NCBI GenBank assembly: GCA_900469625.1
Contig: UBXV01000007.1
Coordinates: forward strand, 124,001-188,000
DNA length: 64,000 nt
Source: Hyphomicrobiales bacterium
GTDB lineage: Bacteria > Pseudomonadota > Alphaproteobacteria > Rhizobiales > Rhizobiaceae
Direction: 5' to 3'
Shown: positions 1 to 64,000 of the stretch, one piece after another
Layout: each line of letters begins with the position of its first letter
How positions within the stretch are numbered: position 1 is the stretch's first letter
Position numbers and translations under genes: made by a program
Notes under the pieces: generated by a model
Database searches by the model: none
The model's input: the letters and a program-made list of their open reading frames with translations, nothing else
What the model was told of the DNA's origin: nothing

Positions 1-1
1 C

Positions 2-886
2 ATGCCCAAGGTCGGCACCAAGGGCCTCGACATGATGTACCGCACCTGCACGATCCAGGTGAACCTCGACTTTTCCTCGGAAGAGGACATGCGTCGCAAG
101 ATGCAGGTATCGTTGAAGCTGCAGCCGCTGGCGACTGCGCTGTTTGCAAGCTCGCCCTTTACCGACGGCAAGCCGAACGGACTTCTGTCCTGGCGCGGCG
201 ACATCTGGCGCGACACCGACAACCAGCGTTCCGGCCTTTTGCCCTCCGCCTTCAGGCCGGACTTCGGCTTTGCCGACTATGTCGAATGGGCACTCGACGT
301 ACCGATGTATTTCGTCGTTCGCGATGGCCGCTATCACGACTGCACCCACGTGACCTTCCGCCAGTTCATGGGCGGAGCGCTCAAGGGTGAGATTGCCGAC
401 TGGCAGCCGAACATGGGCGACTGGACCAACCACCTCTCGACGCTTTTCCCGGATGTGCGCCTCAAGCGCTTCCTGGAAATGCGCGGCGCCGATGGCGGCC
501 CGTGGCGGCGGATCTGCGCGCTGCCGGCCTTCTGGGTCGGCCTGCTCTATGACGGCGAGGCGTTGGCCGCCGCTGAAGCGCTGACGCGCGACTGGACCTT
601 CGAGGAGGTCGGCACGCTGCGCGACGCGGTTCCCGCGCAGGCGCTCAATGCGACGTTCCGCGCCGGCAGCCTCTACGATATCGCCCGCGAGGCAGTTTCG
701 ATCTCGCGCGGCGGCCTGAAGCGCCGCAACCGTCTGAACGGTGACGGCATCGACGAAAGCCAGTTCCTGGCTCCGCTCGACGAGGTGCTGGCCAAGAAGT
801 CGACTCTCGCCGAGGATCTGCTGTCGCTCTACAACGGCCGCTGGAACGGTTCGGTCGATCCGGTCTTTGCCGAATACCAGTACTGA
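2..886 (+). CDS. gshA: Glutamate-cysteine ligase, C-terminal part (5' end outside window)
   Basis: This is the last 294 codons of a glutamate-cysteine ligase of the alphaproteobacterial/plant type. The enzyme joins L-glutamate and L-cysteine with ATP in the cytoplasm, the first step of glutathione synthesis. The reading frame is open from the window edge, so the visible ATG at 2 is internal; family members are about 450 residues. Recognition rests on the overall family pattern, with blocks such as [14 protein letters not shown] near the start, a [16 protein letters not shown] stretch and an [19 protein letters not shown] block. It is followed by a stem-loop and then a separate DUF937 gene. 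Confidence 0.9.
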
Positions 887-908
887 ACCGGCAAGCCTCA
901 AGTTACAG

Positions 909-940
909 CCCCTCGCGCATCAGGCATGACGCACGAGGGG
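909..940 (+). terminator. Stem-loop after gshA
   Basis: CCCCTCG at 909-915 pairs with CGAGGGG at 934-940 around an 18-nt loop. Only a weak T-rich stretch follows, so this is a possible rather than certain terminator for gshA. Confidence 0.4.
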
Positions 941-1086
941 TTGCTACAACAGTTTAAATTTGCTGCATAATTCCTGTCCCTGGATCAAACGCGATTTAGG
1001 GAACCATGCCGTAAAAAGCGGTTTCCAGCCTCCGATTTCCCGTTATAGTGCAACGACATACGTCGTTTTGCCGAAGGGAACCGGGG

Positions 1087-1914
1087 ATGGCACCGCTTTT
1101 TGACATGTTCACGCAGGCGCAGAACGGACAGGCCTCGGAATTGATGGCCCGACAATTCGGGCTTGCCCAGGAGCAGATGGCCAAGGCCACCGCCGCTCTG
1201 CTGCCGGCCTTTTCCGCCGCCTTCAAGCGCAACACGACAAACCCCTACGATTTCGGCGCGCTGCTGACGGCGATGTCGAGCGGCAATTACGCCAAATACT
1301 TCGAGGACGTCACCCAGGCGTTCACGCCACAGGGCATGGCCGACGGCAACGGCATTCTCGGCCAGCTCTTCGGCTCCAAGGAAATGTCGCGGGCGATCGC
1401 CGCCCAGGCGGCCCAGGTCACCGGCATCAGCCAGGAGATCTACAAGCAGATGCTTCCGGCCATGGCCGACACGCTGATGGGTGGCCTGTTCAAGCAGGCG
1501 ACCGGCCAGTTTGCCGGCGCCAACAGCGCCTTCGCAAACAATCCCATGGCCACGATGATGCAGCAATGGATGGAGGCGACGGGGTTTGCCAAGAAGCCTG
1601 AGCCGCAGGCCAACCCCTTCGACAATCCCTTTACCCAGGCGATGCAAGGCTTCTTTGGCGGCGCCAAGGCCGAAGAGAAGGCCAAGGCTCCCGATTTCTT
1701 TGCCGACAATCCCTTCCTGAAGGCATTTCAGGACATGATGCAACCAGGTGCTGGCGCAACGACCAAGTCGGCCCAGGACAACCCTGCCGCCGCTCAGTTC
1801 TCCCAGATGATGAACAGCATGTTCGACAGCGGGCTGGAGATGCAGAAGGAATACCAGAAGAACATCGAGGCGCTGTTCGACAGCTACAAGGCCGGCACTG
1901 GCAGCAAGGCCTGA
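1087..1914 (+). CDS. DUF937 family protein
   Basis: A 275-residue protein of the DUF937 family, whose molecular role is unknown. It is rich in Ala, Gln, Met and Phe and is mostly predicted helical, with repeated motifs around NPF and DNPF in the second half (residues ~180-220). No signal peptide or membrane segment is seen. The ATG at 1087 is preferred over the upstream in-frame start at 1048 because GGGAACCGGGG lies directly before it. It is a single-gene unit between gshA and a minus-strand DUF1127 gene. Confidence 0.75.
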   Translation: MAPLFDMFTQAQNGQASELMARQFGLAQEQMAKATAALLPAFSAAFKRNTTNPYDFGALLTAMSSGNYAKYFEDVTQAFTPQGMADGNGILGQLFGSKEMSRAIAAQAAQVTGISQEIYKQMLPAMADTLMGGLFKQATGQFAGANSAFANNPMATMMQQWMEATGFAKKPEPQANPFDNPFTQAMQGFFGGAKAEEKAKAPDFFADNPFLKAFQDMMQPGAGATTKSAQDNPAAAQFSQMMNSMFDSGLEMQKEYQKNIEALFDSYKAGTGSKA

Positions 1915-1978
1915 TCAGGAGACCCGGTCATCAGGGTCTGAAACGACGTTGCCCCCTACGCCGATTGCCTGCTGGCAA

Positions 1979-2018
1979 GAAAAAGGCCCGGTACATGTCT
2001 TGGTTCATGTACCGGGCC
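1979..2018 (-). terminator. Rho-independent terminator for the DUF1127 gene
   Basis: A perfect 13-bp inverted repeat (GGCCCGGTACATG, 1985-1997, with its complement at 2006-2018) is followed on the minus strand by a run of five T (plus-strand aaaaa at 1980-1984). The orientation serves the minus-strand gene ending at 2284. The intergenic stretch 1915-2283 holds nothing else recognisable. Confidence 0.75.
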
Positions 2019-2283
2019 AAGCGGCAGGGTCTATTGGCTCTACCCTGCGGGGAACGTTTGGGCGCGCAACAGGCGTCAGCACCGAAACTTTCGAAACTCG
2101 GAGCATGATCCGCGTTGGCGGCAGCTTGCGCGGATCATGCTCGACAGGCGCATCTCAAGCGGCGGGATGCACCATGGGGCATCAGAGCGTTTCTGTTTTC
2201 AAGCGGAGCTACAGAACGCCCTGACAGTCTTGTTTTGCGCAATTGCCGCCGGACAACCGCAACGCAATTCTCCGGCCAATGCG

Positions 2284-2580
2284 CTAGTCGTGGCGGATCC
2301 CCTTGTAGAAGAGGTTCACGCGGTTTCGCGATGCGCGCGTCAGATAGCTGCCGGGATTGTCGAAGAACGGCGAGGTGATGGCCTCGCGCACATCTTCGCG
2401 CCTCAGCCCCATGTCGAGCAGATGGCGGTCGTCCAGCTCATTCAGACGCGCGATTTCGCATCGGTTTCTAAACAGGCGCCATGCAGCCGTCATCACGCCG
2501 ATAACGCCAGCGGCGCGGGTCGCAGTGAACTGCTTTCCTGCAACGAGGTCGAGATCGAGGACGTGGTCGGTCGTGCGCAT
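2284..2580 (-). CDS. DUF1127 domain small protein
   Basis: A 98-residue protein with a C-terminal DUF1127 motif (RLNELDDRHLLDMGLRREDV, residues ~46-65). DUF1127 proteins are short, Arg-rich proteins common in Rhizobiales; several are known to affect stress or RNA metabolism, but no specific role can be given here. The ATG at 2580 is chosen over the in-frame start at 2604 because it follows GGAG with good spacing. It is transcribed divergently from the LysR-type regulator at 2791, so that regulator may control it; this is inference only. Confidence 0.75.
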   Translation of the reverse strand: MRTTDHVLDLDLVAGKQFTATRAAGVIGVMTAAWRLFRNRCEIARLNELDDRHLLDMGLRREDVREAITSPFFDNPGSYLTRASRNRVNLFYKGIRHD

Positions 2581-2790
2581 GACGGTACTCCTTTTTTCAG
2601 GCACGAAGAGACCCGTCCCCCGCGCGAGGTCATGCGCAGGGGTGGGCCAGGGAACTTGGGGTGAGCCGCGCCAGAAGAGCGGCCGGGGATCGATGAAATT
2701 TGCCCCTGATAGATCGCAAATCCTTATTGATCAGTCCAACGAATGTTTTTAATGATATTCATCAAACAATTTTATGGGTGTATCACGGCC

Positions 2791-3741
2791 ATGTCCGCAC
2801 CACTTGATATCGATCAGCTGCAAACCTTTGTCGCGATCGCCGACACGGGCAGCTTCACCAAGGCCGCCGACCGGGTTTTCAAGACGCAATCGGCCGTATC
2901 GATGCAGATGCGGCGGCTGGAAGAACGCATCGGCAAGCCACTGTTCATGAAAGACGGGCGCGGCAACCGCCTGACCGTCGAGGGCGACCGGCTGCTCAAC
3001 TTCGCCCGCCGGATGATCCGGCTCAACAACGAGGCGATGGCCTCCTTCGACGACAACCGGCTCGAGGGAACGCTGCGCATCGGCACGCCTGATGACTACG
3101 CCGACCGCTACATGCCCGAGATCATCGTGCGCTTCGCCAAGACGCATCCGAACGTCGAGCTCTACATCATATGCGAGCCATCGGTGGACCTGGCGGAGAA
3201 GATGGCCAAGGGCGATCTCGACATCGCGCTGGTCACGCACAATCCGCGCGCGCGTGCCTCGGACGTGGTGCGCACCGAGCCGCTCTGTTGGGTCAGTTCG
3301 ATCAACCATCCGCTGCCGGAAAACGCGCCGATCCCGCTTGCGGTCGGTCGGCGCGACTGCCAGTGGCGGCAGGCGGCCTGTGCGGCGCTCGACGCGACCG
3401 GCAAGGAATACCAGATCCTGTTTACCAGTTGGTCCTCGACCGTCGTCGCAGCGGCCGTGCTGGCCGGCATGGCGGTTTCGGTCCTGCCGGAATCCGCCCT
3501 TCGTCCCGGCATGAAGGTGCTGACGCTGGCAGACGGTTTTCCGGCGCTGGCGCCGGTGCAGATCGGCATCATGAAGCGGCCGGGCCTCTCGCCGTCGCTG
3601 TCGAACGCGATCACCAACCACATCACTGCCTGCCTCGACAACATTACGCCGATCACGGTCAACGACGACATCGAGGGCGATATCAAGGGTTTCCCGCGCT
3701 ATCCGCGCCTGCGGCAGAGCCACATGCTTCCGGGCTGGTAA
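2791..3741 (+). CDS. LysR-family transcriptional regulator
   Basis: A 316-residue LysR-type regulator. The N-terminal winged helix-turn-helix is clear (DIDQLQTFVAIADTGSFTKA, then TQSAVSMQMRRLEERIGKPLF), followed by a substrate-binding-like effector domain from about residue 90. The ATG at 2791 is preferred over the upstream in-frame start at 2743, whose extra residues do not match the family start. The gene is divergent from the DUF1127 gene, with about 210 bp between them. The effector is not recognisable from sequence. A strong terminator follows. Confidence 0.85.
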   Translation: MSAPLDIDQLQTFVAIADTGSFTKAADRVFKTQSAVSMQMRRLEERIGKPLFMKDGRGNRLTVEGDRLLNFARRMIRLNNEAMASFDDNRLEGTLRIGTPDDYADRYMPEIIVRFAKTHPNVELYIICEPSVDLAEKMAKGDLDIALVTHNPRARASDVVRTEPLCWVSSINHPLPENAPIPLAVGRRDCQWRQAACAALDATGKEYQILFTSWSSTVVAAAVLAGMAVSVLPESALRPGMKVLTLADGFPALAPVQIGIMKRPGLSPSLSNAITNHITACLDNITPITVNDDIEGDIKGFPRYPRLRQSHMLPGW

Positions 3742-3763
3742 GCCCCTCGGCACGCACAAGGAC

Positions 3764-3802
3764 GGCCGCGCATCCGAGGGGACGCGCGGCTTTTCTTTTT
3801 TT
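3764..3802 (+). terminator. Rho-independent terminator after the LysR gene
   Basis: GCCGCGC (3765-3771) pairs with GCGCGGC (3784-3790), followed by a T-rich tract (TTTTCTTTTTTT, 3791-3802). This is a classic intrinsic terminator on the plus strand. Confidence 0.85.
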
Positions 3803-3855
3803 GCGATGCCCGGCGCGGCGGCAGAAGCCGTCTCGCCCCTACCCGTCCGCGCCGC

Positions 3856-4731
3856 TCAGGCGAGCTTTGACTTCAGGAACGCCACGGTGCGGCTCCAGGC
3901 AAGGTCCGCCGCAGCCTTGTCGTAGCGGGCGGCTGACGTATCGTTGTTGAAGGCGTGGTTGACGCCGTCATAGACGTAAATCGTCGCATCCTTGCCATTG
4001 TCGGTCAGCGCCTTGCGATAGGCGTCGATGCCAGCGTTGATGCGCTCGTCGAGGCCGGCATAGTGCAGAAGCAGGGCTGCCTTGATCTTCGGCACGTCTT
4101 CAGCCTTGGCCTGCGCACCGTAATAGGCGACCCCTGCCTTGAGATCGGGCGAATTGACCGCCAGCCTGTTGACCAGCCCGCCACCCCAGCAAAAGCCGAT
4201 GGCACCGACCTTGCCGGTCGACTGCGCGTGTTCTTCCAGAAAGGCAACCGTTGCCACGGCATCCGCGTTGGTTTCAGCTGCATCGAGAGCACCGATCATC
4301 TCGCGCGCCTTGTCCTCGTCGGCGGGCGTCCCACCCGATGGCGACAGGAAATCAGGCGCGAGCGCGATGAAGCCCTCCAGCGCCATGCGACGGGCGACAT
4401 CGCGAATATGCGGGTTGAGGCCGCGGTTCTCATGGATGACGATGACGGCGGGCAGCTTTCCCGTCATGTTGGCCGGACGCACCAGATAGCCCCTCATGTC
4501 GCCATCGGCGCCGGGATAGGAAACGTCCTCGCCGACGATGCGATCGTCGCTGTCGGCGACCATCTCGGCCTTGGCGCTGCTGGCAGCAAGCAGCGGCACG
4601 ATGGTTGCGGCGGCGGCCGCCGAACCGGCAAGCCCCGTCAGCGTTTCCATGAAGCGGCGGCGGTCCAGGCTGAGATGCGTGTACTCGTCGTAAGCGTCGA
4701 TCATTGCCTGCGTGATGACAGGTTTGTTCAT
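3856..4731 (-). CDS. Dienelactone hydrolase family protein with Tat signal
   Basis: A 291-residue alpha/beta hydrolase of the dienelactone hydrolase family, probably exported by the Tat pathway. The N-terminus has a twin-arginine motif (LDRRRFMETLTG, residues ~21-32), a hydrophobic segment and an Ala-rich cleavage region ending near SAKAE. The catalytic triad is visible: nucleophile Cys in GFCWGG, Asp in YAGLDERI and His in VNHAFNN. Family members open lactones or cleave related esters; the substrate here is unknown. The start at 4731 is set by AAGGAGG seven bases upstream. Confidence 0.85.
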   Translation of the reverse strand: MNKPVITQAMIDAYDEYTHLSLDRRRFMETLTGLAGSAAAAATIVPLLAASSAKAEMVADSDDRIVGEDVSYPGADGDMRGYLVRPANMTGKLPAVIVIHENRGLNPHIRDVARRMALEGFIALAPDFLSPSGGTPADEDKAREMIGALDAAETNADAVATVAFLEEHAQSTGKVGAIGFCWGGGLVNRLAVNSPDLKAGVAYYGAQAKAEDVPKIKAALLLHYAGLDERINAGIDAYRKALTDNGKDATIYVYDGVNHAFNNDTSAARYDKAAADLAWSRTVAFLKSKLA

Positions 4732-4872
4732 GACGGCCTCCTTCGGCGTTTCTCCTCTGCGGCAGTCCAACGGAAAACCGCCCGCGACAGAATAGGTCAG
4801 CGGACGGCTCCGGATATACAAACTTGCGTTACCGCAGACGCCAGGCATGGATCACGCCCGGCGTAATCAGGA

Positions 4873-5901
4873 TCAGCTGTTAAGATCGAGCACGATGCGG
4901 CCGTCGATCTTGCCTTCCTCCATACGCTGGAAGATGGCGTTGATGTTTTCGATCTTGTCCCAGGTGAAGTGGGAGGCGACCTTGCCCTCGCCGGCGAACT
5001 CCAGGGATTCCTCGAGATCCTGCCGGGTTCCGACGATCGAACCGCGAATGGTGATGCGCTTGAGGACCGTGTCGAAGATCGGCACGCACATCTGACCCGG
5101 CGGCAGGCCGACCAGCGCCATCGTTCCCTTGGAGCGCAGCATGTTGAAGGCCTGCTCCATAGCCTTGGGGGCAACCGCAGTCACAAGCGCGCCATGCACG
5201 CCGCCGGTCGCCTTCTGCACCTGTTCGACTGCGTCCTTGTCTCGCGCATCGACGACGAGGTCGGCGCCGAGCTTTCGCGCCAGCGCCAGCTTGTCGGGAA
5301 AGATGTCGACGGCGGCGACATGCATGCCCATGGCCTTGGCATATTGGACCGCCATATGGCCAAGGCCGCCGATGCCCGAGATCAGCGCCCATTCGCCGGG
5401 TCGCACCTCGGTTTCCTTCAGGCCCTTGTAAACCGTGACCCCGGCGCAAAGGATGGGAGCTGCAGGGCCGAATTCGAGCTTGTCCGGCAGACGGCCGACG
5501 TAATCCGGATCGGCCAGGCCATATTCGGCAAAGGTGCCGTTGACCGAATAGCCGGTGTTCTGCTGGCTGCCGCACAGGGTTTCCCAGCCGGTGCGGCACG
5601 GCGTGCAGCCGCCGCAGGCGGTGTGCAGCCATGGCACGCCGACGCGGTCGCCCTCCTTCAGCCGCTTGACGCCGGCGCCGAGCTTGGCGACGTAGCCGAC
5701 GCCCTCGTGGCCCGGAATGAACGGCGGATTGGGCTTGACCGGCCAGTCGCCATTCACCGCGTGCAGGTCGGTGTGGCAGACGCCGGTCGCCTGAAACTTG
5801 ATCAGCACCTGGCCGGGGCCCGGCTCCGGTATCGGCATTTCCTCGATCACGAGCGGCTTGCGGAATTCGCGCACCACGGCGGCCTTCATCGTTGCGGTCA
5901 T
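4873..5901 (-). CDS. adhP: Zinc-dependent alcohol dehydrogenase (AdhP type)
   Basis: A 342-residue medium-chain zinc alcohol dehydrogenase that interconverts primary alcohols and aldehydes with NAD. Catalytic zinc ligands are seen in GVCHTD and PGHEGVG, the structural zinc cysteines in CGGCTPCRTGWETLC, and the Rossmann motif in GIGGLGHMAVQYAK. Length and full-length pattern match bacterial propanol-preferring AdhP enzymes. The ATG at 5901 follows GGAG. It lies downstream of a divergent gap and next to the dienelactone hydrolase gene on the same strand, with about 140 bp between them, so joint transcription is possible but unproven. Confidence 0.85.
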   Translation of the reverse strand: MTATMKAAVVREFRKPLVIEEMPIPEPGPGQVLIKFQATGVCHTDLHAVNGDWPVKPNPPFIPGHEGVGYVAKLGAGVKRLKEGDRVGVPWLHTACGGCTPCRTGWETLCGSQQNTGYSVNGTFAEYGLADPDYVGRLPDKLEFGPAAPILCAGVTVYKGLKETEVRPGEWALISGIGGLGHMAVQYAKAMGMHVAAVDIFPDKLALARKLGADLVVDARDKDAVEQVQKATGGVHGALVTAVAPKAMEQAFNMLRSKGTMALVGLPPGQMCVPIFDTVLKRITIRGSIVGTRQDLEESLEFAGEGKVASHFTWDKIENINAIFQRMEEGKIDGRIVLDLNS

Positions 5902-5979
5902 CTCGATCTCCGATGCTGTCTGTGCGACGTCGATGGGCGCGAAGGCGCCAACGACGGTGTTACGCTAACAACAGCCAGA

Positions 5980-6110
5980 CTATCCGCAAAGTAGTGACGG
6001 GTCTTTGATGCGCATCAAGGCGCGAAGATCGGCCACGAAAGTGTCGCAGATCTGCGCCAGTCGTGCCGGAGCGACACGGGTGCGGCCGTACAGTCGCGAG
6101 CGACGGGGCC
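5980..6110 (-). pseudogene. Possible remnant of a regulator C-terminus
   Basis: On the minus strand the frame ending at 5980 reads RVAPARLAQICDTFVADLR before a stop. This resembles the last helix of LysR-type effector domains, where a PARxxxFxDF pattern is usual. No start or upstream domain is present: the same frame runs antiframe through the MAPEG gene. This is a weak, purely visual match in the 5902-6139 gap, which otherwise holds only the adhP promoter region. Confidence 0.2.
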
Positions 6111-6139
6111 GACGGGCGGGCGCAGGACCTGGCGAGGCG

Positions 6140-6556
6140 TCAGCTATTGGCCATCCAGAGTGCCAGCCAGATCCACATGCCGCCGAGGGCAGCGACCCCT
6201 GCCATGAAAAGCGGCCGGCGGTAGCGGATGCGGTTGCTGGTGACGTGGACGAAGGCGTGCAGATATCGCGAGGCAACGAACAACCAGGCGAGCAACAGCG
6301 AGACGATGTTGTCGGCCTCGGTGATATAGAGCAGCACGCAGCAGATGTGGAACAGCACCGGCAATTCGAACTGGTTGGCGATGCTGTTGCGAACGACCAG
6401 GCTTTCCGTGGGCTCGTCGCGGTTTTCGCGAAACTGCGAGACCTGCACCTTGCCAGCGCGCACAAGGCCGACGCGACGGAAGGACAGCAGGGCGTAGAGG
6501 ACGAATACGAGCAGCACATGCGCCACCAGCGGCCAGAAGATCTCGAAGCCAGTCAT
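6140..6556 (-). CDS. MAPEG family membrane protein
   Basis: A 138-residue integral membrane protein of the MAPEG superfamily (membrane-associated proteins in eicosanoid and glutathione metabolism). Four hydrophobic segments are visible at about residues 5-25, 58-78, 80-100 and 115-135, with the polar NSIANQFELPVLFH stretch typical of the family. Bacterial members are poorly characterised; a glutathione-linked role is family knowledge, not shown here. The start at 6556 gives MTGFEIFW and follows GGGGTAAG. It lies downstream of guaB on the same strand with a hairpin between. Confidence 0.7.
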   Translation of the reverse strand: MTGFEIFWPLVAHVLLVFVLYALLSFRRVGLVRAGKVQVSQFRENRDEPTESLVVRNSIANQFELPVLFHICCVLLYITEADNIVSLLLAWLFVASRYLHAFVHVTSNRIRYRRPLFMAGVAALGGMWIWLALWMANS

Positions 6557-6629
6557 CGCTCTTACCCCACTCGAAACAATCAACTCAGGAAAGACAGCGG
6601 CGCCGGGCGGCGCCTATCAGGAGGAAACA

Positions 6630-6649
6630 GGGGCGCCCGACGGCGCCCC
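6630..6649 (-). terminator. GC-rich hairpin after guaB
   Basis: GGGGCGCC (6630-6637) and GGCGCCCC (6642-6649) form a tight stem just downstream of the guaB stop. Only a short T run (TGTTT) follows on the minus strand, so termination may be partial. Confidence 0.5.
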
Positions 6650-6658
6650 CGAGGATGC

Positions 6659-8161
6659 TCAGTGCGAACCCGGATAGTTCGGGCTCTCGCGCGTGATCGT
6701 GACATCGTGCGCGTGGCTTTCGCGCAGGCCTGCGCCGGAGATACGCACGAAGGTGGCGCGCTCCTGGTAGTCCTTGATCGTCGCACCGCCGACATAGCCC
6801 ATCGACGCCTTCAGGCCGCCGGCAAGCTGATGCAGTACGCCCGAGACGGGGCCCTTGTAGGGAACCTGGCCCTCGATGCCTTCCGGAACGAGCTTCAGCG
6901 TGTCGCGCACTTCGGCCTGGAAGTAGCGGTCGGCCGAGCCGCGCGCCATCGCGCCGACCGAGCCCATGCCGCGATAGGCCTTGAACGAGCGGCCCTGGTA
7001 GAGGAACACTTCGCCCGGGCTTTCGTCGGTGCCAGCCAGCAGCGAGCCGACCATGACGGCGGATGCGCCGGCGGCGATCGCCTTGGCAAGGTCGCCGGAG
7101 AACTTGATACCGCCATCGGCGATAACCGGGATACCGGATGCCTGAGCGGCCTCGACGGCCGCCATGATCGCGGCGAGCTGCGGCACGCCGACGCCGGCGA
7201 CGATGCGCGTGGTGCAGATCGAGCCCGGGCCGATGCCGACCTTGACCGCATCGGCGCCGGCGTCGATCAACGCCCTGGTGCCGTCAGCGGTAGCGACGTT
7301 GCCCGCCATGATGCGAACCGAATTCGACAGCGTCTTGACGCGGGTGACCGCATCGAGAACGCGCTGCGAATGGCCGTGCGCGGTATCGACGACGATGAGG
7401 TCGACGCCGGCATCGATCAGACGCTCGGCACGCTCGAAGCCGTCATCGCCGACGGAGATGGCGGCGGCGGCGCGAAGGCGACCCTGCGCATCCTTGGAGG
7501 CGTTGGGGTTCAGCTGCGACTTCTCGATGTCCTTGACGGTGATGAGACCGACGCAACGGCCGTCGCCGTCGACGACGAGCAGCTTTTCGATGCGGTGCAT
7601 GTGCAGGAGGCGCTTGGCTTCCTGCTGGTCGACGCTTTCCTTGACGGTGATGAGGTTTTCACGCGTCATCAGCTCGTAGATCTTTTGGTTCGGGTCAGAC
7701 GCAAAGCGAACGTCGCGGTTGGTGAGAATGCCGACGAGGCGACCCTGCTTCTGGCCGCCATTGCCGCCGTTCTCGACGACCGGGATGCCGGAAATGCCGT
7801 GCATCTTCATCAGGCCGAGCGCGTCGGCGAGCGTGCCGTCGGGGCCGATGGTCACCGGGTTGACGACCATGCCGCTTTCGAACTTCTTGACCTGGCGGAC
7901 CTCTTCGGCCTGCTCGATCGGCGTCAGGTTGCGGTGGATGACGCCGATGCCGCCGGCCTGCGCCATGGCGATCGCCAGGCGGCCTTCGGTCACGGTATCC
8001 ATGGCCGAGGAGAGGATCGGGAGATTGAGGTCGATATCCTGCGCGATGCGGGTCGCGATGTTCGTCTGTCCCGGCATGACTTCGGAATGCCCGGGCTGGA
8101 GCAGAACGTCGTCGAAGGTCAGAGCCTCCAGACCGGTTGCCGTTTCGATGATACGCGCCAT
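6659..8161 (-). CDS. guaB: Inosine-5'-monophosphate dehydrogenase
   Basis: A 500-residue IMP dehydrogenase that oxidises IMP to XMP with NAD, the committed step of guanine nucleotide synthesis. The start [20 protein letters not shown] matches the family. Two CBS domains lie at about residues 95-215. The catalytic-loop motif [11 protein letters not shown] contains the active-site cysteine, and the flap includes [11 protein letters not shown]. The ATG at 8161 is favoured because AAGGGA lies seven bases upstream and because the in-frame TTG at 8167 would add only two residues. It is a complete, full-length gene. Confidence 0.97.
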
Positions 8162-8290
8162 GGCCAATTCCCTTCAATAACGAAAATCCCCGGGAAACGG
8201 GCTGCGATTTGCCCACCGGGTGACTTCAAAGCTTGTCTTGGAAGTTGGCGAGGGCTCGTAACACGGATATGTCAGGATGCAAATAGCAAA

Positions 8291-8310
8291 GCCCGGGAAA
8301 TATCCCGGGC
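8291..8310 (-). terminator. Hairpin downstream of the MBL gene
   Basis: GCCCGGGA (8291-8298) and TCCCGGGC (8303-8310) form a perfect 8-bp stem with a 4-nt loop, followed on the minus strand by TTTGCTATTTG. It probably ends the MBL transcript before guaB. Confidence 0.6.
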
Positions 8311-8354
8311 TCCACCTGTTGTTGTTGCGGAGCAACATTCCAGCTGTCGAAAAC

Positions 8355-9347
8355 TCAGATGTCGAGCTGGTAGCTGGCCGGCACGAAGCGATAACCCAGA
8401 TCCCTCTTCTCCACGAAGCCGACGGCGGGAAACGGCATGTGGTAGCCGACAAAGGGCAGTCGTTCGCTTGCGATCATGTCGAAGATCTTGCGGCGTGAGG
8501 CGGCCGCGGCGGCCTTGTCCATGTCGAAGCGCACCTCCCAGTCCGGCCGCTGCAGCGACAGCACGTAGTGATTGGCGGTATCGGCCGTCAGCATCATTGC
8601 CTTACCATCAGATTGAAGGCGAAATACCATGTGGCCGGGCGAATGGCCGAAGGCGGCGACCGACGAAATGCCCGGTGCAACCTCAGCGCCGTCGCCGATG
8701 AAGGTGGCCTTTTCGGCAAGCGGCACGACCTTTTCCAGAACGCCCTTGTGGCCGTTCTCCGCCGGCGTGCCGACTCGGGCCGGATCTTTCCAGAAAGCAT
8801 ACTCCGTCTCGCCGATGACATAGCGGGCATTGGCGAAGGTCGGCTTGCCGCCTTCCATCAAGCCGCCGATATGATCGCCATGCATATGGGTGAGCACGAC
8901 TGCCGACACGCCCTCCGGCGTGTAGCCGGCGGCGCGAAGACCATCGAGGAGGCGGCCAGATCCGGCCTCGCGGCCACCCTCGCCAAGGCCGGTGTCGAAC
9001 AGGATCACCTCGCTACCGGTATCGACAAGCACCGGCGAGTAGCTGTTGACGAGCGCATCGGCCGGCAGGAAATTCTGCGCCAGCAACTCGGCGACCGCCT
9101 GCTCCGGCTGGTCGGTGCCATAGGTCTCGTGCGGCTTGGCCGAAACGCGCGTGCCGTCGCAGATAACAACGACCTTGAATGCGCCGAGTTTCAGCGCCCG
9201 GATGGGCGGTGGCGCTTGATGCATGCTCTGACTGTCCGTCTTCTCCTGGGCCATCGCAAACCCGGTCATGATTGAAGGTGCCGCCAATACACTCATTGTT
9301 CCCGCAGTCATCAAGGTGCGGCGCTTCATCGACATGTCGTTCGTCAT
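8355..9347 (-). CDS. Metallo-beta-lactamase-fold hydrolase with Tat-like signal
   Basis: A 330-residue MBL-fold protein. The zinc site is clear (THMHGDHIGG, then FGHSPGH and a later Asp in TADTANH). The N-terminus has a KRRTLM twin-arginine-like motif, a hydrophobic stretch and a break near FAMAQE, so export by Tat is likely. Such exported MBL proteins include lactonases and sulfatase-like enzymes; the substrate cannot be told. Two ATG codons lie in tandem at 9350 and 9347; the second has better spacing from GGGAGAAA. It is divergent from the MFS gene at 9528. Confidence 0.8.
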   Translation of the reverse strand: MTNDMSMKRRTLMTAGTMSVLAAPSIMTGFAMAQEKTDSQSMHQAPPPIRALKLGAFKVVVICDGTRVSAKPHETYGTDQPEQAVAELLAQNFLPADALVNSYSPVLVDTGSEVILFDTGLGEGGREAGSGRLLDGLRAAGYTPEGVSAVVLTHMHGDHIGGLMEGGKPTFANARYVIGETEYAFWKDPARVGTPAENGHKGVLEKVVPLAEKATFIGDGAEVAPGISSVAAFGHSPGHMVFRLQSDGKAMMLTADTANHYVLSLQRPDWEVRFDMDKAAAAASRRKIFDMIASERLPFVGYHMPFPAVGFVEKRDLGYRFVPASYQLDI

Positions 9348-9527
9348 CATTTTCTCCCGAATTCGCAGCTTCGTTCCATCACCCGGCCAGAACTAGCGTC
9401 TTGACAGCAATGGACAGGCGGGATCACAGGCTTTTGATCTGCAATCGTCGGTTTGGTCCCGACAAAGCCATCGGAAGCGCTAGCTTGGAACCCAGGCTGA
9501 CGCCGCCCACCTCCAAGGCACAATCGC

Positions 9528-10937
9528 ATGAACCGTATCGTCCCGATGATCCTTGCCGTCGCGCTCTTCATGGAGCAGATGGATTCCACCGTCATTTCCA
9601 CGTCGCTGCCGGCCATTGCCCGCGACATCGGCGTCGGGCCGATCACGCTCAAGCTGGCGCTCACCGCCTACATGGTGTCGCTGGCGATCTTCATTCCCTT
9701 GAGCGGCTGGATGGCCGATCGCTTCGGCGCCAAGAAGATCTTTCGCGCGGCGATTCTCGTCTTCATCGCCGGCTCGATCCTGTGCGCCATCTCCAACAGC
9801 CTGCTCGCCTTCGTGCTGTCGCGCTTCCTGCAGGGCATGGGCGGCGCGATGATGACGCCTGTCGCCCGCCTGGTGCTGGTGCGCAGCGCGCCACGCAGCG
9901 AGCTCGTGTCGGCCATGGCGCTCCTGACCATTCCGGCGCTGGTCGGCCCGCTTGCAGGGCCGCCGCTCGGCGGCTTCATCACCACCTATTTCTCCTGGCA
10001 CTGGATCTTCCTGATCAACGTGCCGGTCGGCATCGCCGGCTATATCCTGTCGGGCATCTACCTGCCGGCGATGGAGCCGCGCAATCCGCCGCCGGTCGAC
10101 ATCGTCGGCTTCCTGCTTGGCGGCATCGCCGCATCCGGCGTCGTCTTCGGCCTCTCGGTCATCAGCCTTCCGGCGCTGCCGCCGATCATCGGCATCGGCT
10201 CGGTGATAACAGGCGTGATCGCCACGCTGCTCTACATCGCCCACGCCAGGCGCCATCCGCACCCGATCCTCGACCTCAAGCTGTTCCAGGACAACGCGTT
10301 TCGCGCGGCACAGATCGGCGGCACGGTGTTTCGCATTTCCGTCGGCGCCGTGCCCTTCCTGATGCCGCTGATGCTGCAGGTCGGCTTCGGCCTCAACCCG
10401 TTCCAGTCCGGCATGATCACCTTCATCGGCGCGGTCGGCGCGATCACCACCAAGTTCTACGCACGCCGCGTGCTGGTGCTTGCGGGTTTCCGCACGACGC
10501 TGATCATCGCCGCCATCCTTGCCGCGATCACCACGTTTGCCAACGGCTTCTTCACGCCGGCAACGCCCTATCTCGTCATGATCACCATTCTTCTGATCGC
10601 CGGATTTGCGCGCTCGTTCTTCTTCACCAGCGTCAACGCGCTGTCCTTTGCCGATATCGACGATGCCGATGCCAGCAAGGCGACATCGATGAGCGCCGTG
10701 TTGCAACAGATCAGCCTGGCGCTCGGGGTTGCCGTTGCCGGTGCGATCCTCGAAGTCGAGACGTCGATCAGCGGCGAACCGTTGCAGCTCGACAACTTCC
10801 ACACCGCCTTCATGATCATCGCGGTTGCCAACCTTCTGGCGGCGATCCCCTTCCTGACGATGGCGAAGAATGCCGGCGCATCCGTTTCCGGACACAGGCT
10901 GCCTGCGCGCGAAATCGAGACGACGGCTGGCAAGTAG
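9528..10937 (+). CDS. MFS transporter, DHA2 (EmrB/QacA-like) drug exporter
   Basis: A 469-residue polytopic inner-membrane transporter of the major facilitator superfamily, DHA2 branch, likely a proton-driven exporter of drugs or other small molecules. The first helices carry the family signatures MEQMDSTVISTSLPAIARD and the motif A loop GWMADRFGAKK, and LAGPPLGGFI marks motif C. About 12-14 hydrophobic segments are visible. The gene stands alone and converges on the ftsI-like gene. No regulator is adjacent except the divergent MBL gene, so the substrate remains unknown. Confidence 0.85.
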   Translation: MNRIVPMILAVALFMEQMDSTVISTSLPAIARDIGVGPITLKLALTAYMVSLAIFIPLSGWMADRFGAKKIFRAAILVFIAGSILCAISNSLLAFVLSRFLQGMGGAMMTPVARLVLVRSAPRSELVSAMALLTIPALVGPLAGPPLGGFITTYFSWHWIFLINVPVGIAGYILSGIYLPAMEPRNPPPVDIVGFLLGGIAASGVVFGLSVISLPALPPIIGIGSVITGVIATLLYIAHARRHPHPILDLKLFQDNAFRAAQIGGTVFRISVGAVPFLMPLMLQVGFGLNPFQSGMITFIGAVGAITTKFYARRVLVLAGFRTTLIIAAILAAITTFANGFFTPATPYLVMITILLIAGFARSFFFTSVNALSFADIDDADASKATSMSAVLQQISLALGVAVAGAILEVETSISGEPLQLDNFHTAFMIIAVANLLAAIPFLTMAKNAGASVSGHRLPAREIETTAGK

Positions 10938-10994
10938 CGGCTGGATGGACGACGCCCGCGCCCCTAACCGTCTCTCGGCGGTCAGGAAGCCTTC

Positions 10995-12758
10995 TCAGAA
11001 GTCCGCGACGACATGTTCGGCGCCCACGTCACCAAAGCGGGGCTCGACGCCGAGCAGAGGTGCCGCGCGACCGATGATGGCCTTGACGATCGGGGCGGCA
11101 TTGGCGGCGGCCGTGCGGCCACCGTTCTCGCCGGTTCTCGGCGCATCGATGATCGACAGCACGATGTATTTGGGCTTGTCCATCGGAAACGCCCCCAGGA
11201 ACGAGTTGAAATTGATGTCCTTGGCATAGCGGCCGTTGATGACCTTGTCGGCGGTTCCGGTCTTGCCGCCGACGTGGAAGCCCTCGACCTGCGCGCGCCG
11301 GCCCGAGCCCTTGACCCCGTTCCAATTGTAGAGGAAGCGCATGTCGGCGCTTGTCGTTTCCCTGATCACGCGCTCGGAAACCAGCTTGGTATCTTCGTGC
11401 GAGCGGGGCAGAAACGTCGGCGGAACAAGGTGACCGCCATTCATCAGAGCGGCTGCCGCGACCGCGGTCTGCAACGGCGTCGTCGCAATGCCATGGCCGA
11501 ATGAAATCGTCACCGAGTTGATTTTCTTCCACGTGCGCGGCTGTGTCGGCGTCGCCACGCCGGGCATCTCGGTCGTCATTTTTGACAAGAGGCCCAGCTT
11601 CGTCAGGAATTGCTGGTGGCTTTCGATGCCGACCATGTCGGCGACGGCGGCGGTGCCGATGTTCGACGAGAACTGGAACACCTCCGGGATCGACAGCGGG
11701 CGGTTCTTGCCCTTGAAATCCTTGATGGTGAAGCCGCCCATGCGGATCGGGCGCGAGGCATCGACGACGGAGTTGAGGTTGACCTTGCCTGCATCCAGCC
11801 CCATCGCCAGGGTGAAGCTCTTGAATGTCGAGCCCATCTCGAACGTGGCGTTGCTCATCCGGTTGAACCAGCCTTTCTCGTACTCCTTGTCGACGCTGCC
11901 GTCGGACAACAGCCGGGAGGGCTCGTTCGGATCGTAGTCAGGCACCGACGCCATGGCGAGAACCTCTCCGGTCTCTGCATCCAGAATGATCGCCCCCGCG
12001 GCCTCCGCCTCATAGGCGGTCACCGCATTCGCAATCACGTCGCGCACGATGTTCTGTACCCTGAGGTCGATCGACAGCCGCACCGGCTCGAGCGACGCGT
12101 TGGTGGTCAGGCCGGCGGCACGCAGATCGGCGAGCCCCTGCTGGTCGAGATATCGCTCCATGCCCGCCAGGCCCTGATTGTCGACGTTCACATGCCCGAG
12201 GATATGGGCGGCCGTGGCACCGCCCGGATAGAAGCGGCGCTTTTCCGGCCTGAAGCCGATCCCGGGAATGCCGAGCGCCAGGATATCTGCCTGCTGGCGC
12301 GGGGTCAGTTGCCGCTTCAGCCACTGGAAGGCGGAACCGGATTTGAGCTTCCTGTGGGTGTCGCGCCAGTCGAGGTTGGGGATGACGGTCGCAAGTCTCT
12401 CGACGACTTCGTCGGCGTCGACGATCCTTCGCGGCTCGGCGTAGAGCGACATCGTGTTGAGGTCCGTCGCCAGCAGGTGGCCGTTGCGGTCGACGATATC
12501 GGGCCGGGAGGCGACGACGTGGGCGGCGCCGATCGATGCCGTATCTTCCGGCGACGCCAGACCATACTGGACGAGGCGCCCGCCGACCACGAGGAAGAGG
12601 ACCGAGAACCCTGCGATCAGGATACCAAGCCGCTGCCTTGCCTGGTTGCGGCGGCGTGCACCGGTGCCCTTGATCATTCCAGGTTTGCCGCCACCATTCC
12701 CCTCCACGGAAAAATGAGCGCGGCTCCTGAGCCGCACGGCAAGAGAAATCATCGTCAT
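10995..12758 (-). CDS. FtsI-like penicillin-binding protein (transpeptidase)
   Basis: A 587-residue class B penicillin-binding protein that cross-links peptidoglycan in the periplasm, of the FtsI/PBP3 type. One membrane anchor lies near residues 42-60 and a PBP dimerisation domain follows. The transpeptidase motifs are all present: STFK (residues 310-313, catalytic Ser), SSN (364-366) and KTG (499-501). The start at 12758 aligns with FtsI starts better than the in-frame codon at 12773. Neighbours are not the mra/mur/fts division cluster, so this is probably a second FtsI paralogue, but the rest of the genome is not visible. Confidence 0.85.
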   Translation of the reverse strand: MTMISLAVRLRSRAHFSVEGNGGGKPGMIKGTGARRRNQARQRLGILIAGFSVLFLVVGGRLVQYGLASPEDTASIGAAHVVASRPDIVDRNGHLLATDLNTMSLYAEPRRIVDADEVVERLATVIPNLDWRDTHRKLKSGSAFQWLKRQLTPRQQADILALGIPGIGFRPEKRRFYPGGATAAHILGHVNVDNQGLAGMERYLDQQGLADLRAAGLTTNASLEPVRLSIDLRVQNIVRDVIANAVTAYEAEAAGAIILDAETGEVLAMASVPDYDPNEPSRLLSDGSVDKEYEKGWFNRMSNATFEMGSTFKSFTLAMGLDAGKVNLNSVVDASRPIRMGGFTIKDFKGKNRPLSIPEVFQFSSNIGTAAVADMVGIESHQQFLTKLGLLSKMTTEMPGVATPTQPRTWKKINSVTISFGHGIATTPLQTAVAAAALMNGGHLVPPTFLPRSHEDTKLVSERVIRETTSADMRFLYNWNGVKGSGRRAQVEGFHVGGKTGTADKVINGRYAKDINFNSFLGAFPMDKPKYIVLSIIDAPRTGENGGRTAAANAAPIVKAIIGRAAPLLGVEPRFGDVGAEHVVADF

Positions 12759-13047
12759 ACGGGCATTCCACATGCAGGCCAGCCGAGCGCAAATTCATCG
12801 ATCCGCCAGTGGGAGACCGGCAGCGCGCACACGGCGGGAAATAAAATCTTAGATAGTCCTAATGGACATGGTGGCCCAATCAGAGTTGCACTGAATTTGT
12901 TAACGCGGTCTTAACCACGTCGCCCCGGCTTTTGGGGGGCGTGCCATCCGGCCGCCTCGCGATGGCGGTCAAGCATACGGTTTTCCGGCCACCGACGCAC
13001 GGTGAAGACTTTGAAATAAAAGCGAAAAATAACGTCGTCTCCGGACG
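12759..13047. other. Intergenic, ftsI-like upstream region
   Basis: About 290 bp between the VOC gene end and the ftsI-like start, containing AT-rich sequence that may hold the ftsI promoter. No gene or repeat was recognised. Confidence 0.4.
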
Positions 13048-13431
13048 TTACGCGGGGCGCTCGCAGACTGCCGACAGCTTGTTGCCGTCAAGATCGCGCA
13101 CCCAGGCGCCATAGAAATGGGCATGGAACGGGCGCAGGCCCGGCGCGCCTTCGTCGGTGCCGCCATGGGCAAGGGCAGCCGCATGAAAGGCATCGACGGC
13201 CGCCGGCGTTTCGGCGACGAAGGCAATCGTCGCGCCGTTGCCGAAGGTGGCCGGCTTGCGATTGAAGGGTGTCACCACCCAGAACCGGCACCTGACGTCG
13301 CCATCCGCGCCATAGCCGATTTCCGTCTCGTCCTGCCGCTGCCGGCGATATCCGAGCGTCGCCAGCACCGGGTCGTAAAACGCAGCCGCGCCCGCGAGAT
13401 CGTTGGTGCCGACCGTCACGTAGAGCAGCAT
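13048..13431 (-). CDS. VOC (glyoxalase/bleomycin-resistance) family protein
   Basis: A 127-residue protein of the vicinal oxygen chelate fold, with two beta-alpha-beta-beta-beta halves. The start LLYVTVGTNDLAGAAAFYDPVLATLGY and the end YGAWVRDLDGNKLSAVCE are typical of this family. Members include glyoxalase I, dioxygenases and antibiotic-binding proteins; this subgroup has no assigned substrate. It begins three bases after the rlmE stop on the same strand, so it is very likely co-transcribed with rlmE. Confidence 0.75.
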   Translation of the reverse strand: MLLYVTVGTNDLAGAAAFYDPVLATLGYRRQRQDETEIGYGADGDVRCRFWVVTPFNRKPATFGNGATIAFVAETPAAVDAFHAAALAHGGTDEGAPGLRPFHAHFYGAWVRDLDGNKLSAVCERPA

Positions 13432-13434
13432 GGC

Positions 13435-14172
13435 TCAATCAGCCGCTTCGTCTTCCACGGGCTCGTCAACGTCCGTCGCACGGCGTCCCTTGAAGCCCTT
13501 GGCCAGCAGAAACATTTCCACCGATTCGGCGCGCGAGGACGCCGGCTTGATGTGAATGACCTGGCGGAAATTCTGCTTGAGCATGTTGAGCAGATCGCGC
13601 TCGGTGCCGCCCTGGAAGGTTTTGGCGAGGAAATGCCCGCCCTCGGCCAGAACGTCGACGGCAAAATGCGCCGCCACCTCGCAAAGGTGCATGGTACGGA
13701 AATGGTCCGTCTGGCGATGCCCGGTCGTCGGGGCCGCCATATCGGAGATCACGAGATCAGGCGTGCCGCCGATCGCCTCCATCAGCTTGTCCGGCGCCTG
13801 TGGATCGAGGAAGTCCATCTGCAGGATACGCACGCCCGGCAAGGGGTCCATTTCCAGGAAGTCGATCGCGGCGACGCGCGGATCGGTATCGGTCGAATTG
13901 GTCACCTTGGCGGCAATCTGCGACCAGCTGCCGGGTGCTGCCCCAAGGTCGATGATGCGGCGGGCGCCGTTGAGGATCTTGTGCTTCTCATCGATCTCCA
14001 AAAGCTTGAAGGCCGCGCGCGCGCGGTAGCCCTCGAGCTGTGCGCGCTGGACATAGGGATCGTTGATGTGGCGCTCGATCCAGCGGCGGGACGAAGCCTT
14101 GAGCTTTCCCTTCTTGACCTTCTGGCCGAGCTTTCGGCCGCTGCGGTTGCCGCCAACAGGAGGTTTCGTCAT
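13435..14172 (-). CDS. rlmE: 23S rRNA (uridine-2'-O)-methyltransferase RlmE (FtsJ)
   Basis: A 245-residue RrmJ/FtsJ-family enzyme that methylates the 2'-OH of U2552 (E. coli numbering) in the 23S rRNA A-loop during large-subunit assembly. The SAM motif [12 protein letters not shown] is clear, and the K-D-K catalytic residues are seen in [20 protein letters not shown] and [10 protein letters not shown] Lys/Arg-rich N-terminal tail of about 30 residues is usual in alphaproteobacteria. It sits downstream of the Ppx/GppA gene in an arrangement common in Rhizobiales, followed at once by the VOC gene. Confidence 0.95.
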
Positions 14173-14284
14173 GTGTCTTATCCTTCGTGGCGGCGACGGC
14201 CGCGCATCTTTTCGGACGCGCCAGGCCTGCCGGATCTGCAGATGTTATCGCACAATTGCCTAAATCGTTGTCCGATTGAAGGAA

Positions 14285-15841
14285 TTATGTGGTTGGGCCG
14301 CGCTGGTGCCTGCGCGGCCGTGAGCGCCGCCAGGCGCCATCGTCGGCCATCATGTCGGTAAGCAGGCCTTCGCGCAGACCGCGATCGGCAACGCGCATGC
14401 GTGTCGACGGCCAGCGGCGACGGATCGCTTCGAGGATGGCGCAGCCCGCCAGCACCAGATCGGCCCGATCAGGACCGATGCAGGGATTTGCCGCCCGCGC
14501 GTCGAAATCCCAGGACAGGAGCCGCGCCTGCATGGCGGAAACCTCGTCGTCAGACAGCCACAGGCCATCGACACGCCGGCGGTCGTAGCGCGGCAGATCG
14601 AGGTGCACGCCGGCAAGCGTCGTCACCGTGCCCGAGGTACCGATCAGATGGAAGCCGCTGCCGGCGAGACCCGTTGCCAGCGCCTCGACGGGCGGACTGT
14701 CGAAGCGCGCCAGCATGCCCTCGACTTCCTGGACCATGGCCTCAAAGCTCGCGGGCGTCACATGCTGGCCGCCGTGGCGCTCGGACAGCGTGACGACGCC
14801 GACCGGCAGCGAGGTCCAGTGAGTGATATGGTTGGCAAGCCTGTTCGACCTGTTGTCACCGATGCGGATGACCGCGATCTCCGAGGATCCCCCGCCGATG
14901 TCGAAGAGGACCACGGATCGCGTCTCGCGATCGACCAGCGACGAGCAGCCGGACACGGCCAGCCGCGCCTCGGTCTCGCGGTTGATGATCTCGAGTTCGA
15001 GGCCGGTTTCGCTTGCGACACGCTCGAGGAAGGTCTCGCCGTTTTCGGCGGCGCGAGCCGCTTCGGTGGCGATCAGCCGGCGGCGGCGGATCGTCCGCCC
15101 GCCGAGCTTGGTGGCGCAGACCTTCAGCGCCTCGACGGCGCGATCCATCGCGTCGTCCGACAGCCTGCCGCTCGCCCCCAGCCCCTCTCCAAGCCTGACG
15201 ATGCGCGAAAAGGCATCGACCACGCGGAATTGGCCGGGACGGGTCGGCTGGGCGATCAGCAGGCGGCAGTTGTTGGTGCCGAGATCCAAGGCCGCATAAA
15301 GCGGCGCAGGCGGCTCGCTTGCGGCAACGAAAGGTGCGCGCGGCTGGTCGGCGCGCTGGGCAACCTGCCCACCTGCCTGAGGCGCTCCGGATCGCGGCGC
15401 AGCCGCGCCTTCGCTCGGGCGCGCCTGTGCCTGCTGGCGTTCACCCGACGTGAGTGGCCGCCCCTGGATGCTACGGCGATGGCGTGCCTTTTTGTTGCGC
15501 TTGTGCCCTTTCCTGTCGCCGATTGCCGGGTCGACAAGTTGCACGTCACGACCACCCGCAGCTGCGGGTGCGGCCTGAGCCTGCTGTTTTGCGGATTTCG
15601 AACGACGCCTCCGCTTGCGCTTGCGCGCCGGTTCCGCATCGTCTGGTCCTGCGGGACGCCCTGCCACACCGGCACTGCCGGGCTGGCTGGCAATTGCAGA
15701 CGGCGAAGCAGACGACTTGCGCCGTTTCCGCTTGCCCTTGCCGTTGCGCGGGACCACCTTGTGCCCATCGCTGCGGCCTGCTGCCGACGCCCCGGATTCG
15801 GACGGCTTTTCGCCGTGATCGGGGTCTTTCACGTGTCTCAA
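14285..15841 (-). CDS. Ppx/GppA family phosphatase with basic disordered N-terminus
   Basis: A 518-residue protein. Residues ~1-170 are low-complexity, rich in Lys, Arg, Gly, Gln and Ala, and probably disordered. The rest is a Ppx/GppA ASKHA-fold phosphatase: the phosphate-1 motif is in ALDLGTNNCRLLIA and the phosphate-2 motif in FDIGGGSSEIAVI. Family members hydrolyse polyphosphate or pppGpp; which applies here cannot be told. The catalytic domain ends at about the usual 330-350 residues. The gene lies 112 bp upstream of rlmE on the same strand, so an operon is likely. Confidence 0.85.
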   Translation of the reverse strand: MRHVKDPDHGEKPSESGASAAGRSDGHKVVPRNGKGKRKRRKSSASPSAIASQPGSAGVAGRPAGPDDAEPARKRKRRRRSKSAKQQAQAAPAAAGGRDVQLVDPAIGDRKGHKRNKKARHRRSIQGRPLTSGERQQAQARPSEGAAAPRSGAPQAGGQVAQRADQPRAPFVAASEPPAPLYAALDLGTNNCRLLIAQPTRPGQFRVVDAFSRIVRLGEGLGASGRLSDDAMDRAVEALKVCATKLGGRTIRRRRLIATEAARAAENGETFLERVASETGLELEIINRETEARLAVSGCSSLVDRETRSVVLFDIGGGSSEIAVIRIGDNRSNRLANHITHWTSLPVGVVTLSERHGGQHVTPASFEAMVQEVEGMLARFDSPPVEALATGLAGSGFHLIGTSGTVTTLAGVHLDLPRYDRRRVDGLWLSDDEVSAMQARLLSWDFDARAANPCIGPDRADLVLAGCAILEAIRRRWPSTRMRVADRGLREGLLTDMMADDGAWRRSRPRRHQRGPTT

Positions 15842-16161
15842 CCATTGCGCCGCGCAAAGCCTTATCGGCCGCTCAAGGCGCTTTCTCGATTTTTCGTTGG
15901 GGCGACTGTACCAGTGCCGCCGTCATTCGCCAAACTTTTTTTGAAAACCGGCTTGTGCACAACGGGATGGACAGACAGGCGCTTGCGGCCCGAGGCCTGC
16001 AAAACCAACGCGTTCAGCATCCGGCTGTCCGCTCCCCTCGCCGCCGCAGCGACGATCTTTCATCCATTCGCGATTTTTTTTGCAAAAGGTATTTGCATCG
16101 GCCGCTGATTTGTTTATAAGCCCGCCAACCAACCCGACGGGCTTCACCCCGACGGCGGCTT
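15842..16161. other. Intergenic between ppx/gppA and tRNA-Gln
   Basis: About 320 bp containing the divergent promoters of the phosphatase gene and the tRNA. No further gene was recognised. Confidence 0.4.
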
Positions 16162-16235
16162 TGGGGAATAGGTTAACGGTAGACCCACGGACTCTGACTC
16201 CGTTAGTCCTGGTTCGAATCCAGGTTCCCCAGCCA
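16162..16235 (+). tRNA. tRNA-Gln (anticodon CTG)
   Basis: A 74-nt cloverleaf including encoded CCA. The acceptor stem pairs TGGGGAA (16162-16168) with TTCCCCA (16225-16231). The anticodon stem ACGGA/TCCGT encloses the loop CTCTGAC, giving anticodon CTG, which reads CAG. The T arm contains GGTTCGAATCC. Its 3' end is the integration site of the island: 21 bp are repeated exactly at 58263-58283. Confidence 0.96.
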
Positions 16236-16236
16236 A
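16216..16236 (+). other. attL: left boundary of the genomic island
   Basis: The last 20 bases of the tRNA plus one more form a 21-bp sequence (from GAATCCAGG to CAGCCAA) that recurs exactly at 58263-58283. This is the usual signature of tyrosine-recombinase integration into a tRNA gene that restores the tRNA. The distance between the two copies gives an island of 42,047 bp. Confidence 0.9.
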
Positions 16237-16307
16237 TTCTCCCTAAAATCCCTTAATTCCTTGATTTTCCAGTCGTGCCGGATATCGGTTTGGCCTCAAT
16301 GGCGACC

Positions 16308-16343
16308 TGATGCCCAGAACTGGTGCCCAAAGGTGATGCCCAG
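16308..16343 (+). repeat. Three 13-bp-spaced direct repeats, probable integrase arm sites
   Basis: TGATGCCCAG (16308), TGGTGCCCAA (16321) and TGATGCCCAG (16334) recur with an exact 13-bp period between attL and the integrase fragment. Related sequence starting TGATGCCCAA is found in all the right-hand att-like repeats (R1-R6). This placement is what is expected of arm-type binding sites of a tyrosine integrase. Confidence 0.6.
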
Positions 16344-16393
16344 ACGCTTAGCGCGTCGCGGCCGACCCTTCGGGCGAAGTCAGGGTATTCATC

Positions 16394-16668
16394 ATGGCCG
16401 TGCGCCACGAGGTCGAGAATCTGATCCGCCGCGGAAACATCTTCTACTGGCGGCCGCGCATCCCGGCCTTCTTCGTCCATTGCCGCCCAGGCAGCCGCCT
16501 TTCACTCAGCCTTCATTGTTCGGACCATAGAAAGGCTCAGATCATCGGCCGGAAGCTCAACACCCGGCTGGCCGAACTGAAGATGAATTCGAAGGAAGTG
16601 ATGACCACCAAGAAGCAGCTCCAGATCCTGTTAGAGCACGTGCGGGACCAAGAGCTCGAAAGGCTTGC
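16394..16668 (+). pseudogene. Tyrosine integrase, N-terminal fragment
   Basis: About 91 codons with the N-terminal region typical of phage-type tyrosine recombinases (DUF6538-like): RRGNIFYWRPRIPAFFVHCRPGS, then LSLHCSDHRKAQIIGRKLNTRL. The core-binding and catalytic domains (Arg-His-Arg-Tyr) are absent. The frame runs into sequence that, read on the other strand, is the interrupted helicase region of hsdR, so the 3' part was lost by deletion with a junction near 16668. It lies immediately beside attL, the usual place for the island's integrase, and cannot be functional. Confidence 0.8.
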
Positions 16669-19033
16669 CTGTTGTCAGCAAATCGACGGTGACAACGTAC
16701 TTCGGATAAGGATCGTTTTTGAATTTCAGGATCAGGTCGTCGGCCTTTTCGACATTGCCGGTGATCTTCATCACCATGCCGTGCGGCACGGCGTCGTTGC
16801 CATATTCTTCCTGCAGCTCCTCGATCAACAGGCGGACGATATCATCCGCATGGGCATCGCGGGCAGCGAAGATCAGCGTCTTGCCCGGCTTACCCAGCGG
16901 AATTTCCGTGGCGATCGCCCGGCAGACGATACGGTTGAAGGCTTCCGAATAGACACGCTTGTTGAAGTCGGCGACGTCGTAGTCAAGCGAGATTTCATCC
17001 GGGAGCTCGAAAAGGTCGATCTGCCCGGTCGTACGGTCAATGATCTCGACCTCTTCGCCACCTTCGAAATGAATGCCGGCTTCCGAAAGCGCCGTGGTGA
17101 TGCGCTTCGGCGGCAGGTGATCGTTGAGGTAGCCTTCGACGACAGCCTGACGGTAGCCATAGTGGAAGACTGGATGGCCGAAGATCTCGCGGGTATGAAG
17201 TGCAGGCGTCGCCGTCAGCGCCACCTTCACGGCATCGAAGTAATCGAGGATCTGGCGATAGGCGGACTGGTAGTCATCCAAATTTCGGAAGCCGATATCG
17301 CTTTCACGCAGTTCTGCGTCCAGCGTGTAACCGCGATGCGCTTCATCGACGATGATGCAATCGAAGGTGCCAGGCGTCGGACGCTTGGCCGGATCAGGTT
17401 CGTTGAGGATGCGTGCGATCAGCGACTGGACGGTGGCGACCTGCACCTGATCCTCGTCCTCCGGAACCTTCTTCTCCAGTCCCGCAACCTTGTAGATCTG
17501 GGCGAAGTTCAGCATGCCCTCGATCTCGGTCGTTTCCAAGGCGTCGCTTGTCTGTTTACCGAGCGCCTTTCGATCAACCAGGAAGAGGATTCGGCGGAAG
17601 CGCTTATGCTTCAGCAGGCGGTACATCAGGGCAATGCTGGTGCGCGTCTTACCTGTCCCGGTTGCCATGGACACGAGGATATCGCGTTGGCCAGCGACGA
17701 CCGCATTCTCAATAGCGGCAATCGCGTCCTCTTGGTAGGGACGCATCCTGCCCTTGCCAAAGCTTTCCTCGGCAAGGCCCTGGGCGGCGGCGTCAAGATC
17801 CGTCCCGAGTATGTCGAGAAGATCTCTCGGCGAGAACCAAGCCGTCAGCGGCCGCGGATGATTGGTGTCGTGACGCAGATCGCAGAACCAGATGCCTGAT
17901 TTGGTCTGCCACTGGCGCACAAAAGGGCGACCATTGGTGGCGAAAACGAAAGGCACCCGGAAGGGATCGGCCAGTCCGTGCTTCCAAGGACCGTCCGCGT
18001 GGTCATGTTCCGGCGCGAGAGCGATCGTGCGGGCATAACGCTCTGCTTGCTGCAGCGTGGAGGGTACATCCACGCTCTCGCGCTTCGCTTCGATCACACC
18101 CACACAGGTCAAGCCGATGAACAGCGCATCGTCGGCGCGTCCGCCCTCCGCCGGCCATTCGGCAATGGCAAGGTTCCTACCTCCCTCCGGGCGAGCACCC
18201 TTCTGATAGACGAGAGTATCGCTATCAGCCTCCCACCCTGCATCGGCGAGCTGGACGTCAATCAGACGACGGGTCTGTCGTTCATCCAGCTCAAGGCGGC
18301 TGGCCGCCTGTAGGCCGGCCTGCTTGAATTCCATTTGCAATTGCAGTGGCTGAGCCTCGGCCTGCCTCTGCAACTCAGCTAGTTTACGAGCAAGTTCGGC
18401 CTGATTGGCCTCCATCTCGACTGCCGTTTGCTCCCAGACCGCACTATCGGCGGCGGCCTGACGCGCAAGCTCCTCGGCGGCGGCTCGTGCCTTGGACAGC
18501 TCATCGGCTGATGCATGGGCTGCCGCGAGCCGGCTTTCCGCTTCCTCAACCTGTCGCCGAAGGACAGTCAGTTCTGACTGCGTGGCTTGATCGAGTTCCT
18601 GCAAAGTATTTGGAGGTACGAATGGGCCAGGCTTGAAACCCGGATCGCGGCCATAGGTTCGCCGATACCAGACACCCAACGCACGGCAGAACTTGAGGGC
18701 TGACAGCGCTTCTACAGGCGAACCACTAAATCCATGGGTCGCCTCGTTGCCAGCTTTTCGTACCGCGTGAAAGATGTCTGCCACTTCTCGTGGCAAGACC
18801 TGTTGGGTTGTGAGACGACGGAGAAGGTCGTGTGTGGTCTCCCGGCTTGCAGTGTCATACACACCGGACAGAGCGGCAATCTCCTTGACCATGTATTCGC
18901 CGAATTGCCGGCTCTTTATCAGCGAGGTGTTCGCGTCCTCTGCAAAGAAGCGTTCGGCAAGCACGCCGAGCCTGTGAAGCTCAGGGCTAAGCTCCTTCAG
19001 GTGACCAAAATTTGCCGACAATGCCCCACCCAC
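16631..19033 (-). pseudogene. hsdR: Type I restriction HsdR (EcoEI_R-like), C-terminally truncated
   Basis: An 800-codon remnant of a type I restriction endonuclease subunit. It begins with a DUF4145-like region (residues ~20-130) and a coiled-coil stretch (~145-245). A PD-(D/E)XK nuclease follows (RADDALFIGLTCVGVIEAKRE), then the helicase motor with Walker A MATGTGKT, VDEAHRG and LTATP. The second RecA lobe stops inside motif V: VDLLTTG is followed by unrelated residues (KPFELLVPHVL) read from the integrase remnant. Full-length relatives extend several hundred residues further. No hsdM or hsdS is in the window, so it is almost surely inactive. Confidence 0.85.
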
Positions 19034-19131
19034 TGCTTCGTATCGCCCGGGTGGACCATGCCATACGTTTCGGGAGCAGGCAAACTAGAGTTGTAAGGTG
19101 TTGAGACTGGTAGATAACAATAGATCAAGAT

Positions 19132-19148
19132 GCGGCAATTATTTCCGC
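19132..19148 (-). repeat. Inverted copy of the 17-bp dyad found in R1-R6
   Basis: GCGGCAATTATTTCCGC here is the exact reverse complement of GCGGAAATAATTGCCGC, the dyad in R3 and R6. It lies about 100 bp upstream of the truncated hsdR. The rest of the R repeat was not recognised around it. The stretch 19034-19284 holds nothing else identifiable. Confidence 0.5.
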
Positions 19149-19284
19149 GAGGCTTCAAGAGAGTAACACGCCGGAAAATAGCACTCCGATTGTTCGCCCC
19201 AGGCCCAATCCTCGTAATACGTATCTCGATCAGATCGAGCCTAAATCGAGAATGGATGGTTTCATCGGAGCAGACGGCTATCGA

Positions 19285-19693
19285 TCATAGAAGCTGACGT
19301 TGCAAGGGCGCTCTGGAGCTCCGACTCGAGCCCAACTCGTCTTTCTTTAGTCGTTCTGCAGAGGTTTTGTCGCTGTTATCAAGCCCAACCTGTCTTACCA
19401 ACGTAGCAATCGGTTCCCCAACCAGTACGAAATCGGTAATGTCGAGTGGCGGAAGTTCCATCAACCGATCCGGGTCGCTTCTGACAATCTCGCGAAGCTC
19501 CATCAACAGCCGACCCAGTACGTTCCGGCCGGAAAATGACTGTCATCAGCGACCTTCGCGCCCCAATAGTCGTCTTTGCTCGAACTCTCGACAATCGGCC
19601 GGTCGCCTGTGGCCAGCAAAAGCGCAGAAAATTTGGAAGCGATAGCTGCCTTTCGTCGCACTGCCGAACGTTGGCTTTATATTGTGCCGCCAT
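19285..19693 (-). pseudogene. NADAR (YbiA-like) family remnant, frameshifted
   Basis: On the minus strand one frame reads ASKFSALLLATGDRPIVES then SKDDYWGAKVADD. After a frameshift near 19530 the next frame continues GRNVLGRLLMELREIV. Together these match the C-terminal half of NADAR domains, where TGD, VE, D-x-x-WG and G-N-LG-LLM-R are conserved. NADAR proteins act on ADP-ribosylated or damaged riboflavin-pathway metabolites. The N-terminal half and a start codon are absent (an in-frame stop lies just upstream), so this is a broken gene between hsdR and the helicase. Confidence 0.5.
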
Positions 19694-19770
19694 CTACCTG
19701 TTCTCTCGCACGTTGATGGGCTGATCGACCAGGGCTGCCATGACGGTCCAACGGGTCACTAATGCAATCA

Positions 19771-22700
19771 TCATGGCGATCTGGCGCCGTAGCAATGGCG
19801 TACCTCGGGTGGCGACAGATCAATTTTCCAAGCCGCTGCTTGTTCAGGAGTGATACCATTTCGCTCAATGGCCTCAAGCAAATCCTCTTGTCGAGGCAAG
19901 CCAATTACGAGGCGATAGGTTGCAAGGCGTTCGCGCAAGCGCGGCCAATAGTCTTGCTCGCGGCTGAAGGCGGGGTAGCTGACGATCCTCTTGATCTTCA
20001 CGGCTTCGTGGTCAGGTTCGAAGAGCCAGCAGGGTGCCAAGGGGTTATCGTTATCAAGCTGTTCGGCCTTCCCGAACAACTGCTTCCAAGGCTCTGTTGA
20101 GACATGGTCAGGCGCTGTCGAAAGGCCAGCGAGGCTGACATAGCTAGCGACGTTCAACCTCACCGCATGCCCCTTGTACCGATGCACACGTCCTTCGCGC
20201 TGCTCGAGTTCGACAGGCGAGCGGGGAAGGTTCCAGTGAACGACTGCATGACACCAAGGGTGGAAATCCAATCCCTCCTGGCCTACCGCAGTGGAAGCCA
20301 AGACGAACGGCCGGAACGGTGAATTGAACGCTGCTCGGACGGCATCCAGTCGGCTTACTGATCCATCGGAATCCTTGATCTCGGCAAATCGAATCGCATG
20401 CCGGCATCGAAGGCGAATAAAATCATTCTTCGCGCCCGGAGAACTTCCCTCCCGCCTTTCAAGGCCTCGGACGTCAATTGAAGCACGCTTCAAGGTCATG
20501 GCGGCATGAAGGCTTTTGGCCGCCCGCTCCACCTTTTCGTCCGCTGTTCCGTCGAACATCGCGAGCGCATCCGCCTCGAAATGCAAATGTTCATCGAGCA
20601 ACGCCTGAAGGTTACCGGCAGCGCAATATTCCAGCGCCTGATCCCAGAACACCCGCCTGCGACCGGGAAACTCCAACTGGACGGCTGCAGCCGCTTCTGC
20701 CTGGTTGAATAGGCTCTGGAAGCCCCGTCCGATGTGAAAAGCGGCACGAAGGAGCTGAATGCTGTTGGCTTGCCCACCCCAACTTCTGGTCAATGATCGG
20801 TAGGCGGATTGCCCAGGCGCACAAACGGCAATCCGTGCAAGCACGTTGATAAGGTTGCGTGGGCGCCGACCGAGCTGATCAGGATTCTCGACGATAAAGA
20901 TGATCGCATCGCGAACCCTTTCGAGATCGGCAGAGCTTGTCTCGAATGCTGCCATGAACGGATCGTCGTGCTGCATCCATCGCCGAATGAGGTCCTGATC
21001 CTCAAGCAAAAGCGGCGCGGCCCAATACCAACGGTCGTCAATGCGACCCGTAGAAGTGCCGCCGGGCAACTTCCTAAGAGCCGATCTAATCGTGTCGGCC
21101 ACCAGCCGGACATGTTCGTCGCGCGCTATCGGCGAACCCGCTTTCGCGGCAACTGGCAACGGATCCCCCCAACGCGACAGGCAACTGCCCGCGGTCAGCA
21201 AAAGCAACGGAACCATTGCTAGCGTGGGATCCCCGGCTGCTTGATGGGCTCGTCCAAGACGCAGCATGTTCCCAAGGTCACCAAACCGCTTGTGTCTTTG
21301 ACCAACCACCTCTTCACTTCGGCGGGTTCGTTTCCCGCGCGATCCGCGCATCCCGGCGGCCAAGCGCTGTTCTGTTTCATAGGAAACCAGCGCGCTGATC
21401 GCATCAGGCGCGAGCCGCCACTCGCTGAACACCAAGCGCTTCACGTCCGACTTTACCTTGGCGAACACGCCAGCAGGTTCGTGATATGGCAGCGATGGGG
21501 GAACCCATAGAAGCCGCTCCGCGCCGTCCTTCAGCACATCGCGTACCAAGTCGCGCATGCGCGGTGATGGCAGGTGAAGCGGTTCCAATCGCCGCAATAG
21601 TTGCTTGTCCAGCAGGAGTTTTCCGCTCTTTGCCTGTCGCGCGACATGGCGACGATCCGCGATAGTCTCGACCTCCGTTACGGCGTCGCGGAATTGATAG
21701 TCGCGCATGAAATCGAGAAAATATGGCGCTGATTTCCAGTATTCGACGGGATCGCGCACTTTGAGCCTCCGGGCGATCTGGCGTGCGGCCAGTGCGCCCT
21801 TGAGATCATCCGCTTCTACTGGTTCCGATCGAATATCTTCAGCAACCATCGCGTTTGCATCGGCCGTGGAAGCTGTTCGCTCGGTGCGGCACATGATCGA
21901 GCGTAGGATCTCGCAGGCCGCATCACGTGCGGATAAGATCGCCGTTGGATCAGGTGAGGTTGCCCTCAGCGCGCCGGCGTAGTGATCGAGATGATCCGAC
22001 AAGGCTACAGCAGTCTTGGCTCCAGCGAGAAAGCGGACGAGCGCTACGAAATCGGTATAGGGCCGTTCGCCTTCCGCTATCGCTCCGCCAGGCATGCGGT
22101 AAGGGGTGGCTGAAAGAAGCAGGACGCGACGGTGTTGCGCATCTTGGCCCAGAAGCTGGTCTGCGAGGCGAACACCGAAATCAGCATCGGCACGTGAGAC
22201 GTCAAGAAGTTGCGAAAACTTTTGGAACTCATCCACGATCACCATGCCATTGCTCGCCAATGCCTTGGCGCTGCAGAGGGCTAATTCCTTACGAAGGCGT
22301 CCGATCAGGACGTCGCGCCGTTTCTTAAACGTCCTCTGCTCAGTCGGGCCTTTCCAATTTACGGCGTCGCGCGCGAGAGCGCGCACCGCGGCTGCCAAGT
22401 CCGTGTCGGCAGAGACGGCTTTGCGAAATTCCGACTTCACTGTGCCGTCAATGTGGTTCGAGCCGATTTTCCAGAGTGCTTCCTTCCACGTTTGGTCGGA
22501 GACCTGCTGCAGGATCAACTGGAAGCCGGGAGACCTAAAGATGGAACGTAAGCAATGGAAGATCAGCGCGCGTTCCCGCACCAACCCTGACCGCCCCGAT
22601 ACCTTGAACGAGGTATCCGGCGTCAGCGCGAAATAGCGAATGCCTTCCGAAGACGGCTTCTCAAGGGAAAGAAGAGTGAGGCGAGTAGCCTTGCCGTTGC

Positions 22701-22953
22701 CACCATGGCCATGCACGACGAGCCGCTTCAGGTTCTGGCTGGCAACGGGTTGGCTCGAGCAGAGATAGACGATGTCTATGGCCTGACCATTTCGCGCGCC
22801 GAGCGCATGAGCAATGACCTCCCGGGCGACTATCGTCTTGCCGAGGCCAACCTCGTCAGCGACGAGAAAGCGCTTTGCGGGCTGTGGATCCAACCAGAAG
22901 CGCTTGATGACATAGGCGATCGTACGGGCCTGAAATCGTGTCGGACCGCTCAT
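19771..22953 (-). CDS. Large SF2 helicase, predicted defence protein
   Basis: A 1060-residue superfamily 2 helicase/translocase. Walker A ADEVGLGKT lies at residues 32-40, a DEAH-like box VDEFQKF near 250 and motif III LLLSATPYRMPGG near 290. A C-terminal helicase lobe follows, with STAVGQEGLDFHPW and the arginine-finger motif QREGRVHRYKGH. A long central insert (~350-800) has no recognised domain. The ATG at 22953 overlaps the upstream PLD stop as ATGA, so translation is coupled and this start is preferred over 22989. It forms one operon with the PLD and DUF6361 genes. A role in anti-phage defence is inferred from architecture and context. Confidence 0.8.
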   Translation of the reverse strand: MSGPTRFQARTIAYVIKRFWLDPQPAKRFLVADEVGLGKTIVAREVIAHALGARNGQAIDIVYLCSSQPVASQNLKRLVVHGHGGNGKATRLTLLSLEKPSSEGIRYFALTPDTSFKVSGRSGLVRERALIFHCLRSIFRSPGFQLILQQVSDQTWKEALWKIGSNHIDGTVKSEFRKAVSADTDLAAAVRALARDAVNWKGPTEQRTFKKRRDVLIGRLRKELALCSAKALASNGMVIVDEFQKFSQLLDVSRADADFGVRLADQLLGQDAQHRRVLLLSATPYRMPGGAIAEGERPYTDFVALVRFLAGAKTAVALSDHLDHYAGALRATSPDPTAILSARDAACEILRSIMCRTERTASTADANAMVAEDIRSEPVEADDLKGALAARQIARRLKVRDPVEYWKSAPYFLDFMRDYQFRDAVTEVETIADRRHVARQAKSGKLLLDKQLLRRLEPLHLPSPRMRDLVRDVLKDGAERLLWVPPSLPYHEPAGVFAKVKSDVKRLVFSEWRLAPDAISALVSYETEQRLAAGMRGSRGKRTRRSEEVVGQRHKRFGDLGNMLRLGRAHQAAGDPTLAMVPLLLLTAGSCLSRWGDPLPVAAKAGSPIARDEHVRLVADTIRSALRKLPGGTSTGRIDDRWYWAAPLLLEDQDLIRRWMQHDDPFMAAFETSSADLERVRDAIIFIVENPDQLGRRPRNLINVLARIAVCAPGQSAYRSLTRSWGGQANSIQLLRAAFHIGRGFQSLFNQAEAAAAVQLEFPGRRRVFWDQALEYCAAGNLQALLDEHLHFEADALAMFDGTADEKVERAAKSLHAAMTLKRASIDVRGLERREGSSPGAKNDFIRLRCRHAIRFAEIKDSDGSVSRLDAVRAAFNSPFRPFVLASTAVGQEGLDFHPWCHAVVHWNLPRSPVELEQREGRVHRYKGHAVRLNVASYVSLAGLSTAPDHVSTEPWKQLFGKAEQLDNDNPLAPCWLFEPDHEAVKIKRIVSYPAFSREQDYWPRLRERLATYRLVIGLPRQEDLLEAIERNGITPEQAAAWKIDLSPPEVRHCYGARSP

Positions 22954-24719
22954 GTCTGCTGCTTCGCCGAGTGTAAAAGAGCCGCCCAAAGCTGCCTGAA
23001 CTCAGCCGTTGTCACCTCGGCCAGTTGCTCCTCGCCCAGCGCCTCGAATGTCTCAACGATCGATTTCAGACGGGTCGGCTCATCGGCCGCGCACCGGATG
23101 AGCATTTCCAGCAAACCAGATTGTCCTTGGCTGCCCCAGCTTGTCGGGCCGCTACCGTCGCCGGTTCCACCATCGGTGTTTTCTAGCGATTGGAAGTCGC
23201 CCAGCATAGTTCGCAGGAATTCGGCGAAGGATCGCTCGTTAGGGAGTAGGGATTTTAATGCCGCCGTCCGACGCTCCCCCTCATCGACACCTCGAACCTC
23301 CAGATTGAGCACGAAAGCGAATGGCCCATCGGGGCCGTCGGCCTCAAAAGCGGTAAAACCGGTAATTTGCGATAGTTCGAGGGTGCCTTGGAACGGTGCC
23401 GCCTTCCCAAGCCGAAGCGACTGACCGCATTGACTGGCGCGGGCCTGCGACTGAGTGACGGGTCTAAAGCGCAGACTATGGAGCGGAAGCTGGTCATCGT
23501 CCAATACTGCTCCCGGCACCAGCGCCAGGGACCAGCCATCATTGCATGGCACACATTCCATATGAAGGTGGGCGGCTATCACGGCGTTCCTAGCAGGTCT
23601 GTCGTCAAACGTAACAGGCGGCGTCTCCAAGGTGACAGGCGGTTCAAAATCTTCGACAACCGTCCCGAGATTTTTTGGCGTGAGTAGGTCATCAACTTCC
23701 GCAAACCCGGCTGCCGCCGGACACTCGAAACTCACCATGAACTCAACATTGCGACCGCTGATGGCAGATCGGGTCGCATTCATCGAGCCGATGGCCACCC
23801 GCATCCTTGACCCTTTCTGCCAGATCAAGGCTTTGGCATGCAGACCCGCACTAGGTGCGCCAAGCTCACCACCGGGCGGGGATAGAACCATCTGGCGCTC
23901 GAACCGGTCGCTCACGGACGGCCAGCATTGCGTAAGAGCGTCCGCTCGCGAGAGGATTAGCGCACGCGACGATGCGGTCTTGCTCAGTTCGCTAACGGCC
24001 GAAGCCGTCAAGAAGGGGGAAATGATTGCTAAACGGTCACTGGCGGGCTGACGCCAAGCGCGCCCTTGCTGATCGCCGATCAAGTGAAACTCGGGATGCC
24101 CCTTTCCGGTCGGTGCTTTCCACCTCACCCTTTCGGAATCAGCAGCCAACGTCAGAATCATGTTTCGACGTTTGGGATCAATCGGTCTTGGTCCGCTGTT
24201 TGCCAGATGCTGCAAAAGTCTGCCGAGATCGTTGGGCTTTTGAGGGCTTTTGCCGGGCGTGCCTTCCATTATCACGCCAGCGTCCCAAGACCGGTCGGCA
24301 GTAAGATTTCTACTCATCACGGCTACTCTTAGGATGTCGCGTTTTCCCTCGGCGTGACAAAAACGGACGATCCAGACTTTAGGATGGAAACTCCCACCGT
24401 TCGGCGCGATGGCTTCCCGAACCATATCTTCCGCCTCGATGATCGCTGGTGACACGAGCTGGGCCGGGTATATGCCTCCCATCTGACAGAAAACCACCGT
24501 ACGGTCGCAGACTCGTTTCAATGCTGCCAACTCGGCAGCACTTATAGTCCCGGCTGGTCGGTCGGTCTTGCCCTGCGTGTCTACGAGCATTGCGGCGGGC
24601 AGGCTTAGGATCGTATCGAGTGAAGCGCTATAGGTCGTCACGACAAGAGCATCTAGGATATAGCCAGTTGGGGGACGGACAATGTCATAGGTCGAAATGC
24701 GTACCTGAGGTTCAAGCAT
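22950..24719 (-). CDS. Phospholipase D-like (HKD) nuclease-fold protein
   Basis: A 589-residue protein with two HKD-type motifs of the phospholipase D superfamily: SFHPKVWIVRF followed by AVMSRNLTADRSWD (residues ~115-150), and GLHAKALIWQ followed by RVAIGSMNATRSAI (~285-315). In defence operons such proteins usually act as nucleases, as with DrmC of DISARM, but activity is not shown here. The start at 24719 overlaps the DUF6361 stop by 8 nt (ATGCTTGA) and is preferred over 24740. Its own stop overlaps the helicase start, so all three genes are translationally coupled. Confidence 0.75.
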   Translation of the reverse strand: MLEPQVRISTYDIVRPPTGYILDALVVTTYSASLDTILSLPAAMLVDTQGKTDRPAGTISAAELAALKRVCDRTVVFCQMGGIYPAQLVSPAIIEAEDMVREAIAPNGGSFHPKVWIVRFCHAEGKRDILRVAVMSRNLTADRSWDAGVIMEGTPGKSPQKPNDLGRLLQHLANSGPRPIDPKRRNMILTLAADSERVRWKAPTGKGHPEFHLIGDQQGRAWRQPASDRLAIISPFLTASAVSELSKTASSRALILSRADALTQCWPSVSDRFERQMVLSPPGGELGAPSAGLHAKALIWQKGSRMRVAIGSMNATRSAISGRNVEFMVSFECPAAAGFAEVDDLLTPKNLGTVVEDFEPPVTLETPPVTFDDRPARNAVIAAHLHMECVPCNDGWSLALVPGAVLDDDQLPLHSLRFRPVTQSQARASQCGQSLRLGKAAPFQGTLELSQITGFTAFEADGPDGPFAFVLNLEVRGVDEGERRTAALKSLLPNERSFAEFLRTMLGDFQSLENTDGGTGDGSGPTSWGSQGQSGLLEMLIRCAADEPTRLKSIVETFEALGEEQLAEVTTAEFRQLWAALLHSAKQQT

Positions 24720-25950
24720 CTGGTGCCGCCGCCAGATCATTGAGGCATCGTTTGGCGATAGCCCAGCGGAAATCCATCATTCCACCGGACTCGCCGCCCC
24801 ACCGGGCACGGGCCTTTTTCGATACGATGCGCGAGGTGCCGGCACCCTTCTTGAGAAATATCTCCCGATCGCAGACGATACGGCTCGCGGCGACGCTGTC
24901 TGCGAGCCGGTGCGGTGTAGTGCAGCAGTCGGTCCAGCGTTCGACAAATGCTATCGCCTTCGGGTCGATCCGATGACGCGTCAGGCGACCGAATTCATGA
25001 AATTCGACAAGGCGCTGCCGTACGAGATCGACATCAGCAGGAGAAAGTTCGCCGGTCCATTCAGTAAGCGAGCGCAGATGTCTTTCAAGGTTCTCAGGGG
25101 GAAGACCATCCTCGACCTGCTTGCGGGCGACGCAGACATTGTAAAGGATGACCGCGCCGTGCATCAATTTGGCAAATGCGGCGGCTAGTAGCAGGAGCTC
25201 GCGCGCTTCGCCTGGCAGCTTATCAATGCGGGGATGGTCCCATGCATGTGCGGCGGTCATTGTGCGACGGTATTTTGTGAAGGTGCCGAAGAGATTGAAC
25301 CGGCGCCCCTGACCGGATTGGTCAACGCAGGCATCGACAAGGCGTTTGCGGAGATATTCGGCTTCCGGATGTGTGAGTACAAAATCCAGGGCCGCGGTTG
25401 AGGGGAAACCTACCGGCGGATCGGGTCGGTCGATTGCGAAGCCGCTTGATTGCCGCACTTTTGGACCTGAATCGCCGAAAACATCTGTTTGCCGGGATAA
25501 CCTGTCCGCGACCACGTGCCTGGCCCAGCGCTGGCGATTGCCGCCGTACTGGCGCATGCCGAGTACAAGGAGTCCATTCCAGTAGATTTCGCTCGGCATT
25601 CGCTCCAGTTCTTCCTGGCTGAGAATACCGATAACGCCTTCCCCTTCACCCAGATGCGAAAGGGTCTTGATGAGTGCGACCTCATATTCGCGCAGCTTGT
25701 CGTGGATACGATGAGCGTCCGAATGGGCGGCGGCTAGCTCGCAGCACCATTGCACGAAGAAGAAGTAGCGTGCGCGCTGCTGGATTGTTGAGAGTCCGGG
25801 AAAGAGAAGATCGGCCAAGCTGTCGCGCATGGTTCCCAGCCCAAGTTCATCCCGCGCGTCATACCCTTTGGCCGCACCGAGCGCCCGCAAGACATCCTCC
25901 TCGTGCCGAGCATCATGATCAATCCATCCAAGGAAATTCACGCTCGCCAC
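24712..25950 (-). CDS. DUF6361 family protein
   Basis: A 412-residue protein matching DUF6361 by its N-terminus: NFLGWIDHDARHEEDVLRAL, then DELGLGTMRDSLADLLFPG and STIQQRARYFFFVQW. The function of the family is unknown. The likely start is GTG at 25950; a second GTG lies three codons later. It is the first gene of a three-gene operon with the PLD-like protein and the large helicase. No membrane segment is visible. A role as partner or sensor of the helicase-nuclease pair is inference from the coupling alone. Confidence 0.7.
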   Translation of the reverse strand: MASVNFLGWIDHDARHEEDVLRALGAAKGYDARDELGLGTMRDSLADLLFPGLSTIQQRARYFFFVQWCCELAAAHSDAHRIHDKLREYEVALIKTLSHLGEGEGVIGILSQEELERMPSEIYWNGLLVLGMRQYGGNRQRWARHVVADRLSRQTDVFGDSGPKVRQSSGFAIDRPDPPVGFPSTAALDFVLTHPEAEYLRKRLVDACVDQSGQGRRFNLFGTFTKYRRTMTAAHAWDHPRIDKLPGEARELLLLAAAFAKLMHGAVILYNVCVARKQVEDGLPPENLERHLRSLTEWTGELSPADVDLVRQRLVEFHEFGRLTRHRIDPKAIAFVERWTDCCTTPHRLADSVAASRIVCDREIFLKKGAGTSRIVSKKARARWGGESGGMMDFRWAIAKRCLNDLAAAPDA

Positions 25951-26356
25951 CCCGTCAGGCTGGACCGGAGGTTATCTGCTAGCGCAACGGTGCAGGACAC
26001 CAAAAGCGCAGTCGTGACCATGCGATGTAGAAATTTCACGTTTCTTCCTGCTGATTCCCTATTGTAGGCCACCACGGCTAGCATGTTTGGCTAATTCCAA
26101 GAAGATACGGACGGGTGATCGCTGAGCATCGTATCTCAGTTACTTGAGGTTAGTTTCCCGAAACAATCTATTGCAAAGTTCAGTGATCAAGCTGGCTGGG
26201 GACCTGTCTCAGCGGCATTCTTTGCCAGGGCCGTGTCAGCAACGGGCGTGGGCTCGCTTGCAATGGATGACCGTCTTGGGCAGTAAGCGGATTGGCAGCT
26301 TCCGAACGAAAACGTCTCCACAGCGGACGTTGCGGGCCGAGATCAGAGCAACTGGC
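25951..26356. other. Intergenic between the DUF6361 operon and the TIGR04141 gene
   Basis: About 400 bp with AT-rich stretches that probably include the DUF6361 operon promoter. A short GGCTGGGGACCT near 26195 matches the tail of the R repeats but nothing around it does, so it is not called a repeat. No gene was seen. Confidence 0.35.
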
Positions 26357-28075
26357 TCAGGATCCTAGAATGACTTTCCGGAAAACGATTCCCACGTTGA
26401 AGCTACGATCCTCAGTCAGAAAGCGGTGGCTCTGCATAAGCTCGTACCGCGACATGAACGGCAGCTTTTCCAGCGAGAAATCGTCTTCATCATGGAGCAC
26501 GCAAAACACGACGAAGTAGTCCTTTTCGTTGAGATCCGCCTTCTTCTCCGGGATCAACGCAAGGAAGCTCGGCTTGTCTTTCGCAACATTGACTGGATCG
26601 ACATCGGCATCGATCCACGCCGCCATTCCAGTACGGCAGGCGGTATCTGTCGAAAAGGCGTGGGCGTAGAACCTGCCTTGCGTGAATAGGTGGCTAATCG
26701 ATGCCGCGCCGGAGGAGTAGCGTTTGACGTGAATGATCGAGCGATCGGCATGCAGCAGGTCGCACACTTCGTATCGACGCTGCCCGGCGATCTCGAGCTT
26801 GGCCTTGTCGAGCAGATAAAGGTCCGCACAATCTTCCGCCGCACGACGGTTGAAAACCTCCTCGCGATTCTCCTTCCGGTCGGCCTTATAGATGTTGATA
26901 CCGTGCGGGAGGTAGGCGGGATCAAGCAGGAGATCATGGTCGTCGAGATACTTTTCGACCGACGCCTTCAGTTCCTCGGACACCTCCCGCCACTGCCCCG
27001 ATGAGAGAACAAATGTCCGCCCGTTCCATTCGACCTCAGCCACCAGGCATCGATAGGCATCCCAGCGCACAAAGGTTCGATCGAGCTCGGGATTGTACTC
27101 GAATATCATCCACCCCTTGATGCGGGTCTCGTCGAGATCCTTCAGCCGGCGACGCTTCACGGCGATCAGGTCGGCGATACGCAGATCGTCGAACGTCTCG
27201 ATCTCTTCGTCACCATCTTTCCCGACGTAGGCAAACGAGCTGTCGTCGTCGGCGAGAAAGTCCGGCGGCGCGAGGTGAATGGCATTGAAATTCTTGGCTT
27301 CAATGGCTGCGCAGAGCCGGCGGTTCAGCTCCGCTATAACGACCGGGTCGCTCTCGTGCCGGAGGATGTCGTACACCTTCAAGTCGGTCTTGGTGTAGTC
27401 GTCTGAGACATATCGATCTTCGAGCTTCCGGCAGAGCTGCGCCAAATAAGTCCAGGTTACTTCCTGATCCTTCGGGAACTTGATCAGGATGCTGTCCTTA
27501 CCGCGGAAGGAGTCGACCAGCTCCTTGTATTCCGTCTTCACATGGCCAGAGATCGTGCGGAGGAATTCGGACTCGGTGTTGATGCCGAACACGCCGAGGC
27601 TTGCCCCCGTGCTGGCCTGCCGCTCGGTCTGGCGGCTGATTGCCTCATGCGCGGCCGTCTGGATCCGCCGGAGTTTCTCAGTGTCGCAGATGTTCATCCC
27701 GACCTTAATGCCGAAGTCGTAGACGATCTGCTCCTTATCCAGGTAGCTGTCACCATGCTGGCCAAAGGCAGCCGCGTAGAACACATCGTCCGCGCCATCC
27801 TTGCCGATGACCCGCAGTGCCATGAGGGCGCGCGGATATTTGTTGAACGCCTCGTAAGTGTATTTCTTCTCTGCGAAGCCAGAGTTGAGGAAGCGGAGCC
27901 AGGGGATCTGCTCTTCGGTCTTCTGACCGCCGCCCGCGGGATCGTATTTGATGTACCCCTCGAATTCGTCGTTCGGCTCTATGTGGGTGTAGGTCGCCAG
28001 ATCGCCCTTTAGGAAGTCCTCGAAAATCTTACCGTCCTTGATCCTGAAAAGCGTGATTCGCTTCATGTCCGACAT
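26357..28075 (-). CDS. TIGR04141/DUF6119 family sporadically distributed protein
   Basis: A 572-residue protein of the sporadically distributed TIGR04141 family (also DUF6119). It is recognised by its start (ITLFRIKDGKIFEDFL), the central GHVKTEYKELVDSFRGKDSI region, the DLYLLDKAKLEI block and the IIHVKRYSSGAASISHLFTQG stretch. Family members are typically about 550-600 residues and turn up patchily on islands and plasmids, often near restriction and defence genes; their biochemical activity is not known to me. The ATG at 28075 follows a GGACGG stretch. It is transcribed divergently from the unknown gene at 28494. Confidence 0.75.
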   Translation of the reverse strand: MSDMKRITLFRIKDGKIFEDFLKGDLATYTHIEPNDEFEGYIKYDPAGGGQKTEEQIPWLRFLNSGFAEKKYTYEAFNKYPRALMALRVIGKDGADDVFYAAAFGQHGDSYLDKEQIVYDFGIKVGMNICDTEKLRRIQTAAHEAISRQTERQASTGASLGVFGINTESEFLRTISGHVKTEYKELVDSFRGKDSILIKFPKDQEVTWTYLAQLCRKLEDRYVSDDYTKTDLKVYDILRHESDPVVIAELNRRLCAAIEAKNFNAIHLAPPDFLADDDSSFAYVGKDGDEEIETFDDLRIADLIAVKRRRLKDLDETRIKGWMIFEYNPELDRTFVRWDAYRCLVAEVEWNGRTFVLSSGQWREVSEELKASVEKYLDDHDLLLDPAYLPHGINIYKADRKENREEVFNRRAAEDCADLYLLDKAKLEIAGQRRYEVCDLLHADRSIIHVKRYSSGAASISHLFTQGRFYAHAFSTDTACRTGMAAWIDADVDPVNVAKDKPSFLALIPEKKADLNEKDYFVVFCVLHDEDDFSLEKLPFMSRYELMQSHRFLTEDRSFNVGIVFRKVILGS

Positions 28076-28493
28076 AGCATCCGTCCCCGCGTAACCAGTA
28101 CCGCTGCATCAAATCATACCGAACTTTAAGTTCAAATGCCTACCCCACAAGAGCAGGGTCAATTGCGCAAGGACAAGATAATGAATTCGGTCAAAATGGC
28201 GCTATTGGATGCCTCACGTTGACGCCGGCGAGAGTGGGCCTCCGTTTGCTTACCGACAAACTCTGTTGACCGCCAATTCGCATGCAAGAATTGGCTTCTG
28301 GGATAAGCTTGGCGACGCCTAATCGGTAAGAACGAGGGATCTAAGTGAACCGCCAAATTGCGCATAAGGCACAAATGCTGAACATAATTTCTGTGTTTCC
28401 ACTATATTATGAGTTGACGAACTGAGTAACCCTCTTGCGTCGACAGAAATAATGAAGTGATGCTTGTGGTTCAATCTAGGAAATGTGGGCCAC
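28076..28493. other. Divergent intergenic region
   Basis: About 418 bp between the divergent TIGR04141 gene and the unknown gene at 28494. It is AT-richer than its surroundings and probably holds both promoters. No gene or repeat was recognised. Confidence 0.35.
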
Positions 28494-29159
28494 ATGTCTG
28501 TTCTGGACGTTCCTCTCCGAAAAGTGCTGCAGTTGTTCTATGCACCTCCCCCGTTAAGGCGGTCAATTTTGAAAAAGGATATTCATCTTGATCGCAAAAA
28601 GGACGCCGGCGGCAACCGAAGCCAAGGTGGAGATTTCCATGTGCCCTTTTGGTCAGATGTGAAGAAGCACATCTCGGGCGATGGTGATCTAGCACGGCTG
28701 ACCGATGACCGCATAAAGTCAAACAGAAGCTTCAAGCGACTGTACCCGCTACTGAAAGACGGCGTTCTCGAACTGCTCAGTGCAAAGTTACGTTGGTCAA
28801 ACGAGCCGGTTGAGATAATCCCCCAAAGCGTGCACGGCAACCTACGAATTGAAGATTTTGGCGGCACAATCCGAATACGAGATGCCCTACACGCGCGAGT
28901 CAGGGGCGAATACACCCGTGTTGTGTATCCTTACTTTAGCGAGGAACCTGCCCTCTCCGAGGAGGGCGGACGATTGGGCCTGTGGGTGATGCAAAATGCG
29001 CTGACAAAACTTGATGCGGATGACATGCGCATCATCGACCCACTTCGCAAGACCTTCTTTTCCCCGCAAACCACACCGTTGCAGGGCGATGAAGAGACGG
29101 TGTTTAGCGAAAGGTACCGATCACTGATCGGTGAATGGGAGCGCTTGAAACGCGAGTGA
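28494..29159 (+). CDS. Hypothetical protein
   Basis: A 221-residue protein I do not recognise. It is charged and soluble-looking, with no signal peptide or membrane segment. A basic N-terminal third (LKKDIHLDRKKDAGGNRSQGG) includes FHVPFWSDVKKHI. A middle region (DGVLELLSAKLRWSNEPVEI) is followed by Tyr/Phe-rich VVYPYFSEEPALS. An in-frame TTG at 28464 and GTG at 28485 could also be starts, but the ATG at 28494 seems most likely. It is the last gene of module A before repeat R1 and could be cargo of its own or a partner of the divergent TIGR04141 protein. Confidence 0.6.
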   Translation: MSVLDVPLRKVLQLFYAPPPLRRSILKKDIHLDRKKDAGGNRSQGGDFHVPFWSDVKKHISGDGDLARLTDDRIKSNRSFKRLYPLLKDGVLELLSAKLRWSNEPVEIIPQSVHGNLRIEDFGGTIRIRDALHARVRGEYTRVVYPYFSEEPALSEEGGRLGLWVMQNALTKLDADDMRIIDPLRKTFFSPQTTPLQGDEETVFSERYRSLIGEWERLKRE

Positions 29160-29289
29160 GGTGTGGCTTACCGAGACACGTAGAGCCTTCTACCATTCTT
29201 CCGGACATCGAGAAACGTCCGCTTTTCGGATGTGTCACGGCCTGCCGAATTGTCCGAAAAGAAGGCGCGACGCCGCCGTGCCGCGGTGG

Positions 29290-29710
29290 TCGCCAGTTCG
29301 GAAGCTTCGGCGCTCAGAGCGGAAATTATTTCCGCTTACGCCGCCGGTTGACTGATGCCCAAAGCCAGGGCACAAAGATGGCATCCACGGTCGCTCGCGG
29401 CAGGAAAATATAGGGAAATCAAAGGCGATTTTGCTAAGTCATTGAAATCACGTGAGAATCTACGGCCCCTAGGCAAGCCATTTTTGGCCTATTCCCTCTG
29501 TTTCATAGCTGCCGTTCCCTACCAGAAAAAGTGACGTCCTTACAACTACTTGGAGTGAGTTCGCATCAAAACGCATGTGACGTCCTCCAGATTCCGGGGA
29601 TGCCTGGAGCTGTGTAGAAAGACGGCTGGGGACCTCGTTCGACTGCCTCAAACAAGCCGTGACCAATGACAGTTTCATGGCCGAAGCGCACGGTCTGCTG
29701 CTCGGAACAA
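29290..29710 (+). repeat. R1: island att-like junction repeat
   Basis: The first of six diverged direct repeats. It contains the perfect dyad GCGGAAATTATTTCCGC (29319-29335), the arm region starting TGATGCCC (29353) and a decayed tRNA-Gln 3' core (29456-29478, GAATCTACGGCCCCTAGGC). A tail follows that is shared best with R3, running through GGCTGGGGACC near 29625. It separates module A from module B. The rest of the stretch 29160-29783 is featureless. Confidence 0.75.
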
Positions 29711-29783
29711 GCAAGTGGATCTGCAGGGTTCAGTCTGAGTCCCGCAATGGCCCAAAGAGGACATAGAAGCTTGAATCTGCAGC

Positions 29784-31496
29784 CTAGCTTTCGTGAGCCA
29801 AAATGCGCTCACAGGCTTCGCGCGTCCCGCAAAGGTACAACGCCGACTTGGCTCGGGACATGCCTACATAGAGCGTCTCGCGATCCGCGCTTGAATGGGG
29901 ACGATCGAATGCCCACAGAATGATCACTCCGCGTTCGAGGCCCTTGAAGCGGGCTACCGTCTCGACGGTCAGGCGCTCTCGCCCGTAGTCCTCGATTCGG
30001 CCCAACTTTATTGTCTTAGGCAGGGGTAGACGCTGAAGCACCGTCTCCCGCTCAACCCGACCAGTGGGGTCGCAGAGCAGTATCGCGATGTCATGCGGTT
30101 CGACCGTTTCATCGGTGAGAAGCCTGGTCACAAGTGCTCCGATGGACTTCGCCTGCGCGGCCAGGTCGGCCGCGATGAGCCGCTCGACTGCGATACCAGG
30201 GATCTCCGGTGGTTCGACAGGTGTGCCCCGGTAGTGCCTGTAAGCTGCCGCGTGTATCGCGTCGGTGTTTCTGCAATTCCGGCCGAGAACCATCGGCTCT
30301 CCTGGGACGGGAATGTTCGCTGAACGGCGATAGATGTCCTGGTTCTCGTCAAGGAATACATAGAGCATGGACTCATCTGGCTTAGTCATCATCATTTCGA
30401 GTGGAAGCCAGTACTCGTCACCGAAATCCTGTGCCTCGTCGACCACGATGGCGTCGTAACGCGGCCCCAAGGCGTCGACCGCGTTTGCTAACGCCAAGGG
30501 CATGTGGTGGTGGAACTCGTCTCCCCGCGGCAGAGCATTTCGCGCATCCGACAGTAAATCGCGCCCGAACTTTTCCTTCGCTCGTTCGATCCATCGGTGG
30601 CAGACCTGATGAAAGGTGGCGACGTCGAGGCCCTCGGTACCCTTGCAATGCTCGCGAAGGTGATCGGCAAGGCCACGATTGTAGCACAGCAGTAACGTCC
30701 GCATCCCTTCAGCCGCCAAGCGGGTGGCTTTCTCGCGAGCTATCAGGGTCTTCCCTGTCCCAGCACCGCCTGCGATCATGACTCGCCGCTGCCGCCTCAG
30801 GACATCAAGGATGGAGGCTTGGCGTTCGGTCAGCTTCAGCCGCACCACATCTTCGTCCGCAATCCGGGTCGACAAAAGAGGCCGAGTGGTAGCAACTCGG
30901 GCAAACAACGCAATGAGTGCATCAACTCCGTTCTTTCCGATCGGCCTTGTGGGCTCCCCCGCGCCCGCCCAGTAGCGGTACGCCTCCTCCACCCAGGCAT
31001 TCAATCCACCGAAGTCGCCGCGGTCACCGATTATTTCGCCCGGAGCATCCGGACCCCTCAAGCGACCGGCGTCGCCGACGTCTGGCAGGAAGACTGCGTA
31101 GCCCACAGGGAATCGACCGATGCCGAGCTTCTTCCAGGTTCGGCTCTCGTTGATCTTTTCCAGTATCGCGAACTTCCCACGCCGAGCTTGGTCGAACGGG
31201 TTCTTGATGTCGTGCACTACACCATGCCTGTCGGTGGAGTTCCAGGTTCGGTCACGATAGTTCAGCGAAACACGGCCGCCCTTCACCTCGACGACGAGCA
31301 AGCCGTGTGTAGGATGAAGGATCAGGATGTCGGTTTCGCCCTCTCGGGGACCGCTCCCACCCGGTCGCGATATCCAAACGACGGAGTGTAGGACGACGAA
31401 ATCGGGCCCAAGCTGCTCCCCAAGGCTCTTGAAAAGGTCGAGCTCTGCCTTCGATTCCGAGACCGCGTTCTCCGGCTCCGGGAAACATCTAGCCAT
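29784..31496 (-). CDS. NERD-domain UvrD-like helicase
   Basis: A 570-residue protein combining an N-terminal NERD nuclease-related domain (residues ~15-120, with GETDILILHPTHGLLVVEVKGG) and a superfamily 1 helicase. The helicase shows Walker A IAGGAGTGKT, the DExx box VVDEAQDFGDEYW, and the late motifs VARFKGLERGVIILW and LYVGMSRAKSALYL. NERD-helicase proteins are known in defence loci and act on DNA; here the role is inferred. The start codon overlaps the upstream DUF3883 gene stop by one base (TGATG), so the two are coupled in one operon that an IS21 element has since disrupted. Confidence 0.85.
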   Translation of the reverse strand: MARCFPEPENAVSESKAELDLFKSLGEQLGPDFVVLHSVVWISRPGGSGPREGETDILILHPTHGLLVVEVKGGRVSLNYRDRTWNSTDRHGVVHDIKNPFDQARRGKFAILEKINESRTWKKLGIGRFPVGYAVFLPDVGDAGRLRGPDAPGEIIGDRGDFGGLNAWVEEAYRYWAGAGEPTRPIGKNGVDALIALFARVATTRPLLSTRIADEDVVRLKLTERQASILDVLRRQRRVMIAGGAGTGKTLIAREKATRLAAEGMRTLLLCYNRGLADHLREHCKGTEGLDVATFHQVCHRWIERAKEKFGRDLLSDARNALPRGDEFHHHMPLALANAVDALGPRYDAIVVDEAQDFGDEYWLPLEMMMTKPDESMLYVFLDENQDIYRRSANIPVPGEPMVLGRNCRNTDAIHAAAYRHYRGTPVEPPEIPGIAVERLIAADLAAQAKSIGALVTRLLTDETVEPHDIAILLCDPTGRVERETVLQRLPLPKTIKLGRIEDYGRERLTVETVARFKGLERGVIILWAFDRPHSSADRETLYVGMSRAKSALYLCGTREACERILAHES

Positions 31497-34417
31497 CAGC
31501 CGATTATCCTGAGCTGGGCGTTGAAGGGCAAGCCTCGTCGCCCTTCTATCTTGCCGAAATCGACAACGACGAAGGGGATTGCGCCGCGAGACTTGATCTC
31601 GACGATCGTGCCCTCCTTCCAGAAAAAATGCTCAACCTTGAGGCCCACCTTAAGTTGAATTTCCCTTGCCGACGCACCCTCCTCGGACATCTCGCGCCAG
31701 TTGTGATCGAACCAATATTCATCGACCTTGCTGAAGGGATTGCCGATGGCGGTGACGCGTTGCCGCTCGAGATCACGCGCATGCTCCACCACGTATATCC
31801 AGAATTCTCCCGGATGCTCGCGAGCCATGGAGAACTGAACATGGCTGAGCTTGATGCCGCGCTCAGTCCATTCGTTCTCCAGCCCCTTCACCTCGATAAG
31901 TCGCCGTTCCCCGCCCGGTGATTTCGAGGTGATGTCAAATCCCGGATTGAAATGCGGCTGCCGCTCCGGCGTCCAGCCCCGCGCCTCTTCGTAATTCAAT
32001 GCTGCCTTCATCGCCGCCGCATCGATCAGGTCCGACACGTCTCCTGTTCCGGACGCGACAGAGGCATCACCGTCGCCCCGTGCGCCACTACGGGAGACAT
32101 ATGACAGCATTCGCGAACGGCGGGCCTGCCGATCCGCTGCGGTCTCCCTGGCGCCCGTCGTTCCGGAACGAGAGGTGTCGCCTCGCACAGCCGCGGAAGA
32201 TCCGCCTCCACCGCCGGCACCGCCGCCTGCCGTGAGTCTGGCTTCATCTCGATCAGTGCCGAATTGGTCACGGCTTGTTGCTGACCCATACTCCTCATCG
32301 TCATCGTCGGTGGCGTCCTGTGAGCCACCGCCGCTCTCATCCGTCTTTGGGGCATCCGAATGACCGGCGCCCAAGTCGCAGTCATCTTGAGTCGCGTTAG
32401 TCTCGACCTCTACGTTTTTCTCGACGACTGACGGGTTCAGATCTTCGGCGAGCACGCCGCCCAATGAGCTGCTTTCACCGTCGGGGGCCGGATCCTCGAG
32501 AGAGTGCTCTTCGGGTTCGACTTCTTCGACCTCTTCCGAGATGACCTCATCTTGGAGTTCTTGTCCGAGATCGAGCTCACCATCGAGGTCATTTGGTGCC
32601 TTGAAGTCCGAAGTCCGCAGCGCTCGTTCGGCATCTGACCGGTCGGCAAACGACATGATGTAGGCTGCGGTCAGGCATAGCGGAGGGATGTCCGTGGATG
32701 GACAGTATCGCTCAACCGCTGCAAAAAGAGCTCGGAAGGCGGCCACCCAGTCCGCATTTTCGTTCGGAGCCCTGAGATGCAGAATTGCGGCCTCCTTGTC
32801 CAGAAAGGCAGGTGCGGGCGACGGCGGCGAGCGGACCGGCGGGTCGAACGCGTCAATCTCCGCATGCACGAGCAACCGGTTGGAAAAGTTGACCTCGAGG
32901 CGGTCCAGTAAATTGCTCATGGCAGCCCGGGTGGTCCTGTTTGGCGCAAGCCAGAGCACGAGATCCACACGCGATCGGAGCAGTTCGGTTGCGCCAGCGG
33001 CATGCTTCTGGTCCGGTAGCTCTGCCAGCCGGAACTGTGCGATGTCTGTAAGCGCCACGATGTCCAAGCGGTTAATAAGTCGCATAGCAGCCGGACGACT
33101 GATGTCAGCCAGTCGGACAAGGCGGTCGTTCAGTTCCGACCCGAACGCATCGGCCAGGTGCTGCGAGTCCATCCAGATGACATCGCCCGTCCTGATTGCA
33201 TCATCATCGACATTGAGAAACGCAACCTCGTCGGCGAGGAGGTCGACGGCCTCCGTAGCGCCGTCATCGTCACGTTCAAGAGCTTCCGCGAGGGCCGCGA
33301 GGCAACGACCATGGACGGCAACGTCGGATGCCGAGAACTCGTTTTTACCGGCGACCTTCAACGCCAAAGCCGCGTAGTGGCGCGGCTCTGGGGAATCGAC
33401 GACACCCAGTCGACGGTAGAGCTGGTCGCGCTGGCGCATTCGATTGCTTGCAGAGTGCCAGTATCCGCCGAAGACCGGCGGGGTCCAGAACACCTCATCG
33501 GCGCCGATAAAACCCACCTCCGGAACATAGATGAAGTCCGTTCTGAGTAGACGATCAATGCAGTCGGCATCGTCTTCCTCCAAACGCTCACTAAGGATCT
33601 GGTAGGTCAGGTCGTTGACCGGCAGACCCGACGCCCTGCAATGCTCGAGATGCGCTACGATGTCCTCTGTCGGAGGTTCCCACGGCATATCGATAAGATC
33701 GAGGAACTCGTTGACCACCGAGGTCGACTGGCGCAGGACGGTCATCTCCACAATCGGTACCTGTGAAGAAAAACCAGCCGCGCGACCGGCTCGGTACACA
33801 CCCCTGGGAGTGTATCTCACTGCCTCGTCCCGCTTCCCGTCCACGATCGCTGTAAGGAAATGGATTTCGCTCAGATCACTCAGAACCGATCGATCATCAT
33901 CGCTAAAGTGGCTCCATCGATCGAGAACGTGCCTGATTATAGGTGCCGTTCCGGCCACGATGTCATCCAATTCGTCCCCAGCTTCCGCGACAGATTCGAT
34001 GCGATCAACGATATGCCGTGGAGCTACTGAAAAAGGCATGCCGAGCCTCTCGAGGAGGTCTCTCGCCCGGGCGACCTCGGGGAACCAGGCTTCGTCCACC
34101 CATCTTGAGGGATCTTCGCCTAGGAAAAGGGAGAGCGATGCGGACCAGAAATATGCTTGGTCGGGCTTTACGAATCGCTCTGCACGCGTTCGAACGAACG
34201 GGACGTTGGCGAGGACTCGGAGGGTACCGTCCTCATCCAACTGCGACCGATGGTTCAGTATCTCCGTTATCAGTGAACGGTACTGGTGACGCGTCAGCTC
34301 GCCCTCGAGTAGCTCCTCGAGGTGGTCTTCGACATAGCGACGGAATGTGAGGACGTCGACTCGCAGCACCTCCTTCGCGAGCTCCCACATCCCCGGCGCG
34401 AACAAGTCCACATCCAC
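31496..34417 (-). pseudogene. Sacsin-type ATPase gene, 3' part with DUF3883 domain (IS21-interrupted)
   Basis: The 973-codon downstream part of a gene split by an IS21 element. An acidic and Gly/Ser-rich, probably disordered region lies at residues ~610-790. The C-terminus carries DUF3883 (ALNYEEARGWTPERQ, then RRLIEVKGLE, a nuclease-like core). The first ATG is internal: removing the IS and one 5-bp duplication joins this frame to the part starting at 38615 without a frameshift, giving a protein of about 1640 residues. It may still be translated alone from an internal start, but the ATPase half would be missing. Confidence 0.8.
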
Positions 34418-34483
34418 AACCTGAAAATGCCCGATCGGGTCACGGAAATCTCCGGGCAGTTGGCCGCGAGAGGGGGTTACGAA

Positions 34484-34488
34484 CCGGG
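34484..34488 (+). repeat. Target-site duplication, left (IS21 element)
   Basis: CCGGG abuts the left IS end and recurs at 36705-36709 against the right end. A 5-bp duplication fits the IS21 family. Confidence 0.85.
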
Positions 34489-34541
34489 TGTCAAGCGAAG
34501 CGAAGAATTGACCCCCTCGGCGAATTGAAGAACTGACCCCC

Positions 34542-35342
34542 TTATTGATTTGCAGTCTCGTTAGTTTCGGGCGCCGCTCCGGCCTTCTGCAGAAGGCCGG
34601 AGCGGCGCTTTTCGCGAAGCCGGTAGCTGTCGCCGCGGATAGTGATCACGGTCGAGTGGTGAAGCAGACGGTCCAATATCGCCGTCGCCACAACAGGATC
34701 GCCAAATACACTTCCCCATTCCCCTACAGAACGGTTCGAGGTGATCAGGATCGAGCCCTTTTCATAACGCCGGGATACAAGCTGGAAGAAGAGGTGAGCG
34801 GCGTTGGCCTCGAAGGGTAAGTAACCCAGCTCGTCAATGATCAGCAGCTTCGGTCGAGACAGGATGGTCAACTGCTTATCGAGTGAGCCGTCGCTATGGG
34901 CCTTCGCTAGCATTGCCACCAGCGTCGCCGCCGTGACAAACTGGACGTTGTAGTTTTGACGGATGGCTTCCCGGCCGAGGCTCACGGCCAGGTGGGTCTT
35001 GCCTGTGCCCGGCGGCCCAAGGAATAGCACCGTGTCGCCATGGGCAATCCATCGGCAGGTCGCGAGCTCCCGGATCTGGCCCTGATCCAGTGATGGCTGC
35101 GCCTCAAAGTCGAAGCCATCCAATTCGCGAACGAACGGGAATTGCGCCAGTTTGCTCGACATCGATATTCGCCGCTCGTCGCGCCGGGCAATTTCGCGCG
35201 ATACAAGGAAAGCCAGCGCCTCGCGCAGGTTCATCTTTGAACGAGCCGCCTCATCCAGCAGAGTGTCGAGCTGGTCGCGGATCGCCGTAAGCTTCAACCG
35301 ATCGAGTGTCGCGATCAACAGGTCATGATCAACGTTCGCCAT
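34542..35342 (-). CDS. istB: IS21 ATPase/helper protein IstB
   Basis: A 266-residue AAA+ ATPase that assists the IstA transposase in target selection. Walker A GPPGTGKTHLA and Walker B LLIIDELGYLPF are intact, and the TSNRSVGEW sensor region is typical of IstB. The ATG at 35342 overlaps the istA stop by one base (TGATG). The in-frame extension up to 35501 lies within istA and is not used. Confidence 0.95.
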   Translation of the reverse strand: MANVDHDLLIATLDRLKLTAIRDQLDTLLDEAARSKMNLREALAFLVSREIARRDERRISMSSKLAQFPFVRELDGFDFEAQPSLDQGQIRELATCRWIAHGDTVLFLGPPGTGKTHLAVSLGREAIRQNYNVQFVTAATLVAMLAKAHSDGSLDKQLTILSRPKLLIIDELGYLPFEANAAHLFFQLVSRRYEKGSILITSNRSVGEWGSVFGDPVVATAILDRLLHHSTVITIRGDSYRLREKRRSGLLQKAGAAPETNETANQ

Positions 35343-36628
35343 CACCAGCTCCCTCCGACAACCGCCTCGTACTCCGCAAGCGGACGCAAGAGGCTGGAGG
35401 GCGAAAGCTCGATGGGTGCAGCGGCTCGCACGAGCCCCTCGGCTCCGGCAACACCGATAAAATGCGCTCGGTCTACAATCCGTTGTCGTCGTCCCTCGCA
35501 AACGGCATGGTCGGCGACCACTTGGCCGGCATGCCGTATAATGACACGGCCAGCCAAGACCACCACCTGGACACTCTCACCGATCAGGCGCCAAGGAACC
35601 GAATAGCTGTTTGTATCGAGATCAACGGCACAATCCGACTGAACCTTGCGGACCAAATCGCGCAACTGTCCAAATGGTGCCCGACCGGCCAATGGACGTA
35701 ACGCCTTCGCTTCGTCAGCAAAACGATCCACCGGTTTTACTCCGGTGGTCCCGTGCTCACGCTGATCAGCAACCTCACGCGTCCACCGATCCAGATGTGC
35801 CTCGAATGCAGCCCAGCTTTCAAAGCGGCGGCCGGCAATGGCGTTCTTCTTAACGTAGCCGACACCACGCTCGTCCTTGCCTTTCGTACGTGCCCGATAG
35901 GGTGCGCACGCACGCGGCATGAACCCCCAGTACCGTGCGAAGGCATGCAGACGCGGGTTGAATCTTACCTCCCGGGTCACAGCATCATGGTGCTCGACCA
36001 GCGCCTTCGCATTATCGATCAGCACTTCCGCCGTTACGCCGCCGAACCGTAAGAAGGCGCCTTCCATCCCTTCGAACCAATCCGTTTGACGCTCGCGCAA
36101 CGATACGCGCGTGTGCAAACGCCGCGAATAACTCAAGGTCCCGACAAACACGTGAATGCGAACCCGTTCACCGCCAATCCACACCTTCGTGTCCCCAAAG
36201 TCGACCTGCATCTGATGACCCGGAGCAGTCTCAAAACGAACAGTCGCCCGCTTCTGCGCCTTCAGCTCTCGTCGCCACTGACGAACTCTCAGTTCTACAG
36301 ACCGAAGACCAATATTGATGCCGTGCTCGGCGGCCAGTTCCTGACGGATCACATCGGCATTGCCGTCATGCCGGAAAAAGCGCTCGCGTAACCAGTCATC
36401 GAGTCCATCAAACGCAGTACGGCGGAACGGCTTTTTAAACGGCACAGCGCCGCCCTCCCGCAAATATCGCCGCACCGTGTTGCGCGCGCAGCCGAACTCC
36501 TTCGACAGGCGTTTAGCGCCCCAGCCAAGATCATGCAGCCGCAACATCGCCACCACCTCATCAGCCTGAAGCATATCCCCGCCCTGCATCGTTCGTGACG
36601 TTGCAGGATGCGCCGAAATCTCACTCGT
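35342..36628 (-). CDS. istA: IS21 transposase IstA
   Basis: A 428-residue DDE transposase of the IS21 family that cuts and joins the IS ends. The N-terminal helix-turn-helix is in MLRLHDLGWGAKRLSKEFG followed by NTVRRYLREGG. The RNase H-like core starts with MQVDFGDTKVW (first Asp), then LIDNAKALV (second Asp) and KGKDERGVGYVKKN (Glu). The C-terminal beta domain includes TNSYSVPWRLIGESV. The ATG at 36628 (MTSEIS) is preferred over the codon at 36661, which lies close to the IS end. Confidence 0.95.
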   Translation of the reverse strand, partial: TSEISAHPATSRTMQGGDMLQADEVVAMLRLHDLGWGAKRLSKEFGCARNTVRRYLREGGAVPFKKPFRRTAFDGLDDWLRERFFRHDGNADVIRQELAAEHGINIGLRSVELRVRQWRRELKAQKRATVRFETAPGHQMQVDFGDTKVWIGGERVRIHVFVGTLSYSRRLHTRVSLRERQTDWFEGMEGAFLRFGGVTAEVLIDNAKALVEHHDAVTREVRFNPRLHAFARYWGFMPRACAPYRARTKGKDERGVGYVKKNAIAGRRFESWAAFEAHLDRWTREVADQREHGTTGVKPVDRFADEAKALRPLAGRAPFGQLRDLVRKVQSDCAVDLDTNSYSVPWRLIGESVQVVVLAGRVIIRHAGQVVADHAVCEGRRQRIVDRAHFIGVAGAEGLVRAAAPIELSPSSLLRPLAEYEAVVGGSW

Positions 36629-36689
36629 CATCCATCTCTCCTCGTTTGACACGAGGGCCAATTCTCCATTTCGTTAGGGGGTCAATTTC

Positions 36690-38615
36690 TCACTTCGCCC
36701 GACACCGGGACCCGGTGCGTAGAACCAGAACATCCCGCAAGATCTCCGCGACGTTATCGCTGCCCCGATCTCGCGGGAAAGCAGCCAGCAATGCGTAGAA
36801 ACGGCGGACGTCGGCCTCCGTCTCTCCAATCACCGCAGTGGCCGACGCCTGATCCACAATGATCTCCGCCAAATCGGCGGCGAGGTCATCCAACAGATAT
36901 TCGTCCACCAGACCAGACAGGTTAGGGTACGATAGGATGTGCGAGTGGACCACACTGCATGTGGGCACGACCTTGATCAGGTCCTTCACAGAAGTGCCCC
37001 GAGGGACATGAAGAGTTGCATTGGCACTGACCGGTCGGCCGTCGACGTCAAGCAAGATGTCAACAGCCTTCAGCCTAGCCAGTACTGCAGGGAGCCCATT
37101 CCTATCGTTTGACACCTCCATCAGGAGCTCTATCGCCGGCCATAGCTTGCGCAGGAAGTCGCTGCCGTCCTGAACGGATTTTCCTTCTTCGAGCGCGGCC
37201 ACTACCGTCGAAAGCTTGAGCGGTTGGGATCCCACGCTGCTAAGTACCGACCAGAACCGGCGAATGTCCGGGTGTATCAAGGGGAGCCCCAACGCAGCGA
37301 TAGCCTCCTGATCCGCGGTAGTCATTGCCTCCGGTGGGAGCGCTGCTAGGTTTGGCAAACACCACTGACCGTAAGTGCTCCAGACGGAGGGCGTCTCCGT
37401 CACCGCCTTGCCTAGTCTTTCCCAAAACGGCCTGAACGCTTGCTCGTTCTTCCTCCGAAATGCAGCCTCTGCGAGCACCCAGAACCGTGTAGGACCAAGC
37501 AGGTCGCGGACGCGAACGAAGTTCTCCGCCAAGGCCGCCGCCGCCGTTGCGATCAGCGCCTCATTCCAGTAGCGGTCGTGCTGCTCGCCCTCGAGGACGA
37601 TCGCCTGACGACTGGCATGGGGGAAAAAATCGCCGTTTACATGAACCGGCATCCCGGTCGTTTGGCGAGTCGGTAGATACGCATACAGCAGGCCTTCAAC
37701 CTGCTCGAAGTTTAGAGGAACCGCTACGCTTACCGTCTTGGAGCGGTCGAGGCGTCCTAAGGCCTCGAACTTTTCGAGCAAACCAGACGCTAGCAAGACG
37801 TCATCGGCGGTCCGCGACAGGACCAGCCAATGCTGCAAGTCACCAGACGGCTGGAAGGCGAGCATCACTTCCTCGCCCGATCTATCTATCTCAATCTCAA
37901 CGACAACCAGCCCGTTGCGTCGGAGTTCGACTCGCCGGAGGTGCCGCAGAAAGAGCAAGCTACTCTTTAGGACCTGATTGAATTCGGCGACTACCTTGTC
38001 CGCGACATCGGGGGGCGTCGGCGACGCATTCAAGCCGGTCCGCACATCGGAAGTCATCGTCGCCCAAGGCAGGAGGAACTGGGTGCCCGCGAAAGGCGGA
38101 ATGTCGCTCCTCACCACTTCTTGGGTTTGCGGGTTTAGCTGGAGCTCGACACCGCCGGACCTGACGATGGGGGTGTCTGTAATCTGATAGACGGACACAA
38201 AACCAATCCCGAACCGCCCGATCTGTTCGGAAGCCTGAACCTTGCTGCGGCTGCCCATCTCGGCGATCGCGTGAAAGTTGCACGGTCTCTTCAGGCCAGA
38301 TGCATCTCCGTGCTTGATCCACGGACACTCTGGTTCGTGTAAGCCACAGCTCGAGAAAGTGGCTTCATTGGCTACGACTAAGGCATCGTCGCGCGCGTCG
38401 AATGAAAGGGATGTTGCTCCTGCGTCATCTGCGTTCTGGATCAGCTCCAGTGCCATGATCCCATAGCCTTGGAGGCCTTTCAGTGCTTGCTCAATATTCC
38501 CCAGCAGGTTCGCTCGATACGGGATGGTAGATGATCTAAATTGTCCAGACAGTGAAGCATTTATGTCTCGCGGCGCGTGACTATTGGTCTGCTGAGTATG
38601 ATCGTCCAACAACAA
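36690..38615 (-). pseudogene. Sacsin-type HSP90-like ATPase gene, 5' part (IS21-interrupted)
   Basis: The upstream 640 codons of the split gene. The N-terminus is a GHKL/HSP90-like ATPase of the sacsin type: GIMALELIQNADDAGATSL (Asn and Asp of the ATP-binding helix), then EQIGRFGIGFVSVYQITD with the glycine-rich lid. The original frame ends at LVLRTGSR, and the last few codons come from the IS end. Combined with the DUF3883 part it gives a large ATPase-nuclease-like protein, a layout seen in defence islands. The start is probably TTG at 38615. With the NERD-helicase gene it forms a two-gene unit, now disrupted. Confidence 0.8.
36705..36709 (+). repeat. Target-site duplication, right (IS21 element)
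   Basis: CCGGG directly after the right inverted repeat, matching 34484-34488. Confidence 0.85.
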
Positions 38616-39120
38616 GTCCCCCCAATTTCCCCAAGTGTAGCGTCGATCTATCTCGCCCGGAAGCTATCAGCTTTCAGGAGCGCTACACGCGATACGATCG
38701 TAGAGCTAGGACCTCCCCCTCAGGTGAGAGCACCGACCAAGGTAAATGGTTACGCGGTGCCTCACAGCCTGTTGAGCACCAACTCTGAGACCGCCGCCTT
38801 GCCCGTGGCAGGAGTCGCCCATGGTGCTGCGCCGTCAGGCTTGCTCGTGAATGCCATGGCTAGCTTGCCCCTACGAGCCGGACGCGGACACTGACATGCT
38901 GCAGAACCGTTTTGCCCGGGAAAGCACCAAGTAACCGCTTTGGATTCAGTAACGGTCATTGCCGGCCGAACATCGTAAGTCCGCTCATTTGGGCGGTCGC
39001 TCCATTAGCGGATGGACCGCAGTTGGCCCCTTGTTGGTCGTCTGACACCTGCGTAGCGATGTCCGCGTCATGGTGTGCTGTGGACGAGGCCGTGCCCCAG
39101 ACAATGCCCGCTTCTGGCAA

Positions 39121-39555
39121 GCGCGACGACGTCATCTATGACCGACAAGGGGGCGCGAAGTAGCAAGGCGCGTTATGACGGCTGGACGGCTAGCTCTAAG
39201 CCACACGGCGGAAATTATTGCCGTTCCTGCCTCCTGTTGACTGATGCCCGAAGCCAGGGCACAAAGGTGGCATCCACGGTCGCTCGCGGCGGGAAAACAA
39301 AGAGAATTCAACGGCGATTTCGTTAAGTCATTGAAATCATGTGAGAATCCAAGGTCCCCAGGCAGGCCGTTTTTCGGAGCTGTTTCCTCTTTCAATAGCT
39401 CCTATTCCCCACCAGAAAACGCGGCGTCTTTTCAGCTACTTGGCGCGATTTCCCGTCAATTGGAATGTGACGCTCTCCAGATCCCAAAGAAGCTTAGAGC
39501 TCTCAAAATGACGGCTGGGGACCCTGTTCGAGTGCTTCAAATAGTCTGTGACTAA
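39121..39555 (+). repeat. R2: island att-like junction repeat
   Basis: The second copy. Its left part (CTATGACCGACAAGGGGGCGC) is shared with R3. It carries the dyad GCGGAAATTATTGCCGT (39208-39224), the arm region from TGATGCCCG (39242), a decayed core (39345-39366, GAATCCAAGGTCCCCAGGC) and a tail with GGCTGGGGACC. The rest of the gap 38616-39978 shows no gene on either strand that I can support. Confidence 0.75.
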
Positions 39556-39978
39556 CGACGAGCCGGAGGCAGACCGGCCGCTGCTAAGGTGCTCTCCGCG
39601 AAAGCTGACATCGAGTCGTCTGACGATGTGGTCCGAGTTTGGCCCTTTACGATCATCGACCAAGTCTGAGAGTCTGTTCGGCACAAAGCAGCCGAATGCT
39701 TGACAGGACGTGCTGCAAAGAAATTGACGGGAGCAGGTGTAGCCAGATCGATCGGTACGTTTACTTGAGGAGGTTATAGTAGTACCGGCGCGGGAGATTT
39801 CCTCGCGTTAACGCGGCGGTCTTTTCCGTGACAAGGAATGCGCGCCGACCATGATATCTGCACGCTAAAACTTACCCGCGTCAGTAGCTATCTCATGCGG
39901 TGGCTTGACCTGCGCGAATAGCAGATCGGACAAGCGATCCGTCAAGGGGGCGCCTCGACCATGAGGCTTCGCCGCTGA

Positions 39979-41271
39979 TCACAAGACTCGGTCGCCGCGA
40001 GCTATACCGTCGAAACTGGCAGTTCTGACAGGATCTGCCCATCCAACGTTACTGTGAAGTGTCAGAGCTTCGTCGTGAGGATGCCGATAGACGTTAGACG
40101 CACCGTAAGAGATTACATAACTCGACCGTCCAATTGGAGTAGGCGGCATTGAAAATGCGCTATGAGCGCGTCCTCCGTGATGGGTAGCCACAAGGCCGTC
40201 GAATTGCAGCGTACCAAACGGCAGACTGTTATAGTCTGCATCCCCCGCCAGCAGGATACTACGTCCATCGAGAAGCGAGGCGCGCATTGCCAAGCCCGTA
40301 CCGTTCCTGCCCAAACCCGTGCATTCGCCGAGGTCGCCGACATTGTATGACGAAGATCCACCGCTCCACACGTACAGGCGACGCGCATCCGCCAAACCTC
40401 TGGCGAGCCTTGCAGCTCCAGGCCCAAGGATCTGGTCGGGCACTATCCATCTACAACGCCTGAGCGATTGGAATTGAAATGCAGCGTGGAAATGGTCCCA
40501 ATCCCAGTGCGAGAGAACGATCGGGACACGCGCGTCTAGGTCCACTGTAAAAGGTACAGACCTTGCGCCCTTCGCATTGAAAGCCGTTGGAGCGCCGACG
40601 TCAAAGTGAAGGCAAGGTTGACCTTCCCTTAAAAGCGTCGTGAAGCTCCCCTGCCCAACATCATGTACCAATACCTTGTCCGCCTGCGGAACGCGCGTCA
40701 ACACATCCTGAGCGCTTAACCGCGACAAGCGCTGCGGTATGCGGCAGACGGCGGCGATTGCTGACGGCAGCGCTAGGGCAGGCACGGAAGCCGCGCCAAG
40801 CGACGCTGGACGAGGCGCTGGATCAATGCTGGAAACGAGCCGTTCGCCTTTTACTACACGCCCCTTCGAGAATGCAGTGAACCCCAAAGGAGTGCTCCCG
40901 GCAAACCATGCACGCATTCCCTCTGCCGATTGATCGGGATTCAGCTCCAGGTGAAACCAAAATCCCGGTTGCACATCTACAATGTCGTTGGCGAATTTAG
41001 CGAATTTACTAGGTGTCGTGGTTAGACGGAGTAATCCGAAATCAGCGTCGTGCTCGGGAGCCGCGCTTTTAATCCAGTCAGCAGCCTGATCACCTGCGTC
41101 CGCAGTCACCGTGTCGAACTCGATCACCGATCTCGCAAGCGGGCCAGCACCGATCTGGTCTATTCGACTGACTCTGGCGAATACATGTCGTTCCGGGAAC
41201 TCTCCCAAGCCAAAAAAGAAAAAGAAGAAGGCTGCCTCCTGGAAGCTGAAATCGCGCTCAGGCGTGGACAT
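39979..41271 (-). CDS. MBL-fold protein of the ComEC-C-terminal (DVGQG) type
   Basis: A 430-residue protein. The C-terminal half (~200-430) is a metallo-beta-lactamase domain of the kind fused to ComEC/Rec2: VHDVGQGSFTTLL, the metal motif LSHWDWDHFHA, LLAGDADYNSLP and VATHHGG. Such domains are nucleases in some competence proteins, but free-standing forms are uncharacterised. The N-terminal half is unknown and contains a run of six Phe (AAFFFFFFGLG) near residue 14. It is the only gene in the short module between R2 and R3 and so is probably a stand-alone cargo gene. Confidence 0.7.
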   Translation of the reverse strand: MSTPERDFSFQEAAFFFFFFGLGEFPERHVFARVSRIDQIGAGPLARSVIEFDTVTADAGDQAADWIKSAAPEHDADFGLLRLTTTPSKFAKFANDIVDVQPGFWFHLELNPDQSAEGMRAWFAGSTPLGFTAFSKGRVVKGERLVSSIDPAPRPASLGAASVPALALPSAIAAVCRIPQRLSRLSAQDVLTRVPQADKVLVHDVGQGSFTTLLREGQPCLHFDVGAPTAFNAKGARSVPFTVDLDARVPIVLSHWDWDHFHAAFQFQSLRRCRWIVPDQILGPGAARLARGLADARRLYVWSGGSSSYNVGDLGECTGLGRNGTGLAMRASLLDGRSILLAGDADYNSLPFGTLQFDGLVATHHGGRAHSAFSMPPTPIGRSSYVISYGASNVYRHPHDEALTLHSNVGWADPVRTASFDGIARGDRVL

Positions 41272-41460
41272 TAATCCAAGCGTCTAAAGAAAAGCTGACC
41301 GCCCGTTAGATCTCTCATGCTTAGCTGGTCCATGGATCCGGTAGTTTCGCATCAGAAGTCACGCCTTGAGGTTACTCGGGATGAACGCACGGCTAAAATC
41401 TGCTGCCGGCGTGAAGGCGACGAGCTCCTTGGTCAAGACAATGTCTGCTTTCAGGCAAGC

Positions 41461-41940
41461 GCGAGGAAGCGATCTATGGCTGACAAGGGGGCGCAAAGCT
41501 GCCGCACGCTCTATCGCTACGGCACCGCAAACGTGAGATCCGAAAGCGGAAATAATTGCCGCTCGCCCGTCCTGTTGACCGATGCCCAAAGCCAGGGCAC
41601 AAGGGTGGCATCCACGGTCGCTCGCGATTGGAAAACAGAGGGAATTTCATAGCTTTTCTGCTAAGCCATTGAAATCATGTGAGAATCCAAGGTCCCCAGA
41701 CAAGCATTTTTTGGACGTGTTTCTTCTATGTTACGGCTACTGTTCCCCACCAAAAAAAGCGGCGTCTTTACAGCCACTTGGCCCACTTTCCCGTAAAAAC
41801 CGTGTGACGCCCTCCAGATTCCAGGGACGCCTGGAGCTGCGTAGAAAGACGGCTGGGGACCCCGTCCGACCGCCTCCGACAAGCCGTGGCCAATTACAGT
41901 GTCATGTCCGGAAGCGCACGGTCTGCGGCTCGGAAGCTTC
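41461..41940 (+). repeat. R3: island att-like junction repeat
   Basis: The third copy: the dyad GCGGAAATAATTGCCGC (41546-41562), the arm region from GATGCCCAAAG (41581), a decayed core (41683-41704, GAATCCAAGGTCCCCAGAC) and a long tail closely matching R1 up to about 41940. The remainder of the stretch 41272-42508 (42.0-42.5 kb) has no gene I can support. Confidence 0.75.
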
Positions 41941-42508
41941 ACGGGCAATGAGCCTGGAAGGGCTTAGACTGAGGCGTGCGGTGGTCCGAAAGAGACACGG
42001 AGATTTGAGTATGCCGCGTCAGCTTTGCGCCCGCATTTCGGTCATTCAGTCCCCTTCGGTGTCTTCCTAGTAATCGCCTCAGTCGCTGCAACGTCTGTTT
42101 TCAATATAGGCGGGAACCATGCTTGGCGATCGCCCCGCCTGTGCAAGCAGCGATGTGTGTGTTCGGCAAGCTCGCACCAGCGATGGTAAGTAGCAGAACA
42201 TTGTGCAGGAAGACGCTCACAACATCGCCTTTCGCTCCAGCGAATCACATTCATGTGGCGCGGCGAGACGATGCGCGCAGCCTACGTCCTCCCTTGGGAC
42301 GGCATCAAAGATGCCATTTTTCAAAAGTGGTGGGAGATGTGATTGATGACCTCCAGTAATAGCAGCGTCCGCCCGCTGTACGTTATTCCCGATTGCATGA
42401 TCTATCGCTAATAGCATCAAATAGTTCCCCAAAAATAGCGCGTACATCTTGCAAGTTCACGAATTTATGGTTGTATATGTGCTCTTCCTTCGCTTGCTGG
42501 AGAACAAT

Positions 42509-42748
42509 GTGACCACGGATAAAAAGTCGCTTTCTTTGGGAAAGCAGAAACTGATCAGCCTGGATGTTCCTATCGGCGCCTGTACGATCGGGTACGACGG
42601 GGTGGGAAGTAAGCCGGTCAAAATAACCTTTGCAGGAAGGACTATCGAAGGTTCCGGCCCCATTACCCTTAGTCCGGCTTGGGACTCCGCCGTTACGCCA
42701 AATGTTGACGTAAGTCTTTCTATCAAGTTGCCGTTTTCGGAGGACTGA
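42509..42748 (+). CDS. Small protein upstream of the GT/radical SAM pair, candidate peptide substrate
   Basis: A 79-residue protein. The GTG at 42509 is chosen because GGAG lies six bases before it; longer in-frame starts at 42449 and 42467 lack such a site. It opens with a polar, Lys/Ser-rich stretch (TTDKKSLSLGKQKLISLDVP). Then comes IGACTIGYDGVGS, with the only Cys, and a Ser/Thr/Pro-rich beta-like tail. It lies 50 bp upstream of a glycosyltransferase with a PqqD-like domain and a RiPP-type radical SAM gene. A role as precursor peptide or accessory protein is inferred from position only; it resembles no known precursor family that I can name. Confidence 0.5.
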   Translation: MTTDKKSLSLGKQKLISLDVPIGACTIGYDGVGSKPVKITFAGRTIEGSGPITLSPAWDSAVTPNVDVSLSIKLPFSED

Positions 42749-42798
42749 GTTCGATACCGCGCAAAGAGGTCGTTTGATTATACATAGGGTCTCAGCGG

Positions 42799-44439
42799 TT
42801 GAGCGGACAACAAGATAAAGATGTGGCGCGTGGACATAGCGACAGCAAGCTGTCTCTAGCTGTTCTGGATCTCGATCCACGGCTGGTTCCTGAGCCCTAT
42901 ATGCCTCACGGCACGGATCACAGCGCCGCATTGCTTTCGAATGCGTTGGCCAGAAGTCCGCTTTTTGGGAGCGTAGACTTCTTTTTTGACACAGCACTGC
43001 CTGGTGAAGAACGCAGACTTGCCGAAACGTCGGAGCAGATTAGCCTCACGTCTCTCGTGTCCTGGGTCAAAAGGCTTGGCGACTATGACGCGACATACCT
43101 ACCTTACGGCCTGTTGCGCACGTCATACTTTTCGTTACGACCTCATTATGCCCAAATGCCGATGATTTGCGAGGTAGGAACGACTTTCCACCCAAATGTT
43201 TGGCGGAATCTTTTCCACGCAGCCGCTTCTTCAAACATAAGGTCATCAGACGGGTTAATTTTTAAGTCTGATCGAACACGGGAAATCGTAGCTAGCGCGT
43301 GGGAAAGTTGGCGGTCCGAGCTCCCCTGGCTCAGCGCATTTCCGAATTCGGTTACCATACCCAACGCGGTAGACACGCAGTCCAATAGACACTTAAGTCG
43401 AGAGCGCGCTGAGACACGTTCAGAACTCCACCTGAAAGATGACGACGTAGTCTTTCTTTGCTTCAGCCGTTTCGCGCCAGTCGGAAAGATGGACTATGAG
43501 GCAATATTGTTTCTCTGGCAACGCGTGATCGAGAAACACCAGAATGCAGTGCTACTGATTACCGGCGCCACGATCTCCGTCCCAAACTATCGTACATACG
43601 CGCAGCGCCTCCAGGAAACAGCTCGGGCCCTCGGTGTGGCCAACAACGTCCTCATAGTTGCGAGTCCTTACGAGCGCTGGACGAACGCGAGATCGTGTCT
43701 TATGTCCGCGGCTGACGTGTTCATTCACACCACTCAGGGCGTCGAGGAGACTTCTCCTAGCGTTATACTGGAGGCGGCGGCTCACGAGCTTCCTGTGATA
43801 GCCAGTGATTGGGCTGAAAATAGTAGTCTAGTGCTTCACAATGTAACTGGCTGGCTCGTGGATACGGTGGCGGCGCCCGTCGACCCGTTGGTTAGAAGCT
43901 CGCTATTCGCTGGAAGCCATCAGTCTACCGCTGCCCAGCTTGAGGCCACGATCGGGGTCAATGGCGGCCAACTTATTAGCTCGGTCACTCGTGCGATGGA
44001 CGCCTCTGTTAGAAGTCGGTTTGGCTGTGCCGGACGGCGGCTTATGGAAGACAAATATTCCGTCGATTGCATTGTTGAAAGGCGAGCCAACTTTGTCGCC
44101 GAGTGCGCGAGGGATGCTCAAGTGAGCGCTGTGCCGCCTCGGCGGATCGTCGATTTGGGGATTATTCCACTGGGTCTAGCCGCCCATCGACTTACCGGCG
44201 AGACCCTAGTCCAATGTACAAACGAAGAAGCATCTATGCAAGCACAGGATTTCCAAAGGCTCAACGGACCGGCATCTCAAATATTACTCGAGTTTATCAG
44301 GCAGAAACGGAACGTTTCGTTCGCTGAGATTTGCTCACGCCTGAAGTCGCATTTCGCAGCTAGCAGCCTAGAGTCAGACGCCGGGAAGTTGGTTATGGCG
44401 GCGCTGAGCCTTGGAGTTGTTTCGCTTGCTTTCCCTTGA
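42799..44439 (+). CDS. Family-4-type glycosyltransferase with C-terminal PqqD-like domain
   Basis: A 546-residue protein. Residues ~20-400 form a GT-B glycosyltransferase: PHGTDHSAALLSN near the N-terminus, LCFSRFAPVGKMDYEAILFL, ADVFIHTTQGVEETSPSVILEAAAHELPVIASDW (donor-binding E-x7-E-type region) and GWLVD. The tail (~465-546, LNGPASQILLEFIRQKRNVS and FAEICSRLKSHF) reads like a PqqD/RRE-type winged helix, as used to bind RiPP leader peptides. The start appears to be TTG at 42799 after AGGG. It lies between a small protein gene and a RiPP-type radical SAM gene, all on the plus strand. Confidence 0.7.
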   Translation: MSGQQDKDVARGHSDSKLSLAVLDLDPRLVPEPYMPHGTDHSAALLSNALARSPLFGSVDFFFDTALPGEERRLAETSEQISLTSLVSWVKRLGDYDATYLPYGLLRTSYFSLRPHYAQMPMICEVGTTFHPNVWRNLFHAAASSNIRSSDGLIFKSDRTREIVASAWESWRSELPWLSAFPNSVTIPNAVDTQSNRHLSRERAETRSELHLKDDDVVFLCFSRFAPVGKMDYEAILFLWQRVIEKHQNAVLLITGATISVPNYRTYAQRLQETARALGVANNVLIVASPYERWTNARSCLMSAADVFIHTTQGVEETSPSVILEAAAHELPVIASDWAENSSLVLHNVTGWLVDTVAAPVDPLVRSSLFAGSHQSTAAQLEATIGVNGGQLISSVTRAMDASVRSRFGCAGRRLMEDKYSVDCIVERRANFVAECARDAQVSAVPPRRIVDLGIIPLGLAAHRLTGETLVQCTNEEASMQAQDFQRLNGPASQILLEFIRQKRNVSFAEICSRLKSHFAASSLESDAGKLVMAALSLGVVSLAFP

Positions 44440-44505
44440 CCAAGTCACGCGAAGGGCTGTTCAGTAAACGGTGGACTAAAGTGCTGACATTCAGAGGGTT
44501 TGTGA

Positions 44506-46338
44506 TTGGTGCTCCAAAATACGGCTCTAAGGAAGAATGACCCACCGACTATTGCGCTAGTAGCGATGCCATTCGCAGAGCTGACTATGCCCATTCTTGA
44601 AATGGGACTCGCGCATCGGGATCTGATAGCTGCAGGCGCTCACCCGACTTCGTTTTCCTTTCACCTGCAATTCTTCGATTTCCTGTCACGGCACGACACA
44701 GCACTTGCGGACCTTCTTCGATATCAATCACTACGAAACAACAAAGGTGTAGGCGATTGGATCTTCGCGGTTCCCCCATTTTGCAACGTCACTCCCGAGA
44801 CGGACGCGGCATTTGCCGATATGTTTGTTGCCGAGGGCCGATCAGCCGCCGAAATCCTGCTCTACGCCCGCAGGGTTCGGTCATTGGCGAGACGGTTTCT
44901 GGAGCAATGTGCCGATGCGATAGAGAGGGTTAAGCCCAGTCAGGTTTACTTCTTCCTGCAGGATTATGAGTTCGTCCCATCGCTGGCTCTGAGCAAGCTT
45001 TTGGTGGATCGCAGCCCGGCACTAACCGTGTCATTTGTTGGTGACAGTTGTCGTGAGCCTTTCGGAACCGCATTGCGTAGTGGGTTTCCCTACCTAACCT
45101 CCATTCAGTCCCAGAGCATAGACTCGAAGACGATCGTCAGTTCCTTCATTTACAACTCAGATCGTGATCTGGCAAATTCCCATCATCACGACACAGAAAC
45201 ATTTTCCCAGGAGACAATCCCAAACTACGACGAATACTTCGAACGGCTTGCTCAATCTCATGTTCAGGACAAGATTTGGCGGATGTTGTGGATCCCCTTC
45301 CGGACTTCACAGGGTTGCTGGTGGGGCGACAAGGTACGATGCAGCTTCTGTGCACTCCCAGAGCCTGGCAAGGCATTCAATGTTCTTCTCGACCCTAACA
45401 AAGCGGCGCAGCAGATTGTAGCGCTGGCCCAACGATATGCCTGCGCGCAATTCAATATCCATGACCTGATCCAAAGTCGCTCGGTCCAAACGTTAATGGA
45501 GTGTATTGACGAGCAGGACGCCGAGGTAAAGTTATACCTACTGGTACACCCCTCCATCTCAAAAGAGCAGATACGCATAATCGCAAGGGGGGGGCACGAA
45601 ATTCAGCTTGGGCTAGAAACCCTTTCAACACGGCTGTCGAAAAAGATGCGGAAGGGCACAAACGCATTCCAGTGTATGCGCGTGTTGCGGTGGTGCGCGG
45701 AGTTTGGGGCTCGCGCAAACTGGAACTTGATCTATGATGTTCCCGGCTGGGATTTAGGCGATTACGAAGAGTTGCTCCATGTAATACCATTCGCAACAAC
45801 CTTTGCGCCCCCCGATTTCCATCGGTTTCAGCTACAAGTCGGAAGTCCCTTGTTTGATCAAGTGAGTTCTTCCGCTAGAATAGCTAAGCCTTGGTATGCT
45901 ATAATCTACTCTGACTATCCTATTTCGGTGGCAAATGGCCTTGCATCTGAATTCGACCGGGAAGGCATCGAAGACGCCGCGATAACGTCCGCGATACAAG
46001 CAGTTCGAAAACTGGTCGAAGTATGGCGCGAGCGGGCCGCTCAGAATTCGCGCCGGCTCACTTTTCGCGACTTAGGTACCAGCCTGATCATAAGTGACTT
46101 CCGCGTTGAACGGCCAAGCGCGCGATTTGTGCTGAAGGCCGCCGAGAGAGCGATATATCTAGCCTGCGTTGATGGAATTGATCTTTCTCGTCTGCGAGAG
46201 CATGTTGCAGCAGGCGGTTGGTCGTTAGCATTGGAGGATCTGAAGGCTTTCTTGGAGGAAGCCGTTGCGGAGAAGATAATGTTCGGCGAGCGAGGGCATT
46301 ATCTGGCGCTAGCTATTCCTGAGGTCATCGTAGCGTAA
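44506..46338 (+). CDS. B12-binding radical SAM enzyme, RiPP maturation type (TIGR03975-like)
   Basis: A 610-residue enzyme resembling the RiPP maturation radical SAM protein 1 family (cobalamin-dependent, often C-methyltransferases). An N-terminal B12-binding-like region spans ~10-240. Then PNYDEYFERL precedes the 4Fe-4S motif in SQGCWWGDKVRCSFC, with cysteines at 271, 279 and 282 (CX7CX2C, typical of the family). The TIM-barrel core follows (HEIQLGLETLSTRL, NWNLIYDVPGW). The C-terminus (~520-610) is winged-helix-like. The start is likely TTG at 44506, with AGAGGG upstream. It is 66 bp downstream of the GT gene, so one operon is likely. Confidence 0.8.
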   Translation: MVLQNTALRKNDPPTIALVAMPFAELTMPILEMGLAHRDLIAAGAHPTSFSFHLQFFDFLSRHDTALADLLRYQSLRNNKGVGDWIFAVPPFCNVTPETDAAFADMFVAEGRSAAEILLYARRVRSLARRFLEQCADAIERVKPSQVYFFLQDYEFVPSLALSKLLVDRSPALTVSFVGDSCREPFGTALRSGFPYLTSIQSQSIDSKTIVSSFIYNSDRDLANSHHHDTETFSQETIPNYDEYFERLAQSHVQDKIWRMLWIPFRTSQGCWWGDKVRCSFCALPEPGKAFNVLLDPNKAAQQIVALAQRYACAQFNIHDLIQSRSVQTLMECIDEQDAEVKLYLLVHPSISKEQIRIIARGGHEIQLGLETLSTRLSKKMRKGTNAFQCMRVLRWCAEFGARANWNLIYDVPGWDLGDYEELLHVIPFATTFAPPDFHRFQLQVGSPLFDQVSSSARIAKPWYAIIYSDYPISVANGLASEFDREGIEDAAITSAIQAVRKLVEVWRERAAQNSRRLTFRDLGTSLIISDFRVERPSARFVLKAAERAIYLACVDGIDLSRLREHVAAGGWSLALEDLKAFLEEAVAEKIMFGERGHYLALAIPEVIVA

Positions 46339-46699
46339 GATGTCCCTCCACTGAGTGGGCGTGATTCGAGGTATTCGCTGAAGCTACTTCGCCGTCAGCT
46401 TTTTGGACTCGACAAGCTTTCACGATCGGCGGGCTTTACCTTTCGATCGGGTCACCGCTTCTTAATCGCGTAGCAACACGCAATCACATTTTTATTCCGA
46501 CCGTTGGTCCACGTTTTTCCGAGGAAGCGGTTCATATAACGGTCAGTTCTCTCGGCTAATACGGCCTCTCACTGATTAGAACTCATTGGCCCTTTGACAT
46601 TATCCGCCAGGGCTGGCTTTCGAGCTTGCGCCAGATAACATCTCAATCGGCGCACAATATTCCATGCCGAAACATATCCAGGCAATCGCTACGGCGCCC

Positions 46700-47090
46700 T
46701 GCATGACCGAGAGGCGAACGCGCTGTAGCGGGGCGCGTTATGGCCGACTGGCAGCTAATTCGAAGTCGGACAGCGGAAATTATTGCCGCTCGCCCTCATA
46801 TTGACTGATGCCCAAAGCCAGGGCACAAAGGTGGCATCCACGGTCGCTCGCGATGGGAAAACAGAGGGAATTTCAAGGCTTTTCTACTAAGCTATTGAAA
46901 TCATGTGAGAATCCAGGTCTCCCAGGCTGGCCATTTCGGACGGATTTTCCAGTCTAAATCTGCGTCCATCTACCACACAAAAAAGAGACGCCTTCTCAAT
47001 AACTTGCGCGATCGCGGCTGCAGTTATCTAGGCGACCTGTCGTGTTCGCAGAAGACTAGGAATATTGGCTGGCGACCCGAAAGCAACGAC
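46700..47090 (+). repeat. R4: island att-like junction repeat
   Basis: The fourth copy: the dyad GCGGAAATTATTGCCGC (46773-46789), the arm region from TGATGCCCAAAG (46806), a decayed core (46909-46930, GAATCCAGGTCTCCCAGGC) and a tail shared with R5 (CTTCTCAATAACTTG onwards). The rest of the gap 46339-47660 has short open frames but none with convincing coding character. Confidence 0.75.
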
Positions 47091-47660
47091 CGCAACGAAG
47101 CCGGAATCTGACTGTTGGGAATTACGTTGGAGAAAAAGGTAACGCTGACATTGAAGCTATGTTGGTGTTGTCCGCTACCGGCCCAAAGCGGACTTCCTCG
47201 CTCGCAAAGACCTATCGGCAGGTAGGCCAGTCTAGGACGACTATCAGACTCTCTTTGGGAGCTTGACGCAGCCTAGCCAATAACGGCCGCTTTTATAGGT
47301 GGTAGGCATACTTATTGGCTGAGGGCTTTGATGAGCGTCTAGTTCCCCCTCCAACCTCGGACGTTTCGCAATCCGTTCCGGGCGAAAACGCGGCTGATCT
47401 CCCTGATGAGCCCTCGTCCCTTTGCCGTCCGCTTAAAGACGACCTGACCACGGTGAACCAGATGGAGTCGGTAGGCGCTCGGGCGGAGCTGACGCGCCGA
47501 GCGCTTGACCAACCGGGAACACAGCCAATCTTAGAATGGCGGTTCGGACGATAGCGGCAAATTTGTCGAGACTCGTTGTAGGACGTCGGCTATCCAGGAC
47601 GTGGTATTCCCGGTCGCCGGGATCGATGATGTCCGACGCGTCAGATAATTCAGGAACGCC

Positions 47661-48191
47661 ATGCCCTATTTCCACATGACACCGACCTTGCTCAAACAGG
47701 GGGACCGACGTTCGGCAACCGTCGCAGTTGATCATATCGATCCTAGGATTGAGGCGGCGCTCGCGAGCTTTCGCCCAACAGATTGTTTGGACCGGCGGCT
47801 AGCAACATTTGCGACAACCTACCATGATTTTACGCGGTACGGTGTCTTGTCAGACGGCTATCTCTATTTGGTGGAGCCTGATGCTCCCGCCCAGCGATAT
47901 GACACGTCTTGGCTTACGCCGATGCAGCTTTCCCTGATGCTCGGAAAGTATCCTGATATTAAGCACGCCCTGTTTGCCAACGCACAGGCTTGGACCGACG
48001 AGTTGCTCGAGAAGCAGAGCAGAGGTTACTGGTCCGGTTTGCCTTCTGGAGACAATCCCGCGTGGGAGGTCCTCGCAAATGGACTGGTCGTGGTGGAACG
48101 GCTTAGCGACAGCCTCGTCGCTCGCCGTGAAACCGAAGGAGGTTGGCCACCTCTTCGCTCGCGTTTTGCGGCAGATTGCCCCTTTCCTTAA
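47661..48191 (+). CDS. Hypothetical protein, possibly ADP-ribosyltransferase-fold
   Basis: A 176-residue protein preceded by AGGAACGCC. Its start (PYFHMTPTLLKQGDRRS) and the later GYLYLVEPDAPAQRYD, the YWSGLP stretch and the terminal WEVLANGLVVVERL resemble the layout of small ADP-ribosyltransferase-like proteins. These begin with Y-H-x-T and end with a strand near a conserved Glu. The match is by eye and weak. The fold would suggest a toxin or effector acting on a nucleic acid or protein. It converges on the HEPN-like gene at 48314. Confidence 0.5.
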   Translation: MPYFHMTPTLLKQGDRRSATVAVDHIDPRIEAALASFRPTDCLDRRLATFATTYHDFTRYGVLSDGYLYLVEPDAPAQRYDTSWLTPMQLSLMLGKYPDIKHALFANAQAWTDELLEKQSRGYWSGLPSGDNPAWEVLANGLVVVERLSDSLVARRETEGGWPPLRSRFAADCPFP

Positions 48192-48313
48192 CGTTGGACC
48201 GTTATGCGGCCCGCTCGGCAGACTCGTGTGATCCCGCGTTATGGTAACGCAAAGAGGCATTTAATAACGCGTGCGCCTCTATGATCAGCGTCGCATCGCG
48301 TTCTCCTTGTCCC

Positions 48314-48673
48314 TCAGTGGCAATCAACACCCTCGGGGCCGCCGGTGAATTTCTCACCGTGGATGTAGCTATTCCGCACCCTGCAGACCCCGTTGATGAT
48401 CAATTGTGCGACATTCGTTAGCGGCCCGGGTCGCTCAGGCGACCATGCCATGTTCGCCATAAGGCGGCGCGGCAGTGCGCCGATGAGCGTCTTGGCAATC
48501 CCCCACTGGACAATTAGAGCGAAGAATTCGGGACCGAGCGTTTGCGCAAATCGATCCCAGTCAGCTTCCGCCACATCCCGATCGAGACGGCGAAAACCGG
48601 AACGCTTCAACGCATATTCCGCACTCCGGAACTCGCGAATAAATGCTTCACATCTTATATGGGGATCAGTCAT
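48314..48673 (-). CDS. HEPN-like small protein
   Basis: A 119-residue, mostly helical protein with a C-terminal motif RVRNSYIHGEKF, which contains R-N-x-x-x-H, the active-site pattern of HEPN ribonucleases. The family is otherwise uncharacterised; homologues I recall share the GVCRVRNSxxHGEKF ending and the FRxAEYALKRSGF start. HEPN proteins often serve as toxins or abortive-infection RNases. The gene is divergent from the unknown gene at 48790 and convergent with the ART-like gene, so either could be a partner. Confidence 0.6.
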   Translation of the reverse strand: MTDPHIRCEAFIREFRSAEYALKRSGFRRLDRDVAEADWDRFAQTLGPEFFALIVQWGIAKTLIGALPRRLMANMAWSPERPGPLTNVAQLIINGVCRVRNSYIHGEKFTGGPEGVDCH

Positions 48674-48789
48674 GTTCGCGCGCCACCCAGCGTCACTACA
48701 TCATCGGTCTAACACACTTACGCACACGCCAAGCCCCCGAAATTTGCCGTCATCGAAATGATGCCGCCTACCCTAGAACGCAGGTCCTG

Positions 48790-49572
48790 ATGAAAGACGC
48801 TGATCTCTTAAAAGCCGAAACGGTTGCTAGAATGCTCCTCGAGATCCTTCCGCCTCCATCCCGGCGGATGCATTTCGACGATGTTCGCATTGAGGAAGAG
48901 ACTTTCAGCCTCCCTGATCTCGAAGAGCCCGTCGAGGTCCCAATGATCCGAGAGCGCGCGGCCGGTCTGCTGATACAGCTTGAACACCTTCTAAGTACTG
49001 CGAATTGGGCGCCTCGTGGCGACATGCCACTATTTCCGACTGCCACGCGTTGGACGCTTGGATGGGTCGAACGAGAGGCTCCAATGCGGAAAGTCCTCCG
49101 CGGGTATCTTCTGCCGGTGAAGCAATTCCCGATTTTGGGAAGCGTCTCGGATCGAGCAATTGCGTTTCTGTCGAAGATTTCAGGCTGGAATGACTACGTG
49201 AAACGCGAGAACCATCCGGGCGTTGGCATTCATTATCACTACCTTTCCGACGCCAAAAAGCGATCCGACGTGCTGCTCGCATGGGATACTCGGTGGCACG
49301 CATCGCCGGGGACGGATGCCTTGCGACCATTGTTCGGAGAAAAGCATGCCGAAGGAAAAGCAGGCTTTAGCGCACGCCCCTGGGCGTGGTGCGACAAAAA
49401 GAAAATCTCGATGTACAACGCTTGCGCGGGCGACCTTAACAAGTGGCCGATCGGCGAGTTTCGTTGCGCATCTCAAAATGCTTTAGCAGTGTGGCCGGGC
49501 GTTGCGGTGATTACTCCGACACAGATCGTAGTCGCCACGATCACCGCGCCGGGGCAAAAGCACCGGCGTTGA
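48790..49572 (+). CDS. Hypothetical protein
   Basis: A 260-residue protein I do not recognise. The ATG at 48790 is taken as start; the in-frame extension to 48643 reads poorly and overlaps the HEPN-like gene start. The N-terminal third is acidic and helical (VARMLLEILPPPSRRM, then EEETFSLPDLEEPVEVP). The remainder is Trp/Tyr/His-rich (HPGVGIHYHYLSDAKK, FSARPWAWCDKKKI). No signal or membrane segment is visible. It ends 22 bp before the convergent HNH gene. Confidence 0.55.
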   Translation: MKDADLLKAETVARMLLEILPPPSRRMHFDDVRIEEETFSLPDLEEPVEVPMIRERAAGLLIQLEHLLSTANWAPRGDMPLFPTATRWTLGWVEREAPMRKVLRGYLLPVKQFPILGSVSDRAIAFLSKISGWNDYVKRENHPGVGIHYHYLSDAKKRSDVLLAWDTRWHASPGTDALRPLFGEKHAEGKAGFSARPWAWCDKKKISMYNACAGDLNKWPIGEFRCASQNALAVWPGVAVITPTQIVVATITAPGQKHRR

Positions 49573-49593
49573 ATCACGGCCGATGCCTATTGG

Positions 49594-50445
49594 TCACCCG
49601 TCGAGCCGAGCAAAATCGAGGTCATCGGTGAAAGCCTCGATACTCTCATTGGCTTTGTCGCAGAAACTAGCGAGATCCGTCCAGAACGGCCAGCCACTAC
49701 GGAGGTCACGGATTCTAACGGCCGGCTTCGGGCCAAAGTCCGTATCAATTTCGTCGAAGTCTCCGATCCCATAGCTGTCCAAATCGTTGGCGAGTTCAGC
49801 GATGGCCGTTTCGCTTAATCCAAACGCCCGCTTCAGATCACTTATCAAAATTTTCGTGCCAAACATTCCGGATGTCGTCGTTCGCGTATTCTCCATCTTC
49901 ACCGCTCGGCGCGCCACCTTGCCGACGAACCGCCGGAGCTCGACGGGGACTGTTCCGAGCCGCGCGATGTACTCGTTCAACTCGCCGCAGAGGTCACTAA
50001 GCTCGGCTGGATTATTTTTCCAGGCGAGCACCGCGTCCATGCGAAGCAGGTTCTGAACCTCGGTCGCCTGGTCGGCCTCAGTCCAATCGGTTAGCTGATC
50101 AAGTATCGCCCGATCCGCTCGCGAAAAGCGACGCTCATGATCAGCCTTCATCTGACGCAGGTTCGCGACAGTATAGACCGAAACATCATTCGTTTTCGTA
50201 TGGTGCGCATTGCACATCAGCATGAGATTCGCTCCGGCCCGGCGCTGCTCATTGTCCATCTCTTCGTTAAATCGCTCACCGCCGACGTCTGCAGCCTCAA
50301 TGTGGCAGACTTGTCCGATGAAGGTCCCCTCTGCATCCATCATCAGGTGACCGCAGCCGGGAAACGCGCAAAGGTTGCCCGATTTCAAGAAAAGCTTCCG
50401 CAACGTACTTCCTTTAGGTGCGAGTCTTTTGACCTCTTCCGCCAT
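49594..50445 (-). CDS. HNH endonuclease-like protein
   Basis: A 283-residue protein with an N-terminal HNH nuclease domain (residues ~20-115): CAFPGC for metal binding, VCHIEAAD with the catalytic His, and NLMLMCNAHHTKTND with the second half of the motif. The C-terminal region (~120-283) is helical with no recognised domain, perhaps for specificity or partner binding. HNH proteins of this length with a helical tail occur as restriction-like or abortive defence effectors; function here is inferred. It is a single gene on the minus strand. Confidence 0.75.
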   Translation of the reverse strand: MAEEVKRLAPKGSTLRKLFLKSGNLCAFPGCGHLMMDAEGTFIGQVCHIEAADVGGERFNEEMDNEQRRAGANLMLMCNAHHTKTNDVSVYTVANLRQMKADHERRFSRADRAILDQLTDWTEADQATEVQNLLRMDAVLAWKNNPAELSDLCGELNEYIARLGTVPVELRRFVGKVARRAVKMENTRTTTSGMFGTKILISDLKRAFGLSETAIAELANDLDSYGIGDFDEIDTDFGPKPAVRIRDLRSGWPFWTDLASFCDKANESIEAFTDDLDFARLDG

Positions 50446-51112
50446 ATTCTGATTTCCTGATTTTTGAAACGCGGCCGGACTTTATCGCCGTATAGTTGGC
50501 AATCAAGCCTCACATCGTCGGTATCGCGCCTTCGCTTGAGCGGGTGTAGATAACATTTTGCAGGTCCGGTTACGGGGCTATTGCGGTCTGGATCCGCTGA
50601 ACCATCGAGCGATGCGTCTGGATCCCCGTGGATGTTGTGATGAACTTAGGAAGCGGAACGTCCCCGCCGGGCGCAGTCGGTCCCGGCTTCCGGGGCGATT
50701 CTCTACCCGGCTTGGCAAGGTCGAGCTCTTTTCCGTTAATCTGTAGCCGGGGGGAGAGGATCGTCCGCATTCGACCCGAAGCGGACATTCCTAAACCTGT
50801 CCCCGGAAGTCTGAGATGGGTGGTAACCAGAATGGCAGCTAGTGGGCCCAAGCACTTTAAAGCCGCCCTTCCCCATCTTATCGTGCAGGCAGCCGAGCGA
50901 CACGGTTCCGTGCTGAGAAAGCTGGATGCGCTAGCATGCCGCCGGACTTTACCGTCACAGGGGTTGTGGATCTGCACGGCAGCTTTCAACAGCGTCGGCA
51001 CCGGGCCATAGAACTCGCCAGGTCAGTCATATCCTTCGCTGAGAACGCTGAAGGACGCTCAGGAGCTTGCAAGTCTGGACGGTTTTCAGCAGCCTAACCA
51101 GGACACAAGCGC
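50446..51112. other. Intergenic without supported gene
   Basis: About 670 bp. Two overlapping open frames exist (minus 50570-51001, plus 50628-51011). Their translations are low in recognisable motifs and rich in Pro, Ser, Arg and Thr, so neither is called. It probably holds the promoter of the HNH gene and decayed sequence. Confidence 0.35.
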
Positions 51113-52000
51113 TCAGCCGCTGCCGTCTCGTTCGCTTGCGCCACCAAATTGGGGGAACCAGTATTTCAGGTCTTCAGGGCCCTTAAGAGCCTCGAAGCCC
51201 ACGAGGTCTTCTGCGGCTTCGAGCGGGTCGATCCGACGCTTGTAGGTCGGGATCCTAGGTGCTGCATCGGCAGCCGAAATGATCTGCGCCTCGAGCTCGG
51301 GCTCTATGCGGGGGCCCAGGAATACTCGCGTCATCGCGCTACGTTCGAAGTGCACAATACGGTCCTTCGGCGGCTGTTCCTCGTCGGCGATCATGATCAG
51401 CCGCCACTCCTTTTCCCCCGCCCAGTCGATATGTTTGAAGTACAGCAGTTTTGAAAGGAGATGGGAGTCGTAGCGCGTATCGCCGCCCATGAAGCTGGAC
51501 GGACAGAACCCGGGATTCCTGTCGATATATCGCACTTGCCCGAAATGCCCTCCGAGACGAGACAACGCAGGATCCGTAGAGAATTCGATAACGACGCCGG
51601 CATGGTTGTCGCCGTAGGTTCCCCACATACGCTGGTTGTTTCGTTCGGACGAGAAACAGGTCACTCCCGAGTGCTGCATAATGAGGTCGAGGTTGATGTT
51701 GAGCACCTCGATCGCCTTCTTCTCGGTCTCCCGCGCCTCCTCGAAATCCAAGTCCTTTGAGGCGTCGAACGCCTCTTGGAAGTCTGAGAACACGCCCGTC
51801 GCTACCAACCCCCTCGCATAGATTCGGTGCCTGGTATCCTCGTCCAACCTGAAGAGGGATCTCGCGCGGAACTCATACAAGTCATTCTGACCGGCAGCAG
51901 GTGCCAGGAACAGCGTCGAGTCCCGGATGATCTGCAATGCCCTGGCGGCACTGGTGTACTTATAGAGAAACGGCGGCGGCTCATCGTGGTCTTGAGTCAT
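51113..52000 (-). CDS. DUF2971 family protein
   Basis: A 295-residue protein of the DUF2971 family. It is recognised by LYKYTSAARALQIIRDSTLFLAP near the start, NDLYEFRA, the CFSSERNNQRMWGTYGDNHAGVVIEF core and KEWRLI near the end. The family function is unknown, and members are frequent on islands and near defence genes. The ATG at 52000 has GAG upstream; GTG at 52009 is an alternative start. It is the last gene before repeat R5. Confidence 0.75.
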   Translation of the reverse strand: MTQDHDEPPPFLYKYTSAARALQIIRDSTLFLAPAAGQNDLYEFRARSLFRLDEDTRHRIYARGLVATGVFSDFQEAFDASKDLDFEEARETEKKAIEVLNINLDLIMQHSGVTCFSSERNNQRMWGTYGDNHAGVVIEFSTDPALSRLGGHFGQVRYIDRNPGFCPSSFMGGDTRYDSHLLSKLLYFKHIDWAGEKEWRLIMIADEEQPPKDRIVHFERSAMTRVFLGPRIEPELEAQIISAADAAPRIPTYKRRIDPLEAAEDLVGFEALKGPEDLKYWFPQFGGASERDGSG

Positions 52001-52343
52001 CTGAGACACTCGTTGATAGGGCGGAAACTTTACCTAAAGGAACGGTTGCTCGTCGTCCAGATGGGGTGATCCGGCGACAGGCTGACAACCAGTGCGTCAA
52101 GGTTGTAATTCAACTCGACGTGCCGTGGCGATGGCAGCGTATCCCAAGGCATGACATCTAGCGAATACATGGCAGCTTTCAGGAAGCGCTAAATCACTGG
52201 GCGGGACACAAATGGGGCGCTTCGCCGACGTCGTTTGCAAACCGCCAAATGGCAGCTTACGGGCAGTGGAAGACGAGCGCCCAACGTCTGAAGTGGGGTC
52301 GAGAGGCGACAATGATCGAGGTGTGCCACTACGTCCGCTATTG

Positions 52344-52715
52344 GCGCAAAGCTGCCGCGCGCCTTATGACGGCTTCACTGTCAACCGTGAGGTGCGACAG
52401 CGGAAATAATTGCCGTTTAACCCGCCGGTTGACTGATGCCCAAAGCCAGGGCACAAAGATGGCATCCACGGTCGCTCGCGATTGGAAAACAGAGGGAGTT
52501 TCAAGGCTTTTCTTCTAAGCTATTGAAATCATGTGAGAATCCAGGCCCCCAGGCAAGCCATTTTCAGCGATTTTTCAATCCAAATTGGCGACTATCTCCC
52601 GCAAGGAAAAGTGGCGTCTTCTCAATAACTTGGACGATCTCGGCCGCAGTTCCTTGGGCCATCCGTCCTGTTCGAAGGCGGCTGGGCAAATTGGCTGGGG
52701 ACCCGCAAGCAACCC
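52344..52715 (+). repeat. R5: island att-like junction repeat
   Basis: The fifth copy. It shares with R6 a longer left part (GCGCAAAGCTGCCGCGCGCC, 52344 on). It has the dyad GCGGAAATAATTGCCGT (52400-52416), the arm region from TGATGCCCAAAG (52434), a decayed core (52537-52557, GAATCCAGGCCCCCAGGCA) and a tail shared with R4 ending in GGCTGGGGACCC near 52703. The remainder of the gap 52001-52827 holds no supported gene. Confidence 0.8.
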
Positions 52716-52827
52716 ACTACAATACGTCCTGTCACAGTAGCCAATCTCTCCTCTTAGCGCGAGGCGGAAGGCCGCATTCGGCCAGAAGCGCGATTGCTGC
52801 GCGGCCACCGGCCGCGCATCAATAAAC

Positions 52828-53871
<1,044 letters not shown>

Positions 53872-53881
53872 GGGTTAAATC

Positions 53882-54277
53882 ATGCTCATTTCGGAATTTG
53901 CCAGAGCCGCGGATCTGCCGGTCGATACGATCCGCTTCTACATCACCAAGGGTCTTTTGAAGCCCGAGCGTAGCACCAAGGGCGGATCCAATCCCTACCA
54001 GGTGTTCCGGAAGGAAGACGTGACGGCCGCCCGCATGATCCGCCTGCAACAGACGCTGGGCTATTCGCTTGGCGAGATTCTCGAACTCAATGAGGAATAT
54101 CGTGCTGGCGAACATTCGCCGGAACGCACGGTCGAGGTCCTGCAGTCGCAGATCGCTCGGCTGGAAGAACGGAAAGCCGCACTGGATCAGGCCCTGTCCT
54201 TCCTGCGTGGCAAGGTGGATTGGATCAAGGCGGGGAAGCCGGAAGGTGCGCCCCGCCTTGAAGACTATCAATGCTGA
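53882..54277 (+). CDS. MerR-family transcriptional regulator
   Basis: A 131-residue MerR-type regulator. The winged helix-turn-helix is at residues 1-70 (ISEFARAADLPVDTIRFYIT and GLLKPERS) and a coiled coil at ~75-120 (EVLQSQIARLEERKAALDQALSF). It has no Cys-rich metal site, so it is more likely to sense a small molecule or oxidation-derived compound. It is divergent from the aldo/keto reductase gene across a classic MerR promoter. Its 3' end overlaps the convergent epimerase gene by 10 bp. Confidence 0.85.
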   Translation: MLISEFARAADLPVDTIRFYITKGLLKPERSTKGGSNPYQVFRKEDVTAARMIRLQQTLGYSLGEILELNEEYRAGEHSPERTVEVLQSQIARLEERKAALDQALSFLRGKVDWIKAGKPEGAPRLEDYQC

Positions 54278-55302
54278 TGGGCGCGCAATTCGGCCAGCCC
54301 CTCTTCCCTTAATATGACGGGTGCATAGCCCAATTCGCGCCGGGCCTTGCCGATATCGAAGGATACTTCGACGGCGGAGGTCGCATAGGTTTGAAGCGTG
54401 AGCGGCGGCACGATCCGACCACGGGAGATGAGACCAAGCAGGTCCCCGATCGCCGCAACGGTGCGAACGACGAAACGCGGCACTGTCTTGTCCGGCACCG
54501 AGTGCCCCTGCGTTTCAATCAAAGCCGAGACCATGGTGCGGAACGGCAAGGGGTCTCCATCCGAGATGAAATAAACCTCGCCGCCCTGCCCCTTGATGAG
54601 TGCCAGTTCGACGGCATGGCAAAGATTGGCGATATGGGTCGTCGAGGTCAGGTAAGTCCCGCCAGAAATCCAGGCGAACTTTCCCGAACGGACCGCCTCC
54701 ATGAGCATCGGCAGCGCGGTCGTATCGTCACGGCCCCAGACGAAGCGCGGGCGCAAGACCACGACCGAGAGATCTGGACCATTGGCAGCAAGCGCTATCC
54801 GCTCGGCCTCTGCCTTGGTGCGGGAATATCCGCCTGCAGGATTTCGCGGTAAAGGCATGGTCTCGTCTACAGCGACCAGCGGCCTACCCGTGGCCAGCAC
54901 CGATTCCGTGCTGAGGTGGATGACCTTGGAGATGCCGGCAACGCGCGCGGCATCGAACACGGCGCGCGTGCCGTCCTCATTGATGCGGCGTTGTGCCTCC
55001 GTCGCGGGACCATGATCGGTATCGGCCGAGGCATGGACCAGAGCATCGCAGCCTGCCATTCCCGTGGCTAGGGTGGGATCGAAAAGATCGCCTCTGAACG
55101 GGATCGCTCCGAGTGTCCGAACCCGTTCCGCCGACGCGTCACTGCGGGCCAGCGCCGTGACCGTGACGCCGCGAGCGACGAAATGGCGGATCAGGTTGCG
55201 GCCGACGTAACCGCTCCCTCCTGTCAGGAAGATGCGCTGGAACGGGACGCGTTTATCCGTGGCCGCGGCAGGGGCGGCAATCCTGTCTGTCATGTCATTC
55301 AC
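54268..55302 (-). CDS. NAD-dependent epimerase/dehydratase family protein
   Basis: A 344-residue extended short-chain dehydrogenase. The Rossmann motif is in IFLTGGSGYVGRNL and the catalytic YxxxK in GYSRTKAEAER. The pattern LVHASADTDHG and VVLRPRFVWGRDD fits the sterol-dehydrogenase/NAD-epimerase group that includes 3-beta-hydroxysteroid dehydrogenase-like proteins. The substrate is unknown. It is 18 bp downstream of the TetR-family gene on the same strand, so the two are probably co-transcribed. Confidence 0.85.
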   Translation of the reverse strand: MNDMTDRIAAPAAATDKRVPFQRIFLTGGSGYVGRNLIRHFVARGVTVTALARSDASAERVRTLGAIPFRGDLFDPTLATGMAGCDALVHASADTDHGPATEAQRRINEDGTRAVFDAARVAGISKVIHLSTESVLATGRPLVAVDETMPLPRNPAGGYSRTKAEAERIALAANGPDLSVVVLRPRFVWGRDDTTALPMLMEAVRSGKFAWISGGTYLTSTTHIANLCHAVELALIKGQGGEVYFISDGDPLPFRTMVSALIETQGHSVPDKTVPRFVVRTVAAIGDLLGLISRGRIVPPLTLQTYATSAVEVSFDIGKARRELGYAPVILREEGLAELRAHQH

Positions 55303-55320
55303 CTGAAGGTACTGGGAGTG

Positions 55321-55905
55321 TCAGCTCGTCCCGGCAACGGGAAGATCGGTCTCCTCCGGATGCACCGTGACGAGCCAGTTGATCTCGCGAAGGATCCGAT
55401 CACGGTCTTCACGCTCGAAATGATGGAAATCGAGATGTTCGAGGAACTTCAGTCCTTCGAGGGCCAGATAGGCCAGGAGTGCGCCGCGCGATGAAGGGGA
55501 CGTTTCCTCGATGCGGGCGATTGTCCGGGCCTGGCTCTGCTGCATCTTGCCGCGCAATCCGGCATCGAGCGCAAGCGCGGCGCTGAGGTTGAGCGCAACC
55601 GCCTTGAACTCTTCGGGTGGCGGCGCGGATGCGGCAAGGATTCGGCCCCTGATGGCCCGATCCTCAGGGACATCGATCTGCAGCTCCATCCCGGAATTAT
55701 GGGCATTGTCGCGCTCGAACGCGCGGTCGACGATCGCTTCGATCAGGGCCTGCTTCGACTTATGGTCGTAGAGTACGCTTGCCTTGTTGACACCCGCCTC
55801 CCTGGAGACCGCGTCGATCGTCAGATTGGCGGCGCCATCGCGCCCGACAACTCGTTCCGCGGCATCAAGGACCGCCTGCTGATCGATAACCCGTTTCCTG
55901 CCCAT
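55321..55905 (-). CDS. TetR-family transcriptional regulator
   Basis: A 194-residue TetR-type regulator. The N-terminal helix-turn-helix is clear (AVLDAAERVVGRDGAANLTI and SREAGVNKASVLYDHKSKQAL), followed by a helical ligand-binding domain. The start at 55905 (MGRKRVIDQ) is preferred over 55926. It sits between the DUF1330 gene and the epimerase gene on the same strand and probably regulates this small operon; the ligand is unknown. Confidence 0.85.
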   Translation of the reverse strand: MGRKRVIDQQAVLDAAERVVGRDGAANLTIDAVSREAGVNKASVLYDHKSKQALIEAIVDRAFERDNAHNSGMELQIDVPEDRAIRGRILAASAPPPEEFKAVALNLSAALALDAGLRGKMQQSQARTIARIEETSPSSRGALLAYLALEGLKFLEHLDFHHFEREDRDRILREINWLVTVHPEETDLPVAGTS

Positions 55906-55979
55906 CGTCCCACCGATTATTTCCAACCAGATGGTTATAAATAATCGAATTGAACGGTGTCAAGCCGGCGGCACGATCC

Positions 55980-56264
55980 CTATCCTTCCAGAATGGACAA
56001 TTCCCGCGAATATGCCCGCGCCGCAAGCGTGAGCGATTGCTGATACTCCGGATCGTCGTAACAAGCCCTGGCCGTCTCGTAGCGGTCGAACTTCAGGATG
56101 AACTGTCGCGGGAAATGCCGCCCTTCGACGGTCTCGACCCGTGATCTGCCGGCGATGATCTCCGCTCCGTATCGCGCGGCGATAACCGAGAAGATCGCGT
56201 TATAGGCTGCGAGCGCCTCCACGTCCTCGACATCGCCGCCTTTGACGATCCAGTATCCGGGCAT
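55980..56264 (-). CDS. DUF1330 family protein
   Basis: A 94-residue protein of the DUF1330 (dimeric alpha/beta-barrel) family, recognised by MPGYWIVKGGDVEDVEALAAY and RFPRQFILKFD-like sequence near the middle (HFPRQFILKFDRYETARACYDD). The start at 56264 matches the usual family start, while the in-frame upstream codon at 56306 adds 14 residues not seen in relatives. The activity is unknown; such small barrels often act on phenolic or polyketide-like compounds. It lies between the SDR and TetR genes. Confidence 0.75.
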   Translation of the reverse strand: MPGYWIVKGGDVEDVEALAAYNAIFSVIAARYGAEIIAGRSRVETVEGRHFPRQFILKFDRYETARACYDDPEYQQSLTLAARAYSRELSILEG

Positions 56265-56331
56265 ATCCAGCCATCCTTTGAATGCGAGATACAGCGGCCC
56301 CTGCATGGAAGCCGCTGCATGGGTATGTTCC

Positions 56332-57036
56332 TCAAACCGACCGTGTCAGGCCGCCATCGACCTTGAGGTTCTGGCCGGTGATGTAGCCTGCCCCTTGCGA
56401 GACAAGGAAGGAAACGGTCGCGGCCACCTCGGCGCTGGTGCCGTATCGCTTCATGGGAACCATGTCGCGACGTTCCTCGGTGCCGGGCAAGCTGTCGATC
56501 CAGCCGGGCAGCACGTTGTTGATGCGGATGTTGTCGGCTGCATAGGTGTCGGCATAGATCTTGGTGTAGGAGGCAAGCCCGGCGCGGAACACAGCCGACG
56601 TCGGGAACATCGCGGCTGGCTCGAAGGCCCAGGCGGTGGAGATGTTGACGATCGCACCTGATTTCTGCGCCTGCATGATCGGCGTGACCAGCCTGACGGG
56701 GCGAATGACGTTCATCAAATAAACGTCCATGCCGGTATGCCACTGCTCATCGGTGATCTCGGTGATCCCTGCGCGCGGACCGTGGCCTGCACTGTTGACG
56801 AGCGCGTCGATCCGCCCCCATTTCTCCATCGTGGCATCGACAAGCCGCTTCAGGTCGTCGTTCGACTGGTTGGAGCCCGTCACACCGATACCGCCGAGTT
56901 CGGCAGCCAGTGCCTCACCCTTTCCGGAGGACGACAGGATAGCCACCTTGTATCCATCTGCCGCAAGCCGCTTGGCCGCCTCGGCCCCCATTCCACTGCC
57001 ACCTGCAGTAATGATCGCGACTTTTTCTATTGCCAT
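56332..57036 (-). CDS. Short-chain dehydrogenase-like protein lacking the usual YxxxK
   Basis: A 234-residue short-chain dehydrogenase/reductase. The cofactor motif TAGGSGMG, the NSAG motif and the C-terminal GYITGQNLKVDGG are normal. At the catalytic site, where YSASK is expected, the sequence is TSAVFRAGLASYTK, so Tyr and Lys are replaced. Relatives I recall share this variant, so it may be a distinct subgroup with another mechanism or a binding role. It is divergent from the LysR gene at 57154 and upstream of DUF1330 on the same strand, which suggests an operon under LysR control. Confidence 0.8.
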   Translation of the reverse strand: MAIEKVAIITAGGSGMGAEAAKRLAADGYKVAILSSSGKGEALAAELGGIGVTGSNQSNDDLKRLVDATMEKWGRIDALVNSAGHGPRAGITEITDEQWHTGMDVYLMNVIRPVRLVTPIMQAQKSGAIVNISTAWAFEPAAMFPTSAVFRAGLASYTKIYADTYAADNIRINNVLPGWIDSLPGTEERRDMVPMKRYGTSAEVAATVSFLVSQGAGYITGQNLKVDGGLTRSV

Positions 57037-57153
57037 GGCGGTCGTCCTTCTCGTCGATGCATTGATTGATTACCACTGAAACAAGAGATATCATCGCGAA
57101 GATCGAACGCGCCAATCAGTTCTCCTGAATTTTGACGATAGAAAAACTACTGA

Positions 57154-58056
57154 ATGACCAATCCCCTCGGCAGGCTACCGTCTCTCAATGGCCTGAAGGC
57201 TTTCGAAGCTGCGGCACGCCACCTGAACTTTCGTCTGGCAGCGGATGAGCTTGGCGTGACCCAGGGCGCGGTGGCGCAACAGGTGCGCGGGCTGGAAGCG
57301 GAACTGGGCCTGCAACTGTTCGAGCGACTGCCGCGAACCCTGGCCCTCACAGGCGAAGGCCGCGCCTACATCGCCGATATCAGCCGGGCGTTCGAGATCA
57401 TCGCACGCGCCACGGGCGACCTGAAGCCTCAACCTGTCAGACTCGCGATCAGCACGACACCCACCTTCGCATCGAAGTGGCTGATCCCTCGCTTGCCGGA
57501 TCTGACGGCGAAACATCCGGACCTCGACATCCACATCGTCGCGACCGACCGTATCTCGAATTTCCAGGTGGATGGTGTCGATCTTGCCGTGCGATACGGG
57601 CACCCGCCATTCGGGCCTGGACTTGCTTCGGAATTGCTGTTCGAGCAGGAGATCATCGCCGCCTGCAGCCCCATGCTACTTCGGGATCGCGGCGTGCCGA
57701 GGACCCTCGCAGAACTGTCCGGATATGCGCTTCTGCAGGACACGCATAATTTCTGGCCGGAATTCATCGAGCGGCAGTTTGGGATGTCTGGTCAGATCGA
57801 TATGCCGGCATTCAGGCGCATCAGCTTCAACCAGACATCCCACGCCATCGACGCCGCGATCGCGGGTCAGGGTATCGTGTTGGCGACCCGCAATTTCGTG
57901 GCCAGCGATCTGCAGGGAGGTCGCCTTGTCCAAATCGACAAGGTCAAGCTTCGCGGCCCGTCGGACTTCTACCTTGTGTGGCCGAAGCATCGGAAATCGG
58001 CAGCGATCGAGGCCGTGAGAGCGTGGGTGAAGTCAACAGCAGACCAGCATACATGA
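57154..58056 (+). CDS. LysR-family transcriptional regulator (GcvA-like)
   Basis: A 300-residue LysR-type regulator of the GcvA subgroup: LPSLNGLKAFEAAARHLNF, the helix-turn-helix TQGAVAQQVRGLEAELGLQLF, then an effector domain starting near residue 90 with VRLAISTTPTFASKWLIPRL. It is divergent from the SDR gene with about 117 bp between starts, the normal arrangement for a LysR protein controlling its neighbour. It is the last gene of the island, ending just before R6 and attR. Confidence 0.88.
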   Translation: MTNPLGRLPSLNGLKAFEAAARHLNFRLAADELGVTQGAVAQQVRGLEAELGLQLFERLPRTLALTGEGRAYIADISRAFEIIARATGDLKPQPVRLAISTTPTFASKWLIPRLPDLTAKHPDLDIHIVATDRISNFQVDGVDLAVRYGHPPFGPGLASELLFEQEIIAACSPMLLRDRGVPRTLAELSGYALLQDTHNFWPEFIERQFGMSGQIDMPAFRRISFNQTSHAIDAAIAGQGIVLATRNFVASDLQGGRLVQIDKVKLRGPSDFYLVWPKHRKSAAIEAVRAWVKSTADQHT

Positions 58057-58069
58057 ATCACCGCTCTGC

Positions 58070-58284
58070 GCGCAAAGCTGCCGCGCGCCTTATGACGGCT
58101 TCACTGGCAAACGTGTGGTGCGACAGCGGAAATAATTGCCGCTCAAACCCGCCGGTTGACTGATGCCCAAAGCCAGGGCACAAAGATGGCATCCACGGTC
58201 GCTCGCGATGGGAAAAAGAAGGAATTTCAAGGCTTTTCTGCTAAGTCATTGAAATTATGTGAGAATCCAGGTTCCCCAGCCAAA
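58070..58284 (+). repeat. R6: rightmost junction repeat, containing attR
   Basis: The sixth copy, lacking the tail because chromosomal DNA follows. It has the left part shared with R5 (58070 on), the dyad GCGGAAATAATTGCCGC (58126-58142) and the arm region at 58161 (TGATGCCCAAAGC, CAGGGCACAAAGA, TGGCATCCACGGT, in 13-bp steps). It then has GTGAGAATCC and the perfect core at 58263-58283. Confidence 0.85.
58263..58283 (+). other. attR: right boundary of the genomic island
   Basis: A 21-bp sequence identical to 16216-16236 at the tRNA-Gln 3' end. It is the only internal or distal copy without a mismatch, which sets the right end of the island. Confidence 0.9.
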
Positions 58285-58475
58285 CTTCTTTTCTCACAAC
58301 AACATCGTCCGCATCCGCTCGTCGCGATTTCCATTGTGTTTCCGGCGTGCACATCTTCTGCGATTTGGCAGACGCTCGGCCCGTGGCCATGGGCCTTGCG
58401 GCAGATCGCTTCGCCTTCAGATTGTATTAACGATGTTTGCTTACGCTTCGGTAGGGTTTCCAGCGGGGTGTGCAG

Positions 58476-59315
58476 ATGGTTCGGACGGGCGGCTTTTTCT
58501 TGTTTCTTATGTCGAGCGCGACGCTCGCGGCGGCTGCCGATATCGACAGGCCGCTGGTCGGCACGGGCGACGCCTATGAAGTGCCGGTAGAGCAAGCGTC
58601 TTCGGGCGTGACGGGCTATATCGAAGGGGCCTATGGCAGCGTCGTCGATGCGCCCGGCGATGTCGACGCGGATGCGTGGGCGCTGCGTGGCACCGTCAAT
58701 TTCGACGCGGGCACGGGCCTCAATCTGCAGGCCGACCTCGGCTACACCCGCGCCTCGATAGAGGACGCGAGCACGAACAGCTACAACGGCACCTTGCATG
58801 CCTATTATCGCGATAGCCTCTATGCCGTTGGCGCATTCGCCCAGGCGGCGCGTCTCGACGCCGGCTTCGACAGCCATATGAACGACTATATGGGCGGCAT
58901 CGAAGGCGCATATTTTCAGGACACGTGGACCCTCCACGGTGCCGCCGGCTACGGTCAGGCGCGATGGGAAGGGTTTGGCGCCGACCATTACATGGCGGCA
59001 CTCGGCGCCCGCGTCTATGCGACCGACAACATGCGCTTCGACCTCGACGGTGCGCTCGACCGCATCACCGACAGCGGCATCGACTACGATATCCGCAGCC
59101 TGAAGCTGACGGCCAACTATCGACCGGAATCTTTCCCGGTCACATTGTTCGGCGGCTACAAATATGCCGACGAGGAGATTTCCGCCTTCGGTTCATCCGT
59201 GTCGGGCGACAGCAGCACCATCTTCGGCGGCCTCAGGTTCTCCTACGGGTCGAACAGCATCAAGGAAGAGGAACGCCTGGGCCCGGTTTGGTCGAACACC
59301 AGCCGCTCATTCTGA
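58476..59315 (+). CDS. Outer-membrane beta-barrel (porin-like) protein
   Basis: A 279-residue protein with an N-terminal signal peptide (VRTGGFFLFLMSSATLAAAA, cleavage near AAA-AD). Alternating Tyr/Gly/Ala-rich strands follow, typical of an outer-membrane beta-barrel (GYIEGAYGSV, LQADLGYTRAS, GGYKYADEEIS), ending in Phe. No precise family or substrate can be named. The ATG at 58476 has GGGG seven bases upstream; a GTG at 58470 is less likely. It is the first gene of the chromosomal right flank after attR. Confidence 0.7.
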   Translation: MVRTGGFFLFLMSSATLAAAADIDRPLVGTGDAYEVPVEQASSGVTGYIEGAYGSVVDAPGDVDADAWALRGTVNFDAGTGLNLQADLGYTRASIEDASTNSYNGTLHAYYRDSLYAVGAFAQAARLDAGFDSHMNDYMGGIEGAYFQDTWTLHGAAGYGQARWEGFGADHYMAALGARVYATDNMRFDLDGALDRITDSGIDYDIRSLKLTANYRPESFPVTLFGGYKYADEEISAFGSSVSGDSSTIFGGLRFSYGSNSIKEEERLGPVWSNTSRSF

Positions 59316-59509
59316 CCGAAACACAGGTCGGCGCCCACCCGATGAAGCCGAGCGAAGCGCGCCCCGACAAGATCCGATCAAACATGTGTCGATCGGGGCA
59401 GGTCGAGGCCACGTGCGGATTTGCTTGAAGCAAGCAGGCATCTTGTCAACGCCGTTTGCAACTGACACGCTAGGTCTTGCGTGATTCACGATTACCTGAG
59501 GGAGGGCTC

Positions 59510-59692
59510 ATGGCTCATAAATTCGAGATCTACAAGGACAAGGCCGGCGAGTATCGGGTTCGCTTCAAGTACAACAGCGAAGTGATGTTCTCGACCGAGG
59601 GCTATTCGAGCAAAGCCAGCGCTCAGAATGCCATCGATTCGATCAAAAAGAACGGACCAAACGCGCCCGTGGAAGACAACAGCCAGGCATGA
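59510..59692 (+). CDS. DUF1508 (YegP-like) small protein
   Basis: A 60-residue protein with a single DUF1508 repeat (FEIYKDKAGEYRVRFKYNSE, then MFSTEGYSSKASAQNAIDSI). E. coli YegP has two such repeats; single-repeat forms are common in Rhizobiales. The function is unknown. GGGAGGGCTC directly before the ATG sets the start. A strong hairpin follows. Confidence 0.85.
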   Translation: MAHKFEIYKDKAGEYRVRFKYNSEVMFSTEGYSSKASAQNAIDSIKKNGPNAPVEDNSQA

Positions 59693-59700
59693 TGGCTTCG

Positions 59701-59738
59701 AGCCACGGCCCGCCGATCGCAATCGGCGGGCCGTGGCT
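59701..59738. terminator. Strong hairpin between convergent genes
   Basis: A 17-bp perfect stem (AGCCACGGCCCGCCGAT, 59701-59717, with its complement at 59722-59738) around a 4-nt loop, between the DUF1508 gene and the convergent FAH gene. No T run follows on the plus strand, so it may work as a processing or bidirectional stop signal. Confidence 0.55.
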
Positions 59739-59783
59739 CAAAAATTCAGTTTCTATGCACTGAGCATGGAGCGCTTGCGCGGC

Positions 59784-60923
59784 TCAGAGCAGGCCGCGCC
59801 TGGCAAGATTACGCATCAGCGCAGCTGTCCCGAACGTCCAGGGCGGACAATCCGATGACAGCCGCACGGTGTTCGTAAGGCTGCCGAGTTCGGCATTGGA
59901 GATCGTCACCACGTCGCCGATCTTGTGGGTGAAGCCCTGCCCCTTCTCGTCGCGGTCTTCGACCGGGGCAAACAGCGTTCCCATGAACAGCATCAACCCA
60001 TCGGGATACTGGTGGTTTGGCCCGATCGTCTGGGCCACGAGATCGAGCGGATCGCGGCTGATCTCGGCCATGCTGCTGGCGCCCTTCAACCGATAGCCAT
60101 CGGCGCCTTCGACCAAGAGCTCGAGTTCGGCCTTGCGCACATTGTCGATCGTGTAGGTTTCGTCGAACAGCCGGATGAAGGGCCCGATGGCGCAGGAGGC
60201 ATTGTTGTCCTTCGCCTTGCCGAGCAAGAGCGCGGAGCGGCCCTCGACATCGCGAAGGTTGACGTCATTGCCGAGTGCAGCCCCCTTGACGCGACCGTCC
60301 GAAGTGACGGCAAGCACGATTTCCGGCTCCGGATTGTTCCAGCGCGAGATCGGATGCAGGCCGACATCGGCGAAGGAACCGACCGAGGACAACACCTGAG
60401 CCTTGGTGAACACCTCGGCATCGGGGCCGATGCCGACCTCCAGATATTGCGACCACACGCCCTCCTCGATCAGCGCCCCCTTGACGCGGGCGGCTTCAGG
60501 CGAGCCGGCCTTCAGGTTTCTGAGGCTGTCGCCGATCACGGCGGTGATCCGGCCGCGGATCGCTTCCGCGCGGGCGGCATCGCCGGCTGCGCGCTCCTCG
60601 ATGACACGCTCGATCATCGAGCGCGCGAAGGTAACGCCGCAGGCCTTCACCGCCTGAAGATCGCAGGGAGCAAGCAGGCGAACGCCGGCGCTTCCGCCCT
60701 GCCCCGGGCCGAGATCCGCGAGCGTGGCCAGCCATTCACCCTCAAGTGCGCGAACATGGGCGATCGGGTCGGGCAGTTCAAGCAGGTCGCGCATGGTGGG
60801 CGCCAGCTTCGAGGTGATGTCGACGATTGCCCCGTCACTGACGGTCACGAGCGCCGGCCCGTCGATGTCGGAGCGCCAGACGCGCCCAACGAAGGTTCCA
60901 TCCCGGTATGCCGCATGCACCAT
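59784..60923 (-). CDS. Fumarylacetoacetate hydrolase family protein
   Basis: A 379-residue FAH-superfamily enzyme. Members cleave or dehydrate oxo-acids using a divalent metal. The metal-site pattern is visible in NNPEPEIVLAV (Glu residues) and GNDVNLRDVEG (Asp), and the C-terminal part includes MLFMGTLFAP and GDVVTISNAELG. The length is greater than the usual ~280 residues because of an N-terminal domain, as in rhizobial sugar-acid dehydratases/hydrolases; the exact substrate is unknown. The ATG at 60923 has GAGGGG upstream and is preferred over the GTG at 60932. Confidence 0.8.
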   Translation of the reverse strand: MVHAAYRDGTFVGRVWRSDIDGPALVTVSDGAIVDITSKLAPTMRDLLELPDPIAHVRALEGEWLATLADLGPGQGGSAGVRLLAPCDLQAVKACGVTFARSMIERVIEERAAGDAARAEAIRGRITAVIGDSLRNLKAGSPEAARVKGALIEEGVWSQYLEVGIGPDAEVFTKAQVLSSVGSFADVGLHPISRWNNPEPEIVLAVTSDGRVKGAALGNDVNLRDVEGRSALLLGKAKDNNASCAIGPFIRLFDETYTIDNVRKAELELLVEGADGYRLKGASSMAEISRDPLDLVAQTIGPNHQYPDGLMLFMGTLFAPVEDRDEKGQGFTHKIGDVVTISNAELGSLTNTVRLSSDCPPWTFGTAALMRNLARRGLL

Positions 60924-61150
60924 GATCGCCACCCCTCAAACAGACGACTTTCTTGCAGCGAAAACAGCGGACTGTAAAGCGCGCGTGATCTGTACCGGTT
61001 GCACCCGTCGGAACATTGCAAGTCGTCGTGCGTTTTGTGGTGAGAGCGCGTCCAGTCGAGCCGGCCCGGTTTGAAGGCACGGTTAACAACCCGCCACCGG
61101 CCATAGCCCTATCGCTCGGCTCCAGGACGCTCAGAAAGGATGTAAACGCG

Positions 61151-61561
61151 ATGAACCAACGTGAAGAATTCAAGGAGAAGCCACTTGTCGACCCGGTCAC
61201 CGGCCAGCCGACGCCTCCGCCGACAGATCCGGCACCGGTTCGCTCCGGGCGAAGCAGCTGGCCGCTGTTCATCATCCTGCTCGCCGGCCTGGTCCTTGCC
61301 TTGATCGCCTGGCTTCCGGCAGAACTGAACCGCGACAGCCAGACGGCGACGCCGCCTGCTGCGACCGGACAGTCGACCACGGGCGAGACCGCGACACCGC
61401 CAGCAGCCGATACAACCACGACGGCACCAGCCGACACCACGACGGCACCGTCTGGCACCGCACCGTCAGGCGGAACGATGACCGCTCCGGAAACGGCGCC
61501 TCAGCAGGGCACCACCCCGCCGGCGACAAACGGAACGACACAGCCGGCACCGGTGCAGTAA
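61151..61561 (+). CDS. One-TM protein with Thr/Ala/Pro-rich tail
   Basis: A 136-residue protein. A short cytoplasmic-like head (~35 residues) is followed by one membrane segment (WPLFIILLAGLVLALIAWL, ~37-55) and a low-complexity Thr/Ala/Pro tail (TATPPAATGQ, TTTTAPADTT), probably periplasmic. No family is recognised. The ATG at 61151 is supported by AAAGGATG upstream. It is divergent from the FAH gene. Confidence 0.65.
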   Translation: MNQREEFKEKPLVDPVTGQPTPPPTDPAPVRSGRSSWPLFIILLAGLVLALIAWLPAELNRDSQTATPPAATGQSTTGETATPPAADTTTTAPADTTTAPSGTAPSGGTMTAPETAPQQGTTPPATNGTTQPAPVQ

Positions 61562-61582
61562 CAGATCCGTTCCCATCCTTTG

Positions 61583-61613
61583 CCTCTGCCGGAAGCGCCC
61601 CTTCCGGCAGAGG
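61583..61613 (+). terminator. Hairpin after the one-TM protein gene
   Basis: CCTCTGCCGGAAG (61583-61595) pairs with CTTCCGGCAGAGG (61601-61613), a perfect 13-bp stem with a 5-nt loop, followed by TTGGTTG. It is a likely, though T-poor, terminator. Confidence 0.6.
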
Positions 61614-61738
61614 TTGGTTGCGTGTCTAGTGCTGACTCAAACCGGATCGGAAAGTTCGCTTGGAGACGGCGCATAGCGAATGCGGCCTCGGTCGATCTGG
61701 CCGGTCGGTTTTGCGGTCGGTGACGGTTTAGCAGCCGA

Positions 61739-62362
61739 TCATCCTTGAGCCTTCCTCATCGTCGCGACCATGCCATCCCACCCAGCCGCACAGCAGTCGG
61801 CAATCGCAAGCAACACATGGCGCGGCGCCCCGTCACGGGCGTGAATCGACATTCCATGCTGGATCGACGTGACGTAGGCGGCAATCGCCTCGCAGTCGAC
61901 TGTCGGAGGTAGATCACCTTCGGCTACCCCACGCGCGAGGCGGCGCTCCAGGGCGCCCTGTTTTTCCAGCCGCCGAACCTTGAGGCCGTCGCACACCGCG
62001 GCATCGCCACCCTCCATCTGCGGCGCCGAAAGCACGACCATGCAGCCGCGGGGTTCGTCCCTTTGCGTGAAATTTTTGGCCGAACGCTTCAACAGATCAT
62101 GGATCGCTTCCTTCGCCGTCGGTGCTTCGTCGAGAAACTCCCAGATGCCGGCGCCATCGGTGCGACCATAGAGATCGACCGCTTCCAGGAAAAGTTTCGC
62201 CTTGCTGCCGAAAGCCGCATAGAGGCTGGGCGGGTTGAGCCCCATCACCCGGGTGAGGTCAGCAAGCGAGGTGTTGTCGAAGCCCTTGTCCCAGAAGATT
62301 TCCATCGCGCTTCTGAGCGCGTCATCGCGCGAAAAGGTGCGGGGCCGACCGCGGCTGGACAT
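61739..62362 (-). CDS. TetR-family transcriptional regulator
   Basis: A 207-residue TetR-type regulator. The helix-turn-helix is in ALRSAMEIFWDKGFDNTSLA and the LYAAFGSKAKLFLEAV block, and a C-terminal helical domain includes IAAYVTSIQHGMSI. The ATG at 62362 (MSSRGRPRTF) has AAGGA upstream and is preferred over 62395. It is divergent from the SDR gene across an intergenic region carrying a paired inverted repeat, so it probably represses the SDR gene and itself. Confidence 0.87.
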   Translation of the reverse strand: MSSRGRPRTFSRDDALRSAMEIFWDKGFDNTSLADLTRVMGLNPPSLYAAFGSKAKLFLEAVDLYGRTDGAGIWEFLDEAPTAKEAIHDLLKRSAKNFTQRDEPRGCMVVLSAPQMEGGDAAVCDGLKVRRLEKQGALERRLARGVAEGDLPPTVDCEAIAAYVTSIQHGMSIHARDGAPRHVLLAIADCCAAGWDGMVATMRKAQG

Positions 62363-62385
62363 CGTGCGAATTCCTTTTTGTACCA

Positions 62386-62443
62386 ATCGATACATAATTC
62401 ACTTGACAGCGACAAGCAAGCAAACATCTTTATATGTATCGAT
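62386..62443. promoter_or_regulatory. Paired operator-like inverted repeat between tetR and SDR genes
   Basis: ATCGATACATA (62386-62396) and its exact reverse complement TATGTATCGAT (62433-62443) flank the divergent promoter region. Such 11-bp matching half-sites are likely binding sites of the adjacent TetR regulator. Confidence 0.6.
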
Positions 62444-62465
62444 CACTACAAATATGGAGTTGCAT

Positions 62466-63206
62466 GTGTCGAACTTAAAGAACAGGGTCGCATTGGTAAC
62501 AGGCGGCGGACGCGGCATCGGTGCGGCGATCGCCAGGCGCCTGGCGAGCGAAGGTGCCATCGTGGCCGTGACCTATGGCCAGTCGCAGGCCAAGGCCGAT
62601 GCACTGGTTGCCGAGATTGAGCAGGCCGGAGGCAAGGCGCTCGCGGTTCACGCCGACAATCGAGACATCGACGCGCTGGAGACAGCCGTCAATACGGTGG
62701 TCGAACGCCATGGCCGCATCGACATTCTCGTCAACAATGCCGGCATCTACGAGGAAGCGGCGATCACCGAAGTGACCGCGCAGGCTTTCGATCGCACCAT
62801 CGACATCAACGTGAAAGCGGTCGTTCTCGCCACGAGCGCTGCTGCCAGGCACATGCCGGAGGGCGGCCGCATCATTTCGGTCGGCAGCAACCTGGCACAG
62901 CGCGTTCCCTTTCCCGGCATCAGCCTCTATGCGCTGAGCAAATCGGCGCTCGTCGGTTTCACCAAGGCGGTCGCGCGCGACCTGGGGCCGAAGGGCATCA
63001 CCGTCAACATCGTCCATCCCGGCTCGACAAACACCGACATGAACCCGCAGGACGGCGCGCATGCGGATCCGCAGCGTGGGCTGATGGCGATCCCCCGTTT
63101 CAACGATGCCGACGAGGTGGCAGCTCTTGTCACCTGGCTCGCGGGGCCCGATGCGCGCGGCGTGACCGGCGCCGAGTTCACCATCGACGGCGGCACGAAC
63201 GCCTGA
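62466..63206 (+). CDS. Short-chain dehydrogenase/reductase
   Basis: A 246-residue classical SDR. The cofactor motif TGGGRGIG, the NNAG motif, the catalytic Ser in ISVGS and YALSK are all present, as is the PG region HPGSTNTDMNP. This group is close to 3-oxoacyl-ACP reductase-like enzymes; the real substrate is unknown. The GTG at 62466 has TGGAG six bases upstream and gives the usual start (MSNLKNRVALVTGG); the ATG at 62454 would add four residues. It is divergent from the TetR gene, its probable regulator. Confidence 0.87.
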   Translation: MSNLKNRVALVTGGGRGIGAAIARRLASEGAIVAVTYGQSQAKADALVAEIEQAGGKALAVHADNRDIDALETAVNTVVERHGRIDILVNNAGIYEEAAITEVTAQAFDRTIDINVKAVVLATSAAARHMPEGGRIISVGSNLAQRVPFPGISLYALSKSALVGFTKAVARDLGPKGITVNIVHPGSTNTDMNPQDGAHADPQRGLMAIPRFNDADEVAALVTWLAGPDARGVTGAEFTIDGGTNA

Positions 63207-63280
63207 CACCGCCGCGCCGGATGAATACGAAAGAGGCCGGGAGCGATGCTTCCGGCCTCTTTCGACGATCGGACGATCGT

Positions 63281-64000
63281 TCAGGAAAAGAAGCGCCCGG
63301 GGCGATAGGGAGCGATGTCGATCACCGTCTTCTCACCGGTCATCGCCTCGGCGAGCGCGCGGCCGGTGACAGGCCCAAGCGTCATGCCATGATGGGCATG
63401 GCCGAAGGCGAACCAGAGGCCCTGGTGGCGCGGCGCTTTGCCGATGATCGGCATCATGTCGGGCGTGCAGGGGCGTGCACCCATCCAGGGCTCCTCGTCG
63501 CGGCGCTCCGCCAGCGGGAAGAATTCACGCGCCACGCGCTCGGCGCGGGTGAGCTGGACCGGCGTCTTCGGCGCATCGCGCCAGGCAAATTCGGCCCCCG
63601 TCGTCAGGCGGATGCCACGCTGCATCGGCGCCAGGAAATAGCCCTTCTCCGCGTCGAGCACCCAATTGTTGAGCTGTGCGCCGTCCTGCATGCCGTAATG
63701 CATGTGATAGCCACGTTTGACCGCGAGCGGGAAGTGGTAGCCGAGCTTTCGGGTCACGGTATCGGCCCAGGGGCCAAGCGCGACGACCACGTCATTCGCC
63801 TCCAGCGGCCCTTCGGGCGTTGCCACCCGCCAGCCCGGACCTTCGAGGATATGCTCCACCGTCGCGGCGTCGCCGGAGACAAGACGGCCGCCGAGCGACT
63901 GGAAGTAGCTCAGATAGGCCTTGTTGAGGCTGTGCGGATCGCGGATCGACCAGGGGTCGCTCCAACGCAGGCCGCCGACGAGATCGGCCTTGATCGAAGG
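63281..64000 (-). CDS. DadA-like FAD-dependent amino acid dehydrogenase, C-terminal part
   Basis: The last 239 residues of an FAD-dependent oxidoreductase of the DAO/DadA family. Enzymes of this family oxidise D-amino acids or related amines at the membrane. Visible are VVALGPWADTVTRKLGYHFPLAVKRGYH, LTTGAEFAWRD, PWMGARPCTPDMMPIIG and FGHAHHGMTLGPVTGR, which is the usual C-terminal FAD-contact region. The frame is open to the window edge, so the 5' part with the N-terminal FAD Rossmann fold lies outside. The substrate is not certain. Confidence 0.85.
   Translation of the reverse strand, partial: PSIKADLVGGLRWSDPWSIRDPHSLNKAYLSYFQSLGGRLVSGDAATVEHILEGPGWRVATPEGPLEANDVVVALGPWADTVTRKLGYHFPLAVKRGYHMHYGMQDGAQLNNWVLDAEKGYFLAPMQRGIRLTTGAEFAWRDAPKTPVQLTRAERVAREFFPLAERRDEEPWMGARPCTPDMMPIIGKAPRHQGLWFAFGHAHHGMTLGPVTGRALAEAMTGEKTVIDIAPYRPGRFFS

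Follow-up and report, generated by a model that had tools for sequence, protein, structure and literature searches.

The island that follows the tRNA-Gln(CTG) gene in the window (the whole stretch of 64,000 nucleotides that was analyzed) is best read as an example of a cassette-like array, anchored at tRNA-Gln, that occurs widely in the Rhizobiaceae. Site-specific recombination probably shuffles this array, which would function in the manner of dif modules or integrons but belongs to neither group. The evidence comes from the anatomy and conservation of a composite site with two cores (CL and CR), from changes of context at or near both cores, from an inversion between CL and CR and from the association of the sites with one integrase. 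In related soil bacteria these modules recur in different orders and the joins fall on or close to the composite sites, which points to cassette-like gene shuffling rather than to a row of decayed scars.

The tRNA-Gln(CTG) was placed by ARAGORN at 16162..16235 on the + strand. Its last 20 bp (16216-16235, GAATCCAGGTTCCCCAGCCA) form the attL core and are duplicated exactly at the far end of the island (58263-58282). When we analyzed 15 relatives of the same genus, three (G313, G270 and G312) had an empty site with the tRNA-Gln about 140 bp from the aligned right flank, two (G310 and G316) carried the arm at the tRNA-Gln locus and ten showed neither within the short loci read. The repeated tRNA end and the three empty sites support the integration at tRNA-Gln that the initial annotation had proposed. 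The attL (P') arm (16236..16393, + strand), one of 8 island attL arms compared, has three direct arm-type repeats TGATGCCCA / TGGTGCCCA / TGATGCCCA with a 13-bp spacing, and the gap between the tRNA and the integrase start holds two further copies of TGATGCCC (16308, 16334) and one of TGGTGCCC (16321). The truncated start of the tyrosine recombinase of the array follows at 16394..16666 (+ strand), with amino acids 1-91 that are 68% identical to an intact relative of 675 amino acids. The ORF 16394-17899 had been called an integrase; this holds for its N-terminal match, which covers only residues 1-91 of the intact relative, and the remainder of the ORF is antisense to an HsdR-like fragment. The window has no intact integrase adjoining the tRNA; G069, G153, G045, G204 and G092 are among the relatives that have it complete. 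The array of this window is probably stalled, since its integrase is truncated.

Six direct repeats (R1-R6), all on the + strand after the tRNA-Gln(CTG), were recovered as family D1 of an unbiased repeat search, just as co-oriented as first reported. A profile built from these same six sequences matched each of them with E values of 1.7e-49 to 5.7e-53 over 156-158 bp, and R6 as DNA query against the 6.54-Mb genome found exactly R1-R6 at E<=0.001, all within this array. The motif TGATGCCC has 9 copies against 2.75 expected, a number that 0/100 shuffles reached. The arm motif originally reported needs correction, as it reads CGATGCCC in R3 and GTGAGAATCT in R1. R1 to R5 are composite sites, each with arm, CL, tail and CR, and their coordinates run from the dyad start to the end of CR. 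Three have a type-A tail, R1 (29318..29634, GAATCC at 29456-29461), R2 (39207..39523, GAATCC at 39345-39350) and R3 (41545..41861, GAATCC at 41683-41688), and two a type-B tail, R4 (46772..47077, GAATCC at 46909-46914) and R5 (52399..52703, GAATCC at 52537-52542). The related tails described before do have a common end at GGCTGGGGACC, with one mismatch in the CR of R4. R6 (58125..58282, GAATCC at 58263-58268) is a terminal site with the same arm and a perfect tRNA core; it has no tail and no CR end, and the chromosome comes directly after it, with a downstream flank matched in 16/16 genomes of the genus, a count that includes the window's genome. R6 is the only true attR among the six. The tRNA 3' end is found in R6 alone, whose core had been noticed as the only perfect one; the cores of R1-R5 are not the decayed tRNA-Gln ends they were taken for and share a different core, of a class conserved across the Rhizobiaceae. 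An orphan exact copy of CR (GGCTGGGGACC) at 26194..26204 (+ strand), with no recognisable arm or tail, is a possible remnant of a seventh site.

The modules between the repeats are self-contained, in agreement with the initial annotation. Module 1 (16667..29317) contains the HsdR-like fragment, ZacA/B/C-like genes (19771-25950, - strand) and a DUF6119/TIGR04141 gene, and it is perhaps two modules because of the exact CR at 26194. Module 2 (29635..39206) has a NERD/UvrD helicase and a TmtA-like gene whose two pieces flank an IS21-family pair. Module 3 (39524..41544) has a single ORF of 430 amino acids (39979-41271, - strand), with no match in Pfam, PADLOC or NCBIfam; the module itself had matches in 6/247 genomes of the family, namely the window's own and five over just 26-99 bp. 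In module 4 (41862..46771) a glycosyltransferase accompanies a radical-SAM protein of the RiPP-maturation type, which scores 276.6 bits where the curated cut-off is 281.85. Module 5 (47078..52398) holds candidate defence genes, an endonuclease-effector/DUF4263-like gene (49594-50445) and a PDC-S31-like, DUF2971 gene (51113-52009). Module 6 (52704..58124) codes for an aldo-keto reductase, an epimerase/3beta-HSD-like protein, TetR, SDR and LysR, and a PADLOC scan of two of its ORFs gave no match.

Across the Rhizobiaceae we found, among the matches listed, 157 distinct sites, 97 classed by alignment score as internal and 60 as terminal. Arm hits that stopped short of profile position 150 were dropped, as were sites with less than 60 bp downstream; only exact copies, identical in arm and core context, were collapsed, and some genomes in the set are apparently the same as other contigs counted. 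By the same classification 26 internal sites have tail A, 24 tail B, 27 tail C and 20 another tail, four of these 20 being terminal-looking (G171, L240, L241, L275), and two of the 60 terminal sites have CAGGC and probably belong with the internal ones. Internal sites follow one order: an arm of about 138 bp, the direct core CL, a tail of fixed length and the inverted core CR. The arm contains a near-invariant block of about 52 bp, and the 19-mer scan, among the matches listed, is biased toward sites with that block. CL reads GAATCC…CCCAGGC where the tRNA has CCCAGCCA, and CR, TGGCTGGGGACCC, is the tRNA 3' end copied in inverse orientation. Of the 97 internal cores, 75 have CAGGC or something close to it, 3 have CAGCC and 19 have neither. 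With up to 3 mismatches and within 400 bp, CR was present in 88/97 internal sites against 8/97 shuffled (terminal sites: 7/60 against 2/60 shuffled), and in 87/97 it lies 141-164 bp after CL. Tail lengths fall into two classes, of about 150 and 161 bp, about one helical turn apart. A central motif, found in 71/84 tails and 1/84 shuffled ones, is nearly always 61-67 bp from CL, and its distance to CR is then 83-88 bp in B and C tails and 95-97 bp in A tails. Internal cores and tails form a few families common to many genera, with fixed internal spacing. The flanks of CR on the module side showed no conservation among the internal sites, so a full recombinase site at CR is only putative. RNAalifold on five tail groups gave CL/CR base pairs and weak local pairs with no extended conserved stem, and attC-like folding of the tail was discarded for its lack of a conserved interior fold. 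The idea that the tail is an attL arm in inverse orientation was rejected too, since a profile search of 84 tails gave 0 hits, the same as in shuffled tails. A typical island has modules of about 2-21 kb from site to site and a single tyrosine recombinase beside the tRNA.

One and the same module precedes different tails, or the chromosome, in different genomes, and the switches occur at CL or in the adjoining arm, and at CR. In G047, Sinorhizobium psoraleae L213 and Rhizobium vallis L187 the 1200 bp that lead to the core show 99.0-99.6% identity, and beyond the core the sequences are unrelated. Between G204 and L192 there are 2 differences in the 150 bp adjoining the core on its module side (86.5% identity over 1203 columns). 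Another example is a module shared by seven records over 1.2-5.3 kb at 88-95% identity, which in the six with a full site continues into A, B, C, 'other' or terminal. On the CR side, L210/L235 and G113/L264 have unrelated tails (49 and 52%) and start to match at CR, the identity going from 30-35% in the 40 bp before CR to 82-90% in the next 60 and then to 95-96%; in these clearest switches the unrelated tails are joined with about 13 bp of shared sequence. CR switches were also detected in G113c6/L214 and L196/L253, with partly similar tails (62 and 66%). Within G204 two sites have an identical tail, from GAATCC through GGCTGGGGACCC, followed by unrelated modules. We compared 13 right-end pairs (the same module at 90% identity or more, with different continuations): over the 65 bp that immediately precede the core, three, all of one module, kept at least 98%, four had 89-91% and six 78-86%. 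As 10 of the 13 pairs had diverged before the core, homologous recombination inside the arm may account for some exchanges. Among 14 left-end pairs, two lacked CR in at least one member; in the remaining 12 the tail was also shared in six and the flank after CR was unalignable in two. The tail tracks the arm of its own site (Mantel r 0.25 over 35 modules, reached by 30/2000 permutations; r 0.21 over 95 tails, 1/500 permutations); its correlation with the right arm of the module it belongs to is lower (r 0.09, 322/2000 permutations). A cassette of tail, module and right arm inherited as one unit goes against these Mantel tests and was rejected.

Inversions were found as fused inverted junctions in two genomes only, both Neorhizobium. 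Neorhizobium galegae has a 22-kb inversion with both junctions in GGTCCCCAG, its ends both falling inside 9 bp common to CL and inverted CR. N. petrolearium L247 has a second fused junction, between CR and an inverted CL arm.

The tyrosine recombinase of about 675 amino acids adjoining the tRNA co-occurs with the sites: counting relatives with at least 54% identity, fragments included, it was found in 16/24 genomes with sites (an arm hit at E<=1e-12) against 1/273 others (Fisher p 1e-19), figures in which site genomes may be missed because the large family draws scored no more than two DNA candidates for each genome. Eight of the 24 site genomes, the window's among them, have no counted integrase hit. 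Pfam finds DUF6538 and Phage_integrase in the intact relative, the latter just above the cut-off (28.4 against 27.1 bits). On the preferred reading this integrase would be the enzyme that recombines the sites.

The initial annotation had named repeats at unrelated loci with no tRNA or integrase as a refutation, and this condition is in part realized: three plasmid stretches (24-40 kb, 3 of the 23 plasmid records with a match) carry sites but lack both a tRNA and a hit to the integrase of the array, and on them too the sites are at the ends of gene blocks; in the window's own genome all copies are in this array. An order-wide draw of 199 genomes gave two with a match at E<=1e-10, the genome of the window and G128, which belongs to the same family. 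A phage origin was discarded after one exact 19-mer, which recovers 30/52 known sites, had no match in IMG/VR, and GenBank phages gave no match to the sites. A literature search by title and start of abstract, with subscription papers mostly outside its coverage, returned no description of such arrays in the Rhizobiaceae; we make no claim of absence from print.

CL is direct and CR inverted in each composite site, and therefore core orientation alternates along the array. Each module spans from CR to CL, and each tail from CL to CR. If two cores of the same kind recombined (CL with CL or CR with CR), module-plus-tail pairs would be inserted, deleted or swapped, whereas a CL recombining with a CR would invert the intervening stretch. 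As most internal cores have CAGGC and not the CAGCC(A) of the tRNA, modules could enter the array while the tRNA is not rewritten, its end being carried by the terminal site only. The modules may travel as circles or co-integrates, and arm and tail may have roles in the recombination.

The initial annotation preferred successive integrations leaving fossil attR/attL junctions. This is unsupported, because independent decay would not give core and tail families that span genera with a fixed internal spacing; fossil or decayed tRNA ends were likewise ruled out, cores and tails being shared families. This tandem accretion, in which complete islands would have integrated successively at the tRNA, left attR/attL junctions, lost their integrases and had their cores decayed, seems to us quite unlikely. 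Genuine tandem junctions do exist in the family, with a perfect tRNA core and an attL arm followed by a partial integrase in G047 (64912), by the integrase start only in G014 (6739), and with core and attL-like sequence but no integrase hit in G289 (17869); however, they differ in look from R1-R5, whose cores have derived letters common across genera, whose conserved tails have no detectable match to the attL arm (0 hits), whose spacing to CR is fixed and after which there is no integrase hit. Besides, R6, the oldest under this scheme, has the sole perfect core. The alternative that had been offered as new, a cassette-like array addressed by one integrase family, fits better, except that the plasmid stretches lack a hit to the integrase.

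It is also unlikely that the repeats are conserved attR-type integrase sites whose modules are exchanged mainly by RecA-dependent recombination in the arms of about 138 bp and similar flanks. The 78-91% identity in the last 65 bp of 10/13 right-end pairs would fit crossovers within the block of about 52 bp, but the clearest CR-side switches and the N. galegae inversion involve only the 13 and 9 shared bp given above. That the tail-CR unit has some other job (regulatory element, small RNA or boundary element), exchange at CR being incidental, we regard as very improbable: the tail motif is strong and of fixed geometry, but Rfam gave no match at gathering threshold over 29000-59000, a simple scan around R5 found no promoter- or terminator-like site, the tails have no conserved interior fold, and CR, which repeats the att core in inverse orientation, is fused to CL in the inversion.

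Shuffling of a tRNA-anchored array by site-specific recombination, the reading we prefer, has parallels in known systems. Integrons have one tyrosine recombinase at the end of the array and a repeated site, usually in one orientation, with mixed functions; their attC sites fold as single-stranded DNA and their cassettes are usually single genes. The array described here likewise has a recombinase at one end, a repeated site that is usually in one orientation, and mixed functions, but no conserved interior fold, 2-21 kb between sites and a tRNA core as anchor. The alternation of cores proper to Xer dif modules is present as well, CL being direct and CR inverted. In the available part of its description, the pdif/dif modules of Acinetobacter (XerCD) are bounded by alternating, inversely oriented cores, with shuffling and inversion at the sites, and a single module is not excisable alone; they use short Xer sites on plasmids and the host XerC/XerD, whereas here there is a long dedicated tyrosine recombinase at a tRNA (PMC13141974). 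Unlike in pdif, every site here has an arm of about 138 bp, alternate modules are the fixed tails of about 150/161 bp, and the cores are similar to the 3' end of tRNA-Gln, direct or inverted. The ssrA islands of Dehalococcoides, like CIME/accretion islands, are tandem modules at one RNA gene, many without an integration module; as far as the accessible text goes, they have a 20-bp repeat of the ssrA end and a serine recombinase in 16/31 islands (PMC3146451). By contrast, internal sites here have their own core, arm, tail and inverted core, and a CIME-type junction, where an attR core would be joined to the attL arm of the element that follows, was not what we found, 75/97 cores being CAGGC-like and the tails unlike attL. 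PAISt of Streptomyces turgidiscabies is also an island of modules bounded by repeats with a tyrosine recombinase, excised in modular fashion via one internal and two flanking repeats; it differs in its 8-bp palindrome and single internal site, and the available part of its description has no composite site family (PMC4057263). The hot-spot GIs of Sinorhizobium meliloti similarly integrate at tRNA ends with direct repeats, with one stacked case, and the text covered has no internal site class or module array ('Gln' appears 0 times in the main text) (PMC11476347).

We give about even chances to the proposal that these arrays are a third cassette class beside integrons and dif modules, defined by a tRNA-anchored long tyrosine recombinase and a composite double-core site, with multi-gene modules. 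In such a class the altered internal core would confine traffic to the array and spare the tRNA, like-core pairs would exchange module-plus-tail and opposite cores would invert modules. The grammar of the composite site is exact and testable. If the recombinase acts on the double-core site, it would be a natural mover of multi-gene blocks in register with the tRNA target spared, and the assembly of defence islands, a general question, would become open to bench experiment. If true, the model would explain the stacking, reordering and inter-genus exchange of defence and metabolic blocks at one address in the Rhizobiaceae.

The tRNA-Gln(CTG) gene lies at 16162-16235 of the window, and the six direct repeats that the initial annotation had described at it in one shared orientation (R1-R6) are borne out; a DNA search of the window's own genome returned no further copies of them. 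The copy of the tRNA 3' end attributed to all six is present in R6, as an exact 20 bp at 58263-58282, but not in R1-R5, which have a different core plus a tail. This core reads GAATCC AAGGTCCCC AGGC in sites with a type A tail and GAATCC AGGTCTCCC AGGC in type B. Each of the 16 genomes of the genus, among them the window's own, has a match to the right flank beyond R6. The site was empty in three of the 15 relatives, with the right flank ~140 bp from tRNA-Gln, and two of the 15 (G310 and G316) had an arm at the right-flank locus. In the short loci read, 10 of the 15 showed neither tRNA nor arm. Also in the right flank, 46 bp at 59697-59742 form a near-palindrome (91% match to their own reverse complement).

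Sites of this class were collected from 297 family genomes (24 handles followed up), from a pattern scan of an 84,980-species collection (at least 115 stretches) and from three of the 23 plasmid records having a match. There are at least 157 distinct sites, and those collected comprise 60 classed as terminal (arm and tRNA-like core) and 97 internal (arm, core CL, tail and inverted core CR), the named sources including Rhizobium, Ensifer/Sinorhizobium, Neorhizobium, Allorhizobium, Agrobacterium, Shinella and Peteryoungia. Pattern matches also appeared in MAGs labelled Arenimonas (L166), Acidobacteria (L170), Salinarchaeum (L231) and Planctomycetota (L267). A full site is present in L166, possibly from misbinning, and none was found among the matches listed for the other three.

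Over all collected sites the arms had a mean distance of 0.19 and did not cluster by tail type; for the tails it was 0.51 (n=95), and a tail tends to go with the arm of its own site. CR (TGGCTGGGGACCC) directly follows the tail and is the tRNA 3' end (GGTTCCCCAGCCA) reverse-complemented with one or two letters altered; conservation stops sharply at its final base. CL and CR are 147-153 bp apart in types B and C, and 159-164 bp apart in 23 of the 25 type A sites having CR (149 bp in the other two). The central motif of the tail keeps a constant distance to CL, and the surplus of ~10-11 bp in type A falls between this motif and CR. A geometry fixed in this way suggests a working nucleoprotein site and not a scar.

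We then define exchange points as the places where modules common to two genomes cease matching. Among the right ends, G047, L213 and L187 are 99.0-99.6% identical across 1200 bp up to the core and diverge beyond it, and G204 vs L192 shows two differences in the final 150 bp before the core (86.5%, 1203 columns). Of 32 pairs with a common right end, 13 passed the filters (at least 90% in the module, below 70% in the continuation). The final 65 bp to the core were at least 98% identical in three of these (one module), 89-91% in four and 78-86% in six; since most pairs diverge there, crossovers within the arm are also likely. The left ends gave 14 pairs, two of them missing CR. The match begins at CR in two pairs with unrelated tails (49 and 52%) and in two with partly similar ones (62 and 66%), two more are unaligned past CR, and the remaining six of these 12 have the tail in common too. 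In the clearest pair, L210/L235, tails of different families lie between common flanking modules (92% left, 99% right), so the tail itself seems exchangeable. G204 has an identical tail through CR at two sites with unrelated modules beyond. Seven records have one module in common (Ensifer sp. LC163, A. vitis, Rhizobium sp. Root708, G047, a Phyllobacteriaceae MAG, Peteryoungia aggregata and a R. ruizarguesonis plasmid); a full site follows it in six, with continuations A, A, B, C, "other" and terminal.

Full arms number seven in G204, spanning ~92 kb from the tRNA, seven in G297 and five in G301 (each on a single contig), five in G075 (single contig), four in G045 and G299, three in G092, G304 and G305, and one in G069. 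All are co-oriented in 15 of 16 multi-site arrays or stretches, N. galegae (G300) being mixed; opposite-strand partial arms occur in G047, G075 and G299. G204 also has a 1.03-kb duplication (99.2%) inside two adjacent modules, at 83266-84297 and 93087-94118 (oriented). Plasmid R. rosettiformans p1 carries three sites, all type C, and R. ruizarguesonis pRlX5 (L280) another three, and at the last of these (27963) attL-like sequence comes after a perfect tRNA core; in the plasmid stretches read the tRNA was absent and this integrase unmatched. On R. johnstonii pRL11 (L281), a single terminal-type site has a type I restriction island on one side and pca genes on the other. The flank after the site in L209 is 94% similar to that of L281, and the tRNA is absent from the stretch read around both sites.

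The canonical islands read have a single integrase starting about 155-160 bp from the tRNA; the G069 relative is 675 aa long and contains a DUF6538 and a Phage_integrase domain. Exceptions are G017, with the integrase ~13 kb off the tRNA (oriented island 11499-26615) as if another insertion had separated the two, G128, with a distant relative only, G047 and G014, where a tandem junction is followed by a partial second copy, and several islands broken by contig ends. In the window, the ORF from 16394 is not an intact integrase: the family match is confined to 16394-16666 (aa 1-91), and the rest is antisense to a HsdR-like fragment. Because integrase (6715-8787) and HsdR-like region (25603-28033) lie apart in G204 (oriented island coordinates), a deletion has probably occurred in the window. 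Integrase at 54% identity or more (fragments counted) occurs in 17 of the 297 genomes, arms at E<=1e-12 in 24, and both in 16 (Fisher p 1e-19, a test inflated by common ancestry, with the identity threshold picked once the list was known).

The cargo of the window includes a type-I restriction fragment, ZacABC-like genes, a NERD helicase, an endonuclease-effector-like gene, a PDC-S31-like gene and a metabolic module. In module 2 a TmtA-like gene is in two pieces (36690-38615 and 31496-34417) with IS21-family istA/istB between them (34542-36661). One module consists of a RiPP-maturation C-methyltransferase-like radical-SAM protein (44506-46338) and a glycosyltransferase (42799-44439). With RiPP-type and metabolic genes among the candidate defence genes, the cargo is not limited to defence. 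An exact CR at 26194-26204, with no arm or tail nearby, divides module 1 ahead of a DUF6119/TIGR04141 gene and is possibly the remnant of a lost site.

The mixed array of G300 begins, from the tRNA, with arm, CL, tail B and CR, joined at GGGGACC directly to an inverted CL and arm. Some 22 kb further on, inverted module DNA precedes an arm-less tail A starting at GGGTCCCCAGGCAAGC, and both joins fall within nine common bases, GGTCCCCAG. This arrangement is what would be left by recombination of CR with a downstream CL. A similar fused junction is found in N. petrolearium (L247), and arm-less tails also in L241 and L280. As the cores alternate in orientation, a lone module would have inverted cores at its ends and could only invert, while a module plus its tail would lie between like cores, which would allow its excision or insertion; dif modules have been described as following this logic. 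Since a CAGGC core used at attB would damage the tRNA end, we infer that this core would confine the traffic of modules to the array.
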